A DNA stretch of 64,000 nt, from NCBI GenBank assembly GCA_916610825.1, contig OU744448.1, positions 23,477,032-23,541,031 of the forward strand. Direction: 5' to 3'. Every line of letters begins with the position of its first letter. Position 1 is the first letter of the stretch. This DNA comes from Haliclystus octoradiatus (Eukaryota; Cnidaria; Staurozoa; Stauromedusae; Haliclystidae). Positions 1-64,000 of the stretch are shown here, in pieces. Below the pieces are notes generated by a model, which searched no databases, had not been told where the DNA came from, and was given only the letters and a program-made list of their open reading frames with translations. The position numbers and the translations under genes were made by a program.

Positions 1-848
1 CGAGTAGTCTATCGACAGGATCAGCTGTGTGCAAAATAATATCTGTTGAAAATCTTATTTTCAATGCCGTGAAATCAGACAATTCCATCAATGGAAGCGC
101 AACAGAAAAGAAATTAATGTGCATATAATGATAGCTCATTGTTGTCTTTTAAATAATCCCAAAAATATTAATCTTGGATCTCAAGCGTTGTGAACTGGGC
201 TCTGACCTAGAGGAGCATGGACTCTCCTAGACGCACCCCATCAAGAGGTCACGTGATACAAAGGTAACCTGTAATAGTGGCATAGACGTTTGATGTAAAA
301 CCTTTCACATCATGATTCATGAGCCATGAGTCTTTACAGTTTTTGCTTCCTTAGTGCCTTGACTCATCCAATAATAGTGCACTTTGCATATCATAATATT
401 CAAGCTTTCGTTTTGATTCCTAACTGATTAGCTTCATTTGTTTTCACTGAGGTAATCGTCTATCTATATGAAAATTATTTGGCAAGCAAAGATATATATC
501 CGAATGATTAATTCATTTCACTCCTTTTATAAGAACATATCAATAATAAAGTCATGCCAAAATAATTGAGTCGACGCTCGCAGTGTTCTCAATTTATATC
601 TATCCTGCAAATGTCAGCCTGGGGCATGCCTTCATAATGTTTGTTACTTGTTTGTTGAAAATGTATATCAAATATTATTTACAGTATGTCGTATCTTATA
701 AGTGAATTATATGAATATATATAGTTTATTATTTCTATCTGATGATTGCTATAAGAGCATGAAACTTAACAGTATAAGAATGTGTGGTCTCTGACTCCTT
801 TCTATTTCTATTATTATTATTATGTGAATATATAGATGTATATATATA
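1..848. other. Upstream intergenic DNA, first copy of the duplicated block
   Basis: This stretch matches 50204-50782 plus 54537-54799 nearly base for base. Bases 1-126 correspond to the 3' part of a short open frame that is complete in the second copy (50104-50331). TTCT at 586-589 is the empty target site of the foldback element present in the second copy. No gene is visible otherwise. Confidence 0.8.
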
Positions 849-1058
849 TTAGATATTATCTAATAGCAAAAAATAGTGCTCGATATCATTTGACAGAGCT
901 AAACATAATAAAAGGAGTCAAAGACTACACATTCATAATTGTTACTAATAGTTTCATGCTTACGCAATCATCAGACAAATAATAGTTTATTTGTCTGATG
1001 ATTGCGTAAGCATGAACCTATTAGTGACAATTATGAATGTGTAGTCTTTGACTCCTTT

Positions 1059-1094
<36 letters not shown>

Positions 1095-1390
1095 TATAAC
1101 CCGCTTATGTGCAATTCGGATAACTGAAATTCCCGCTTTTCTGCAAGCTGGCTTTGAAACTGTTTGCAACCCGTTAAACAATTTTCTGGTCACTCAAGTC
1201 CTTGGTAAACAATTTCAGATAACTGCAAATTCGGATAAATGCAATAAAAACCGTTGGCATTTTTGACTTGCACTTAATTAGCAGGTTATATATATATATA
1301 TAATAAAAGGAGTCAACGACTACACATTCATAATTGTTACTAATAGTTTCATGCTTACGCAATCATTTTTGCTATTAGATAATATCTAAT
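849..1390. mobile_element. Foldback MITE, expanded form, with nested insertion
   Basis: The left end (AGATATTATCTAATAGC) reappears inverted at about 1369-1390. An inner inverted pair (about 904-983 against 984-1062) carries the block GGAGTCAAAGACTACACA. The second copy (54800-55018) is a plain short hairpin, so copy 1 has gained internal sequence including TA repeats and a pogo-like insert. Confidence 0.75.
1092..1289. mobile_element. Short pogo/Tigger-like MITE nested in the foldback
   Basis: It starts CAGTATAACCCGC and ends with an imperfect inverted copy (GCAGGTTATA), flanked by TA repeats. The inside repeats CGGATAA-type motifs common in pogo/Tigger ends. It has no coding capacity and is missing from the second copy. 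Confidence 0.5.
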
Positions 1391-2282
1391 ATATATATAT
1401 GTATTATGTATATATATATATATATATATAAATATGACAAATTTATAGAATGAGTGAGGCTTTAGATAAGACAGTCACTGTTGTGTAAATAAGCTACGCA
1501 TGCGCAGTAGACCATATTGGTGATAAGATAGCTGAGTCAGACAAGTCGCCACTAATCCACTATGTTAAGACCGAGTAGTTAGTTATTAAGTTAGTACATG
1601 AACCATATTTGATAATAATAAGGGTGACTTAATAGATTAATAAATTAATTTACTAAAGGCAAAACATCAATATAGAGCCCGGGGATAACACCAGCTTTGC
1701 ATTGACAGGGGCCGGAGTGCCACTTTGGAATGGAAGTGAAGTACGCAAAAATTCTAACAATCCTGTAAAAATGCTATCCAAAAAGTTTCAAAATATTTTA
1801 GAAAAGTTGTTCAAATTTTTAATACTTTTTTCAAAGTTCTCTGAATCAAAATGGCAGAGCAAAAAATCCCAGAACCTGAAATTTCCTACTCAAAACAACT
1901 TTTCTCAGCTGGAATATGGACCGAGAACATGCAAATTTACATTCTTGGATAGTACAACATATGGCATTGTATCTATACCGTTCTCTTATCTCGATCGTCT
2001 CTCGCCATCAACTCTCACATGAAACTAATGCAATTACGAATACCTGATTGTGTAATATAAAGGCTACTTTTTATTTATTTCAATATCGATTGGATGCAAG
2101 ATCACAATAACATCATTTTTACATATTATGTAGAATAACTAATTGAGAGGTAATTAATTTCGACATCATTATACTGAGTAGCGACATATAAATCACACGG
2201 TAATCTGCAACGGTTTCGATTTATTCCAAAATCATCGTTAGGCAAAGTAAAAGAGAGAGAACAAGTTTTACATTTAGCTTAT
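1391..2282. other. Intergenic DNA, no gene seen
   Basis: AT-rich sequence shared with 55020-55905. An open frame at 1702-2022 is broken by small indels in the second copy, which argues against coding. Near 2215-2270 it resembles part of the foldback at 36238 (the stretch around TTTCGATTTA), so an old repeat fragment is likely. Confidence 0.6.
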
Positions 2283-2573
2283 CGCATTCCTAATAATTAT
2301 GTACTATTTTTATTTATTTTCTTTTTATTTTCTTTCTTTATTTTCTTTCTTGATTTTCTTTTTTTATTTTATTTTTATATTTTATTTAATTATTTAATTT
2401 TTTAGTTTTATTTTGTTATTTAATTCTTTATTTTATTTTGTTTTTTTAATTTTTTCGAATTCCATTTTTTCATTATTTTATTGTATAAATTTATTTTTAT
2501 TCCACAATTATTGGTATTTTAATTCGATTCCTATCATTTTTTGTTGAAATATACTATGAGAACGATGGACCAC
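2283..2573. mobile_element. Truncated end of the large foldback family
   Basis: A TTTATT-rich tract leads into an end closely matching the right terminus of the element at 50783-54536, finishing CTATGAGAACGATGGACCACCATAG. No matching left arm is present, so this is a solo, decayed end. It occurs in both duplicate copies (also 55905-56152) and therefore predates the duplication. Confidence 0.8.
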
Positions 2574-3412
2574 CATAGCTGACGGTGGAAATAAATTAGA
2601 GAAGAGACATTACAATGATTACATAATACATTTGTTTGATTCTGCAGAGTCGGACCAAGGTCGGACTAAAGACATACGTTTTAATTAATTCCGCATTTCC
2701 AAATATCTGCCGATTTCTCAGAACTCTGTTTATTCAATATTACACCTCTAACTCATCTGATTCATCTGATTCTGTTGATCAGCGACCATCGTGACGTAAA
2801 CCTCTAAAATTGCACAATGTCAAACCTCTGTCAAATAGTCAAACTGCTACTGCACACGACAAGATGAACGTACGGCATCATGCTACTACTGAACTACATT
2901 CTAGATGATTCTAGACAAATACAATACTCGTTTTGTCATCCTTAAACCAATAACAACTCAGATTGATCAAATAGAAAGTTTAAAGTGAGAAATATTATTT
3001 GAACATTTCGAAACCCTTTGGTGATGCAAACTCTCCGGAACCCTGATCCCGGTTAGCAAAAGCAATGAATATTTCATCTGAAATTCAGGAAGAGAAAATA
3101 TTATGAATTTGAGAAATTTCATAATTTTGTTTCGTATCAAATTATCTGATTAGAAACCGATATAAACCGCTTCTTGTCGGTCCCCTTTCTTGTTTACAAA
3201 AACTTACTACTTTCACAATAGTCTGAAAGTCAGCTTCCGGTTCGAGGGGAATGACCATGGGAATGACATATGGATTGGGGAAAACCTCAGTTTGTTTTAC
3301 TTCCAGGTGGAAATATTTTTAAAGAGTTTATTTCAAAACACATCATTTCTCTGCTGATTGCTGTTTGAATCGGCAACATCTTGATTTGGTGTGCTGGTGC
3401 CTATAATTCATC
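2574..3412 (+). other. Presumed promoter and 5' UTR region of gene A
   Basis: No confident promoter element can be named. A good acceptor-like site (TTGTTTTACTTCCAG, ending at 3305) lies about 108 bases before the start codon. It could end a 5' UTR intron or accept a spliced leader. The same site is kept upstream of gene B. Confidence 0.35.
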
Positions 3413-3498
3413 ATGACGCATGGAATTACATTTCTATTAATGATACTGACTGCTGTTCAGTTTCTACCACGGATTCAAAGTCAGTTGTCACCATCGGG
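3413..3498 (+). CDS. Gene A exon 1: start and signal peptide
   Basis: ATG at 3413 opens a classic signal peptide: a short polar start, a hydrophobic core ([14 protein letters not shown]), then a cut likely after RIQS. The exon ends in phase 2 at a GTAAGA donor. The second copy at 56990-57075 is identical, supporting this start. Confidence 0.9.
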
Positions 3499-6400
3499 GT
3501 AAGAAAATTGAATGTACAGCAATTGCTGGAAAGTGTTTGAAACAGCAAAATGCATACGATCATACTCATATAGCCTATATAATAAAGACTATAGTTAAAC
3601 TTTTGCTTGTTTCTGAGATAGAAAAAAATATATAGCTGTTTTTTACTGCATATAGAATACATAGATAGACATATATCTGAATATACGCGACAATGATAAT
3701 TGTCAAGAAACCACACGTAAATAACATTTTTATAACGGTTTAGTATGAAATTTTGCAATTCGCACTGTACCATTAGGCCATAGATCTACATGCGGCGTAA
3801 ACTCCGTATAGTCTCTGCAAACAATATTTAATATTTTCTAAGTATTATTTGCTGAAGTATATGAGCTGTTTGATCAAGAATCCAGCTGAAGTAGTAGTCT
3901 GACATTTTAACACAAGGCTAGTAATTATCAAAACTGAAAAGGTCACCTTTTGAGCAAAATTGTGGCAAATCTTATGATGCGTCCATAGGCATATTCCAGC
4001 CGAGAAAAATAAGTTTTGCCTAGGAAATCATTTCAAAGTTGGAACTTTTTGGTCTTCTTTTTGACTCTCTAAATAATTTTGAATTTGAAAAACTTTGAAA
4101 AACAAAAAATTGAAGAACTTTTTTTAAAAGTGGTGGCACCCCTGTCTTTGATGAGCTGGTTCACCCATGCATCGCCTCCTCCACGGCACCCACGAGGTTT
4201 CTACGTCACTATAAGTTGACCGTGTATGCTAATTGTTCAATAATGATTATGAGTCAAATTATGAAAAATGATAACTTGAATGCTATAAAGTAAACGTTAA
4301 TATTTGAGCGAGTTGAACTCATATAGTTAATCATTACGCCGATGCGCAGCAGCACCAATAATCTAGGTTATCATGCACGACGACTGTTACAATCCAAACC
4401 GATGTAGCGAAAATATATAGGGACAGCCACGCAAACCCAATTTAAGCATAAAATATTACTCCAAGCTTCGAAATAAGAATAAGAATAAAATCACATTATA
4501 AACTGGATAAAAAGTGAATATGAGAATAATTTTTTTTTAAAATATATATACAAAGAACTTTCGCGGGAACAAGATATTATTGAAAGTCTACTCTGCAAAT
4601 TAAAACACATTTATTTATTTCTATTTCTATTGCAGGGCAAATGTATGCAGTAAAGATGTTTCTTTCAACGTTTATCAAGTGAAACAAAGTCAAAGGGTGG
4701 GTTATGATAACTACAGAACATGTTGTAAACGATTTCTTGGTGCTTGTACAAGCAGATGTACTCGAACAAGGTATGTCATTCATATAGTTACCATATTCAG
4801 AACTTCAAACACTTGCATACGCCGTTACTCAGTTACACCTTAGAAAGCCTCAAATAGCCAATAGGCAAAATGTTGACAATATTCTTTCAATTTTTCAGTG
4901 TAGCATATTTCTTGGATTTCCAACGTTTAAAGAAGTAAAACATATTTTCTGGAAACCATCACTCCCATGCAGTTATTTGCTTGCTTATTTATAATGATAC
5001 TGATTTAACTATACATATTGTAATGCTCTTCAAGCTCTTGTACGTTAATAGTCACTCATTACGTTTGACAATCTTGTAATTCCTCTTTCATCCCATATAT
5101 GCATAGTAAACCTACCTCCTGTAAGTGTTCCCCGCCTATATGTAGAACACTCTTCAGTTATTAACCAGGTGTGAGACCAGGATTTCCCCGGCAAGGCGGC
5201 TAGCTCCCCCGACAAGGGGGCTATTTATAAACAATATTCGCAAAAATGCTTGAAAATGTACCAATTATTTCCTCGATAATCAAAACGTTCTTCTCCGACG
5301 AGCGATATGGGTACACCTAACAGGAGGTTTTAGCCCGCTGCTTTCTAAGGTGCCCCTTGTTATTAACCTTGACTCGTAGACGTAGAGTAAGGTTAGTCCT
5401 GTCATGGAGGCTCTGTAATTATTGTTATACACACTTAACTGTGAATCATCCATGAATCTTCAGGACAGTGGCCAACCTCACATTATATCGAATGTATATT
5501 TACCAGCAACATATAAGTAACTTGTTCATGTTACAACATACAACTGTAACTAGGCATAGCTTTTTGTTCTATCTTCAAGATCAAAGATGGTCACTTATTA
5601 CAAGAAAATCATTCAAGTTCAGTATAAGAAAAGCTATTTCTGTTGCTCTGGTTGGGCACCTACAGGAAGTTCATGCTCAAAACGTAAGTTATTCATAGAT
5701 CATTAATAATTTACTTTTTTATCTTTTATATTTTACTATAAATTTTCTGCAAGTTAAGTAACATTTATTTTATTTTAATTTCTGCTTTGTTGAATAATGT
5801 TTTGTCCTACTTAAATTTATTACAGCAATCTGTCGCCCACCCTGCAAGAATGGTGACTGTGTAAAACCAAACCAATGCAAATGTCGATCTGGCTTTCAAG
5901 GGAAATATTGCGAAAGTGGTAAGTGGTCTACTACAATCTTGATATTCACTAGGCCTACAATATATGTTTGGTTTTTTCCCTCTTAACCAAACAATGGCAA
6001 TAATTGACAGTGCTATTTACCACATCATAATTCTATGTAAATATAAAATACTTGTAACTAAATTATAGAAATGTTTAACTAAAATGTAGGTAGACTAAAA
6101 ATATAAAAAGTACATATTTTATATTTACATATAATTATGATATTGTCATTAGCACGGTCAGTTGTTGTAACTACTTGGTGTATGTGAATTTGAAATTGTA
6201 AAATGGATTTAGATATTTTCGCAAATCCTTTTCTTTATTTTTGGAAAATCTAACAAATATTTGCCGCAAGAGAGCTGACAACCTCATTGACCAGTTAAGA
6301 CCATAGACAACGAGTACGAGACTATATGAACGGGCTATGAAGTGTCTTAATCACTGTTTTAGTAGGCCTAGACATCGGCATAGTACAAACAAATCAAAAT

Positions 6401-9400
6401 CCAAAACATTTGCTACTTGAACAAAAATGAACATGTGAAGAATTAATCAATGTCAACCAAATTTTGACAAGCATGCAATGGTATATCGAGAACATTGAAC
6501 GATTGAGCAACCAATCAGAATGCAGATCATCGAATAATAATTAATTTGGTTCTATATTAAATAAATGTATAGCTTTTACTCTTATTAAAATTATGATTTA
6601 TTTCAACTCAATAAATTATTTTAAAAATCATTTCAGATATTAATGAATGTACTGGTAAACCTTGCCAACAAGTATGTAAAAATTTACCAGGCACATATTC
6701 ATGTGGATGCAACACTGGATATAAAAAGACATCCGCAGTACCAACACATGCAGGATGCGCAGGTAAGAGCAACGATGATGGCAATACTTGAAACGTATAG
6801 AGTACTCTCTATATTTAACCAAACAATCCAGTAGATCACATGGGACAGATTATAGGGAACTCGGTTGTTGATACATAATCGTTGAGGTCTATATATTTAG
6901 TATTATCGTTGCTACATTTTTCAATTTATTAGTCAAAGTCAACATTTGAGCAGTATAAAATTTCCAACTTTCTTATTCATTATCACATTCAAAATATACT
7001 TTTGCTTTAGTAAACAGAATTTTAATAATTTCAATAGATGGAGGTGCTTGAAAAATATTGATTAAATCTAAAAAGGTGGTGGATTTTTCCCCCTAAAAAT
7101 TGGCTGGTTTTACGTATAGCATTTCACAACTGATACTACTCCAAGTTCAAATACTATAATCTAGGACTGTTTGTGTGTTGCTTTATTGAAGTGGTATGCA
7201 TCTATACTTTGGTCTTTCCCTCTAAAAAGTTTTGTTGACTGAAATGCATGAGTAATTGATTGTTGATGTAAAATTTGGAGTGACTTTGAAGCCTTTGCCC
7301 CCTGGCTTAGTCTATATAGGCACCATCTAGTATTAGTATTAGTGCTGCACGTCTATAAAGGTTATTCTGAAAATTTAACAATAGTTCAGCGTAAGAAAGT
7401 GTTTTACCCTACTGTTGGCAAGCTTCCTCATAAATACCGATATTCCCATTTAAAAATGCACAGAAAATTTTGAAAGATTTTGTCTGAAATTGAAATTAAA
7501 ATGGCCTGTCTGTTCTCAAAGTGGCACTGATCTATATGTTAGGGAACTTCTAAATAATAAGACGCCTGTTAATGTCTCCACTTCAATTCTTAGCTGTATG
7601 ATGGAAAATTAAAGTCTGTGCCATTTCATATTGTCTATTTTCAAAATACAGGACGTAAAGGGCAAAGCAAATACTGTATGGGACGTAAACCCACATGAAT
7701 GTAAATGAGCAGGGAAGAATATTTGCAAATGTAGTAAGGGTTAAGGAGATATATGCTCAGATTGATAATTTCAGATATTACAAGGTATTATTATACAAAT
7801 TTAATTTATATACTAATGTGGTAATTATGATATCTTGATACAATGAAACCTGTATATAACAGCCAGCTAGGAGAGGTAGATAAATTGATCACTATAAACA
7901 GTTGTGCTTTATATAAAGGTTTGATTCAATGGAAAATACTATTTTAGACATTGCAAGAGTGACCATTATACACAGGTGGTCGCTTGATATAGGTGACCGT
8001 TATAACAGGTTTGACTGTACTACCTATTTCCCAAAGCACATACTTATGTCGTAAAATAACTCCTGTTTATATTACGTTACACTTCGAGTAATACATATCA
8101 ATTCCATAGATATTTACATGTAATTGTTTCATTCTTTCCATTAGATGTCAATGAATGTAAACTAACTCCCTGCACATGCGCAACTCAAAGCTCTTCCTGT
8201 CGTGCCACATGCACAAATTCTGCTGGAAGCTTTTCCTGTACGTGTAACAATGGTTATTCCTTAGCCTCAGGAGATCGAATATGTAAAGGTAATTTTGCAA
8301 GTTTAATTTTGTTCTGTATTCTGCACATATACACTGCATAAACCAATACCGTAGCTATTGTAATTGCATTAATGCGTCAAAAACTAATACCTTAAAGTGA
8401 ATAATTGTGATGGTGTCACCCTACCAAAGGCACCCATACGCTAGTCTTCTATTTGTAGACGGGAGTGACTCTTTTCATTAAGTGCAATAATTGTAAATAC
8501 TCATTACCGATCCGAACCGCGACTCTGCAGATCATTTTCCACAGATTTCATGGCAGATAGGCATTGATTATCAATAAACAGCGGAACGCCGACGCTTTTC
8601 ACGATGCAATTTTTTCTGAGCCATTCTCTCCGCCATCAGAAGAGTATACTACTGTTTAATGCTCAAAAAAGGGTCATGCCTTTAAATAATAATAAAGTCT
8701 GGAGTTGGCCTTCACTCGTATGAACCAAAGTTGATCATATCTGAAGTCCGGTTGCTCTCTCTAAAGTGCTTTAGCTAAATCCTCCTAAAGGCTTTCGGGC
8801 AGGAATGCCTATAGGCGCACTCCTTTATCCATTTATGATTATATTTTTGATTGTAGTTTTGTTTCATATTTATTACACATGCATATCTTCCTTTTCAGAT
8901 GTTGATGAATGTGCAGTTCCTGCATTAAATGGATGTAAACAAAGATGCCTGAATAGCCTTGGTAGTTTTGCTTGTGCATGTAATTCTGGATATGTTATAG
9001 CTTCAAATAAAAAAGCTTGCAACGGTATGTGTTGCCTAATTTTGTTTCAATCCGTATTCGTATGTCTCATTGGATAAGAGCAAATATCAATTGTAAATAT
9101 TCATCATTGACTGTGTTGATCTATGTGTTGCTCGACTTATGATGTAGTTGTTCCAAATACGTGCCCATTTAATCGGAGATCTATTGCACTGCAGTATAAT
9201 AGCTGTTTACCACTGAAATTTAAAATATGCGACGGTTCATGTCAGAATCAACAATCGTGGCAAAATGCAACTGTTCAGTATGGCGGCAAAACGTACGAAA
9301 TTATTGAACGTTTAATGTGTGTTAATAAGGAAAATGAGATATATTCTCAGAATGGAACAAATTTTATTGAATATTTGAAAAGATAATAAAATTCTACATT

Positions 9401-12400
9401 AGATAATAAAACGAATTCCAATATTTTTTTGAAATTTCGATTCTGACAGGAACAGTCACATATATTGGTCGTATCAATGACTATATCCATTTCTGTTTGT
9501 AAACTCCTACAGAACACTGAATAACTCCATGCTTAAAAATGTAGTACATTCCAGCATAACTATAATGATTAACCCGAATATATAGTCTGTCTTATAAATC
9601 TTAAAATATATGTTGTTTAAACATCAGATATTAATGAATGTTCAACACTGAATGGTGGCTGTGGACAAAACTGTAACAATCGACCTGGTTCATTCTCTTG
9701 TTCATGTAAAAATGGTTTCAGATTGAATGGAAATAAAAGAACTTGTGACGGTATGTTGACATGAGAGAATACTCCCGGGGAGTTAAATCCAGAAAAATTT
9801 TTAGGGTATGCTTTGTCATGAAAAATTTTTTTGGTATCCTTTAGACGCCTTTGCAATTTTTATATTTTGCAAAACAAGTTTTACAGATGTTTTTTTCAAT
9901 TTCTTTTTTAGATTGTATTGTCATTTGTAAAAATATATTTGTGATATCTTTTTCATGATGTGAATTTTTTATGGTGATTCTTCCATAAACAATTCCATTT
10001 GAACAACCCCGTCGAAGCGCAATGGAAGTCACCCCCGGGAAACGTACTATATCAATATCATTGTAATTGATTCGAATGAGTTTTCTGGGCTTCCTCTCAT
10101 TATTTCATAAGTATCTGCGCATCAATAAGTAAACACAAATTTATCAAAGTGTCCATAGAATAAATGCTCTGATGCCGGTTCCACAGTATCTCTTTTATTT
10201 ACTTTGAATGTAAGAATGCTCAGTTTGTAAACTCTTCATCAGTTTTAATTATGGTATGAATACCCTTTTGACTGATCATAGTTTATATGGACTGATCAAC
10301 CAATATATATCGTATTACCAAGGGTATTACCAAGTCTCAACCTTATTTTCAAATTAACTGATCAGTCTCCGCGGGTGACCAAAATTCAGCACATGGTCCC
10401 GTTTTCGATGCCAAGCTGCCTTTGGTCTATCTATCTATGCTATATCTTTTTATATTTAGTTACATCAAGTTACATTTACTCTGTCCAGTGACACTCGGGA
10501 GTCGGGAGGTATTGGAAGCACTCGTGTCTCTTGCCATTTCCTGTAGTAAATATGTGGTAACCCTTTTCTAAAATATAACAAATTTCACAATCAAGCTTGT
10601 TTATATTGCGGAATGTCGCTCGAATCTTGAATTAATGATTTAAAATTCAATTTAAATTCAATGTTTTCACTTACTAAAATATTATCAAATTTAACTTTCA
10701 AAACGTTATAGTCTTTCTTGAAAAAAGATAGCTTTGTTGATATTATTTCTTTAGTAATACATTGCAGTTTCCTATTCTTCTTCATCTTTGAGAATCTGAA
10801 AAAATTTTATTGACAAATTTCGACAGGAATGTTCTAAAAAATATTTACCTTGTATTTCCAAACAGACGGACCAACCAATCAAATTGTAGGATTAAGCCCC
10901 GGCTAAATGAAGCCAACATTTTTTCCAGATTTTCACAACATCGATGTTGTGAAAAATGTTGACTTCATTTGGCCACCCCAGCCAGCATTTGGCCACCCCA
11001 ACCAGCATTTTCACAACATAGAGCCTAATTTTTATCAAATGCTGGCAAAATATTGGCTTCATTTGACCACCCCGGCCAGCATTTGGCCAGCATTTTCACA
11101 GCAACACGGTCGATGTTGTGAAAAGACTGGCAAAATGTTGGCTTCATTTGGCCACCTCAGCCAACAAATTTCAACAAATTTCGGAGTTTGATTTTGTTGG
11201 CTGGCACTATGAAGATGATCAAAAATATTGCCAACATTCTATTTTCCTTTTCGATGTTGCGAAAATGCTGGCTTCGTTTGGCCACCCCAGCCAACATTTT
11301 CACAACATTTGACATATCGAATTCCAAAGAATGAAAAAAACGTCTCTACTATTGGTCAATGATTACGTAGTGCTTTTAGTTAGTCACCTATTCACGTAAT
11401 AACAATAGTTTGGCGCGAAAGTCTCATAGAGTCATAGAGTCGAAATATATAAATAATAGAGTTTGACATTTTCTTTAACATTTTTCGCTCTTTATTCGAA
11501 ATTCTCAAGTGGTTTTAATATTTCTGCTAGGGAAGACACAGTTTTAAAATGACAAAAAAGATGCGATTCAACAGAGACTGATTAAGAAAATGTAGTGAGG
11601 TTTAATTTAAAATTGCCCACGAAGTAGAGCAAGGAGGGACAACTAAAAATAAATATATTATTGAGCTAGAATAATTTGAATAAATAAAAAATCTAAATCG
11701 AAGGACGCCGAAGATGATTTCCCCTTTCAGAAATTTCTTTCCGCCTCCGGATGTTGTGAAAATGCTGGCTTCATTCGGCCACCCCAGCCAGCCTTTTGCC
11801 AGCATTTAGCCAGCACCGGCGATTGATGATGTCAAAATGTTGGCTTCATTCGCCCTCCTAGCCAGCATTTTGTCAGCATTTTCATTACATTGATGCGAAA
11901 TTTTATTAAATGATGTGAAAATGTTGGTTTCATTTGGCCGGGGCTTTACATTCGATCACGCGTCACATTTTAGATTAAAGGTTAACAACGTACTTGCCGT
12001 GTTTGTATTTAAATGTGCTACACGAGGAATGCTGGAAGACACTAGTGAAGTGTCGAACGTTTTGAAGTTTAAATTTGATCCAAGGATATTTTAGTAAGTG
12101 AAAACATTGAACCAATCAAATTGCAGGACTACGTTCGATTACGAAGTCATATTTTAGAAAATTGATTAATGACTTCTATATAGCATTTTCCATGACTCCT
12201 GTTACGTGGGCTGTTAAAAATAAGTAACCTGGCAGGGCTGAATTTTATATAAATTTAATAATCCCAGCAATTATAACGTGTCGTTTAGTAATTTGTGTGT
12301 GCAATGTTTTCAGCTAAAAAAATAATTTTTATTTCATTTTTAATCATAGATATCAACGAATGTACTGAGCTCAAACCTTGTGATAACTCAGTTGGAATAT

Positions 12401-15400
12401 GCACGAATAATATAGGAAGCTACAAATGTTCATGTAATCAAGGATACAGCCTGCAGGCTGACGGAAAGACATGCGTTGGTAAGAGGCTTCAAAATCAGAC
12501 TTAATTATAGAAAAATATCAAACAATTTCTATGCAATATGATGTCATGTTCCGATTCATGTAAAGAGGAGTTTTGCATTATGGGACATAGTGAACTATAC
12601 ATCCCAAAGTGTGAAATCACCGGCCGAGCTCCGGGCCGAGCTGATCAAGTCGTGATATGTGATGCATTTCTGGAGCTTTATAACGCCACTTCATGTGATC
12701 TGATAAGGGCTGTATATTATCGTTTCTTCAATCCTCAGGGCGCTGTTTAAGGTATACAACAGATGAAATCAGCCTTATAATTTTTCGCTTTCATTCGCCT
12801 CGTATGCGCATCGCTCTTGGGAATGCTGATACAATGTTGTACATAGTCCTTGTACCGCTCCTTATCTTAAAGAAAAATCAGCGTGTCACTAAACTGGCAC
12901 TTTTAAACTTGTAATACACTATACTTCAGTACTATCACAATGAAACAAATGCCATGTCACATCTGCCGAAGCAAAATCTATTAACGTAATCCTCTTAATT
13001 TTACCTATTTGTTCACAGACAACGACGAATGTGCTTCGAATACTACTAATACCTGTCAGCAATTATGCACGAACAAACCTGGCTCATACGACTGCAGCTG
13101 CCGCAACGGATACCGACTAGCATCGGACAAACAGTCTTGCGATGGTATGTATAAATAGCAGTTACATGATATATAGCAAACGAGCCCATGATTTGAATTT
13201 GATAAATTTAACACCCTCGGCAACACGTGTGAGAATACATACTGTTCAGTACACTTGACAATCAAATGTCCAAAGTTGCTACTTGTAGTTTGACTTTTCC
13301 TTCCAAAGATCGGATTTATAATGCACAGCAAGCTCTTGTTTATTTATGATGCAGTCAACCATGAAAACTGTATCCATAAATTGTGAGAAACCCTTGCGAG
13401 ACCAAATGCAAATGAATCGTTGCGGCTGAAATTTTTGTTTTTCAAAACGCTTCCAATTTGGTCAATGGCAACATATTGTTTAGGGTATTTCTGCAGTATG
13501 CCATCGTGTTTGCATTAATAATCATTATAGAATTGAAGCGGCGATGAGGCAAGCGTCTTTTTGTAACTCAGAGTTTCAAGCGTTGAAACTCCGAATTACG
13601 AAAAAGGCTCTCTGCCTCATCTTCGATGTTTTTCCAAAGTGCTCTGTTTTACCAAACATTCAGCACTCTCACATACATTTGTTTACCTTATATTACATTA
13701 TATTAAATAATTAATATGAGTTTATTTTTAAACATAAATTATTTGTTGATGTCAGTAAGTAAGAAGTAAAGATGTTCAAGATTTTTAAATCAGCTGCAAG
13801 TACCCAATGAATGTATGGGGAATGCATAATGATGCAGATACGTCACCACATAAATCAACAGCCTATAATGCATATAATTATGTGTCTGGTTGTTTATCAG
13901 GAGAAATACCGTACCTTCTATAGTCCAATCCTCTTCAAAGCTAGAAATAGTTACTATAAATATGTGTATATTTCTGTTTGTAGATATTGATGAATGCAAA
14001 GAAGGAACATCCACGTGTGCACATCGTTGTCATAACAATGTTGGAGCTTATTCGTGTAGCTGTCGTCCTGGCTACATATTGGAGGCTGATAGACGATCGT
14101 GTAAAGGTAACATCAAATGAAATCCATGCACTGGTATGCAAGCTACAGTATACAGTAGCAACAATATATATTAATGATGTTCCATGACGAGTTGATCTTG
14201 TTGCAAAGACATTCTCTAGATATCGTCCATAATAATTAAACCGAGAGCTTCATAGTTTCATGCTTGAAAGACGACAAACTCTGATTAACTTCTCGCGTTA
14301 TCTTTTCATTTGGGTCTAAATAAAGTGCACATCACACGAAAAAATTTTGTCACAGATTCGAGAAGCTGAAGCTAAATGATGAAGAGTGGTGACAATGATT
14401 TCTTAATTTGAACGCGTATAAGCAGAGATATTTAAAGCTGAATCTACCCTATTTTGATCAGTCACCTTTTCCAAACACGGAACGACAGTAAGAATAACAA
14501 GAGAGCTTACTATGAGGAAACGGAAGATTGAAAACTTTCAAAAATCGTATCTCCATTCACGTGGAATTAAAAGTTTCTAACGCCCAAGCAAGCTATGCCT
14601 ACACCTTTGGACACAATTTCTGCTTAAAACAAGCTCATTTACCCGAGAAACACAGGATACAAGGACATTTAGTAGTTGAAATAGCGTTTTTCTGTAGAAA
14701 AAGGCTCAAATACCTGACAGACACTTGTCACAAATTGAGGTAATGCGTACCTAAACAGCGGGTGCGCAGTCCAAACCGCAAGCCGCGGAGGATGATTGAC
14801 TCATTTTTAACAGAAAAGGTAAATCCAACAACTAAAACCCTTGTATTTCTTAATAAATTATATTTATTTCAAGCAGAAAAGGTGTCCCAGAGGTGTGGGC
14901 ATAGCTGACTTGAACGTTAGAAGCCTTTGACTACGAGCGATAGGAGATACGATTTTTTATAATTCTGACTTCACTTTTTTCTGTAGTAAGCCTTCTTGTC
15001 ATTCCGACTGTCATTCCGAGTTTGGAAATAGTGAATGATCGTAAATAGGGTATATTAAACATTAAATATCTCCGTTTATACGCGTTCAAACTAAGAACTC
15101 ATTGTCACCATTCTTCATCATTTAGCTTCAGCTACCCGAATCTGTATTAATTTTTTTTGTGTCATGTGCACTTATAAGGGCTCAATCCATAATTTGTAGC
15201 CAGTACGTAATGTGCTTTTATTCTCTCCCTCTGATAGAAGATGGCATAAAATAAAGGCTGGATTGACCATCGAAATAATTTGAACCTCGTACAATTCGAT
15301 CGGAGCCCTGATACATACCCGCTTCTATATGCAGTCCAAACATACAGAAAACAATGATGCATTTTAATGATACGAATGTTTTTTGAATGTCACTTCTATA

Positions 15401-18400
15401 GATTAGAATCTACATTTGAAATTGTCTACATGAAATTTTATAGATAATAACATATATATATATATATTGCTTTTAGCCTTACCTTGCGTTGATATTAAAG
15501 CTGCTACTTTTGGTCAAATCAAATGCTCTGGGCTAGTGACAGATGAAATATGTGATTTTCAATGCAACCATGGCTACAATCTCTTTGGTTCTGCCAATCG
15601 GACATGTCTTGCATCAACATCATGGTCAGGGGAACAAACGCAATGCAAACGTGAGGACCAGGAAAACATATGTTATTTTTGTAAAGGCTGCATCTATAGT
15701 TAGTGTCCTTTATTCAAGCTTAATTTTCCATTTGAATAGCGCATTACATTCTGGTCATTTGAATAATTGGAATGAAGCTATAGAGCATGTTTTATCCTTG
15801 CGAACTACCAAGCTTTCCCGGCAAGCTTTAATACTTCATATGTCATATGAAGCTTAGCATCAATATAATTTTCATATCGTAGCTGCTGTATACATTCTCT
15901 TGCAGAATGCTGGTGCTCATTCGTATTCGTATACATCGATCAATGTTCCACCTATATCAGTAATCTCTCTCCGAGTTTTTCTTATTTCATATTTCGTATT
16001 GTCTTATTTTCCAAGGGAAAACTGAGGGATGAAATCTGCACATATTTTCACGTGAGATAAATACTGTTTATTTCCCTGGAGAACAATAGATTAGAGGGAG
16101 TTTAGTGACCCCAGTGTGAGACAAAATGACCCAATTGGAGACTTTTATTCATATAAAAACAAAGTTTCGATAGGTTCATGCAATAATTTTTAAGTTAAAT
16201 TTTTACAGCTTTTATATATAAGTTTATTTAATGCAATAAGGATAAATTTAAATACAAAGGATAATAATATCATAATAAAAATGAAAGTAGAATAAAATTG
16301 ACAAGAAGTATTTGATTTCAAACAAGGTTTCTTTAAACTATCGAAATTTTTTAACATTTAAGAGAATAACCTTTTTGAGCGATCCCTTACCAGAAGAAGT
16401 TCAGATTGGTTGTTAGAGTCATTAACTTGAATTTGAAAAACATTTTATTTTAAGTTGAATAGTTTGTTTGATTACAATCATTGAATAAATTTCTATTTTC
16501 TAATAGCAAAATCATGTCCAGACATCATCCCACCTGAACATGGTTCGGTTGTACTCCCTTGTATCGAAGAATTCGCATCAAATTGTTTGTTCAAATGCAA
16601 TAGCGGTTACTACTTATCTGGAAATCGTATTGTCAATTGTGTTATGCCAACATCTCAAACAATATGGACAGGAAGCAACGTTACATGCAAAGGTATGTAC
16701 AAATAGGATACTTTGTAAACAAGTATATAATAAAACTTAAACTGTAACGTAAATATTGAGATTTTAGCTGATCCAATCATAGGGTTTTATCATGATTGCG
16801 TGATCATTAGTAAGATGACTTCCCTTGTTATATTTTGAATCAGGAAGCAAGCACGTGGCAGTTCAATTGGTCCATGATCAATCAAATTATATTAAATTGA
16901 TTTTAGTATGACTTTTAATCTTTAATACTCCATTCTAATGGTTATTCTTGTGGATTTGGAAGCATAATGATTACAATGTAGAATTTTATAAAATTCGCAG
17001 ATTTTGTTACCGAATGTGATCAGCCAATATATCATTCTTAACATTCAACAAACACACGGGAAAGATACATCTCCACCAGTTCCAAGGGTGAAGGTTTGGA
17101 TTGATGATCAATTTCCTACAAATCTGTTCAAAATTTTCCTGATATAGAAATTTATTAAAAGCCAAAATGACATGGAATGCTCTTCATTCTTAATCTAATG
17201 TTTTTATATCAGCAATTCACTATACCCTCCGTGGAAATGTGCCAGCTACTTCATTAGACCAATTATTTAAAAATATTTAATAAATTTTCAATTTGGAATA
17301 TGTATTAAAAATTTCAAATCTATCTGTGCAATTTTAAAAAAGTTAAAATTTATGAAAATATTTATAGATGTGACGAGACTCGACAGGTCGAAATTACTTT
17401 TCTGAGCTGATCCTTGTTGCTTGTCCGAGGTGGCTCGTTATCCCTGCTCTTTTCTACTTATGAATATCTCATGCATGAAACTTGATCTATAATAATGGCA
17501 ATAATTTAATAGTTGCTTATGACATTAATTAAATACTTTGAACTTGGTAACACAGATACATGATCATCTGTAATTGTTTTATTGCGTACATGTCATAGTA
17601 TGCTTTTGTTTCATTATTGTTATTCACTGCATGGAATTTAAATGGATATCTTTTTCGTTTCAGCAAACACTGCTTGTAATCCTAATCCTTGCCTGCATGG
17701 TGGTTCTTGTCAAGAGAGTGCTTCTTCAACAAAAAACAATGCCAATGGATTCGCTTGTAACTGTGAAGCAACCCTTTACAAAGGGGAACGATGTCACATC
17801 GGTATTCTGGAGACACCAACATTGCCATTATTGGAAGTAGATACATTTTCAGTAGAGTTAATACTCAGAGCACGACCTGATAACTATGTTATGATTTCTT
17901 TTGCATCTGATGACAACACAATTACATTCGATCCTTTAACTGTAACAATTAGACATCCTGACAATGAGGCAGTATTTAAAGTTAAAACAAAAAAAGCTGG
18001 ATCATCAAATATTAAGTACATCTTGACTGGATTAGATGCTAGCTCCTTCGAAGCACCATCATCTGACGTTTTATATTCACGAGTTTTGCGCCCGAATACA
18101 AAACCTGTGATGATTGATACAGATTTTCTATCTTCTGCTTGTAAGACTCGCTACGCTGGTCGATGTGCTGGACCAAGCAGTGGACCTTTGGATTTCATAT
18201 CAACGTGCTCATGGAATCCTGACACAGCTGGATTCGTCGCAGTACGATCTAATTCACAGCGGTTGCCTTTGTCAGTGACTGGCCTGAGATCATCGACAGC
18301 TGATGCAATATACAACCGAGAAATTGTCGATCCAATCCGTGAAACGCTTGAGTATCTCAAAAGTAGCAGAGTTCCCTTGTGTCCTAAATCATCTTCTTGC

Positions 18401-21400
18401 AAAGGCCAACAAATGAATATGGATTCAATAGATTACATTACATCTGGTAACTTGTTTATGCGAACATACTTTGATCTATTTAATTCAAAAATGCCCAAAG
18501 GTGTCCAGCTCTCTTCGACTCTATCCTCAAATAGCTTTAATGCTGAAAATTTGAAGGCTGTTTATGGTATAGGCAGTCAATTGAATGATAGAAAACTTTG
18601 TCCTGCCATTAATTTCTATCCTGGCAATATGTATGGCCTTTACAGACCAAAAACTGACGCCAATTTAAATATTCTCTCGTCAAGTACACATATCGATAGT
18701 AACGACGCCTTCTGTGTCGCAATTGATGCATGTGGATACAGTGCTTCATTAGAGATGCCTGCAGAAAGAACATTAAGCATCAGCAATGATCTAATTGATT
18801 TAGGATTAACTGGTGTAGATTTAAATATCAAAGCATTTACTGTGCACCAATCAGGACCAAAACATTGCTTATCGATTGAACATCCACATACTTCTGAAAC
18901 CTGCCTTCATGCAAACGTCATTATGAAAGGATCATTAAGCATTAAAAAATCATCTGAAGTCATGTTCGAAGGGGATATTATGGCTGAAGGCAAAGATATT
19001 GATAAGGTTAGTACTGATGAAAGTAAATTTGTAAGTTCATTATAGGTTCAGAAATTGTTTAAGATTTTTGATTTACACCTAAAAGTTTCGAATTGTCACC
19101 TCCTTTTAAAAATTTGTTCAAAAACTGTCTAGTCAGAAAAGCTTCTGAAAAAATAGTTATGATAAGTACACGATGAGTACAATAATTTCATTTCATAGTG
19201 AAATTATCTTTTTATAAACTACAGTATACCTATAAATTTGAATGTCTTGGTGTACGTGTGTTTGTGGAGGTTTTCCGCGATTTTCTCAGCAATTTGAAAA
19301 CCGAATGAATCAAATAACATATCATCTGAATCTGATAGATAATTGCAGATAGTCGTACATAACGGGCTTTGTTTATTCTAATTTTCCCTTTGCTTTGTGC
19401 ATTGAAAGATAATTTCAGTTCAAGCACAGGTTTTGTTTTGCTTTTTGGAATCGCCGTGCTACGACATGCTTCGTTGCATCGCCTTTTTATTGTTGGAAAT
19501 CGAAATTCACATGTTTTCCAATTTCATTTAAGAAATTTTCCTCATTAGTTTCCCCATAATTATTTGTTTGTCTTCACAACCAAACAACATCAAAGTACTT
19601 CCTATTCAGTCAAAATTAGCCCAACATAACGTTGAAGTCAGCAAGGGATTCATTTTTATGATATATCTATTCGCACAGGTGACGTGTATAACCATAATGC
19701 TCTATTAGGCGTATTAGACATTAGATAATTCTGTTATTGTTTCGTGTTTTTGATAAAAAAATACTTCAATGATTATGAATACATAGAAAGAATCTAACTA
19801 AAGTCCTAGCTATTCATGCGGAGAAGGCGTATAACTTGAAGTTAAAAATTCATTTTTTAAGCTGTAATCAATTGATCATGTATAGTGCATACCCATACTA
19901 ACAACCATACATAGATTGTGTTTGTTTTAATTAATCATAAAATTTCAAATAGGCTCTTCTTCGGAAATTTGATGATGAAGTTCGAATATTATTGCGTGGG
20001 AAATTGTCAATTCGAATAAACATGGCAATGTTTGGTGGTGTCCTTACTTTTCAAGGAAGTGATAAAGTGGGTGAAAGTCTCATTCAATTTGGAGGTAAGA
20101 GAACAGTAATATTTCAATGCTTCATTTATGCTACAAAATTGGAACGCTTGAAAGTAGGTTATCTCTCAGCTCATGTGTTTTAAAGAGATCACAGTATCAA
20201 CGTGCCTTTACGTAAGTAGCCCAACTAAACTATACCAAGGAGCTGTATTTTACATACATATATACATTGATAAATCAGACGAAAAATGGATTGTTTGGTG
20301 ACATCACTAAAATTCTTGTCAAAAATATGTCTCTGTTAACCTCATCTACAACGTTTATCAAGCTCGGAAACAATAACAGTTTGCGAAATAGGAAAATGTT
20401 AAATTTTTCATTTCCTAGGAGCATTCATATTTCCAAGATATTATGATAGAACCAAGATAATCTAACTCAGATTTGGGTTTGAAAGAGTTTTAAACAGACC
20501 ATAATATTATCTTACCTTTGTGTAAATCAACCAAATAAATTGTATTTAACATCCTCAAGCATTGAATAATTCAAATTTAAAAATGACGTTTTTGTCCGAC
20601 ATCAATAACATCCTCAAAAGTCTATCTTTGTTGACCCAATATCGATCATTTCCAAACATTTTGATCTGTTTTGCCACGGCAAAATCACTGAGAATTGGCC
20701 TAAAAAGCTATTTTAAGATCATCTCGTTTCGATGCGAAAAAATTACCGGGGTTCAGATTATCAAACAAGCAAATTTACTTTCTTGTGAAAAGTAAAACAT
20801 TTATTAAACATTGCTGATATTCAATATGTTTGAAATGTCGCGCGTGGTAAAAAATCAAACAGAACCGGGTTTCATGATTTCATCTGAACCGCGCGAAAAA
20901 ATGTTTTACTTTTCACAAGAAAGTAAATTTGCTTGTTTGATAATCTGAACCCCGGTAATTTTTTCGCATCGAAACGAGATGATCTTAAAATAGCTTTTGA
21001 GGCCAATTCTCAGTGATTTTGCCGTGGCAAAACAGATCAAAATGTTTGGAAATGAGCGATATTGGGTCAACAAAGATAGACTTTTGAGGATGTTATTGAA
21101 GTCGGACAAAAACGTCGTATTTAAATTTGAATTATTCAATGCTTGAGGATGTTAAATACAATTTATTTGGTTGATTTACACAAAGGTAAGATAATATTAT
21201 GGTCTGTTTAATACTCTTTAAAACCCAAATCTGAGTTAGACTATCTTGGTTCTATTATAATATCTTGATATCTCCTATATGGGATTGCTGACGTTCAGAA
21301 ATACAGAATTAGAAAATAAAATTTTTCGATTTTTAGCGTCCCCCTGTAGTTGCAAAAGTGCCGCAATACAAAAGTTTTGTTTTTATCGATATAGCGAGAA

Positions 21401-24400
21401 TATAAGACTAATTATGCAAAAAGAACTAAGTGGATTGATGCAGCATTATCTCTCCGATAAGATCATAAACATTTGATATGTTGACTTTGCACCGTTTTTG
21501 TAAACACTTCGGGATTAGTCTTGCAGTGCCAAAAATATCGAACCTCAATTAAAATTGAGGCTAAACACATCGAATACAATCGCAGATGTTAGCCATACAC
21601 ATAATCAAGATATTATAATAGAACCAAGATAGTCTACTTCAGATTTGTGTTTGACAGAGTTTTAAACAGGCCATAATATTATCTCACCTTTGTGAAAATC
21701 AATAAAATCAAATGTATTTAACATCCTCAAGTATTGAATAATTCAAATTTAAAAACAATATCTTCGTCCGACATCAATAACATCCTCAAAAGTCTATCTT
21801 TGTTGACCCAATATCGATCATCTCCAAACATTTCAATCCCTTTTGACACGGAAGAATCACTGAGAATTATTGGCATCAAAAGCTATTTTAAGATCATTTC
21901 GTTTCGAATTTCCGGGATTCAGATTATCAAACAAACAAACTTAGTTTCTTGTGAAAAGCTAAACATTCATTAAACATTGTTGATATTCAATATGTTTTGA
22001 AATGTCGCGCGTGGCAAAAAAGATGTTATTGATGTCGGACGAAGATGTTGTTTTTAAATTTGAATTGCTCAATACTTGAGGATGTTAAATACATTTTTTT
22101 TGGTGATTTTCACAAAGGTAAGATAATATTATGGTCTGTTTTAAACTCTTCAAAACACAAATCTGAGTTAGACTATCTTGGTTCAATTATAATATCTTGA
22201 CAGAATGAAGCTTATTTCACAACATTCAAATATCGTCAATAGGTAGGTTTTAATAATTCTACATTTTGACAGTAACTAAAAGTTTGTTTACACTCTTAGG
22301 CTTACCATCAACATGTCCCTTCTGCCTAAACCGTGGTATTCACACCACAATGAAGGACAGTCGAGCTAAGTTCATATATTCAAGTTCAGCAGTGAGGTTC
22401 ATTCCCTCTTCTTCCCGAATGCAAATTTCTCTACCGTACGACATTACTGGTGGGTCAATTTCCAATGTGTCTAACAGTGCTTCACTGCTATTGCGTATAC
22501 GCTCTCTCGAAAATGTTGAAAAATTGATCATTGGATTGAAAGCAAATTTACCTTTGGCATATGCCGAAGATCATCGAATTTTGTCAGCATTCGCGAAATT
22601 GTTAGATGAGAAAATTTCTAAAGTCAAAACAGCATTATCAATACCTATCCCAATTTACACAGACATTTATGAAAAGCTTATCGAATTGAAATCATCAGCA
22701 TTGGATGTCCTTACAAGTGTTAAATACTTTTCATCAAGGCTTGGCTCGTATCCTCAAGCAAGGGCTATTAAAGGTAAACTGAATTTCCTACAAAAACGAT
22801 TGGAGCAAGTATCTCAATTTATCGTCCAGCCATCAACCTCAAAGCTTCAAGATAACTCTAATGGAGCTGTTCTTTCTTACTCCGGATCAGTGTGTTTTCA
22901 TCAGCTATGCATCAAAAATTCAGATGTCACTATCTATGATGTTGAAAAAGCGGTTGATAAATCTTGTGGGTCTTGTCAGAATCGTGATAGAGCAGATATC
23001 AAATCATCAAAATTAACGGTTTTGATTAAGCCGAAAGGAAAGCTAATGCTTAACGAAGAATTAACTGTGGATGAGACAACTCGCATAACTCTAACAATTG
23101 ATAAAACAACTCCTACCTTTAACTTGAATTTTGAATCAACTGTTCAATTTTTTGGCCAATCATACAAAGCCAATATCAATCTAAATGAACAATTTATCTC
23201 GTTGGAAGCAGCAGGCGTAAGACTTGGTAACTTACTATTTACAGCAAAGAATAAAATTAAAGTCTCTGAAGCTAACTGGAAAGATTTAGTGAGAAACATT
23301 GATGGTATTGAAAGTAGTAACTCTGAAGCAGTCAAGACACTCACTAAAAATGCTCAAGACTGGTTCAAAGCGACTGGTGGAAAAACTAGATCTCGTCTTG
23401 CCACTACAATGGCAAGGGTTCTGAAAAAATCAGATGACGTTGTGATAAAAAGTGATACCGTAGATGAGAAACGTCAACGTCTCTTACAGTCTACATCCTC
23501 ATTGCGTGCAGCAACAAATGATTATCGTCGCCAGTTAATGTCTCTTAATGTCTCGCAGACAACACTGCAGTCATATGTTACATCAGTTTCTGATACTTTT
23601 ATCAAAAAGTCTCTTGATATTGTATGCCTATTGAAAATATGTCCAAAAAGATGTGTTAGCATGCCCGAGTGTAAAGTATGTCAAGACCCAATTAAAGCTG
23701 ATGTTGATACTCTAAAATGTACACCTGTTGTTGAGAAAATCAGGACTAGTCAATTGGGAACGTATACTTCATCATGTGCATTGACAAAGTATGTTTTTAT
23801 TCCTGTCTACACTGGTTCATGCCCTGAAGACCCAGGAATGGCAGCACAAAGAGATGCTCAATTGCAACGGAATCTTGTTGCAACTGGATCAGCCGTTGGA
23901 GCAGCTGTTGGATCAATAATTCCTGTGTTAGGGACAGCACTTGGCTCTGTTATTGGCGCAATTGTAGGTTTTATTGGAAGTCTTTTTTCCTCATGCGATA
24001 AATCCTATGAAGTCTATACGAAAACATTTGTTGTGCAAGAACCATGCACGTTGACTAAAGTTGATATTGTTACCATTGAGAGGACTGTCTCTGAATGCTT
24101 CAATGTAAAGAAAAAAGTCCTAACGGGTTACTCTAGCCCAAAACGATGTAATTGTAAAACAAACCCTTGTGTTGCTAAAGTCACTGAGCCAGCATGTGTC
24201 ATTGAAAATACAGCATGTCAGAAGCAACGAGCTATATTCCTAAAAGGTTGGTCCAAGGTTCCTAAAGCATATAAGGAAACCTTTGACAAAGTTCAGCAAT
24301 TAAAAGACAACGTCAAAGCTTCCAGAGTAGCTATGGTCCAATGGGAGAGTCAAAAGAAGTTTGATAAAAAATCCCTCGAGTTAGCCATAATTGCACTGAA

Positions 24401-27330
24401 GACAAAAGCTCAAGAGTCCAAGTTAGCAAATGACACTTATACAAATCTTATTTCATACATCCCATTACAGCGATGTGTCTTGTCACATTTCAAAACATCC
24501 GAAGACATCAAAACACATCTGACAATTATGGAACTTGTATTCAAAACATCCCTGCCAGTTGCAGATGGAGTTTCAATGCAAGCTGAAGTGAAAAACAAAG
24601 TCACTGGAAATAGTGTATCGATTCCACTGAGAATGGATTTACAAGACATAGAGCTATCGTTGATTGGATTTGGAAAGGAAATAATTTCAAATGTATTATG
24701 TTCTTCATCTCGAAACCGCCGGTCTTTGGAGGGCAAAACTAATGCTGAAACGATATTTACCTCTTGGTATATCGATGAAGGTTTAAATACTACAGTTGTA
24801 CAACAAAGCTGTGTTACATTGAAGAAAGTAGAAAGCTTCTTGAAAGGTCTTGGCACGGAGTTAGATGAGTTAGCAACACAAGCTAACATGTTTGCGGATA
24901 TGATTGAGAAATCACAAAACTCTTTACCATTCAAAGCATCTTCATATAGTACTACAGAAAACAATGCTACAATACTAAATGCTGAATCTTCTTTGATGAA
25001 CTCAGTGATATCATCCATGTCAAACCTAGTAAATGAAAGCAAGCCATCAACTGTTATATCGGAATGGCTTCAGAACGCAGAAATATATACAGTTGCTAAT
25101 AATTATACATTCTGTCTTGATCTTCAAGATTGCATTGAGGTTGCATTTGATTCGTTGAGAAATTTACCTTCAATATTAAATGTAGACCGTGGTACGTATT
25201 TAACACATGTAAATGAAACCGAATCAAAAATTCTCAGCTTGTTTACACCAGAAAGCTTTACAACCTTCAATCAAATATCTTCAGATATTAACAGCTTCCA
25301 GTCATCGCTTAACACAACAATGCAACAAAGTCTTCATTGCTCTAAGCCACCAAAGGTTTCCATTGATAAAACCGAAAATATGACACTGGTAGCTGGTAAA
25401 GCATTGGATCTAGATTGTAAGGTTATTTCTGATTTGCCAAGCGTTGTTTACCGTTGGAAACTTCATGGAAAAGTAATTTTAGTATCAAATTCAAGCCAAC
25501 TGAATATAAAAACTACTGAACAATCTGATGGAGTGTACAGTTGTGAAGCAAGAACGGTTATTGGTTGGGGTGAATCTAATGGTACCAATGTTATTGTCTC
25601 TGCTCCTGCTAAAATTATTTCTTCACCGAAATCCATTCAGTTTGTTCTACCAACGGAGCCCGATATTGATCCTACATTTGTATGCAACGTTTCTGGAAAA
25701 CCAGAGCCAAGAATTTCATGGTATTTCATTCCGTATGATTATAAGAAAAAGGAAGCTACTTTATTGATGGGTCAAACATCCAAAGTATTAATCTTGAAGA
25801 ATGCGACCAACTCAGATGCTGGTATCTATTACTGTATTGCAAGAAACGAATATAAAAAAATTCGAAGCAGAAACGCTAAGCTCGATGTACTTGGTAGTGA
25901 AATAGCGACACAAAATCTTAAATTCTGTTTTAATGTAACTGCGAATGATTCACTCACTGAGGAACGCTTTAGTAACATTCCTGGTCATATTCGAATGGAT
26001 TCTGAGCAACAGATAGACTTAACTTATGTTCGTAGTGACAAGATCTCTGGTACAATTTGTTTCACTGTTCAAACCACGCCACAAATTCCTCGAAATGCAA
26101 CTCGCAGTACCTTGGTCAGCTTAGCTGCAAAAGCGAGGCAGAATGTTGCTAATTCCGTTGCTGTTGTAATCCGTGAGATTGTTTTGAATGGCTCCTCTTT
26201 GATGACAAATGATGGAAAATTCGTTCGTGTTGACAATGAATCATTCGCCTATGACTTTAACGGTGGAGAATGTCCTCGTGGTAAAACTCTGCAAAAGAAT
26301 GGATTCATTTGTGGTTAGTATTTCTTTTTGTTTATTTAACGAAATTAATAGTTTTTCTATATTGCCTGCTATTTGTTCATATTGAAATTGTTGATGCTGG
26401 AACCTAAATAATCACAATAATAAATTCAGCATGTTTTCTGAATTGCTCCTTGGAAACTGCATTGTATCATCAATACTGCACCTAATTTTAATTAATTCAT
26501 AACACAGTATCAAATTTAGGCATCTATTTGTTGGAAAATTTAAATTTAATGAAATTTTACAGGATCCAATTTCCATTGAACGTGTATGAGTATTGAGTAA
26601 GAAATCTAACATCCAAACCCTTTGTGTTTCAGTTGACTGCCCTGTTGGCACATATGAGATAAATGGTATTTGCACGCTATGTCCGTCCTCATCATTCCAA
26701 TCAACAACTGGTCAAACAAAATGCATAAGTTGTGGTGCAAATGAAGTTACAGAAAGAATCGGGTCATACAACTACATGCAATGCATACATTACAGTAAGT
26801 TACTTTTAATCAGCTTATTTTAAAGCTTTTCTTGTCACAAGAAGCTGTGAAAATGTTGCCGCAAAAGTATGCTCGCTGTGATAATTATACGTTACTTGTT
26901 TCCCATTAAACTGATCGGTATCTGTAGCATTTTTTCAAGCAGCGTAGAAAAATTGTTCGAATCCATGCTGATGTAAGTTCAATGGATCTGAAGGAGAAAT
27001 ATCAATGAATGCAGCCCTAAACCGGGGCCTCTACAAGATATTACCTTTCCCTGACCTCAAATCATATGACCATTGGAGATACTGTACAATAGTAAGAGTA
27101 CAAAGTTATCTCTAAATCTTTGTATGATATATTGTAAGGTATTCTGTTTCTGTTTAGATAAATATTGTTCTGGACGTCGTGATGGTCAATACAAAATATT
27201 AGGACATTGTGATAAATTATTTTCCTGCTCTGGCGGTTATACCTACGTAATGCGTTGTCCAGGTGGATTATTATATAACGAATTAACCAATCAATGCGAT
27301 TGGAGATGGAAAGTTTATTGTCCTAAATAG
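3413..27330 (+). CDS. Gene A: large secreted EMI-EGF-sushi-Ig-CBM14 mosaic protein (18 exons, 2510 aa)
   Basis: Spliced model: 3413-3498, 4636-4770, 5580-5683, 5826-5918, 6637-6762, 8145-8288, 8899-9024, 9628-9750, 12350-12478, 13019-13144, 13984-14106, 15477-15650, 16507-16692, 17664-19030, 19953-20094, 22300-26313, 26633-26794, 27158-27330. All borders are GT/AG, every phase matches, and the total is 7533 nt. Residues: signal peptide 1-23, EMI about 32-108, EGF 109-139, cbEGFs 140-438, sushi 439-558, EGF 562-596, unassigned region about 597-2077, Ig 2078-2162 and 2163-2260, unassigned 2261-2393, GCC2/GCC3 about 2394-2450, CBM14 2455-2510. No transmembrane anchor is needed; one hydrophobic hairpin sits at 1591-1626. 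By architecture it is an extracellular, calcium- and chitin-like-glycan-binding protein. Its physiological role is unknown, and I do not recognise an orthologue. Confidence 0.9.
3499..4635 (+). other. Gene A intron 1
   Basis: AT-rich intron, conserved in gene B (57076-58212). A minus-strand open frame at 3426-3773 covers exon 1 in antisense and is a chance frame. No other feature is seen. Confidence 0.7.
4636..4770 (+). CDS. Gene A exon 2: EMI domain, first part
   Basis: Phase 2 in, phase 2 out. It encodes NVCSKD, a Tyr-Asp-Asn-Tyr stretch, then [14 protein letters not shown]. Cysteine pairs around a CC-x-aromatic motif are typical of EMI domains, which mediate protein-protein assembly in matrix proteins. 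Confidence 0.85.
5580..5683 (+). CDS. Gene A exon 3: EMI domain, second part
   Basis: The acceptor is CTTCAAG at 5573-5579, phase 2 in. The exon encodes [19 protein letters not shown] then [10 protein letters not shown], the conserved EMI end (Tyr...CCxGW...C). An earlier AG at 5462-5463 gives an in-frame stop, so it was not used. Donor GTAAGT, phase 1. Confidence 0.85.
5826..5918 (+). CDS. Gene A exon 4: EGF-like domain
   Basis: Encodes [18 protein letters not shown] followed by [10 protein letters not shown]: six cysteines in EGF order, without the calcium-binding DxNEC start. An EGF right after EMI is a common arrangement (EGFL7 and MEGF families). Phase 1 to phase 1. Confidence 0.9.
5919..6636 (+). 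other. Gene A intron 4
   Basis: AT-rich, with no recognisable element. The matching gene B intron is 59496-60216, with small indels (for example AAATA units near 59681). Confidence 0.6.
6637..6762 (+). CDS. Gene A exon 5: calcium-binding EGF 1
   Basis: Starts DINEC, with [12 protein letters not shown] carrying the Asn of the beta-hydroxylation consensus CxNxxxxYxC. Phase 1-1, as for every cbEGF exon here, so modules can be shuffled without frame loss. Gene B has Thr for Ala late in the exon. Confidence 0.93.
6763..7839 (+). other. Gene A intron 5, left part
   Basis: No gene seen. The right part of this intron carries a MITE at 7840-8019. Confidence 0.6.
7840..8019. mobile_element. 180-bp MITE (AAACCTGTATATAACAGCC family)
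   Basis: The left end ACAATGAAACCTGTATATAACAGCC reappears inverted at the right end (CGTTATAACAGGTTTGACTGTA). It has no coding capacity. Related copies or halves lie at 42495, 44330, 45709, 46608 and, in the duplicate intron, 61424-61603. Confidence 0.8.
8145..8288 (+). CDS. Gene A exon 6: calcium-binding EGF 2
   Basis: Starts DVNEC, carries a two-cysteine insert ([12 protein letters not shown]) so eight cysteines in all, then [12 protein letters not shown] with the hydroxylation consensus. Phase 1-1. Identical in gene B (61729-61872). Confidence 0.93.
8289..8898 (+). other. Gene A intron 6
   Basis: Nothing recognisable. Gene B has several small indels in the matching intron. Confidence 0.6.
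8899..9024 (+). CDS. Gene A exon 7: calcium-binding EGF 3
   Basis: DVDEC start, [12 protein letters not shown] consensus. Phase 1-1. Its phase-1 donor can join either exon 8 (9628) or the alternative terminal exon at 9148. Gene B has Ser for Ala in the consensus. Confidence 0.93.
9148..9386 (+). CDS. Possible alternative last exon of gene A: cystine-knot-like tail
   Basis: An acceptor GATGTAG (9141-9147) in the correct phase for exon 7 opens a 79-residue frame. It encodes NTCPFNRRS, then [15 protein letters not shown], with the CxGxC motif typical of cystine-knot (CTCK/growth-factor) folds, and one later cysteine. The stop at 9384-9386 overlaps an AATAAA (9385-9390); a second AATAAA is at 9405-9410. 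The short product would be signal peptide, EMI, EGF, three cbEGFs and this tail, about 350 residues. The frame is kept in gene B. The polypyrimidine tract is weak, and the usual C-terminal CC/CxC of CTCK domains is missing, so it may be a relic. Confidence 0.5.
9385..9410 (+). terminator. Two AATAAA signals after the alternative exon
   Basis: AATAAA at 9385-9390 and 9405-9410 directly follow the stop of the alternative exon; both are kept at 62975-63000. Confidence 0.45.
9628..9750 (+). CDS. Gene A exon 8: calcium-binding EGF 4
   Basis: DINEC start and [12 protein letters not shown] consensus, phase 1-1. Gene B has the stronger DIDEC start (Asn to Asp). Confidence 0.93.
9751..10894 (+). other. 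Gene A intron 8, left part
   Basis: No gene seen. A minus-strand frame at 9841-10032 has no family features. The duplicated block reaches at least 10410 in this intron. Confidence 0.6.
10895..11946. mobile_element. 1.05-kb MITE with AAGCCCCGGC termini
   Basis: The left end (AAGCCCCGGCTAAATGAAGCC) is mirrored at the right (GGTTTCATTTGGCCGGGGCTT). Inside, a palindromic unit around GATGTTGTGAAAATGCTGGC and GCCAGCATTTTCACAACAT recurs several times on both sides of a unique core. A second copy is at 34827-35712. No transposase is encoded. Confidence 0.85.
11947..12349 (+). other. Gene A intron 8, right part
   Basis: Short AT-rich stretch before exon 9; nothing recognisable. Confidence 0.6.
12350..12478 (+). 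CDS. Gene A exon 9: calcium-binding EGF 5
   Basis: DINEC start, [12 protein letters not shown] consensus, [11 protein letters not shown] end. Phase 1-1. Confidence 0.93.
12479..13018 (+). other. Gene A intron 9
   Basis: Contains a 70-codon frame (12538-12750) with several cysteines but no acceptor of the right phase that I could see, so it is not called as an exon. Confidence 0.5.
13019..13144 (+). CDS. Gene A exon 10: calcium-binding EGF 6
   Basis: DNDEC start, [12 protein letters not shown] consensus, [11 protein letters not shown] end. Phase 1-1. Confidence 0.93.
13145..13541 (+). other. Gene A intron 10, left part
   Basis: Nothing recognisable before the hairpin at 13542. Confidence 0.5.
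13542..13622. repeat. 81-nt intronic hairpin
   Basis: GATGAGGCA near 13543 and its inverse TGCCTCATC near 13614 bound two arms of about 38 nt that pair with few mismatches, leaving a loop of only a few bases. It may be a tiny MITE or a microRNA-like precursor. Confidence 0.7.
13984..14106 (+). CDS. Gene A exon 11: calcium-binding EGF 7
   Basis: DIDEC start, [12 protein letters not shown] consensus, [11 protein letters not shown] end. Phase 1-1; last of seven cbEGFs. Confidence 0.93.
14320..15176. mobile_element. Foldback element in gene A intron 11
   Basis: Arms of about 270 bases (14320-14590 and 14897-15176) are inverted copies, for example AAGTGCACAT against ATGTGCACTT and ATACGATTTTT against AAAAATCGTAT. 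The roughly 300-base loop has no coding sequence. No target duplication could be fixed. Confidence 0.85.
15477..15650 (+). CDS. Gene A exon 12: sushi (CCP) domain 1
   Basis: Encodes [25 protein letters not shown], then [16 protein letters not shown]: four cysteines with the conserved Trp before the last, as in sushi domains of complement regulators and adhesion proteins. Phase 1-1. Confidence 0.92.
15651..16506 (+). other. Gene A intron 12
   Basis: AT-rich; a small imperfect hairpin around GCTTTAATACTTCATATG near 15830. No gene seen. Confidence 0.5.
16507..16692 (+). CDS. Gene A exon 13: sushi (CCP) domain 2
   Basis: Encodes [49 protein letters not shown]: four principal cysteines, the HGS and GY motifs and a late Trp, plus an extra cysteine pair near the start of the FKC segment. 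Phase 1-1. Confidence 0.92.
16693..17663 (+). other. Gene A intron 13
   Basis: AT-rich; nothing recognisable. Confidence 0.5.
17664..19030 (+). CDS. Gene A exon 14: EGF domain plus unassigned extracellular region
   Basis: Starts with an EGF ([12 protein letters not shown], then GFACNC and GERC). About 420 residues follow that I cannot place in a family: a beta-rich segment, then a cysteine-containing stretch ([25 protein letters not shown]) and Ser/Thr-rich text. The donor GTAAGT after KF at 19030 is phase 0, which fits exon 15. Reading past it gives 5 further residues before a stop, so an unspliced truncated form is possible but not expected. Confidence 0.88.
19031..19952 (+). other. Gene A intron 14
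   Basis: No recognisable element or gene. Confidence 0.5.
19953..20094 (+). CDS. Gene A exon 15: short linking exon
   Basis: Acceptor CAAATAG, phase 0; donor GTAAGA, phase 1. Encodes [20 protein letters not shown] and a Gly/Phe-rich continuation. It is the only asymmetric small exon of the gene and belongs to the unassigned region that exons 14 and 16 also encode. Confidence 0.85.
20434..21267. mobile_element. 834-bp foldback element (CAAGATATTAT family)
   Basis: Starts CAAGATATTATGATAGAACC and ends with its inverse. Arms of nearly 380 bases pair almost perfectly around a short centre near 20850. The mirrored 77-codon frames at 20562-20795 (+) and 20906-21139 (-) are the same arm read from both sides, not genes. 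Confidence 0.92.
21268..21605 (+). other. Intron 15 spacer between two foldback elements
   Basis: About 340 bases with no recognisable feature beyond a short inverted run near 21540-21555 (CCTCAATT/AATTGAGG). Confidence 0.5.
21606..22199. mobile_element. Second CAAGATATTAT foldback element, internally deleted
   Basis: Same termini as 20434-21267. The right arm lacks the sequence that pairs with the inner half of the left arm, giving 594 bp instead of 834. It lies 338 bases from the first element in the same intron. Confidence 0.9.
22300..26313 (+). CDS. Gene A exon 16: 4-kb exon with unassigned region, glycine zipper, furin site and two Ig domains
   Basis: Phase 1 in and out, 1338 residues. 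Residues 1062-1590: helical and beta segments with cysteine clusters (CPKRC, CKVC), no family recognised. Residues 1591-1626: glycine every fourth residue in two runs around SIIPVL, a hydrophobic hairpin, followed by Cys. A cysteine-rich part follows (CNCKTNPC). RNRR at 1866-1869 (24711-24722) is a furin-type site. Ig 1 (2078-2162) has LDC...YRW...DGVYSC. Ig 2 (2163-2260) has FVC...SWY...DAGIYYC. A 130-residue tail then leads to GECPRGKTL, the start of the GCC2/GCC3 module. Several NxS/T sites suggest glycosylation. Confidence 0.92.
23886..23993 (+). other. Glycine-zipper hairpin segment
   Basis: Residues 1591-1626 of gene A. Gly occurs at offsets 1, 5, 9 and 16, 20, 24, 28, with Ala, Val, Ile and Leu between and a single Pro at the turn, closed by SSC. 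Such GxxxGxxxG runs pack helices or insert into membranes. It lies inside a secreted protein between cysteine-rich stretches. Confidence 0.85.
24711..24722 (+). other. Furin-type cleavage motif
   Basis: Codes RNRR followed by SLEG, matching Arg-x-Arg-Arg. It would separate a 1,869-residue N-terminal part, including the glycine zipper, from a 641-residue Ig/GCC2/CBM14 part, unless disulfides hold them together. Confidence 0.6.
26633..26794 (+). CDS. Gene A exon 17: GCC2/GCC3 (ephrin-receptor-like) module
   Basis: Encodes [20 protein letters not shown], then [18 protein letters not shown]: the CPxGTY...CxxCP...GQxxCxxC pattern of GCC2/GCC3 repeats as in SCUBE and SVEP1. Phase 1-1. Confidence 0.92.
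27158..27330 (+). CDS. Gene A exon 18: chitin-binding type-2 domain and stop
   Basis: Encodes [47 protein letters not shown] then TAG. Six cysteines with aromatic residues in CBM14/peritrophin-A spacing. It is the last domain, ending four residues after the tryptophan-rich loop. Confidence 0.93.
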
Positions 27331-27447
27331 ATGACTAATTTATGCAATAATCTTTATAGATTCTGCGATATCACTAGTATGATAACATTCCTAATATATT
27401 TCTGCTTATCTTCGTAATATATATAGTCAAATATTTAACAAGGAATT

Positions 27448-27783
27448 ACACATAAATTATATAGAAATTCAATAAAAATTTGAATTTTTTAACTTAATAA
27501 TACAAATTTTACCTATTTTTGTGCTCAATTACTTTGTAATTTTGCATTATTTAACTTATTTCAGTAAAATTCTAGGTTTAGAGTTTACAGCTGTTGTTCA
27601 AATCGGACCAGTCATGTGTGTTCTGTATAACTCTATATATTGTAATCAATTCAACTACTGTAGGCATTATCTTTATGTTAACTTTACGAGGAAAGCAGAT
27701 ATCATAAGTGAAAAAGTGTGTAAGAAAGCTCATTTTCATAAGGCCCAAGGAATTGTATCGATATCATTGATCGAAATGAGTGA
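27448..27783 (+). repeat. Gene A 3' end segment, original copy
   Basis: Contains the AATAAA of gene A and downstream DNA. A near-identical copy lies at 28504-28835. An open frame (27521-27874) spans it, but in the second copy it is cut short by a stop and its ends differ. Confidence 0.9.
27471..27476 (+). terminator. Poly(A) signal of gene A
   Basis: AATAAA 141 bases after the stop; it also marks the start of the segment duplicated at 28504. Confidence 0.7.
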
Positions 27784-28409
27784 TTTTTTAGATGAAATTC
27801 AGGAAACTAGAAGCGGCAGAGTTCAAGGCGTAAAATTAATCGTCACGCCTTGCGCTCTCAAAGTTGAAAAGTGAATGCCATTTTTCAATATACAAGTAGT
27901 TGGTGTAGTGAATATGTGCATCACACAACATATCCGATGACAGAGCGCAAAGGCTGCCGGTCAATGTTATGCGTTTAAATTGCTAATATATCTACTAGCT
28001 GACATTTAGCATTATTGGCACACTCATTGCAGCAAACATCTGTTATTTCACTAAGTAATTTTCTATCCGACTACCTTCTAATCAAGGTAACCGATCAGCG
28101 TTTCACGATAAGGACCTTGTACTAGCTCTATTGTGTCTAGGTAAGACCAAGATAATATAATGAGAACTGAGATAGCGCAATTCAAATTTGCATTGTCAAG
28201 AGATTTAAAATGATATTATCCTACCTTCAACTTGAAGAATCCAACTAAAGTGTAATTAACATCTTCAATAATTGAGTAACTAAAATCTAAAAACAGTTTC
28301 TCCGACCGATATCTTTCTAACATCCTCAATAATGTGTTTTTGTTGACCTCAGCTGCGATGTGATCACAAAAACGTATCACTGTGAAGTTGCTCCACAAAA
28401 TATGGAAAA
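27784..28409. other. Spacer with divergent CAAGAT-family fragment
   Basis: Around 28140-28370 the sequence resembles a degraded arm of the CAAGATATTAT family (CCAAGATAATATAATGAGAAC, then AACATCCTCAATAATGTG). No gene is visible. Confidence 0.5.
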
Positions 28410-28503
28410 TAAGGGGTTTTCGGTATTTTGGATATTTTCGTTTTGTTGGGGTATAGATCAAACAAACGTAAAAGTGTATATCCTGGATATTGGGTGATTG
28501 CTT
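28410..28503. repeat. Extra copy of the terminal repeat of the foldback at 28836
   Basis: Closely matches 28836-28926 in the same orientation (TTTTGTTGGGGTATAGATCA...TATCCTGGATATT). Together they flank the gene-derived segment 28504-28835. Confidence 0.85.
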
Positions 28504-28835
28504 TACATTATATAGAAATTCAATAAAATTTGAATTTTTTAACTTAATAATACAAATTTTACCTATTTTTGTGCTCAATTACTTTGTAATTTTGCATTAT
28601 TTAACTTATTTCAGTAAAGTTCTAGGTTTAGAGTTTACAGCTGTTGTTCAAATCAGACCAGTCATATGTGTTCTGTATAACTCTATATACTGTAATCAAT
28701 TCAACTACTGTAGGCATCATCTTTATGTTAACTTTACGAGGAAAGCAGATATCATAAATGATCATGAATAAGTGTGTAAGAAAGCTCATTTTCAAAAGGC
28801 CCTAGGAATTGTATCGATATCATTGATCAAAATGA
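28504..28835 (+). repeat. Copied gene A 3' end between two element termini
   Basis: Same orientation as 27448-27783, with about a dozen differences by eye, including its own AATAAA (28522-28527). It sits exactly between two direct copies of an element terminus, as if captured. Confidence 0.9.
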
Positions 28836-29680
28836 GGGGTTTCGGTATTTTGGATATTTTCGTTTTGTTGGGGTATAGATCAAACAAACGTAAAAGTGTA
28901 TATCCTGGATATTAGGTGATTGCTTCGTTAGATAGAGGAAAAGTTTCTATCAGTACATGTTCTTCTTGTATTTTTATTTTGCGCAAGCATTTCCCCCTCA
29001 AAAATGCAATCAAAGTTACGATTTTGTGTCTCACTCTTTTTCCTCGAACAGGAACCCACTTATTTTCCACAAGAGGGTTTACACCGGAAAAAACACTAAA
29101 ATTTTTACTTATTTGTCTTTAAATAAATAACCGCTAAACCAAATGACAATCTGCTTTGGGAATGAAATTTTCAACGTTCAGCTGAAGATTTAGAGCTATA
29201 TTTGATCAATATTCAAGATCCAAGTAAAGAGATTTAAGCCTCTAAAGTCAAACGTTTTTAGTTTTGGATTTTTCTCACTCAAGTGCTCACGCAATTAGCA
29301 CCTCTTTACGACTTTGTCTCTTGTATCTCTTTACCTGGATCTTGAATATTGATCAAGTATAGCTCTAAATCTTCAGCTGAACGTTGAAAATTTCATTCCA
29401 CAAGCAGATTGTAGAGACAAATAAGTAAAACGTTTAGTGTTTTTCCGTTGTAAACTCTCTTGTTGAAAATAAACGGGTTACTGTTCGAGGAAAAAGAGTG
29501 AGACACAAAATTAACCCAAAATCGTCACTTTGACTGAATTTTTGAAGGAGAAATGATCGCGCAAAGTTAAACACAAGAAGATCATGTACGAATAGAAAAT
29601 TTTTCTCTATCTAAAGAAGCAATCTCCCAATATCCGGGATATACACTTTAAAAAGATTATGTTCTCTAACAACAAACGAG
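28836..29680. mobile_element. Foldback element downstream of gene A
   Basis: The left arm (TATCCTGGATATTAGGTGATTGCTTC) is mirrored near 29615-29650 (GAAGCAATCTCCCAATATCC). The inner arms also pair around 29260-29310 (CTTGAATATTGATCAA). No coding sequence. Confidence 0.85.
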
Positions 29681-30189
29681 AAATTCGTGTCGTAGACGAG
29701 GCTACCGAATTTTCCCTTGTTATCAATTACCCTGAATACAGATGAGTCCTGATTGGTAGATTTTTACTTTGATTTTTACTAAATATTCAGCTATATCATG
29801 ACAGTGGAGAGTATTTCATGGTAGCCACTAAATATATATGGCTTTTTGCTACTCTGTCGGGTATAGCTTATACCTGCACGGTCTATTCCATACCTGGTAG
29901 CTTTAAACATAAACTTACATAGACTGTCAATCCCATTGGCAGACTTTGAGCTAAAACCTTGTACAAAAGTGTTACTGCATGACAGTCTTGTGCTTGGGTT
30001 CTCTGATCTCAACACTTGAGATGTTGGGAGACACTCGAAAGCTGGAATACACTCGCCCAACGGTCTCTTTTTTCTGATGCTTTCTCGTGTCTCCCAACAC
30101 CCCGCGTGTTGATTTCAAAGAGCTCAAACACGGCTGACGTGCAGTAACCCTTTAATTGCAGGTACAGTATAACCCCGTCAATATCACTA
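29681..30189. other. Intergenic DNA or 5' UTR of the LINE
   Basis: No gene seen. It contains short inverted runs around CTCAACACTTGAGATGTTGG and may hold the 5' UTR of the LINE, whose start I cannot fix. Confidence 0.4.
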
Positions 30190-30270
30190 CTGTTAATATC
30201 ATTAAATAAAAGTAAAATTAATGTTAAAGGATCAATAATTACAACAAAAGGGAAAACAACCTCGATCGAA

Positions 30271-30914
30271 GTGCCGAATGAAAAGCTAGCCAGCATAAAA
30301 TCATCCTTAAGTAAAGGTAAAATTACCTACAAAGAAATAAAAAAAAGAGATCCAGTCGCAATTATTCCAAATGTTCCGAAATGGATGACATCTAAAGCTA
30401 TCCATGATTCACTGCTTGCTGACAATCCAGACATTTTTGAGAGTCAAAATGACATTATTAATTTATATCTGTTTCCAACAAAGAGAATGCTCTTGATCAA
30501 AGAGTATCCTTACGACTAGCATGCAAAGCATTCTCTAAGCTTGCCGAGAACAACATGTGGCTAAGACTTGATTCAATACTAAATGTCTGCGCCTATCCAG
30601 ATCTGAAGCCGATTCGATGTTTTCATTGTGGCCGTCTTGGTCACAGTACAAAAAATTGTGAAATGATTGACGAAGAGTCAATTTGCTTTGATTGTGGTGA
30701 TCAACATCCACTGGACGGGAAAAAGAAATGCAGCAGGAAAGAAAGAAAATGTGCCGCATGCTGCAAATCGAAGGCATTCCAATGCAAAGCAACATCGCAT
30801 CACACCTTCGATGGCAGTTGCCCACTACTACTCTTACACATAAAACGCAACATCGGATTACAACTTTCACAAACGCCACTTATGGAATCATCGAAAAACA
30901 GCTTCAGCATATGA
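30271..30914 (+). pseudogene. LINE ORF1: gag-like nucleic-acid-binding protein, frameshifted
   Basis: The first part (30271-30519) is Lys-rich. The reading continues in another frame from about 30486, so a frameshift lies near 30470-30490. The second part has CFHCGRLGHSTKNC, a clean CX2CX4HX4C knuckle, then further Cys/His clusters (CFDCGDQH, CAACCKSK) as in ORF1 of CR1/Jockey-type elements. The product would bind element RNA. Confidence 0.85.
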
Positions 30915-30932
30915 CCCAAACAAAATACCGCA

Positions 30933-33900
30933 ATGCCCATCAATAATCAACAATTCCGAATATCAACTGGTTTATTTAACTCATCCATCAGTAAATATCA
31001 AGTAACTACGACTAACACCAAAACAAAACTTTATAAAAAATTGAAGCATATCGTATTATCCACCATAAACAATTTGTATGTCACAATAACTACATCATTC
31101 ACTACTGTACTCAAATGTTTTTCACAGATCAACCAATACTTTATAACACTTATCTATCTAATAATGCTCTGCTGTGGTGATATACATCCCAACCCTGGAC
31201 CAATTCATAATATTAACATCGTCAGCTGGAACTGCAACAGTCTAAGGGGGAAGCAGCACGAAATCGACCACCTCACTAATAAATTATCACCGAATATCAT
31301 TGCCCTATGTGAAACCAAATTAAACACTAATATCAGCAATAAGCAAATAGACTTAGATGGATTCACTCTACATAGAAAAGACCGTCCCAACAGCACTGCT
31401 GGAGGTGGGCTTGTATTCTACATCAACGACAACATCGCTTGCAGAAGAAAACCTAAATGGGCAAATAACGAAATTGAGATGATGGCATTCGATATTAAAT
31501 TTGGCTTAAAAAAGGTGTCAATAATATTAACATACCGGCCACCAAATTTTGCACTGAAAAAGTATTTTGACTGTCTGAATAGTATTATGGAAACATTACT
31601 TAGATCAAGATCTAGTAGTAAGATCTGAGGTAGTATTGCTAGGTGATTTGAATTGCGATATTAGCAAAAAAGTGAATAACACTCCTGGACAATCCCTTCA
31701 AGAATTTATTGATAACTACGCTCTCATCAATCTGATCAATGGACCAACCAGACCATCATCAGGGACATCACTTGATGTCATACTCGTATCGCATCCAAGA
31801 CACTTTGTTGCTAGTAACATCATCGCAACTGGAGCTTCCGACCACAGTATCTGCATGACAACATACAAAACTAAATGCCTACGCACACAGCCAAGATTAA
31901 TAACTTACAGAAAAACGAAAAATACAAACTTTACTTCACTCAATAATGATCTCTGTGGGATACAATGGGAACGTATGTACACTAATGATAACGGTGAGCT
32001 ACTGTCAGCCGATGATGTATGTAACAGATGGTTCTTTGAAGTTAACTCAGTCATAGAGAAACATTCACCATTGAAATCTAAACTTATTAAGGCACAACGA
32101 CCACCATGGATTACAGCTAACATCGACGAAGCAATGAGATTCAGAGATCACTTATCGAAGTTACCACGAAATGAAGAAAATATCCGCCGCTTCCACACTC
32201 AACGGAATCTAGTCACAAAACTTAAACGACACAGCCTCCAACAATATCTCGAAACATTTTCAAAGACTGAACCCTCAAAATTTCACCGTAACTTACAAAA
32301 GATCACTGGTATTGGGAAAAACAATTGTTTAATAACCTCCGCTAAAGAAAAAGCACAAATAGTAGGAAGATATTTAAAAAAATGTATACCACCTACTCCA
32401 AACTGGACTGCCGACTATCTCAAAAATCACCCAAGCATACATCAAATCATGAATCGCTCCTACACTTCCTTCTGTTTTCAATACACATCAGACAATGAAG
32501 TATATAATATTATCAAAAGATTCAGAACTAATAAGGCAACTGGGGCCGATAACATATCCGTAAGCTTCCTCAAAATTATCCTAGCTAGCCTCACCTCTCC
32601 TATTACCGATCTATTTAATCACTTAATAACAATAAATGAAATACCAAAAGCCTGAAAACATGGCATAGTCTCACCAATATACAAAAAAAATGATCCATCA
32701 AATAAAGAAAATTATCGACCAATTACCATCCTCACTCATATCTCCAAAGCATTCGAGAAAATCTTAGCAAATCAACTCCAAAATCATTTCAAACCAATTT
32801 TCCCACCTGATATGTTTGGCTTTGTATATAGTCACACTCCTGAAATGGCCCTCATGAAACTCACACAAGATTGTAGAACAGCATCAACAAAAAACAAACT
32901 ACTGCAATCGTCTCCCTCGATCTCTCCAAGGCATTTGAAATGGTACACCATAAACTTCTGATGGAAAAATTGAGAGCTTATGGTGTAAATCCATCAAGTT
33001 GTAACTTAATCAACAATTACCTAAGTGGAAAAACACAATCTATCAGAGTTGAAAGTCAGACTTCCTTGCCCTTCTCCTGCCCTCGGGGAGTCCCACAAGG
33101 ATCGATAATATCACCACTACTATTTAATATCTACGTAGCAGACTTTTCATTTCTTCCAATAACCTCTTCCATCATACGATACGCAGATGATACAACGCTA
33201 TACTGTTCCTCCAACCACAAAAATACTGCTGTCCAACACCTCAACAAAGACTTGGAAAAGGTGCACCAATGGTTCCAGCTGAATTGTATAAAACTGAACC
33301 CCTCAAAAACTCAATGCCTACTAATCACTCACATTCCAGAACCCGACATTCACGTCACGAGCGCAAATCTTCTAAGTACTAATCAAATACATAACAAAGA
33401 CATTACAATCGATGATGTAACCTTACCTTGGCTCAATATAATAAAGATACTCGGTGCTCACATTGACAGTAGATTAAACATGAGATGTCATCTTCGCAAT
33501 TGCATCAGAAAAGCCAATCTCTCCCTATATCAAATCAAACAGGTTAAAAAATCCCTAAACCCACACCTTGCCAATACACTTTACAAGACATACATCTGTC
33601 CTCATCTAGAACATTGTAGCCTACTTCTTCTTGGAATTAATCAAACGGATAGACTGAAATTAGAAAGAATTCAAGAAAAATCACTAAAACACCTAACACG
33701 ACCCAATACTGGGAAAGAATATCGTCTTCCATCTCTAGACGTCAGAAGAATAGTAAAATTAACCAATATGATCCAAAAAACACTCATAATAGAACTCCAA
33801 AACTTTTACACTCCCTCTTCAAGGTATCCAACACTAAATATACGTCATCTTGCCGTCCAAACAAACTCATCCCACCCATTTGCAGAACAACCCTGATGAA

Positions 33901-34054
33901 ATGGTCGATTGTAGCAGTAGGTACTAGAGTCTGGAACTTTATCCCGGAAGTAATACGTGGGGAAGCAATAAGAACATTCAAAGAGTCAACTCTTGCGTAT
34001 TTGACATCCCTGGAATGGAAAATAAATTATTGGTTTATGTCAATCAGCTGTCGA
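30933..34054 (+). pseudogene. LINE ORF2: APE endonuclease and reverse transcriptase, broken
   Basis: Order: a hydrophobic leader, a 2A-like GDIHPNPGP, the APE core (NIVSWNCNSLRGK, CETKLN, then GDLNCDIS and GASDHS), then the RT domain with RGVPQGSIISPLLFNIYV, YADD (33180-33191) and a C-terminal RVWNFIPEVIR tail. Breaks: a frameshift near 31620-31636, TGA at 32653-32655 where Trp is expected, a frameshift near 32890-32940, and another near 33890. The start Met is uncertain. Family: CR1/L2/Rex1-like by motif order. Confidence 0.88.
31179..31202 (+). other. 2A-like motif in the LINE
   Basis: Codes DIHPNPGP directly before the endonuclease and after a hydrophobic run. The known 2A consensus is DxExNPGP; here His replaces Glu. 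Similar motifs are known at the ORF2 start of CR1/L2/Rex1-type elements of marine invertebrates. Activity is uncertain. Confidence 0.7.
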
Positions 34055-34375
34055 TAGTTAGATTATAATGTTATAAATATCAAAAACACTAGCATTCTCG
34101 TCATAAATATAATACAATTAGCATAATTATGGAACTTATCTCATTCAAAAAACGAAAAAAGAATAATTATAATTATAATGTTAATAATAAAAAAAAAATA
34201 ATAATAATAAAATAAAAATAAAAATAAAAACTTATATTATATTATTAATACTATTATCCTTATCATTATTTCTACTAATTTACAATATTATAATTAATAA
34301 CTTACTTTTAAATTCGTATCAATGTATAAACGAGCATTTGCTCATTTTGGTTACGAATCGAAATAAAATTATAAA

Positions 34376-34826
34376 CACACACGACCCTCTTATTATCACG
34401 ATTTTAGGCTGCACCAGGGACAGTGATAAAAAATATAAAAGGCATCAAATGTGTTAATAAAGGACATTGAATAGATATTCACAAAGTAGCTAGATAATCA
34501 GATTGCATCATGATGTTGTATTCACCTTGATGTTGTATCTCCAGAAATTTTGGAATAATTTGATAAACTCCACACCGCGATGCAAATTGAAATGTCGAAT
34601 TAAAATAAGAAATCTGTGTAAGATCCTTATAGGGTTGGCAAGGAGAAGACAGACAACACGCAGTAGCTTCTTGTATACTTTATTACGCTCTTCACGATGA
34701 TCAACAGCAAGAGAGGGAATACTTAAACACGCAACAACTAATACCACAATACCGCTGAGACAATGACACAATTAACCAATCACACAATACATCAATAATC
34801 TTTTCTAATACAATGCAGATAATCCC
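34376..34826. other. Unassigned spacer
   Basis: No gene. The stretch near 34615-34700 (GGTTGGCAAGGAGAAGACA, ACTTTATTACGC) looks like part of an unidentified repeat, but nothing supports a class. Confidence 0.4.
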
Positions 34827-35712
34827 TAAAGCCCCGGCCAAATGAAGCCAACATTTTTCCAGCTTTTTCACAACATCGATGTTGTGAAAATGCTGGCTTC
34901 AATTGGCCACCCAAGCCAGAATTTTCACAACATTGATCGAAGTTTTTATCAAATGCTGGCAAAATGTTGGTTTCATTTGGCCACCCCAGCCAACAAATTT
35001 CAACAAATCTCAGTGTTGGATTTTGTTGGCTTGCACTTTGAAGATGATCAAAACATTTGCCAACATTCTATTGTTCTCTTCGATGTTGTGAATATGCTGG
35101 CTTCATTTAGACACCCCAGCTAGCATTTTCACAACATTTGACATATCAAATTTCAAATAATGGAAGAAGCGTCTCTACTATTGGTCAATGATTACGTAAT
35201 ATTTTTAGATAGTCGCGTAATGACAACTGCAGTTTGACGCGAAAGTGTTGCTATGAAACTGTTGATTTATTTCATAGAGTCGAGAAATTCAAATAATAAA
35301 GTTTGTCATTTTCTATAGAAGGTTTTGCTGTTTATTCGAAATTTTCAAGTGATTTTAATATCTCTGCGATGGAAGATGACATTCATACTCTTCATAGTGA
35401 CAAAGAAAGTACATAAGATTCAACAGAGACTGATCATTAGAATTTATTGTGGTTTAATTTGAAAATGCCCACGAAGTACAGCAAAGAAGGACAACCTAAA
35501 AGAAAGATATTATTGAAAGAGTATAATTTGAATAAATATAAATCTAAATCGAGTGACGCAGAAGATGATTTCCCCTTTTACAAATTCCTTTCCAGCTCGG
35601 ATGTTGTGAAACTGCTGGCTTCATTTGGCCACCCCAGCCAGCATTTTCACAACATTGATGCGAAATTTTATCAAGTGTTGTGAAAATGTTGGCTTCATTT
35701 GGCCGGGGCTTA
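34827..35712. mobile_element. Second AAGCCCCGGC MITE
   Basis: Same termini (AAGCCCCGGCCAAATGAAGCC and inverse) and same internal palindromic units as 10895-11946, with a better-preserved unique core at about 35150-35600. The core has a 44-codon open stretch (about 35465-35600, including KYSKEGQPKRK) that is degraded in the other copy. Confidence 0.88.
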
Positions 35713-35799
35713 GTGTTCGACATTGTGGAGCAGTAACTCGGATTAACAGGTTCGATATGACGTCACGATGGGATAATAGCTTCGATCATTATCCCTACT

Positions 35800-36190
35800 A
35801 AGATATTATAATAGAACCAAGATAGTCTAGCTTAAATTTGTGTTTTCAAAGACTTTTAAACAGGCCATAATATTATCAACCAAACAAAATGTATGTAACA
35901 TCCTCAAGTATTGAATAATTTAAATTAAAAACAACATCTTCGTCCGACATCAATAACATCCTCAAAGGTCTATCTTTGTTCAACCAATATCGATAATTTC
36001 CAAACATTTTGATCTGTTCTGACACGGCAGAATATCTGAGAATTGGCCTCAAAAGCTATTTTAAGATCATCTCGTTTTGATGCTCGTTTTGAGATTTAAG
36101 TTTTGATCTCGTTTCTTGTGAAAAGTAAAACGTTTATTCGCACGGTTCAGATGAAGTCATGAAACCCGGTTCTGTTTGATTCAAATTCTT
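35800..36190. mobile_element. Truncated CAAGATATTAT foldback, left arm only
   Basis: Matches the left arm of 20434-21267 from AGATATTATAATAGAACC to the centre region with GAACC...GGTTC. The right arm is missing. Confidence 0.82.
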
Positions 36191-36237
36191 TTTCCTTGGA
36201 TAATTAATGTGTTCGTAAAGGTTTACTTGACATGAAT

Positions 36238-37420
36238 TTCATGATGGCATATGCGATAAAAAAACACACAATAATTGGCGCAACAGTTTCGATTTAATCT
36301 AAAATCATCTTCATGCAATGTGAAAAGAGAGAGTTAAAAAGTTACATGAATATTTATATAAAAATCTAATTAATTTGTCTATTGAATTTATCGGAACGGT
36401 ATTATACTTTTTAACAATGGCAAACAATAATTACAGTAGAGATATTTTAGCACAAGAACAATATTTTAGCACAATCGCGATAGCCAGCTACACTTTTCTA
36501 AGTGACTTGGAAGGTGTGGCAAATCATTATCAATTACATCTGGAGATATAAATGTTGTCGTCGTATATATTTTACTTATTTTTTGGATGTTATACAAAGA
36601 TTATTTTGTTGTTTTTATTTGGAGTTTCAATGATGTGGTATATTTACAGACCGAAGGGAATACCTCATCGATTTATTTGGTGTCAATGTGGCCTAATAGA
36701 TTTTGAATTAACTTTCATAGTTACGTTATATCTAACTGTTGTTATCTTGTGTGACATGCGCGATGCTGTCATGTCGGCCAATCAGGTCGGCAATTTTTTC
36801 AACAACGATCAGAGGAAATACAGAAAGTTGGTAATCAATCTGATAGAACAATTTGCCATTGATGAATGGATTTTGGATTATTTGTTTTTGGTTGTAATAA
36901 TTATTTCATTGTATCTGTCTTATATAGTATATCCGTACTTAGTTTTTCTGTTTGTCAATTTGTTCTAAATTATTATTATTCCATATTCATAGTTACGCTA
37001 AATCTAACTGTTGTTATCTTGTGTGACATGCGCGATGCTGTCATGTCGACCACTCAGGTCGGCAATATAGTAAACAACGACCAGAAGAAATACAGATAAT
37101 GGAAGAACAATACCAAAGAGCATTTTGCCGTTGTTAAACTATTTTTGATTGTAACTGTTATTTCACCGTGTTTGTATCGAATATTCGTAATTAGTTGTTG
37201 TGCTAATATATCTCTACTGTAATTATTGTTTGCCATTGTTAAAAAGTATAATACCGTTCCAATAAATTCAATAGACAAAATTAATTAGATCTTTATATAA
37301 ATATTCATGTAACTTTTTAATTCTCTCTTTTCACATTGCCTGAAGATGATTTTAGATTAAATCGAAGCTGTTGCGCCAATTATTGTGTGTTTTTAATCGC
37401 ATATACCATCGTGAATAAAA
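36238..37420. mobile_element. Foldback element with internally duplicated core
   Basis: Arms 36240-36465 and 37192-37418 pair (AATTGGCGCAAC against GTTGCGCCAATT; GGAACGGTATTATACTTTTT against its inverse). The core holds two direct copies of about 115 bases, 36716-36830 and 36989-37100 (both with GTGACATGCGCGATGCTGTC). A 138-codon Phe/Leu/Ile-rich frame (36552-36968) covers the first core copy and is probably non-coding. Confidence 0.88.
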
Positions 37421-40400
37421 GAAAATAATTAATGTGATGAATAATAAAACAATTATCAAACTCGATATTTCGCGCGACAATGATATTTATCAGACCTCGA
37501 GGCTCTATTATCTACCTCGTAGGCTTCAGTAGATAATAGAACCCTCGGTATAATATTTCTCAATGTCACACTCAAACTCGTTCGAAAATTGTTTACAGTT
37601 TGATACCATCAGAGCGATGAAACGTTCGACACATCAGTTATATTTATAATTAAAAGAATGCTCAGAGAGGAACGCTTGGTCAAAATAGAAAGCCAGCTTG
37701 CATATTCTTGACTCCAGTCTAAGTCTTACCTTGATCACGTGTTTCGAACATAGCGACGAGCTAGGATAAATTTAATAACCTTTCCGAAATAGAAATTTAC
37801 TCTGTAATCAAATAATGACCTCTCAAAAATACGATAAAAAGCAACATCTCAGGAGTTGCGACTTTCGATATTCAAGTGTAAATATTATTCAAGAATTCTA
37901 CATTGAATTGCTTGCGTTCTGTTTGATATTGAGATGATATTGCAGGAATTTCATTAGAATAATAAATGATTACTGAAAAATCAATAACGCATTAAATTTG
38001 AAAACAACCCATTGTTGTGGCGAATCTCCCAGCTTGTTACCATCCAATTAGGACGGTTTTATTTATTCTTCAATTGGTAAAGATTTATTCTTCAATTGGC
38101 AACGAAATTATAGCTTCGAAAAACAAAGCAGACATGAGCAATGTAACCAACTGGCTCAGAACAAAGGTACCATTTGTAACTCTGCGATCTAAAATCTTAT
38201 GTATCAGAGGACCTAAGACAATATCACATACCTACCGTATGTATCAACCAACGTTGGTGACATTGAACTCAGTCGTGCTGTTGGATCTCTCAAGTAATTA
38301 TTTAAACTCCAGATCAATACTAGTTGTATCTAAATATCACAAAACATATTTCCTGTATGTTAAAAATATAAAACATAATTTCTTGTGTTATTGAAATGCT
38401 GTGTTATTATTGTTAATCTCCAATAAAGAATATGACTATTAGTGACAATTGAAATTCCAGACAAAGGTTGTGTTACATGATTAATAAAATAATTAAAGTT
38501 TTGTTTCTACTTATTCTATTTATCCACTCTCGACATCCTTATTGGGACAGTTTGGGGTTCTTTTGATGTAAATTGTTCTTGGTTAGTATCAATTAGTGTT
38601 GTAAATTTTCAATTTCAGGAGAGGTCAACTGCGTAGCCTCCAGATGTCGCTATGGTGTATTTTAAATAAATGTGGCTATGTGTGTCATTACTTGGGTCTG
38701 TTCTAAATTAGTTTATGATAGATTGCTCTATTGATTTTAAGATTATTGATTTCATAATATTTACTGGTTTTATTTGATCATTATTAATTGGAGTGTGTCC
38801 TGTTCCAAATACATCACTTGGTATAAACTATTAGTCAACTAATGTTAATTTGGTTCATATTTACTTGTATTTGTAATGATAATTATATAATATTTGAAAT
38901 GATAATTATATTATATTTGAAATGAAGATCCATGTACCTTTCTGGTACAGTTGTTATGAATGTATGCGGTCACATTTTTCAAAGTTACAGTTCTTTGTTG
39001 CTCTTCCAGTAGATTGACATAATTTTCTATTGTGTTGTTGTTTTATGTCCAAAAACTTTTTTAGGGGCCGTTTCAGAGGGGGGTGGTTGTCGTAAATTTT
39101 CAAAAAATCCCCCATTAATAGAGAGACCATTCCATAATTCCCACTATTTTTTTAAAATGGCGAGAGATTTCCTTCAGCTTAACATTGATTATTTGGCTGT
39201 TTATGGATTTCATGGGAGCAGGAATTGCCCTTACTGTTCTTCTCTACAGTATTACAACGGTAATGATACACCGAATTAGTTTTACCTATAAACTAATGTT
39301 ATTTCCACAACAAACGGGAGCAGACCACGCCATCCAACATGCATGGTTTGATTTTCAGAACAAGCAGTATTTTAGATCACAGCTTCATTCTTCGTATTCA
39401 ATCAAGGCTTAGCTCTCTCCCCCCGCCCAGAGCACACTACAGTCAGGGTCATTCTATTCACAAAAGGTTTTTATATTTTAATCTAATGAATAGGACATTA
39501 AAAAAATATATAATTAAAATTGTTACACATAATGGTTCCTATGTTTACTATTCGAGCAAGGATATTCCAATTATATACCCCAGATGGTCATTAAGCTCAG
39601 GTATTCAGGCAGAAGTGTATGAATGGCCCTCCTTTATGAGGATTAGATATGTTATAGTTGTTTGAGATGTCATTCGGCACGTGTGCACAGCATATTGACC
39701 CAGTATAGTAGTTCCTCATACATTAATTTGAAGTGGTCACTCTGCTCAGGTAACTAATTCTATTGTTATATATGGATAGTCTGATAATCTTTAACTTACC
39801 TGTTCAGATGTAGGCATAGGTTATAGTAATAATCAATATTGTTGTCATGGTTACCATTTGGTCCCAGGAATTACTGTTGTTCATTTCAGGTGGTCACACA
39901 GCTCAGGTAATACATATTCACACATGCTTGTACTGCTGTTAAGTTTCAAATCATTCCGAACTATATTTTGCTGATCTGCTGTAGGCCTATTGGTTCTCAA
40001 AACAAAGATCTTTTTAGATGTAAATTGGTCTTATTGTTATGAAACTAGAGAGTGATAGGGTATTCTCTAATGGCAGGTTCAAGTGCAGTGGGTTGCAGTA
40101 GGTTCCTTTATTGCTCATGGTAAATTCATAACGGATGACTCATAGTTTCAGGAAGTAATATCAGCAAAGACACAATATTAGTTGTTGTCTAGTATAGCAT
40201 TAATGACAAATTGAAATCATGCAAATTGATATTAAAATTATTATCTAGGCATCTTAAAACTGATGTAGTTATCAATATTGTCTTCCAGGCAATGTTTGTT
40301 GAATGTTCTTTTTTCTTCATATCTTTTATATATTGTGTTGATAATTTAAATTTATATTATAGTGAAAGATAGTGATATAGCTATCATTATTTTAGCTAAG

Positions 40401-41791
40401 ATATTTTTTACTGAGAGTAGCCAAGTTAATAGTATTGATAATAGTATTCAATTTAATCATGTTCTATTATTTATATTATATTATCATATTTGTTTTTGTT
40501 ACATTATATTTTAGTATAGTATATAGTATAGCGACATCCATTGGTATAGGCCATTGTCCGTGTGGTATGAAATTGTCATTTTTGGATTTCAATATTAATA
40601 ATCATAATAATTAAAGAGATCTGATACGCTGCGTTGGCAGACCAGGGGGAGCGAAACGCCATTGCCCTTATATATTTCACCACGATTGGATCATCAGAGG
40701 AGCGAATCGCAAAGGGAAATGCCAAAGAATAAATTCGTTGACAAATGGGAGTTGTTTCCGTTGCAAGTATCAGATCAAAATGCAAATATAATAATTTTTC
40801 ATAACAATTCCTTATTTCTAAATGATTATTCTTAAAATAATTAGTAGCCCCTTTTCTTTCTTTGTTGACCATTGACAGGTTGGCAGTTGATTTCTTTGTA
40901 TGTTCTGGTGACCAAGATGGCCGTTCCAGTAATGGTGTTCAATATCCAAAAGTCAGTGATTTTACTTGTAATCAAATGTTAATGATTTCATACCTGGTTA
41001 TTTTCTTCTTTAGTCAGTAACTAGTAGTAACTGGTAGTGAAAGTTGGTAAAAAGTAATTGGTAATAATACACAATTGGCTTGATCCTTCTTCTTTGATTT
41101 GTCGTCGCAAAAGAGACAGATGATCTGTTGCTGCAAGATTTTACACGAGGTGCTTCAAGCTGTGATTGGTATCAAAGTGAGATAGTTGTTTTTGTAATAA
41201 TATGCTGGTTTCCGTAAAGATGGTGGTAGTCTTTCCTGTGACATTAGTTTGTTGGTAAGTGGACTTTTTATTTTAAATTTTTTTAAAAATCTTTAATTTG
41301 CTTTATAATTAGTCCATGTAGGTGTATTTTACTGTAGGTATGTAGGTATGTGATTGTTGATTGATTATTGATTTGTGTGAATCGGGTCTCTTGTTCCTTG
41401 TTCTCGGGTCTCAAGTTTCAGAATCACTCAATGCAAAGAAAACATGTGTTGCTTACTCTGTAAAATAATAACCACAATGTATTTGTATAATGTATAAAGG
41501 GGGGACTTCCATACATCGGCTGTATGGGGACGTGCCATTAAGGGGTGTTTTCCACATTATTGTGAAATTTTACGGTGTTAATATAGAGATTTTCAAAATT
41601 TTTAGAACCTTTCCTTTGTTTTGCTCATAAAAACCTGACATTTTAGGGTATTCATTCTCATTTGCTGTGAAACTTTACGATGTTCCTCCATTTTTGAAAA
41701 TGGCACACCCTTGTTCAAAAACTACCGAAGTACCTCCCCCCTCCGAGTATACGAGTGATGAAAATACTAATTGTAGATATAATTGCACTAC
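37421..41791. other. Region with no assigned gene
   Basis: The missing 3' exons of the Rab gene (after residue 131) should lie here or further left on the minus strand, but I could not identify them. Small frames (38017-38394, 39185-39665) show no family features. An inverted pair GATCTGATAC near 40618 and GTATCAGATC near 40768 marks a likely small MITE. Consecutive blocks near 39670-40140 look like old repeats. Confidence 0.5.
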
Positions 41792-41866
41792 CTTATTCGC
41801 AAGAAGAATAATAGGAATGTCAAAATCTGTAGATATCTCAAGGGCGTCGTGTATAGCTTCAGTCCA
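41792..41866 (-). CDS. Rab exon 8: ANK motif
   Basis: 75 nt, encoding WTEAIHDALEISTDFDIPII then LLANK. Phase 0 to 0. The donor GTAGTG follows directly. Confidence 0.92.
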
Positions 41867-44800
41867 CTGTAAATTAATTATAGTATTAGCATTAACATAT
41901 TAAATACCATATTATAAAATCACAAATTAGATGTAATAATAAAACGAAATGCTATGAAATCAAATTGATCAATAATAATATGAATTAAGATCTGACATGG
42001 TCATTTCAGTGATATACAACAAGCATTTACTGTATGCATCGAATCAGCTTTGTATTATAAAGACTACATGGCACATGGTTATATAGCATAGAGTAGTATT
42101 ACCATAGGCTGTTACACAGATTACACAGTGGAGATTACAGACAGTAACATGGTTACCCAGGCATGGTTATCCAAAAGTGCGATATCTTGTATTACAAGTA
42201 TCCGACAAAAGGTTTAGCGTTCAGGAATATTGTATATTTTCTTAAGAATTTTTGTTGATGTTTGGCCTGTAAATCCGAAATTTAGAAATTTTCTTCTGAA
42301 TTTGTTCTAGCCTTTGGGGATCTAGGATCCCACTTTTGTCGAGCTTTGTGTATTACATTGACATGGCTCTGGTTTAAACAGGATACCGCAGTTATGAAAT
42401 ATAGGTAATCTTCTTTAACAGTCACCATTACAGTGGATTCTTTTTTATATTTATTCCAGATTTCTCGTCTTTCAATTTGAAGTGCCATAATTCAATCATC
42501 CCTGTATATAAAGACCACCTGTCTATAGCAGCCATATACTCTAGATTATCCAAAAACAAGCGGAAATACAGAATGATGTTGCTTTGACCTAGGTGATAAT
42601 AATTATCTAATAGCGTATCTAAACACATATTTCTCATATAAATTTCCATTTACTTACCAAATCAACAGATTTGAGTGTAGCATAACTGCAAATAAGAAAT
42701 TCAAACAAGTAGAATTTAGTGAAATCAATCTTGAGAAAATACTTAGAAATTAGGAAGCATATCTGAACTACATATTACAGCTTTTCATCAACATTTCTTG
42801 AATAGTTGCATCGCCAGTACGTTATTCAAGTATAAATGCATAATCTTTTCAAGCAATGAATTTTCAAAATATGAGAATCTAGTACCATAGAAAAATCAAC
42901 CAAATATATTGATACTTTGACTATCAGATAGTTATTGAAAATACTCTAGAATTATTTACCCTGATATTCTGAACCAATAAGCATCAAAAAATATTTAAAA
43001 TGTATACCGGAACTAGTTCCAGGCTTTTCTATCTTAGTCTTAATGATAAGAGCCTGGAACTAGTTACGGCGCACATTTTAAATAATTTTTTGATTCTAAT
43101 TGACTCAGAATATCACGATGATTAGTTCAAGAGAATTTTCAATAACTATTTGATAGTCAAAGTGTCCATATAATTGGTTGATTTTTTCTATGGGACAATA
43201 ACACTACATAGATTGTAGATTTGCCATGGTCAATAAATAAAACATCCAAAATTATAATTCGAACATAGCCCCTGCGAAAAATAGTTCAGGAGTTCCGGAA
43301 CAGTTCCGGAATAATTCATGGATGTTAAATGGCCCCAAATTTTCATGAACATTTCATGAACTTACCGTGAAGCTTCATGAACAATTAATGTAAATTGGGG
43401 GCAATTTAATGTTCACGAGCTGTTTATGGACCTGCACTGTTTACGCAGGGGAGGTATTGCATTTTTGTTATATGTGGATCATGGCTGCTGGGTAAGACAT
43501 GATTTGATAAAAAGTGTTTCGAAATGTGAAATGTACTATTCATTTACCTTGTGACATCAAACACTAGTAAAGCAGCATTTCTAAAAGATTCAAAACATAC
43601 AATATTTACATTGTGTTTCCATAAAATATATGTACGTATTTGATTCAAATACAATCTTTATCAATATTTTAAGCTAAGCAATTTCCTCCAGCAATACCAA
43701 GTCATGCAGCCAATCTGTTAAGGAAGAAATCATCTGAAATTATTGTTAGCACATTCTCGCATAGGCTTCCAAGGTCGTTTTGGGCTTGTGTGTTGAATTA
43801 ATTTGGTCAGAAACCCAATGATATCTGGTAACATCTAAACCATAAAAGCGTACAAGATATATACTAGACCCACAATTAGATGATTCAATGAAAAGCATAT
43901 TTACAAATGGGAATAAATAATATCAAATTTCATATGATAACGATAAGATAGTCTATTAATTGGTAAAACAAAAAAAGGTGTCAGTGTGTAGATAGATAAT
44001 AGACCTAATTAACAGTGATATATGTCTACATACGCATGTCTGTAATATGCTCTGCTGAGCTTCCTGCACATTTCCTGGCCAGCAATATCCCTGCAATGTG
44101 AAGGATGAAGATAATATTGATATAAAGACAAATACAGACGAATACGGCTAGTGAAGATAAAGAAAATGTATAATTATTTCAGGTGGGTTTCGTAAAATCA
44201 GAGAATCTCACAGTCACGTATATATTACGGGTATAATCTCATATAACAGGAACAATCTCATCTTAACTGGGTAGTGGGTATAGTAATCAATTCAGTAATA
44301 CTATTCAAAAAGCATCATTTGCTTGAACGAAACCTGCGTATAAAGGCTACCTGTCTATAGTGGTCATTGTATCTAGATTTTATAATGACATGTTTTACTG
44401 TATTAAATCCTCACAAAAATCGAATAATTCATTTTCTTGTGAAAATATTAAATATAAGTTGTGAGATCTATCTTTAACACAATAAATTCCTAAGAACAAT
44501 AATCCAACAATAATTTGGGAAGCAAAAGTCTGAAACTAGAAAAATAGTCAGACTTACCACAGCTGAATTGTGATGTTTGTATTTTTGTCATATTTAAGAA
44601 CTTTCAAAGCAAAGTCGGCACCAACCGTGATTTTATAATAAGGGCAGAAGTAGCCTGGAAATAATAAACATGCATTTAAGTAGAACAAAAGCAAGTAAAG
44701 TTAAATATTGAGGAGAACATTGCTAAGCCTATTCAGCTCCCAGTTTTATTCAGTCAGACAAAAGATCTTGGCTTCTGCAATCCTTTAAATTAAGACTACG

Positions 44801-47800
44801 CTAAGAGTATCATAAATTAAGAGAATTATGCAACACTTCCCACGTCGTTCAAAAAACAAGAGAATTACTTGATAGCAGCTCATACTACAAGTAATTCTAT
44901 TTAATTGAGTTGAAGAAGAAAGGTGATTTCAACCAAAAAATTACAATTTTTGATTTATCCCTGATCTACACAATGAAGTATAACCAAACTATTATAGTAT
45001 TTATTTTGTAGACATTAATTACAAGAATCATGCAAATATAAGGTATATTATAACACCACATCTATTAACCGAGCTGCTAGTTTGCATTTGGCTCCCTTGT
45101 ATCCACCCACAATACACAGAGAGTTACACTTCTACAGCCAGTCAGCCACTATTAAATGTAAGTATAGTAAATATTATAGTAAATATAGTAAATATTATAT
45201 GATATTATTATTAAATGCTATGATAGCTTTACCTCTTGTATATTGGTTAATAAGAGATGTCTGCAAATGAAAACATATTTATAAATAACAAGAGGGAATA
45301 TTAGATTAGATCTAGCAGATATATGTCATCAGATTTGTAACTAAGAAACACTGCTGATGAATATAGTTATAAATATCGTAATTATGGCTGGGATGCAACC
45401 ATGTTCAAACATCCCACTGTACTACTAATACTACATTAGGTGGAACTTTTGGTATCTTATTCTATAGGGTAAATGTAGATTACCGATCTGAGGAAAAATT
45501 TACTGATCCATTGTTACCCCAGCGAAAAACAGTTCAGGAGTTCATGAACAGTTCATGAAAGTCAAATGGCCCCAAATTTCATGAACTGTTCATGAACTGT
45601 TACTAATTTTAAATCAGGAATGCGACATTTGGCTAGATTGAATAATTTTGAAAGAAATCAATCATTTATGTAGGTTGGTGGGTCCGATAAAAATTGCAAC
45701 CTTGAAATTGCAGTCAAACCTAATATAGCAATCACCTCTATACAGCAGCCACCTGTCTATAGTAGTCATTTTTGCAATGTCTAAAATAGCCTTTTCCAAT
45801 GAATCAACTCAACCCTGAATATAAAGGCCATCTGTCTATAGTCAATGTATCTATCTCTGTCGATAGCTGGCTGTGATATACAGGTTTCACTGTAGTCACA
45901 TTGCCAAAACTAAAAGAAACATACACATCTGTATTTCTGATTCCAATCCAAATTAGAAAATTGACTGTATTTAAAGCAGTCCCCTTTGTCAGCATTTTTT
46001 AAGGATTCTGGAGATGTGAGTTTTGTAAGGAAAAAAACGGATAAAACCAATTATTTGAAATGTTATATTCAGCCAGATATACTACTGCCATCATTGACAC
46101 ATTTTGATTGTACTATCATAATAAAACATGTGGGTCTATCTGCCTGTATAACATCAGATTTTCTTTATATACAGGGCTCAATTAATAGAATATTAGGTTT
46201 AGTCTCACTGTAAAAATTCAATGAGTTATCAAATGGTGTATGATTCATGACCCTTTTTGTGAAAGTTTCTCACGACAGATATCGATCATTTGTTTCTAAC
46301 AATGAAATTTGAAAATCAAGTTGTTGATAAATTAATTTTAATTTATCTTGCTTCAATGAGCCTGTCAGGTGTTCCTGTTGTTTAGTAAAGATCCACAGAG
46401 CTAATATGTTGATTGGTTTCCACAGAAAAGGTAACATTCAAGCCGTTAATAAGCTTGTTGATTTTCATTGCAATTGAGAATTAATTTCTTTTTTGATTTC
46501 CTTCAATAATGAGGCATTGAGAACATTTCTCACCTTCCCTGCAATATACAAAGAAACAACATTTTAGCAAATCATCAATAGATGGAACCTGAATCAGTAC
46601 TTTTATAATACAGGGGTCACCTCTGTATAACAGCCACCTGTCTATTTTGGTCTATGTCTAAAACATAACTTGTGTCGTATCAACCCTATATATATATATA
46701 GGCGATCTGCATATATCAGTTAAATTTCTCTACATCCCAAAGCTAGTTATTGCATACAGGTTCTAGTGTAATTAAATTTCACACATGCAGAAGAGATAGC
46801 CTACTATGTCGTGCAAAATGGCTAGCTACAGAGTCAAAAAATATCCAGCACTATCTAGACATGGTGATCTTTTAAATGAGGTTAATTTTAGACTTGTGGT
46901 GTACAGTCATTGTTGGATATTTATTGCTCTTTCGGATTCAATAATTTATGGAGGAAAAATTATTGTTAAGCACATAAATTTCAAATTGTTGGTGGACATA
47001 GTTGTGCAGTATTGAATGTGGTAACAAAAAAGTTTTGGATAAAACATCTGCTGTAAACTATTTTTAAAGCAGTTAATCCTTCTCTCAGTGGCAGAAGGCT
47101 TCAGTTCTGCAATCTGGAAATAAGATTAAACCAGTGTGATTGAACATTTGGGTTTAATGTTAATAAATTGGATCACCACAAAGATGAAACACAAGTCCTT
47201 ATGTCTCAGTCTGATTAATTGATGTAATGCTAATGCAAATTTATCAGTAACAGACAGTGACACTCAGTGATAGATTTAATCTATTGTCAAGGTCCAACAA
47301 AATGTTTGAAAAGATAAAAATGAAATGGATCAATATGAGATGCGCACATACAAGATCATTACCATATCTATATTATTAAGATTATCAGTCTTAGAGACTA
47401 AAATGTAGGCCTAACAAGTCGGCAAACTCAGAAAATATATGTATAGATGGTAGATTAAAGCCATAAAATTGATCAGCAGCCTTTGTGTTTGGTTTTAGAA
47501 ACGGTGAATCATGCGTTATGTACTGATTCACAGCACTACTTGTAGCTTGAAAAATGTCATTCACTTTTCAACTTTGAGACTGAAGATGCGATGGTCAATT
47601 TTATGTCTTTAAGCACAAAAGACGAATAAGTTAAAAAGCATTGCATGAACACACACAAATCCATTTAAAGATGAATTCCTGAAAACCCACAACAAGACTT
47701 TGCTGAGTTGTTCACTAATTGGCTGAAGAGATGACCAAAAATGATTTTACTATACGAAAATACTAAGTAAAAGGGGCTAGGCATTTATTTTTAAGTGTCA

Positions 47801-49907
47801 ACCCCCGGTTTTTACTACGTCTAAAGAATTTTCTTAAGGTTAATTAGTACAGGTCGCTCTAGCTATGCAATTTCTGCGGTGGGTCTAAACAGCGGAAGCG
47901 CGGAAGTGCGTGGAAATCATTGTTTTAAACTGGTGGCTTTTTAGAGATGCAGAATCATCACGCGCGGCGATTCTATTGTCACGCTCTGCGATAGTCTTTC
48001 TATACCTTTTAATCTTTTATTGATTAATACGATACGCTATGAGGATTTTTGCCTGCATGCTACTTTTACGAAATTATAGCGTTTGATATTTTGATTATCA
48101 TTGATTTAACATATTTGTCACTTCAGCATAGAATGATCACAAATTCATGATCAGAACCTGTAATTGGATCGAAATCATCGTTTGTCAGATCGCGTCTAAT
48201 AGATAGATATCTACCGCAGCCAACATCAAGGAGTAATTAGGAGAAAACAATGAAAGTTAAAATATTGCATAAATATGATTATATGACGTTCTATAGCTTT
48301 AGTCTAAATGATGTACTTAATAATTTAACTAGGCCTACCTATTGATTTCACACAAATATTTCCTGTCCTTTCCAATTGATAGTTTGATAATCGACTTTAT
48401 TTAGTCACATTATTTTAAAAATATACTTTTGAACTGACTTGAACCCACCATAAACTTGGAACTTGAACTTGAATTGAGCCTCACCTTAAAACCATTTACT
48501 TCTCTTCGATCCAAATCCATTTGATCCATTCTGATATTATATACCAATTCAAAGAAAATGGCTTTGTTAACAATACCAATTGAAAGGGCGTATCTGTATA
48601 AAATTACTTGGCAGTTAAATATTAGTACATCATTTAGACTAAAGCTACAGAACGTCATATAATCATATTTATGCAATATTTTAACTTTCATTGTTTTCTT
48701 CTAATTACTCTTTGATTTTGGTTGCGGTAGATATCTATCTATTAGACACGATCTGACAAATGATAATTTCGATCCAAGTATAGGCTCTGATCATTCTATG
48801 CTGTAAAAGACAAATAGGCCTAAATGTTAAATCAACGATAATTGAAATATTAAACACTATAATTTCGAAAAAGTAGCATGCAAGCAACAATCCTAATAGT
48901 GTATCGTATTAATCAATAGAAATTAGAAAGTATTGAAAGACTATCGTAGATCGTGACAATAGAATCGCAGCGTGTGAAGATTCTACAATCTCTAAAAAGC
49001 CACCAGTTTAAAACAATGATTTCCGCGCTTCCGCTGTTTAGAGCCACTGCAATTTCTGGATTTGGAGGGCATCGTGTCTGGTTAGAAGGGTGCTGCTATA
49101 GTGAGCCAATTTTTCACTTACTGTAAGCAATAGTATGGCACACTCAAAAGTGCGCTGTATAATCTAGACCTTAACATTGCTTTCTACATGTTCAGAAATA
49201 TAAGACTCAATTTCTAAAACGTGTGCTATTTTCTAATGGAATGCTCACATATTTCAAACATTTCGCCCTAACTTTTTTCAAATATGCATCTCCGGACACC
49301 TACTAATTACCCCCATTGTAACACTTGCCAATTGTTAACTTTCTGTGCGTTTTTCGTGGGTCCGTGAAAAGAAGGCCGTGATGGGGCAAGTTATACATGG
49401 CATGACATCATGTCTGATAAGAGCTACGAATACGATTAAGTCCTATATTAGTATATTATTGTCTTCATTTGCAGAAACAACGGTCTAAAATGTTATCAGT
49501 TGTCATTGTGTAGTTTAAGTAGACATTTTACATTGCATTTCGGAAATCAGGTGTCCAATAATGACACTATTTATCTATGTGCTATTATATTCACGAAAAC
49601 AAGAGACAAATAAATATATTCTGGAAAAATCATAAAAATTCGTCTTACAGGTTATGTAGGGTTGAACAATGGGCAATGAAGGAGGTAAACATCTGCTAGC
49701 TAGCCCTTGAATGTACCCTTGACATTCCCGTGTTCAAGTAATAACTATTTGTTATCCGCAGGACAGAGCACAGCCACGCGAAAAGGCGCTGTTATTCATT
49801 CAAAAATAAACAACAAAGTTATAAAGTCACGACTCACCCACGCCACTATCACCTACAACAAGAATTTTGAAACAAAATTCACGTTGTGTGTTTTCTTCAC
49901 TATCCAT
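41792..49907 (-). CDS. Rab32/38/29-like small GTPase, eight exons, 3' end not found
   Basis: Exons in reading order: 49907-49838, 46538-46534, 45260-45233, 44654-44558, 44090-44034, 43580-43548, 42685-42658, 41866-41792. All GT/AG, all phases agree, 393 nt or 131 codons. P-loop GDSGVGKTS, switch I Thr in KITVGADFALK, G3 WDIAGQE, AALLVFDVT, and ANK, the first half of NKxD. GxDFALK plus DIAGQE is the hallmark of the Rab32/38/29 subfamily, which guides trafficking to lysosome-related organelles. After DIAGQE, MCRKLS replaces the usual RFGNMT, unusual for switch II. The G5 SAK box and prenylated C-terminal cysteines should be in unseen exons. Confidence 0.87.
42495..42560. repeat. Half copy of the AAACCTGTATATAACAGCC MITE family
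   Basis: CTGTATATAAAGACCACCTGTCTATAGCAGCC resembles one end of the family; the other end is not visible. Confidence 0.5.
42658..42685 (-). CDS. Rab exon 7
   Basis: 28 nt, TTTGCAG acceptor and GTAAGT donor, encoding YATLKSVDL. Phase 2 to 0, linking DVTS to WTEAI. Confidence 0.85.
42885..43194. mobile_element. 310-bp palindromic MITE in a Rab intron
   Basis: CCATAGAAAAATCAACCAA at the left is mirrored at the right (TTGGTTGATTTTTTCTATGG). The centre pairs through GCCTGGAACTAGTT-type sequence. No coding capacity. Confidence 0.9.
43269..43451. mobile_element. 183-bp MITE with CCCCTGCG termini
   Basis: CCCCTGCGAAAAATAGTTCAGG is mirrored by CCTGCACTGTTTACGCAGGGG. Inner repeats of TTCATGAAC. A related half copy lies at 45520-45605. 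Confidence 0.8.
43548..43580 (-). CDS. Rab exon 6
   Basis: 33 nt, CTTTTAG acceptor and GTAAAT donor, encoding NAALLVFDVT, the fourth beta strand. Phase 2 to 2. Confidence 0.88.
44034..44090 (-). CDS. Rab exon 5: G3/switch II
   Basis: 57 nt, encoding WDIAGQEMCRKLSRAYYRHA. Phase 2 to 2. The catalytic Gln is kept. Confidence 0.93.
44330..44402. repeat. Half copy of the AAACCTGTATATAACAGCC family
   Basis: AAACCTGCGTATAAAGGCTACCTGTC resembles the family's left end; only a partial unit is seen. Confidence 0.5.
44558..44654 (-). CDS. Rab exon 4: switch I
   Basis: 97 nt, encoding GYFCPYYKITVGADFALKVL then KYDKNTNITIQL. Phase 1 to 2. The GADFALK signature points to Rab32/38/29. Confidence 0.93.
45233..45260 (-). 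CDS. Rab exon 3
   Basis: 28 nt, TTTGCAG acceptor and GTAAAG donor, encoding TSLINQYTR. Phase 0 to 1. Completes the P-loop Thr-Ser and helix 1. Confidence 0.85.
45520..45605. repeat. Partial copy of the CCCCTGCG MITE
   Basis: Shares CCCCAGCGAAAAACAGTTCAGG and TTCATGAACAGTTCATGAA with 43269-43451. It is itself an inverted repeat. Confidence 0.65.
45709..45894. mobile_element. AAACCTGTATATAACAGCC-family MITE
   Basis: CAGTCAAACC at the left and GGTTTCACTGTA at the right, with internal CACCTGTCTATAG motifs. Same layout and length as 7840-8019. Confidence 0.72.
46534..46538 (-). CDS. Rab exon 2: 5-nt microexon
   Basis: TATATTGCAG, then GGAAG, then GTGAGA. The five bases join phase 1 to phase 0 and supply the Gly-Lys of the P-loop between GV and TS. 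Nothing else I examined in the 4.6-kb gap gives this in frame. Confidence 0.75.
46608..46772. mobile_element. Degraded AAACCTGTATATAACAGCC-family MITE
   Basis: CTCTGTATAACAGCCACCTGTC at the left, ACAGGTTCTAGTGTA at the right. Confidence 0.55.
47870..49055. mobile_element. Foldback element in Rab intron 1
   Basis: Arms 47875-48325 and about 48612-49050 pair (CGGAAGCGCGGAA against TTCCGCGCTTCCG; CCACCAGTTTAAAACAATGA). The roughly 290-base loop has no clear gene. A 93-codon minus frame (48410-48691) crosses loop and arm. Confidence 0.9.
49838..49907 (-). CDS. Rab exon 1: start and P-loop, first part
   Basis: ATG at 49907; MDSEENTQREFCFKILVVGD then SGVG, ending in phase 1 at GTGAGT. Lies 296 bases from the second duplication copy and is divergent from gene B. 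Confidence 0.9.
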
Positions 49908-50203
49908 AATATTATATCGTAATAAAATAAAATGTCGATAGAGAACGTTTTCAAGAACAAGGACAATATATTCTTAATCAAAATGTGTTTGTCTTGTACC
50001 TCGACGTGATTGTTTAACTTTTCCAAGCCACAGTAAAAACCATAAATAACAGATATGCAACAGTGGGTGGTTAGATTTAGTAGTTAAAATATATTGAAAT
50101 TAATTGAAGGAGAAAACGAATCCATATTCTGAAGCACCAATAAAAATGCAACATTGCGGTGTGATAAATAATCACCGTAGGAGACAGCTGGTTGACATCA
50201 AGT
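49908..50203. other. Rab 5' region up to the duplicate block
   Basis: Likely holds the Rab promoter and 5' UTR; no element can be named. It also holds the start of the weak + frame at 50104. Confidence 0.4.
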
Positions 50204-50331
50204 CGAGTAGTCTATCGACAGGATCAGCTGTGTGCAAAATAATATCTGTTGAAAATCTTATTTTCAATGCCGTGAAATCAGACAATTCCATCAATGGAAG
50301 CGCAACAGAAAAGAAATTAATGTGCATATAA
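50104..50331 (+). other. Weak coding candidate at the duplication edge
   Basis: A 75-codon frame without an ATG start, whose 3' half is also at window positions 1-126. It contains an NNHRRRQLVDIK stretch and could be a last exon of an unseen gene, but there is no supported acceptor and no AATAAA nearby. Confidence 0.2.
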
Positions 50332-51952
50332 TGATAGCTCATTGTTGTCTTTTAAATAATCCCAAAAATATTAATCTTGGATCTCAAGCGTTGTGAACTG
50401 GGCTCTGACCTAGAGGAGCATGGACTCTCCTAGACGCACCCCATCAAGAGGTCACGTGATACAAAGGTAACCTGTAATAGTGGCATAGACCTTTGATGTA
50501 AAACCTTTCACATCATGATTCATGAGTCTTTACAGTTTTTGCTTCCTTAGTGCCTTGACTCATCCAATAATAGTGCACTTTGCATATCATATTCAAGCTT
50601 TCGTTTTGATTCCTAACTGATCAGCTTCATTTGTTTTCACTGAGGTAATCGTCTATCTATATGAAAATTATTTGGCAAGCAAAGATATATATCCGAATGA
50701 TTAATTCGTTTCATTCCTTTTATAAGAACATATCAATAATAAAGTCATGCCAAAATAATTGAGTCGAGGCTCGCAGTGTTCTCTATGGTGGCCCATTGTT
50801 CTCATAGCATATTTCAACAAAAAACGATAGAAACAGAATTAAAATACAAAAAATTGTGGAATAAAAATGAAAATACAATGAAATAATGAAAAAAAATAAA
50901 TAAATAATGAAAAAATAAAAAAAATAAGTAAAAAATAAAAAAAATATAAAATTAAATTAAATTAAATTAAATTAAATTAAATTAAAAAAAATAAAAAAAT
51001 AATAAAAAAAAATAAAAAAAAAAATAAAAAAAAAATAAAAAAAAAAATTAAATAAAATAAAAAAATAAAAAAAATAAATAAAAAAATAAAAAAAAAAAAA
51101 AATAAAAAAAAAAAAATAAAAAAAAAAAAAAAATTAAATTAAATAAATTAAATTAAATAAAAAAAAAATAAAAATAAAAAAAAATAAATAAATTAAAAAA
51201 AAATAAATAAAAAAAAATAAATAAATAAATAAATAAAAAAAAATAAATAAAAAAAAAATTAATAAATAAAAAAAAAAATTAAAAAAAAAATAAAAAAATA
51301 AATAAATAAAAAAAAAATAAAAAATAAAAAAAAATAAAAAACAAAAAAAAATAAATAAAAAAAATAAAAAAACAGACATTGAAAACCGAAACACAACTTC
51401 TGTTTTCATTTCAAAATCAAAATCGGTTTTACCACTTCACAGCCCATTGCTCTCATAGCCTGCGGTCACGCAAGCTGCGGATTGTGTGGCTGCGTCCGTC
51501 GAGCTTCGTCTATTACCCTCCGTGACAATTTGTGACAATATTAAGGATATGCTTCGATCACTTGACAAATACATACGTCTTTCAAGGACAGAATATATTG
51601 CCAGCTGTGGGTCAAGTGTGCCAAAGACAAACCCAGTCGTAGTCAGTAGAATAGTTTAATAATTTACACTCAATCGCTTTGAATGAATGGTTCACAATAC
51701 TTTAAAGAATAATATCTACAGCAGTGCTCCCGATGTAAAATAGTGTCAAGGCAATGTGCATATAGAAGACGTAGTATAGGCATTATGTCACAATTTATAT
51801 TATTTAAAAACATGCTGATAAACTATAATAACTATTTAGTATGCCTCGGCTATATGACCGATTGACCACACATCCACGCGTAAGGCCGTCTTGCGTGACT
51901 ACGTCTACGACGTATACCGCTGCTCTTGAGCGGCGTGCATATTATGCCGCAC

Positions 51953-52036
51953 GCTATGAGAACGATGGGCTGCTAGCAACATTCGAAAATGAAAATGAAA
52001 ATGAAATGTTACTTAGCAGCCCATCGTTCTCATAGC
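51953..52036. repeat. 84-bp hairpin module inside the foldback
   Basis: CTATGAGAACGATGGGCTGC is mirrored by GCAGCCCATCGTTCTCATAG around four GAAAAT units. It looks like a minimal element of the same family. Confidence 0.85.
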
Positions 52037-52125
52037 CCGCGGTACGTTTGGTCAGCGCAAATAGCTGCTCACGGTACAGTTGCTCACGGTTTCATGCAAC
52101 GTTGCTATGCAGGGATTAATCTCGC

Positions 52126-53205
52126 TAGACAAAAAGACAGATGACAGTTTCAACAGCTAATGACAGATTTGTGAAAATTCGGGTCAGTGTACACGGTGCA
52201 GAGGAGACAGAGAAATACACAAATGCTCAAGCAAATATGATTTTAGGTGTGACCTTGTTTTCGCATGTTGGCTCATTCGTGGTTAAATACAAGTGTGGAT
52301 TTATGAGCTGATTAACAATAATATGTTCCATGTTATATAAAAATCCATGTGATAGCGTGTATTCATATATGATAACCACTTGAGTGAAAAAGGCTTCGTA
52401 ATAATAAAAACGGATATGATAGCCTTCAATAATTATAACAAAGTTAACACATACATGCATTATAGACAGGGATAGTAAGGGTTAGTAACGATTACAGTAG
52501 TAACGACGTTACTGGTAATAGTAATTTTTTAGTAACTTCTACTTGGCCCTAGTTACTTTTCTGTAAAAGTAACTTCTACTTGTAACTAGTTACATTTAGG
52601 ATTGAATGTAAAGTAACGATTATTCCCTACTTTTTCACAAAATTTTCGCTTTCTTCCGTTACTTTTTTTGCAAAAGATAGCTGAAAATTGGCAGCTTCTC
52701 GATCGCTTTTGTGTTTCAATTAGTCAAAATCTTATGTTCTTATTGTTACCATCCAAGAACAATAAAAACACAGACAAAAAGTTCCCTACAACTGCAGGAA
52801 ATCCTGTTATGAATTTGGATGTCAAGGAAATTACATTCAGGGAAGTGACATTCTGTTTGACAATCTGTTTTTCCGAGTTTATAATATTCAAGTGATTCAA
52901 CGAGCGCTTCACGGTTTCATGTCTTATATGTCTGTTCGATCAATTAATTGTCATAGCAACCAAGCCTGGAATAGAACTAATGGCGCGTAACTTGAGATTA
53001 TCTTTCGCTGTGAATTATTCGTCGGGTATCTGTTTTCGTATTTATATTGTCAACAAGAGCATTTGATTAATTCACAGATGAAAATACAGAAATATTATTT
53101 GAATACTTCATATATGTCTCATTGCTTCTGTTGGATGTGTTTGGACTTATTCATAAAAAGTAACGGAAAAAGTAACTGTAACCAATTACTTTCGAATCAA
53201 AAGTA
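52126..53205. other. Loop of the foldback, possible nested MITE
   Basis: Bounded by CAGGGAT and ATCCCTG and rich in AGTAAC/GTTACT motifs at both sides, as if a hAT-like MITE had entered the centre. The 75-codon frame (52668-52895) has no family features. Confidence 0.5.
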
Positions 53206-54232
53206 ATCCCTGCATAGCTACGTTGCATAAAACCGTGAGCAACTGTACCGTGAGCAGCTATTTGCGCTGACCAAACGTACCGCGGGCTATGAGAACGATG
53301 GGCTGCTAAGTAACATTTCATTTTCATTTTCATTTTCGAATGTTGCTAGCAGCCCATCGTGCTAGCAGAGCAGCTCAAGAGCAGCGGTATACTTCGTAGA
53401 CGTAGTCACGCAAGACGGCCTTACGCGTGGGTGTGTGGTCAATCGGTCATATAGCCGAGGCATACCAAATAGTTATTATAGTTTATCACTATGTTTTTAA
53501 ATAATATAAATTATGAAATAATGCCTATACTACGTCTTCTATATGCACAGTGCCTTGATACTATTTTACATCGGGAGCACTGCTGTAGATATTATTCTTT
53601 AAAGTATTGTGAACCATTCATTCAAAGCGATTGAGTGTAAATTATTAAACTATTCTACTGACTACGACTGGGTTTGTCTTTGGCACACTTGACCCACAGC
53701 TGGCAATATATTCTGTCCTTGAAAGACGTATGTATTTGTCAAGTGATCGAAGCATATCCTTAATATTGTCACAAATTGTCACGGAGGGTAATAGACGAAG
53801 CTCGACGGCCGCAGCCACACAATCCGCAGCTTGCGTGACCGCAGGCTATGAGAGCAATGGGCTGTGAAGTGGTAAAACCGATTTTGATTTTGAAATGAAA
53901 ACAGAAGTCTTATGAGAACAATGGGCTGTGAAGTGGTAAAACCGATTTTGATTTTGAAATGAAAACAGAAGTTGTGTTTCGGTTTTCAATGTCTGTTTTT
54001 TTATTTTATTTTTTTTATTTTTTTTTGTTTTTTATTTTTTTTTATTTTTTATTTTTTTTTTATTTATTTATTTATTTATTTTTTTTTTTATTTTTTTTTT
54101 TTTATTTATTTATTTTTTTTTTATTTATTTATTTTTTTTTTATTTATTTTTTTTTATTTATTTATTTTTTTATTTATTTATTTTTTTTTTATTTTTTTTT
54201 TATTTATTTATTTATTTTTTTATTTTTTTTTA

Positions 54233-54263
<31 letters not shown>

Positions 54264-54799
54264 TTAATTTTTATTTTTTTTTAATTTAATTTATTTAATT
54301 TATTTAATTTATTTATTTTTTTTTTATTTTTTTTTTATTTTTATTTTTTTTAATTCAATTTAATTTAATTTTATTTTATATTTTTTTATTTTTTACTTAT
54401 TTTTTTTATTTTTTTATTATTTATTTTTTTCATTATTTCATTGTATTTTCATTTTTATTCCACAATTTTTTGTATTTTAATTCTGTTTCTATCGTTTTTT
54501 GTTGAAATATGCTATGAGAACAATGGGCCACCATAGTTCTCAATTTATATCTATCCTGCAAATGTCAGCCTGGGGCATGCCTTCATAATGTTTGTTACTT
54601 GTTTGTTGAAAATGTATATCAAATATTATTTACAGTATGTCGTATCTTATAAATGAATTATATGAATATATATAGTTTATTATTTCTATCTGATGATTGC
54701 TATAAGAGCATGAAACTTAACAGTATAAGAATGTGTGGTCTCTGACTCCTTTCTATTTCTATTATTATTATTATGTGAATATATAGATGTATATATATA

Positions 54800-55018
54800 T
54801 TAGATATTATCTAATAGCAAAAAATAGTGCTCGATATCATTTGACAGAGCTAAACATAATAAAAGGAGTCAAAGACTACACATTCATAATTGTTACTAAT
54901 AGTTTCATGCTTACGCAATCATCAGACAAATAAACTGTGTAGTCTTTGACTCCTTTTATTATATTTAGCTCTGTCAAATGATATCGAGCACTATTTTTTG
55001 CTATTAGATAATATCTTA
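54800..55018. mobile_element. Foldback MITE, short form (counterpart of 849-1390)
   Basis: TAGATATTATCTAATAGC is mirrored at the right end; arms run to CAAAGACTACACA / TGTGTAGTCTTTG around a small centre. The perfect short hairpin is probably the ancestral state. Confidence 0.85.
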
Positions 55019-55019
55019 T

Positions 55020-56989
55020 ATATATATATGTATATAAATATGACAAATTTATAGAATGAGTGAGGCTTTAGATAAGACAGTCACTGTTGTGTAAATAAGC
55101 TACGCATGCGCAGTAGACCATATTGGTGATTAGATAGCTGAGTCAGACAATTCGCCACTAATCCACTATGTTAAGACCGAGTAGTTAGTTATTAAGTTAG
55201 TACATGAACCATATTTGATAATAATAAGGGTGACTTGATAGATTAATAAATTAATTTACTAAAGGCAAAACATCAATATAGAGCCCGGGGATAACACCAG
55301 CTTTGCATTGACAGGGGCCGGAGTGCCACTTTGGAATGGAAGTGAAGTACGCAAAAATTCTAACAATCCTGTACAAATGCTATCCAAAAAGTTCAAAATA
55401 TTTTAGAAAAGTTGTTCAAATTTTTAATACTTTTTTCAAAGTTCTCTGAATCAAATGGCAGAGAAAAAAATCCCAGAACCTGAAATTTCCTACTCAAAAC
55501 AACTTTTCTCAGCTGGAATATGGACCGAGAATATGCAAATTTACATTCTTGGATAGTACAACATATGGCATTGTATCTATACCGTTCTCTTATCTCGATC
55601 GTCTCTCGCCATCAACTCTCACATGAAACTAATACAATTACGAATACCTGATTGTGTAATATAAAGGCTACTTTTTATTTATTTCAATATCGATTGGATG
55701 CAAGATCACAATAACATCATTTTTACATATTATGTAGAATAACTAATTGAGAGGTAATTAATTTCGACATCATTATACTGAGTAGCGACATATAAATCAC
55801 ACGGTAATCTGCAACGGTTTCGATTTATTCCAAAATCATCGTTAGGCAAAATAAAAGAGAGAGAACAAGTTTTACATTTAGCTTATCGCATTCCTAATAA
55901 TTATGTACTATTTTTATTTATTTTCTTTTTATTTTCTTTTTTTATTTTCTTTTTTTATTTTATTTAATTATTTAATTTTTCAGTTTTATTTTGTTATTTA
56001 ATTCTTTATTTTATTTTGTTTTTTTAATTTTTTCGAATTTCATTTTTTTCATTATTTTATTGTATTTTTATTTTTATTCTACAATTATTGGTATTTTAAT
56101 TCGATTCCTATAATTTTTTGTTGAAATATACTATGAGAACGATGGACCACCATAGCTGACGGTGGAAATAAATTAGAGAAGAGACATTACAATGATTACA
56201 TAATACATTTGTTTGATTCTGCAGAGTCGGACCAAGGTCGGACTAAAGACATATGTTTTAATTAATTCAGCATTTCCAAATATCTGCCGATTTCTCAGAA
56301 CTCTGTTTATTCAATATTACACCTCTGACTCATCTGATTCATCTGATTCTGTTGATCAGCGACCATCGTGACGTAAACCTCTAAAATTGCACAATGTCAA
56401 ACCTCTGTCAAATAGTCAAACTGCTACTGCACACGACAAGATGAACGTATGGCATCATGCTACTACTGAACTACATTCTAGATGATTCTAGACAAATACA
56501 ATATTCGTTTTGTCATCCTTAAACCAATAACAACTCAGATTGATCAAATAGAAAGTTTAAAGTGAGAAATATTATTTGAACATTTCGAAACCCTTTGGTG
56601 ATGCAAACTCTCCGGAACCCTGATCCCGGTTAGCAAAAGCAATGAATATTTCATCTGAAAATCAGGAAGAGAAAATACTATGAATTTGAGAAATTTCATA
56701 ATTTTGTTTCGTATCAAATTATCTGATTAGAAACCGATATAAACCGCTTCTTGTCGGTCCCCTTTCTTGTTTACAAAAACTTACTACTTTCACGATAGTC
56801 TGAAAGTCAGCTTCCGGCTCGAGGGGAATGACCATGGAAATGACATATGGATTGGGGAAAACCTCAGTTTGTTTTACTTCCAGGTGGAAATATTTTTAAA
56901 GAGTTTATTCCAAAACACATCATTTCTCTGCTGATTGCTGTTTGAATCGGCAACATCTTGATTTGGTGTGCTGGTGCCTATAATTCATC
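55020..56989. other. Upstream DNA of gene B
   Basis: Equivalent to 1391-3412, including the solo foldback end (55905-56152) and the acceptor-like TTACTTCCAG before the start codon. Confidence 0.7.
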
Positions 56990-57075
56990 ATGACGCATGG
57001 AATTACATTTCTATTAATGATACTGACTGCTGTTCAGTTTCTACCACGGATTCAAAGTCAGTTGTCACCATCGGG
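56990..57075 (+). CDS. Gene B exon 1: signal peptide
   Basis: Identical to gene A exon 1; phase 2 donor. Confidence 0.9.
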
Positions 57076-60000
57076 GTAAGAAAATTGAATGTACAGCAAT
57101 TGCTTGAAAGTGTTTGAAACAGCAAAATGCATACGATCATACTCATATAGCCTATATAATAAAGACTATAGTTAAACTTTTGCTTGTTTCTGAGATAGAA
57201 AAAAATATATAGCTGTTTTTTACTGCATATAGAATACATAGATAGACATATATCTGAATATACGCGACAATGATAATTGTCAAGAAACCACGCGTAAATA
57301 ACATTTTTATAACGGTTTAGTATGAAATTTTGCAATTCGCACTGTACCATTAGGCTATAGAACTACATGCGGCGTAAACTCCGTATAGTCTCTGCAAACA
57401 ATATTTAATATTTTCTAAGTATTATTTGCTTAAGTATATGAGCTGTTTGATCAAGAGTCCAGCTGAAGTAGTAGTCTGACATTTTAACACAAGGCTAGTA
57501 ATTATCAAAACTGAAAAGGTCACCTTTTGAGCAAAATTGTGGCAAATCTTACGATGCGTCCATAGGCATATTCCAGCCGAGAAAAATAAGTTTTGCCTGG
57601 GAAATCATTTCAAAGTTGGAACTTTTTGGTCTTCTTTCTGACTCTCTAAATAATTTTGAATTTGAAAAACTTTGAAAAACAAAAAATTGAAGAACTTTTT
57701 TTAAAAGTGGTGGCACCCCTGTCTTTGATGAGCTGGTTCACCCATGCATCGCCTCCTCCACGGCACCCACGAGGTTTCTACGTCACTATAAGTTGACCGT
57801 GTATGCTAATTGTTCAATAATGATTATGAGTCAAATTATGAAAAATGATAACTTGAATGCTATAAAGTAAACGTTAATATTTGAGCGAGTTGAACTCATA
57901 TAGTTAATCATTACGCCGATGCGCAGCAGCACCAATAATCTAGGTTATCATGCACGACGACTGTTACAATCCAAATCGATGTAGCGAAAATATATAGGGA
58001 CAGCCACGCAAACCCAATTTAAGCATAAAATATTACTCCAAGCTTCGAAATAAGAATAAGAATAAAATCACATTATAAACTGGATAAAAAGTGAATATGA
58101 GAATAATTTTTTTAAAAAATATATATACAAAGAACTTTCGCGGGAACAAGATATTAATAAAAGTCTACTCTGCAAATTAAAACACATTTATTTATTTCTA
58201 TTTCTATTGCAGGGCAAATGTATGCAGTAAAGATGTTTCTTTCAACGTTTATCAAGTGAAACAAAGTCAAAGGGTGGGTTATGATAACTACAGAACATGT
58301 TGTAAACGATTTCTTGGTGCTTGTACAAGCAGATGTACTCGAACAAGGTATGTCATTCATATAGTTACCATATTCAGAACTTCAAACACTTGCATACGCC
58401 GTTACTCAGTTACACCTTAGAAAGCCTCAAATAGCCAATAGGCAAAATGTTGACAATATTCTTTCAATTTTTCAGTGTAGCATATTTCTTGGATTTCCAA
58501 CGTTTAAAGAAGTAAAACATATTTTCTGGAAACCATCGCTCCCATGCAGTTATTTGCTTGCTTATTTATAATGATACTGATTTAACTATACATATTGTAA
58601 TGCTCTTCAAGCTCTTGTACGTTAATAGTCACTCATTACGTTTGACAATCTTGTAATTCCTCTTTCATCCCATATATGCATAGTAAACCTACCTCCTGTA
58701 AGTGTTCCCCGCCTATATGTAGAACACTCTTCAGTTATTAACCAGGTGTGAGACCAGGATTTCCCCGGCAAGGCGGCTAGCTCCCCCGACAAGGGGGCTA
58801 TTTATAAACAATATTCGCAAAAATGCTTGAAAATGTACCAATTATTTCCTCGATAATCAAAACGTTCTTCTCCGACGAGCGATATGGGTACACCTGACAG
58901 GAGGTTTTAGCCCGCTGCTTTCTAAGGTGCCCCTTGTTATTAACCTTGACTCGTAGACGTAGAGTAAGGTTAGTCCTGTCATGGAGGCTCTGTAATTATT
59001 GTTATACACACTTAACTGTGAATCATCCATGAATCTTCAGGACAGTGGCCAACCTCACATTATATCGAATGTATATTTACCAGCAACATATAAGTAACTT
59101 GTTCATGTTACAACATACAACTGTAACTAGGCATAGCTTTTTGTTCTATCTTCAAGATCAAAGATGGTCACTTATTACAAGAAAATCATTCAAGTTCAGT
59201 ATAAGAAAAGCTATTTCTGTTGCTCTGGTTGGGCACCTACAGGAAGTTCATGCTCAAAACGTAAGTTATTCATAGATCATTAATAATTTACTTTTTTATC
59301 TTTTATATTTTACTATAAATTTTCTGCAAGTTAAGTAACATTTATTTTATTTTAATTTCTGCTTTGTTGAATAATGTTTTGTCCTACTTAAATTTATTAC
59401 AGCAATCTGTCGCCCACCCTGCAAGAATGGTGACTGTGTAAAACCAAACCAATGCAAATGTCGATCTGGCTTTCAAGGGAAATATTGCGAAAGTGGTAAG
59501 TGGTCTACTACAATCTTGATATTCACTAGGCCTACAATATATGTTTGGTTTTTTCCCTCTTAACCAAACAATGGCAATAATTGACAGTGCTATTTACCAC
59601 ATCATAATTCTATGTAAATATAAAATACTTGTAACTAAATTATAGAAATGTTTAACTAAAATGTAGGTAGACTAAAAATATAAAATAAAGTACATATTTT
59701 ATATTTACATATAATTATGATATTGTCATTAGCACGGTCAGTTGTTGTAACTACTTGGTGTATGTGAATTTGAAATTGTAAAATGGATTTAGATATTTTC
59801 GCAAATCCTTTTCTTTATTTTTGGAAAATCTAACAAATATTTGCCGCAAGAGAGCTGACAACCTCATTGACCAGTTAAGACCATAGACAACGAGTACGAG
59901 ACTATATGAACGGGCTATGAAGTGTCTTAATCACTGTTTTAGTAGGCCTAGACATCGGCATAGTACAAACAAATCAAAATCCAAAACATTTGCTACTTGA

Positions 60001-63000
60001 ACAAAAATGAACATGTGAAGAATTAATCAATGTCAACCAAATTTTGACAAGCATGCAATGGTATATCGAGAACATTGAACGATTGAGCAACCAATCAGAA
60101 TGCAGATCATCGAATAATAATTAATTTGGTTCTATATTAAATAAATGTATAGCTTTTACTCTTATTAAAATTATGATTTATTTCAACTCAATAAATTATT
60201 TTAAAAATCATTTCAGATATTAATGAATGTACTGGTAAACCTTGCCAACAAGTATGTAAAAATTTACCAGGCACATATTCATGTGGATGCAACACTGGAT
60301 ATAAAAAGACATCCACAGTACCAACACATGCAGGATGCGCAGGTAAGAGCAACGATGATGGCAATACTTGAAACGTATAGAGTACTCTCTATATTTAACC
60401 AAACAATCCAGTAGATCACATGGGACAGATAGGGAACTCGGTTGTTGATACATAATTGTTGAGGTCTATATATTTAGTATTATCGTTGCTACACTTTTCA
60501 ATTTATTAGTCAAAGTCAACATTTGAGCAGTATAAAATTTCCAACTTTCTTATTCATTATCACATTCAAAGTATACTTTTGCTTTAGTAAACAGAATTTT
60601 AATAATTTCAACAGAAGGAGGTGCTTGAAAAATATTGATTAAATCTAAAAAGGTGGTGGATTTTCCCCCCTAAAAATTGGCTGGTTTTACGTATAGCATT
60701 TCACAACTGATACTACTCCAAGTTCAAATACTATAATCTAGGACTGTTTGTGTGTTGCTTTATTGAAGTGGTATGCATCTATACTTTGGTCTTTCCCTCT
60801 AAAAAATTTTGTTGACTGAAATGCATGAGTAATTGATTGTTGATGTAAAATTTGGAGTGACTTTGAAGCCTTTGCCCCTGGCTTAGTCTATATAGGCACC
60901 ATCTAGTATTAGTATTAGTGCTGCACGTCTAAAGGTTATTCTGAAAATTTAACAATAGTTCAGCGCAAGAAAGTGTTTTACCCTACTGTTGGCAAGCTTC
61001 CTCATAAATACCGATATTCCCATTTAAAAATGCACAGAAAATTTTGAAAGATTTTGTCTGAAATTGAAATTAAAATGGCCTGTCTGTTCTCAAAGTGGCA
61101 CCCTCTTTCACTGATCTATATGTTAGGGAACTTCTAAATAATAAGACGCCTGTTAATGTCTCCACTTCAATTCTTAGCTGTATGATGGGAAATTAAAGTC
61201 TGTGCCATTTCATATTGTCTATTTTCAAAATACAGGACGTAAAGGGCAAAGCAAATACTGTATGGGACGTAAACCCACATGAATGTAAATGGGCAGGGAA
61301 GAATATTTGCAAATGTAGTAAGGGTTAAGGAGATATATGCTCAGATTGATAATTTCAGATATTACAAGGTATTATTATACAAATTTAATTTATATACTAA
61401 TGTGGTAATTATGATATCTTGATACAATGAAACCTGTATATAACAGCCAGCTAGGAGAGGTAGATAAATTGACCACTATAAACAGTTGTGCTTTATATAA
61501 AGGTTTGATTCAATGGAAAATACTATTTTAGACATTGCAAGAGTGACCATTATACACAGGTGGCCGCTTGATATAGGTGACCGTTATAACAGGTTTGACT
61601 GTACTACCTATTTCCCAAAGCACATACGTATGTCGTAAAATAACTACGGTTTATATTACGTTACACTTCGACTAATACATATCAATTCCATAGATATTTA
61701 CATGTAATTGTTTCATTCTTTCCATTAGATGTCAATGAATGTAAACTAACTCCCTGCACATGCGCAACTCAAAGCTCTTCCTGTCGTGCCACATGCACAA
61801 ATTCTGCTGGAAGCTTTTCCTGTACGTGTAACAATGGTTATTCCTTAGCCTCAGGAGATCGAATATGTAAAGGTAATTTTGCAAGTTTAATTTTGTTCTG
61901 TATTCTGCACATATACACTGCATAACCAATACTGTAGCTATTGTAATTGCATTAATGCGTCGAAAACTAATGCCTTAAAGTGAATAATTGTGATGGTATC
62001 GCCCTACCGAAGGCACCCATACCACTCTCCTAGTCTTCTATTTGTAGACGGGAGTGACTCTTTTCATTAAGTGGAATAATTGTAAATACTCATTACCGAT
62101 CCGAACCGCGACTCTGCAGATCATTTTCCACAGATTTCATGGCAGATAGGCATTGATTATCAATGAACAGCGGAACGCCGACGCTTTTCACGATGCAATT
62201 TTTTCTAAACCATTCTCTCTGCCATCAGAAGAGTATACTACTGTTTAATGCTCAAAAAAAGGGTCATGCCTTTAAATAATAATAAAGTCTGGAGTTGGCC
62301 TTTACTCGTATGAACCAAAGTTGATCATATCTGAAGTCCGGTTGCTCTCTCTAAAGTGCTTTAGCTAAATCCTCCTAAAGGCTTTCGGGCAGGAATGCCT
62401 ATAGGCGCACTCCTTTATCCATTTATGATTATATTTTTGATTGTAGTTTTGTTTCATATTTATTACACATGCATATCTTCCTTTTCAGATGTTGATGAAT
62501 GTGCAGTTCCTGCATTAAATGGATGCAAACAAAGATGCCTGAATAGCCTTGGTAGTTTTTCTTGTGCATGTAATTCTGGATATGTTATAGCTTCAAATAA
62601 AAAAGCTTGCAACGGTATGTGTTGCCTAATTTTGTTTCAATCCGTATTCGTATGTCTCATTGGATAAGAGCAAATATCAATTGTAAATATTCATCATTGA
62701 CTGTGTTGATCTATGTGTTGCTCGACTTATGATGTAGTTGTTCCAAATACGTGCCCATTTAATCGGAGATCTATTGCACTGCAGTATAATAGCTGTTTAC
62801 CACTGAAATTTAAAATATGCGACGGTTCATGTCAGAATCAACAATCGTGGCAAAATGCAACTGTTCAGTATGGCGGCAAGACGTACGAAATTATTGAACG
62901 TTTAATGTGTGTTAATAAGGAAAATGAGATATATTCTCAGAATAGAACAAATTTTATTGAATATTTGAAAAGATAATAAAATTCTACATTAGATAATAAA

Positions 63001-63340
63001 ACGAATTCCAATATTTTTTTGAAATTTCGATTCTGACAGGAACAGTCACATATATTGGTCGTATCAATGACTATATCCATTTCTGTTTGTAAACTCCTAC
63101 AGAACACTGAATAACTCCATGCTTAAAAATGTAGTACATTCCAGCATAACTATCATGATTAGCCCGAATATATAGTCTATCTTATAAATCTTAAAATATA
63201 TGTTGTTTAAACATCAGATATTGATGAATGTTCAACACTGAATGGTGGCTGTGGACAAAACTGTAACAATCGACCTGGTTCATTCTCTTGTTCATGTAAA
63301 AATGGTTTCAGATTGAATGGAAATAAAAGAACTTGTGACG
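56990..63340 (+). CDS. Gene B: second EMI-EGF mosaic gene, exons 1-8, cut by the window edge
   Basis: Exons 56990-57075, 58213-58347, 59157-59260, 59403-59495, 60217-60342, 61729-61872, 62489-62614, 63218-63340. Same phases, borders and domains as gene A exons 1-8: signal peptide, EMI, EGF and four cbEGFs. In these 937 coding bases I count four differences from gene A, three changing an amino acid (Ala to Thr in exon 5, Ala to Ser in exon 7, Asn to Asp in exon 8). All frames are open, so it is a functional gene, an allele of gene A, or a very recent paralogue. Confidence 0.9.
58213..58347 (+). CDS. Gene B exon 2: EMI, first part
   Basis: Identical coding sequence to 4636-4770, including the CC pair. 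Confidence 0.88.
59157..59260 (+). CDS. Gene B exon 3: EMI, second part
   Basis: Identical coding sequence to 5580-5683 (YFCCSGW motif). Confidence 0.88.
59403..59495 (+). CDS. Gene B exon 4: EGF
   Basis: Identical to 5826-5918. Confidence 0.9.
60217..60342 (+). CDS. Gene B exon 5: cbEGF 1
   Basis: As 6637-6762, with Thr in place of Ala near the end. Confidence 0.92.
61424..61603. mobile_element. 180-bp MITE, gene B copy
   Basis: Same insertion as 7840-8019, so it predates the duplication. Confidence 0.8.
61729..61872 (+). CDS. Gene B exon 6: cbEGF 2
   Basis: Identical to 8145-8288, including the extra cysteine pair. Confidence 0.92.
62489..62614 (+). CDS. Gene B exon 7: cbEGF 3
   Basis: As 8899-9024, with Ser for Ala before the fourth cysteine and one silent change. 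Confidence 0.92.
62738..62976 (+). CDS. Gene B possible alternative last exon
   Basis: Counterpart of 9148-9386: open throughout, CxGxC kept, one Gly-to-Arg and one silent change, both AATAAA signals kept. Same caveats as for gene A. Confidence 0.48.
63218..63340 (+). CDS. Gene B exon 8: cbEGF 4
   Basis: As 9628-9750 but with the canonical DIDEC start. The gene continues beyond the window. Confidence 0.92.
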
Positions 63341-64000
63341 GTATGTTGACATGAGAGAATACTCCCGGGGAGTTAAATCCAGAAAAATTTTTAGGGTATG
63401 CTTTGTCATTAAAAATTTTTTAGGTATCCTTTAGACGCCTTTGCAATTTTTATATTTTGCAAAACAAGTTTTACAGATGTTCTTTTCAATTTCTTTTTTA
63501 GATTGTACTGTCATTTGTAAAAATATATTTGTGATATCTTTTTCATGATGTGAATTTTTTATGGTGATTCTTCCATAAACAATTCCATTTGAACAACCCC
63601 GTCGAAGCGCAATGGAAGTCACCCCCGGGAAACGTACTATATCAATATCATTGTAATTGATTCGAATGAGTTTTCTGGGCTTCCTCTCATTATTTCATAA
63701 GTATCTGCGCATCAATAAGTAAACACAAATTCATCAAAGTGTCCATAGAATAAATGCTCTGATGCCGGTTCCACAGTACCTCTTTTATTTACTTTGAATG
63801 TAAGAATGCTCAGTTTGTAAACTCTGCATCAGTTTTAATTATGGTATGAATACCCTTTTGACTGATCATAGTTTATATGGACTGATCAACCAATATATAT
63901 CGTATTACCAAGGGTATTACCAAGTCTTAACCTTATTTTCAAATTAACTGATCAGTCTCCGCGGGTGACCAAAATTCAGCACATGGTCCCGTTTTCGATG
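63341..64000 (+). other. Gene B intron 8, cut by window end
   Basis: Matches 9751-10410; no features of its own. Confidence 0.6.

Follow-up and report, generated by a model that had tools for sequence, protein, structure and literature searches.

The 64,000-nucleotide stretch analysed here (the window) contains a predicted gene of 18 exons whose product would be a mosaic of 2,510 residues, in which known extracellular domains flank a core of 1,473 residues (residues 604-2076, with 38 cysteines) without a library match. The sequence carries the open exon structure, the flanking domains, this core and one RNRR site within it. We consider, with a probability of about one half, that the product is a large extracellular adaptor or structural protein whose C-terminus would be anchored to chitin. 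The features of the window are collected in Table 1.

Gene model and flanking domains

The gene model was built from stop-free stretches and splice sites, using the start, end and total length given in a preliminary description as guides. The rebuilt model extends from 3413 to 27330 on the forward strand and comprises 7,533 nt with a single terminal stop. All its introns, which measure 142 to 2,599 bases, are GT-AG and the exon phases are consistent. The exact closure over 7533 nt that had been described was thus reproduced by the rebuild, which confirms the gene at the level of prediction. The short phase 1-1 exons and the GT-AG introns make the window look eukaryotic. The window contains no N, and its scan returned neither a tRNA nor an Rfam match.

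Table 1. Features of the window (exons numbered as in the rebuilt gene model)
Feature	Position	Strand	Evidence
Exon 1, start codon and signal-like N-terminus	3413-3498	+	Gene model, hydropathy
Exons 2-3, EMI-like domain	4636-4770, 5580-5683	+	EMI E 5.5e-4, below gathering score
Exon 4, EGF-like domain	5826-5918	+	EGF_2, PEAR1-type and Delta/Jagged-type models, all sub-threshold
Exons 5-11, seven calcium-binding EGFs, one per phase 1-1 exon	6637-14106	+	Pfam and motif
Exons 5-11 individually	6637-6762, 8145-8288, 8899-9024, 9628-9750, 12350-12478, 13019-13144, 13984-14106	+	
Exons 12-13, two sushi domains	15477-15650, 16507-16692	+	Pfam
Exon 14, EGF and first 411 core residues (604-1014) in one exon	17664-19030	+	Pfam
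Exon 15, core exon of 142 nt linking exons 14 and 16, phase 0 to 1	19953-20094	+	Best of 65 candidates
Exon 16, C-terminal core (1062-2076) followed by two Ig domains, some 125 residues without assignment and the beginning of the GCC2/GCC3-type repeat	22300-26313	+	
Glycine-rich uncharged hydrophobic stretch in exon 16, 41 residues (1587-1627)	23874-23996	+	Composition
RNRR in exon 16 (1866-1869), convertase-like site	24711-24722	+	Only R-x-[KR]-R found
Exon 17, GCC2/GCC3-type (Ephrin_rec_like) repeat	26633-26794	+	Pfam E 3.4e-9
Exon 18, CBM14 chitin-binding domain and stop	27158-27330	+	Pfam E 6.4e-13
Candidate alternative last exon with an acceptor in phase 1, a stop codon and weak similarity to cystine knots	9148-9386	+	Weak
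Near-identical copy of 1411-10410, cut off by the window end; exons 1-8 recur at 56990-63340	55017-64000	+	Alignment

Splice sites were scored leave-one-out against the 1,571 GT and 1,495 AG of bases 1-30,000, with this gene's own sites as the only training set. Thirteen out of the 17 donors fell within the top 2.5% of these GTs, among them the exon 16 donor (GTTAGT), even though it departs from the pattern of the others. The weakest donors were those of exon 12 (27% of GTs as good) and exon 14 (9%). Among the 17 acceptors scored, two were poor, being equalled by 41% (exon 8) and 36% (exon 17) of AGs, and three were middling (exons 3, 4 and 15, 15-19%). Exon 15 is the sole bridge between the two long core exons and its omission breaks the frame. 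With a scoring trained on the remainder of the gene, exon 15 came first, at 18.8, among the 65 candidates that are open and of compatible phase in the interval from exon 14 to exon 16; the runner-up, which uses the same acceptor, reached 10.1. The 3′ end of exon 16 was set by the reading frame. The joins 13-14, 14-15-16 and 16-17 are splice-site predictions.

We set aside a protein ending inside exon 16, where non-use of the GTTAGT donor would lead to a stop at 26316-26318, because the cysteine pattern, as judged by eye, continues over the 16-17 join; the Pfam score of the joined repeat is no higher (36.6 vs 36.8 bits), though it is found in two stretches instead of one. The stretch may also hold two genes, split between exons 13 and 14, rather than the single message that the model implies. 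The stop-free frame of exon 14 does open with an ATG, but this lies just eight residues ahead of the EGF, and a signal peptide would not fit there. If the downstream part were a gene of its own, its first exon would therefore have to be a different one.

Pfam searches assigned most of the flanking domains. Seven stretches matched cEGF (1.3e-57) and EGF_CA (7.7e-49), and the calcium-binding motif D-x-[DN]-E-C was present in all seven domains. Two stretches matched Sushi (4.5e-6), the EGF of exon 14 was found at 8.4e-5, and the Ig region matched Ig_3 in two stretches (1.9e-18) as well as I-set (1.3e-13). The EMI model covered profile positions 2-68 of 69 when the N-terminus was scanned alone, reaching 21.1 bits against a cut-off of 25, and gave no Pfam match when exons 1-13 were scanned together. 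The domain is near full length and is therefore likely, while falling short of the gathering score. At the sequence level, the best 60 of 161 PDB matches to the N-terminal part were EGF- or sushi-bearing proteins by name, and the best 60 of 144 matches to the whole of exon 16 began no earlier than query residue 992, within the Ig region or beside it. The preliminary description had also named a GCC2/GCC3 repeat; PF07699, today Ephrin_rec_like, bore the name GCC2_GCC3 earlier, and the name therefore stands. Altogether, the rebuilt model and the Pfam matches support one long predicted mosaic in the order described before (EMI, calcium-binding EGF, sushi, Ig, GCC2/GCC3 and CBM14). Its flanking domains had been called standard; the calcium-binding EGF, sushi, EGF, Ig, Ephrin_rec_like and CBM14 domains are all above the Pfam cut-off, and the EMI domain is sub-threshold.

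A second copy of the 5′ part and a candidate last exon

The alignment of 1411-10410 with 55017-64000 is in direct orientation, with 98.37% identity over 9,021 aligned positions. In addition, 1-590 pairs with 50204-50783 and 585-982 with 54536-54933. Exons 1-8, the only ones of the second copy that fall inside the window, are all open and have identical splice-site letters; the position of its core lies beyond the window end. The copies of these exons differ at 4 out of 937 positions (three amino-acid changes), compared with 85 out of 8,026 positions outside exons, and a lower divergence of the exons is not supported, since the Fisher test gave p = 0.079. A tandem duplicate and a false haplotype duplication are both possible explanations of the second copy.

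The window also holds several repeats. An insertion of about 3.75 kb (50784-54535) is present in the second copy only, with GTTCTC repeated at both edges. It carries inverted arms (51396-52118 vs 53204-53908, 95.6%) and A/T-rich low-complexity tracts, and is perhaps a foldback-type element. Short direct and inverted repeats, 81-97% alike, occupy 20434-22200, which is most of intron 15, and 35800-36181, and a dispersed repeat (81-90% alike) is shared by 10894-11797 in intron 8 and 34829-35704. Upstream of the latter, inspection by eye suggests a LINE-like element (about 30148-34054), in which a zinc-knuckle-like ORF is followed by an ORF with endonuclease/reverse-transcriptase-like sequence, in several frames. 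The second of these ORFs contains NPGP, which we take to be a 2A-like motif.

It is conceivable, although we hold it to be doubtful, that the locus yields at least two products: a short one comprising the EMI-like domain, EGFs and a cystine-knot-like end at the candidate last exon, and a long or separate downstream one. An ORF at 9120-9383 offers a phase 1 entry at 9148 to which exon 7 could be spliced, and its frame is open in the second copy with one residue changed. Its similarity to Cys_knot (E 0.027) reaches 15.2 bits against a cut-off of 24, and PDB sequences gave no match at E 10. AATAAA occurs beside the stop, at 9385 and 9405, but its frequency here is about 1.2 per kb, and the acceptor at 9148 is equalled by a fifth of the AGs. 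ORFs of at least 70 codons were ranked after excluding overlaps with model exons, the LINE-like element, the exons of the second copy and its matching ORF, which kept 65 out of 120. Among these non-exon ORFs, the candidate came second by best-window codon score and third by cysteine content. This ranking favours cysteine-rich ORFs because the codon table derives from a cysteine-rich gene, and the translated part of the candidate alone scored 0.176 per codon, under the best windows of three other ORFs. The alternative last exon is thus a weak lead rather than a finding.

The core and its hydrophobic stretch

The core is carried mostly by two long exons amid short phase 1-1 exons. It appears to be coding, as its long exons are shared with recognisable domains and its third-position GC resembles that of the rest of the gene (0.287 before the core, 0.292 within it and 0.283 after it), while second-position GC is unlike (0.525, 0.405 and 0.423, respectively). 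An open frame of 1,353 codons is, by stop-frequency arithmetic, far beyond chance. Exon 14 joins the core to an EGF and exon 16 joins its 1,015 core residues to the Ig pair, in both cases without splicing. Neither the whole exons nor pieces of the core matched Pfam above cut-off. The exon 14 and exon 16 parts had no match above cut-off in NCBIfam, and the exon 15 part (47 residues) was searched in Pfam only. The exon 16 core gave no PDB sequence match at E 10, while the whole of exon 14 gave three (E 0.62-1), all of them EGF-type chains over its EGF domain. The earlier claim of a core in three exons that matches no family, described as about 1,480 residues and measuring about 1,470 here, is therefore borne out above cut-off in Pfam and, for the exon 14 and exon 16 parts, in NCBIfam and PDB sequences. 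No internal repeats were seen when 300 window pairs of the core were aligned (best score 50, vs 59 in the best of 300 shuffled pairs).

A bacterial or viral origin of the core was set aside, with no relative confirmed in the contigs examined: the exon 16 core gave five pattern matches in viral contigs and 22 in prokaryote genome contigs, and the exon 14 core, compared with viral contigs only, gave four, negatives that carry no information about animals. Among PHROGs, the exon 14 core retrieved no rows and the exon 16 core 14 (best 7.7e-6). Of these rows, 12 out of the 14 lie on the glycine-rich stretch or have their start in it or just ahead of it, one of them extending to query residue 673; we take the rows as composition. 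Similar stretches may exist in invertebrate proteins that carry no family name, and the core may be a widespread but unnamed animal module.

Structure prediction, which the preliminary description had proposed for the core, yielded no usable fold. Two AlphaFold2 runs without alignment, one on the exon 14 part and one on the exon 16 part, gave a mean pLDDT of 30.7 and 36.2, respectively. No residue of the exon 14 model exceeded 50. In the exon 16 model no residue exceeded 70, and 106 out of 1,014 lay between 50 and 70, most of them within two regions predicted to be helical (model residues 70-104 and 124-168).

The protein had further been described as secreted. In favour of this, residues 5-15 have the highest 11-residue hydropathy of the protein (2.7), and this N-terminal stretch peaks at 1.52 on the 19-residue scale. 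Similarly, the 22 N-glycosylation sequons, which start at residue 363 and become denser towards the C-terminus, together with the core cysteines, are compatible with an extracellular protein. In contrast, the stretch at residues 1587-1627 could sit in a membrane. It is devoid of D, E, K, R, N, Q and H, whereas the next longest such run has 16 residues and none of 2,000 whole-protein shuffles reached its length (longest shuffled run, 34), and it is the only region with a 19-residue hydropathy of at least 1.6. Fully soluble secretion is not assured, because of this stretch and the RNRR site. A single pass at 1587-1627 would place the sequons and the Ig/CBM14 end across the membrane from the EGFs, which would make a hairpin or a buried segment likelier.

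Proposed role and comparison with known systems

In the adaptor or structural reading, the N-terminal signal would direct the protein into the secretory pathway, and the EMI-like head and seven calcium-stiffened EGFs would make a rod. The sushi and Ig domains would serve as protein-binding surfaces and the C-terminal CBM14 would fix the protein to the chitin of a cuticle, a tunic, mucus or the lining of the gut. The core with its cysteines would be the distinctive working or structural part, and cleavage at RNRR would probably divide it into two chains that remain associated. Against this reading, EMI is sub-threshold, the hydrophobic stretch would be unusual in a fully soluble protein, the joins 13-14, 14-15-16 and 16-17 are predictions from splice sites, and the acceptors of exons 8 and 17 score poorly. 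The possible early last exon would imply a shorter product as well.

The main rival, which we hold to be doubtful, is the role of a chitin-anchored immune recognition protein resembling the protochordate VCBPs, in which microbes would be bound by the Ig (and sushi) domains and CBM14 would keep the protein on mucus rich in chitin. According to excerpts of the sources, a VCBP is a pair of V-type Ig domains with a chitin-binding domain (PMC2632668, PMC4757023), and here a C-terminal CBM14 likewise comes after two Ig domains, with other modules in between. The first Ig also exceeds the cut-off of V-set_CD47 (24.3 vs 21 bits), but the Ig domains fit Ig_3 and I-set far better, and the general V-set model (0.0096) stays below its cut-off. 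The near-identical extra copy and the nearby inverted repeats recall the amphioxus VCBP locus, for which an excerpt of the source describes inverted repeats and real copy-number variation as well as artefactual duplicates (PMC2632668); the few differences between the exon copies are, however, too few to show diversifying change. The EMI-like, EGF, sushi and core parts are, moreover, foreign to VCBPs.

We regard as improbable, and more so than immune recognition, a membrane-active core, in which residues 1587-1627 would fold into a helical hairpin able to insert into or span a membrane, and would be released or armed by cleavage at RNRR. The exceptional hydropathy and length of the uncharged run, a proline close to its centre, the weak matches to glycine-zipper models and the single R-x-[KR]-R site agree with such a role. 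However, Gly-zipper_Omp (E 3e-4, 21.1 bits) remains below its cut-off of 25, 12 of the 14 PHROG rows cluster at the same composition-biased stretch, the predicted structure has no element there, and a buried hydrophobic hairpin would look identical. Extending that idea, it is very unlikely that the core represents a novel class of animal domain, namely an extracellular module with disulphides and a glycine-zipper hairpin that would be armed by convertase cleavage at RNRR, delivered by CBM14 to chitin surfaces and inserted into membranes.

Large extracellular mosaics of standard domains are numerous in animal genomes. If relatives confirm it, the core would be an undescribed extracellular module, and finding it joined to Ig and chitin-binding ends would inform ideas on the construction or defence of barriers rich in chitin; it would be ordinary if relatives show a common, unnamed animal region. 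The combination and order of domains were not found in the literature searched, which is weak evidence, and none of the literature naming three or more of five of the Pfam domains was about such a protein by title.

The protein shares with VCBPs an Ig pair upstream of a C-terminal chitin-binding domain and, as we infer, secretion. It differs in that the Ig pair is preceded by approximately 2,000 residues, made up of the EMI-like, EGF and sushi domains and the core. The Ig domains, V-type in VCBPs, may or may not be so here: Ig_3 and I-set match best, and V-set_CD47 passes its cut-off on the first. An Ig pair and a chitin-binding domain only would define a VCBP, whereas the present 2,510 residues include many other domains; by composition it is therefore at most VCBP-like in operation. 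The likeness to SVEP1/polydom, which contains Ephrin_rec_like repeats, is that of a large extracellular matrix mosaic with sushi and EGF domains, although we know of no such core in SVEP1/polydom. Its VWA and pentraxin domains are absent here, with no Pfam match at E 1 in six pieces covering the model. Sushi and EGF also appear in the expansion of its name, as given in an excerpt of the source (PMC9932102). The seven tandem calcium-binding EGFs resemble those of fibrillin and LTBP, and fibrillin and LTBP1 are among the PDB matches, while the TB (8-cysteine) domain of these proteins had no Pfam match at E 1. Similarly, the sub-threshold EMI-like head followed by calcium-binding EGFs recalls EMI-EGF matrix proteins. 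Compared with both groups, the core, the Ig domains and CBM14 are additional in the protein predicted here.
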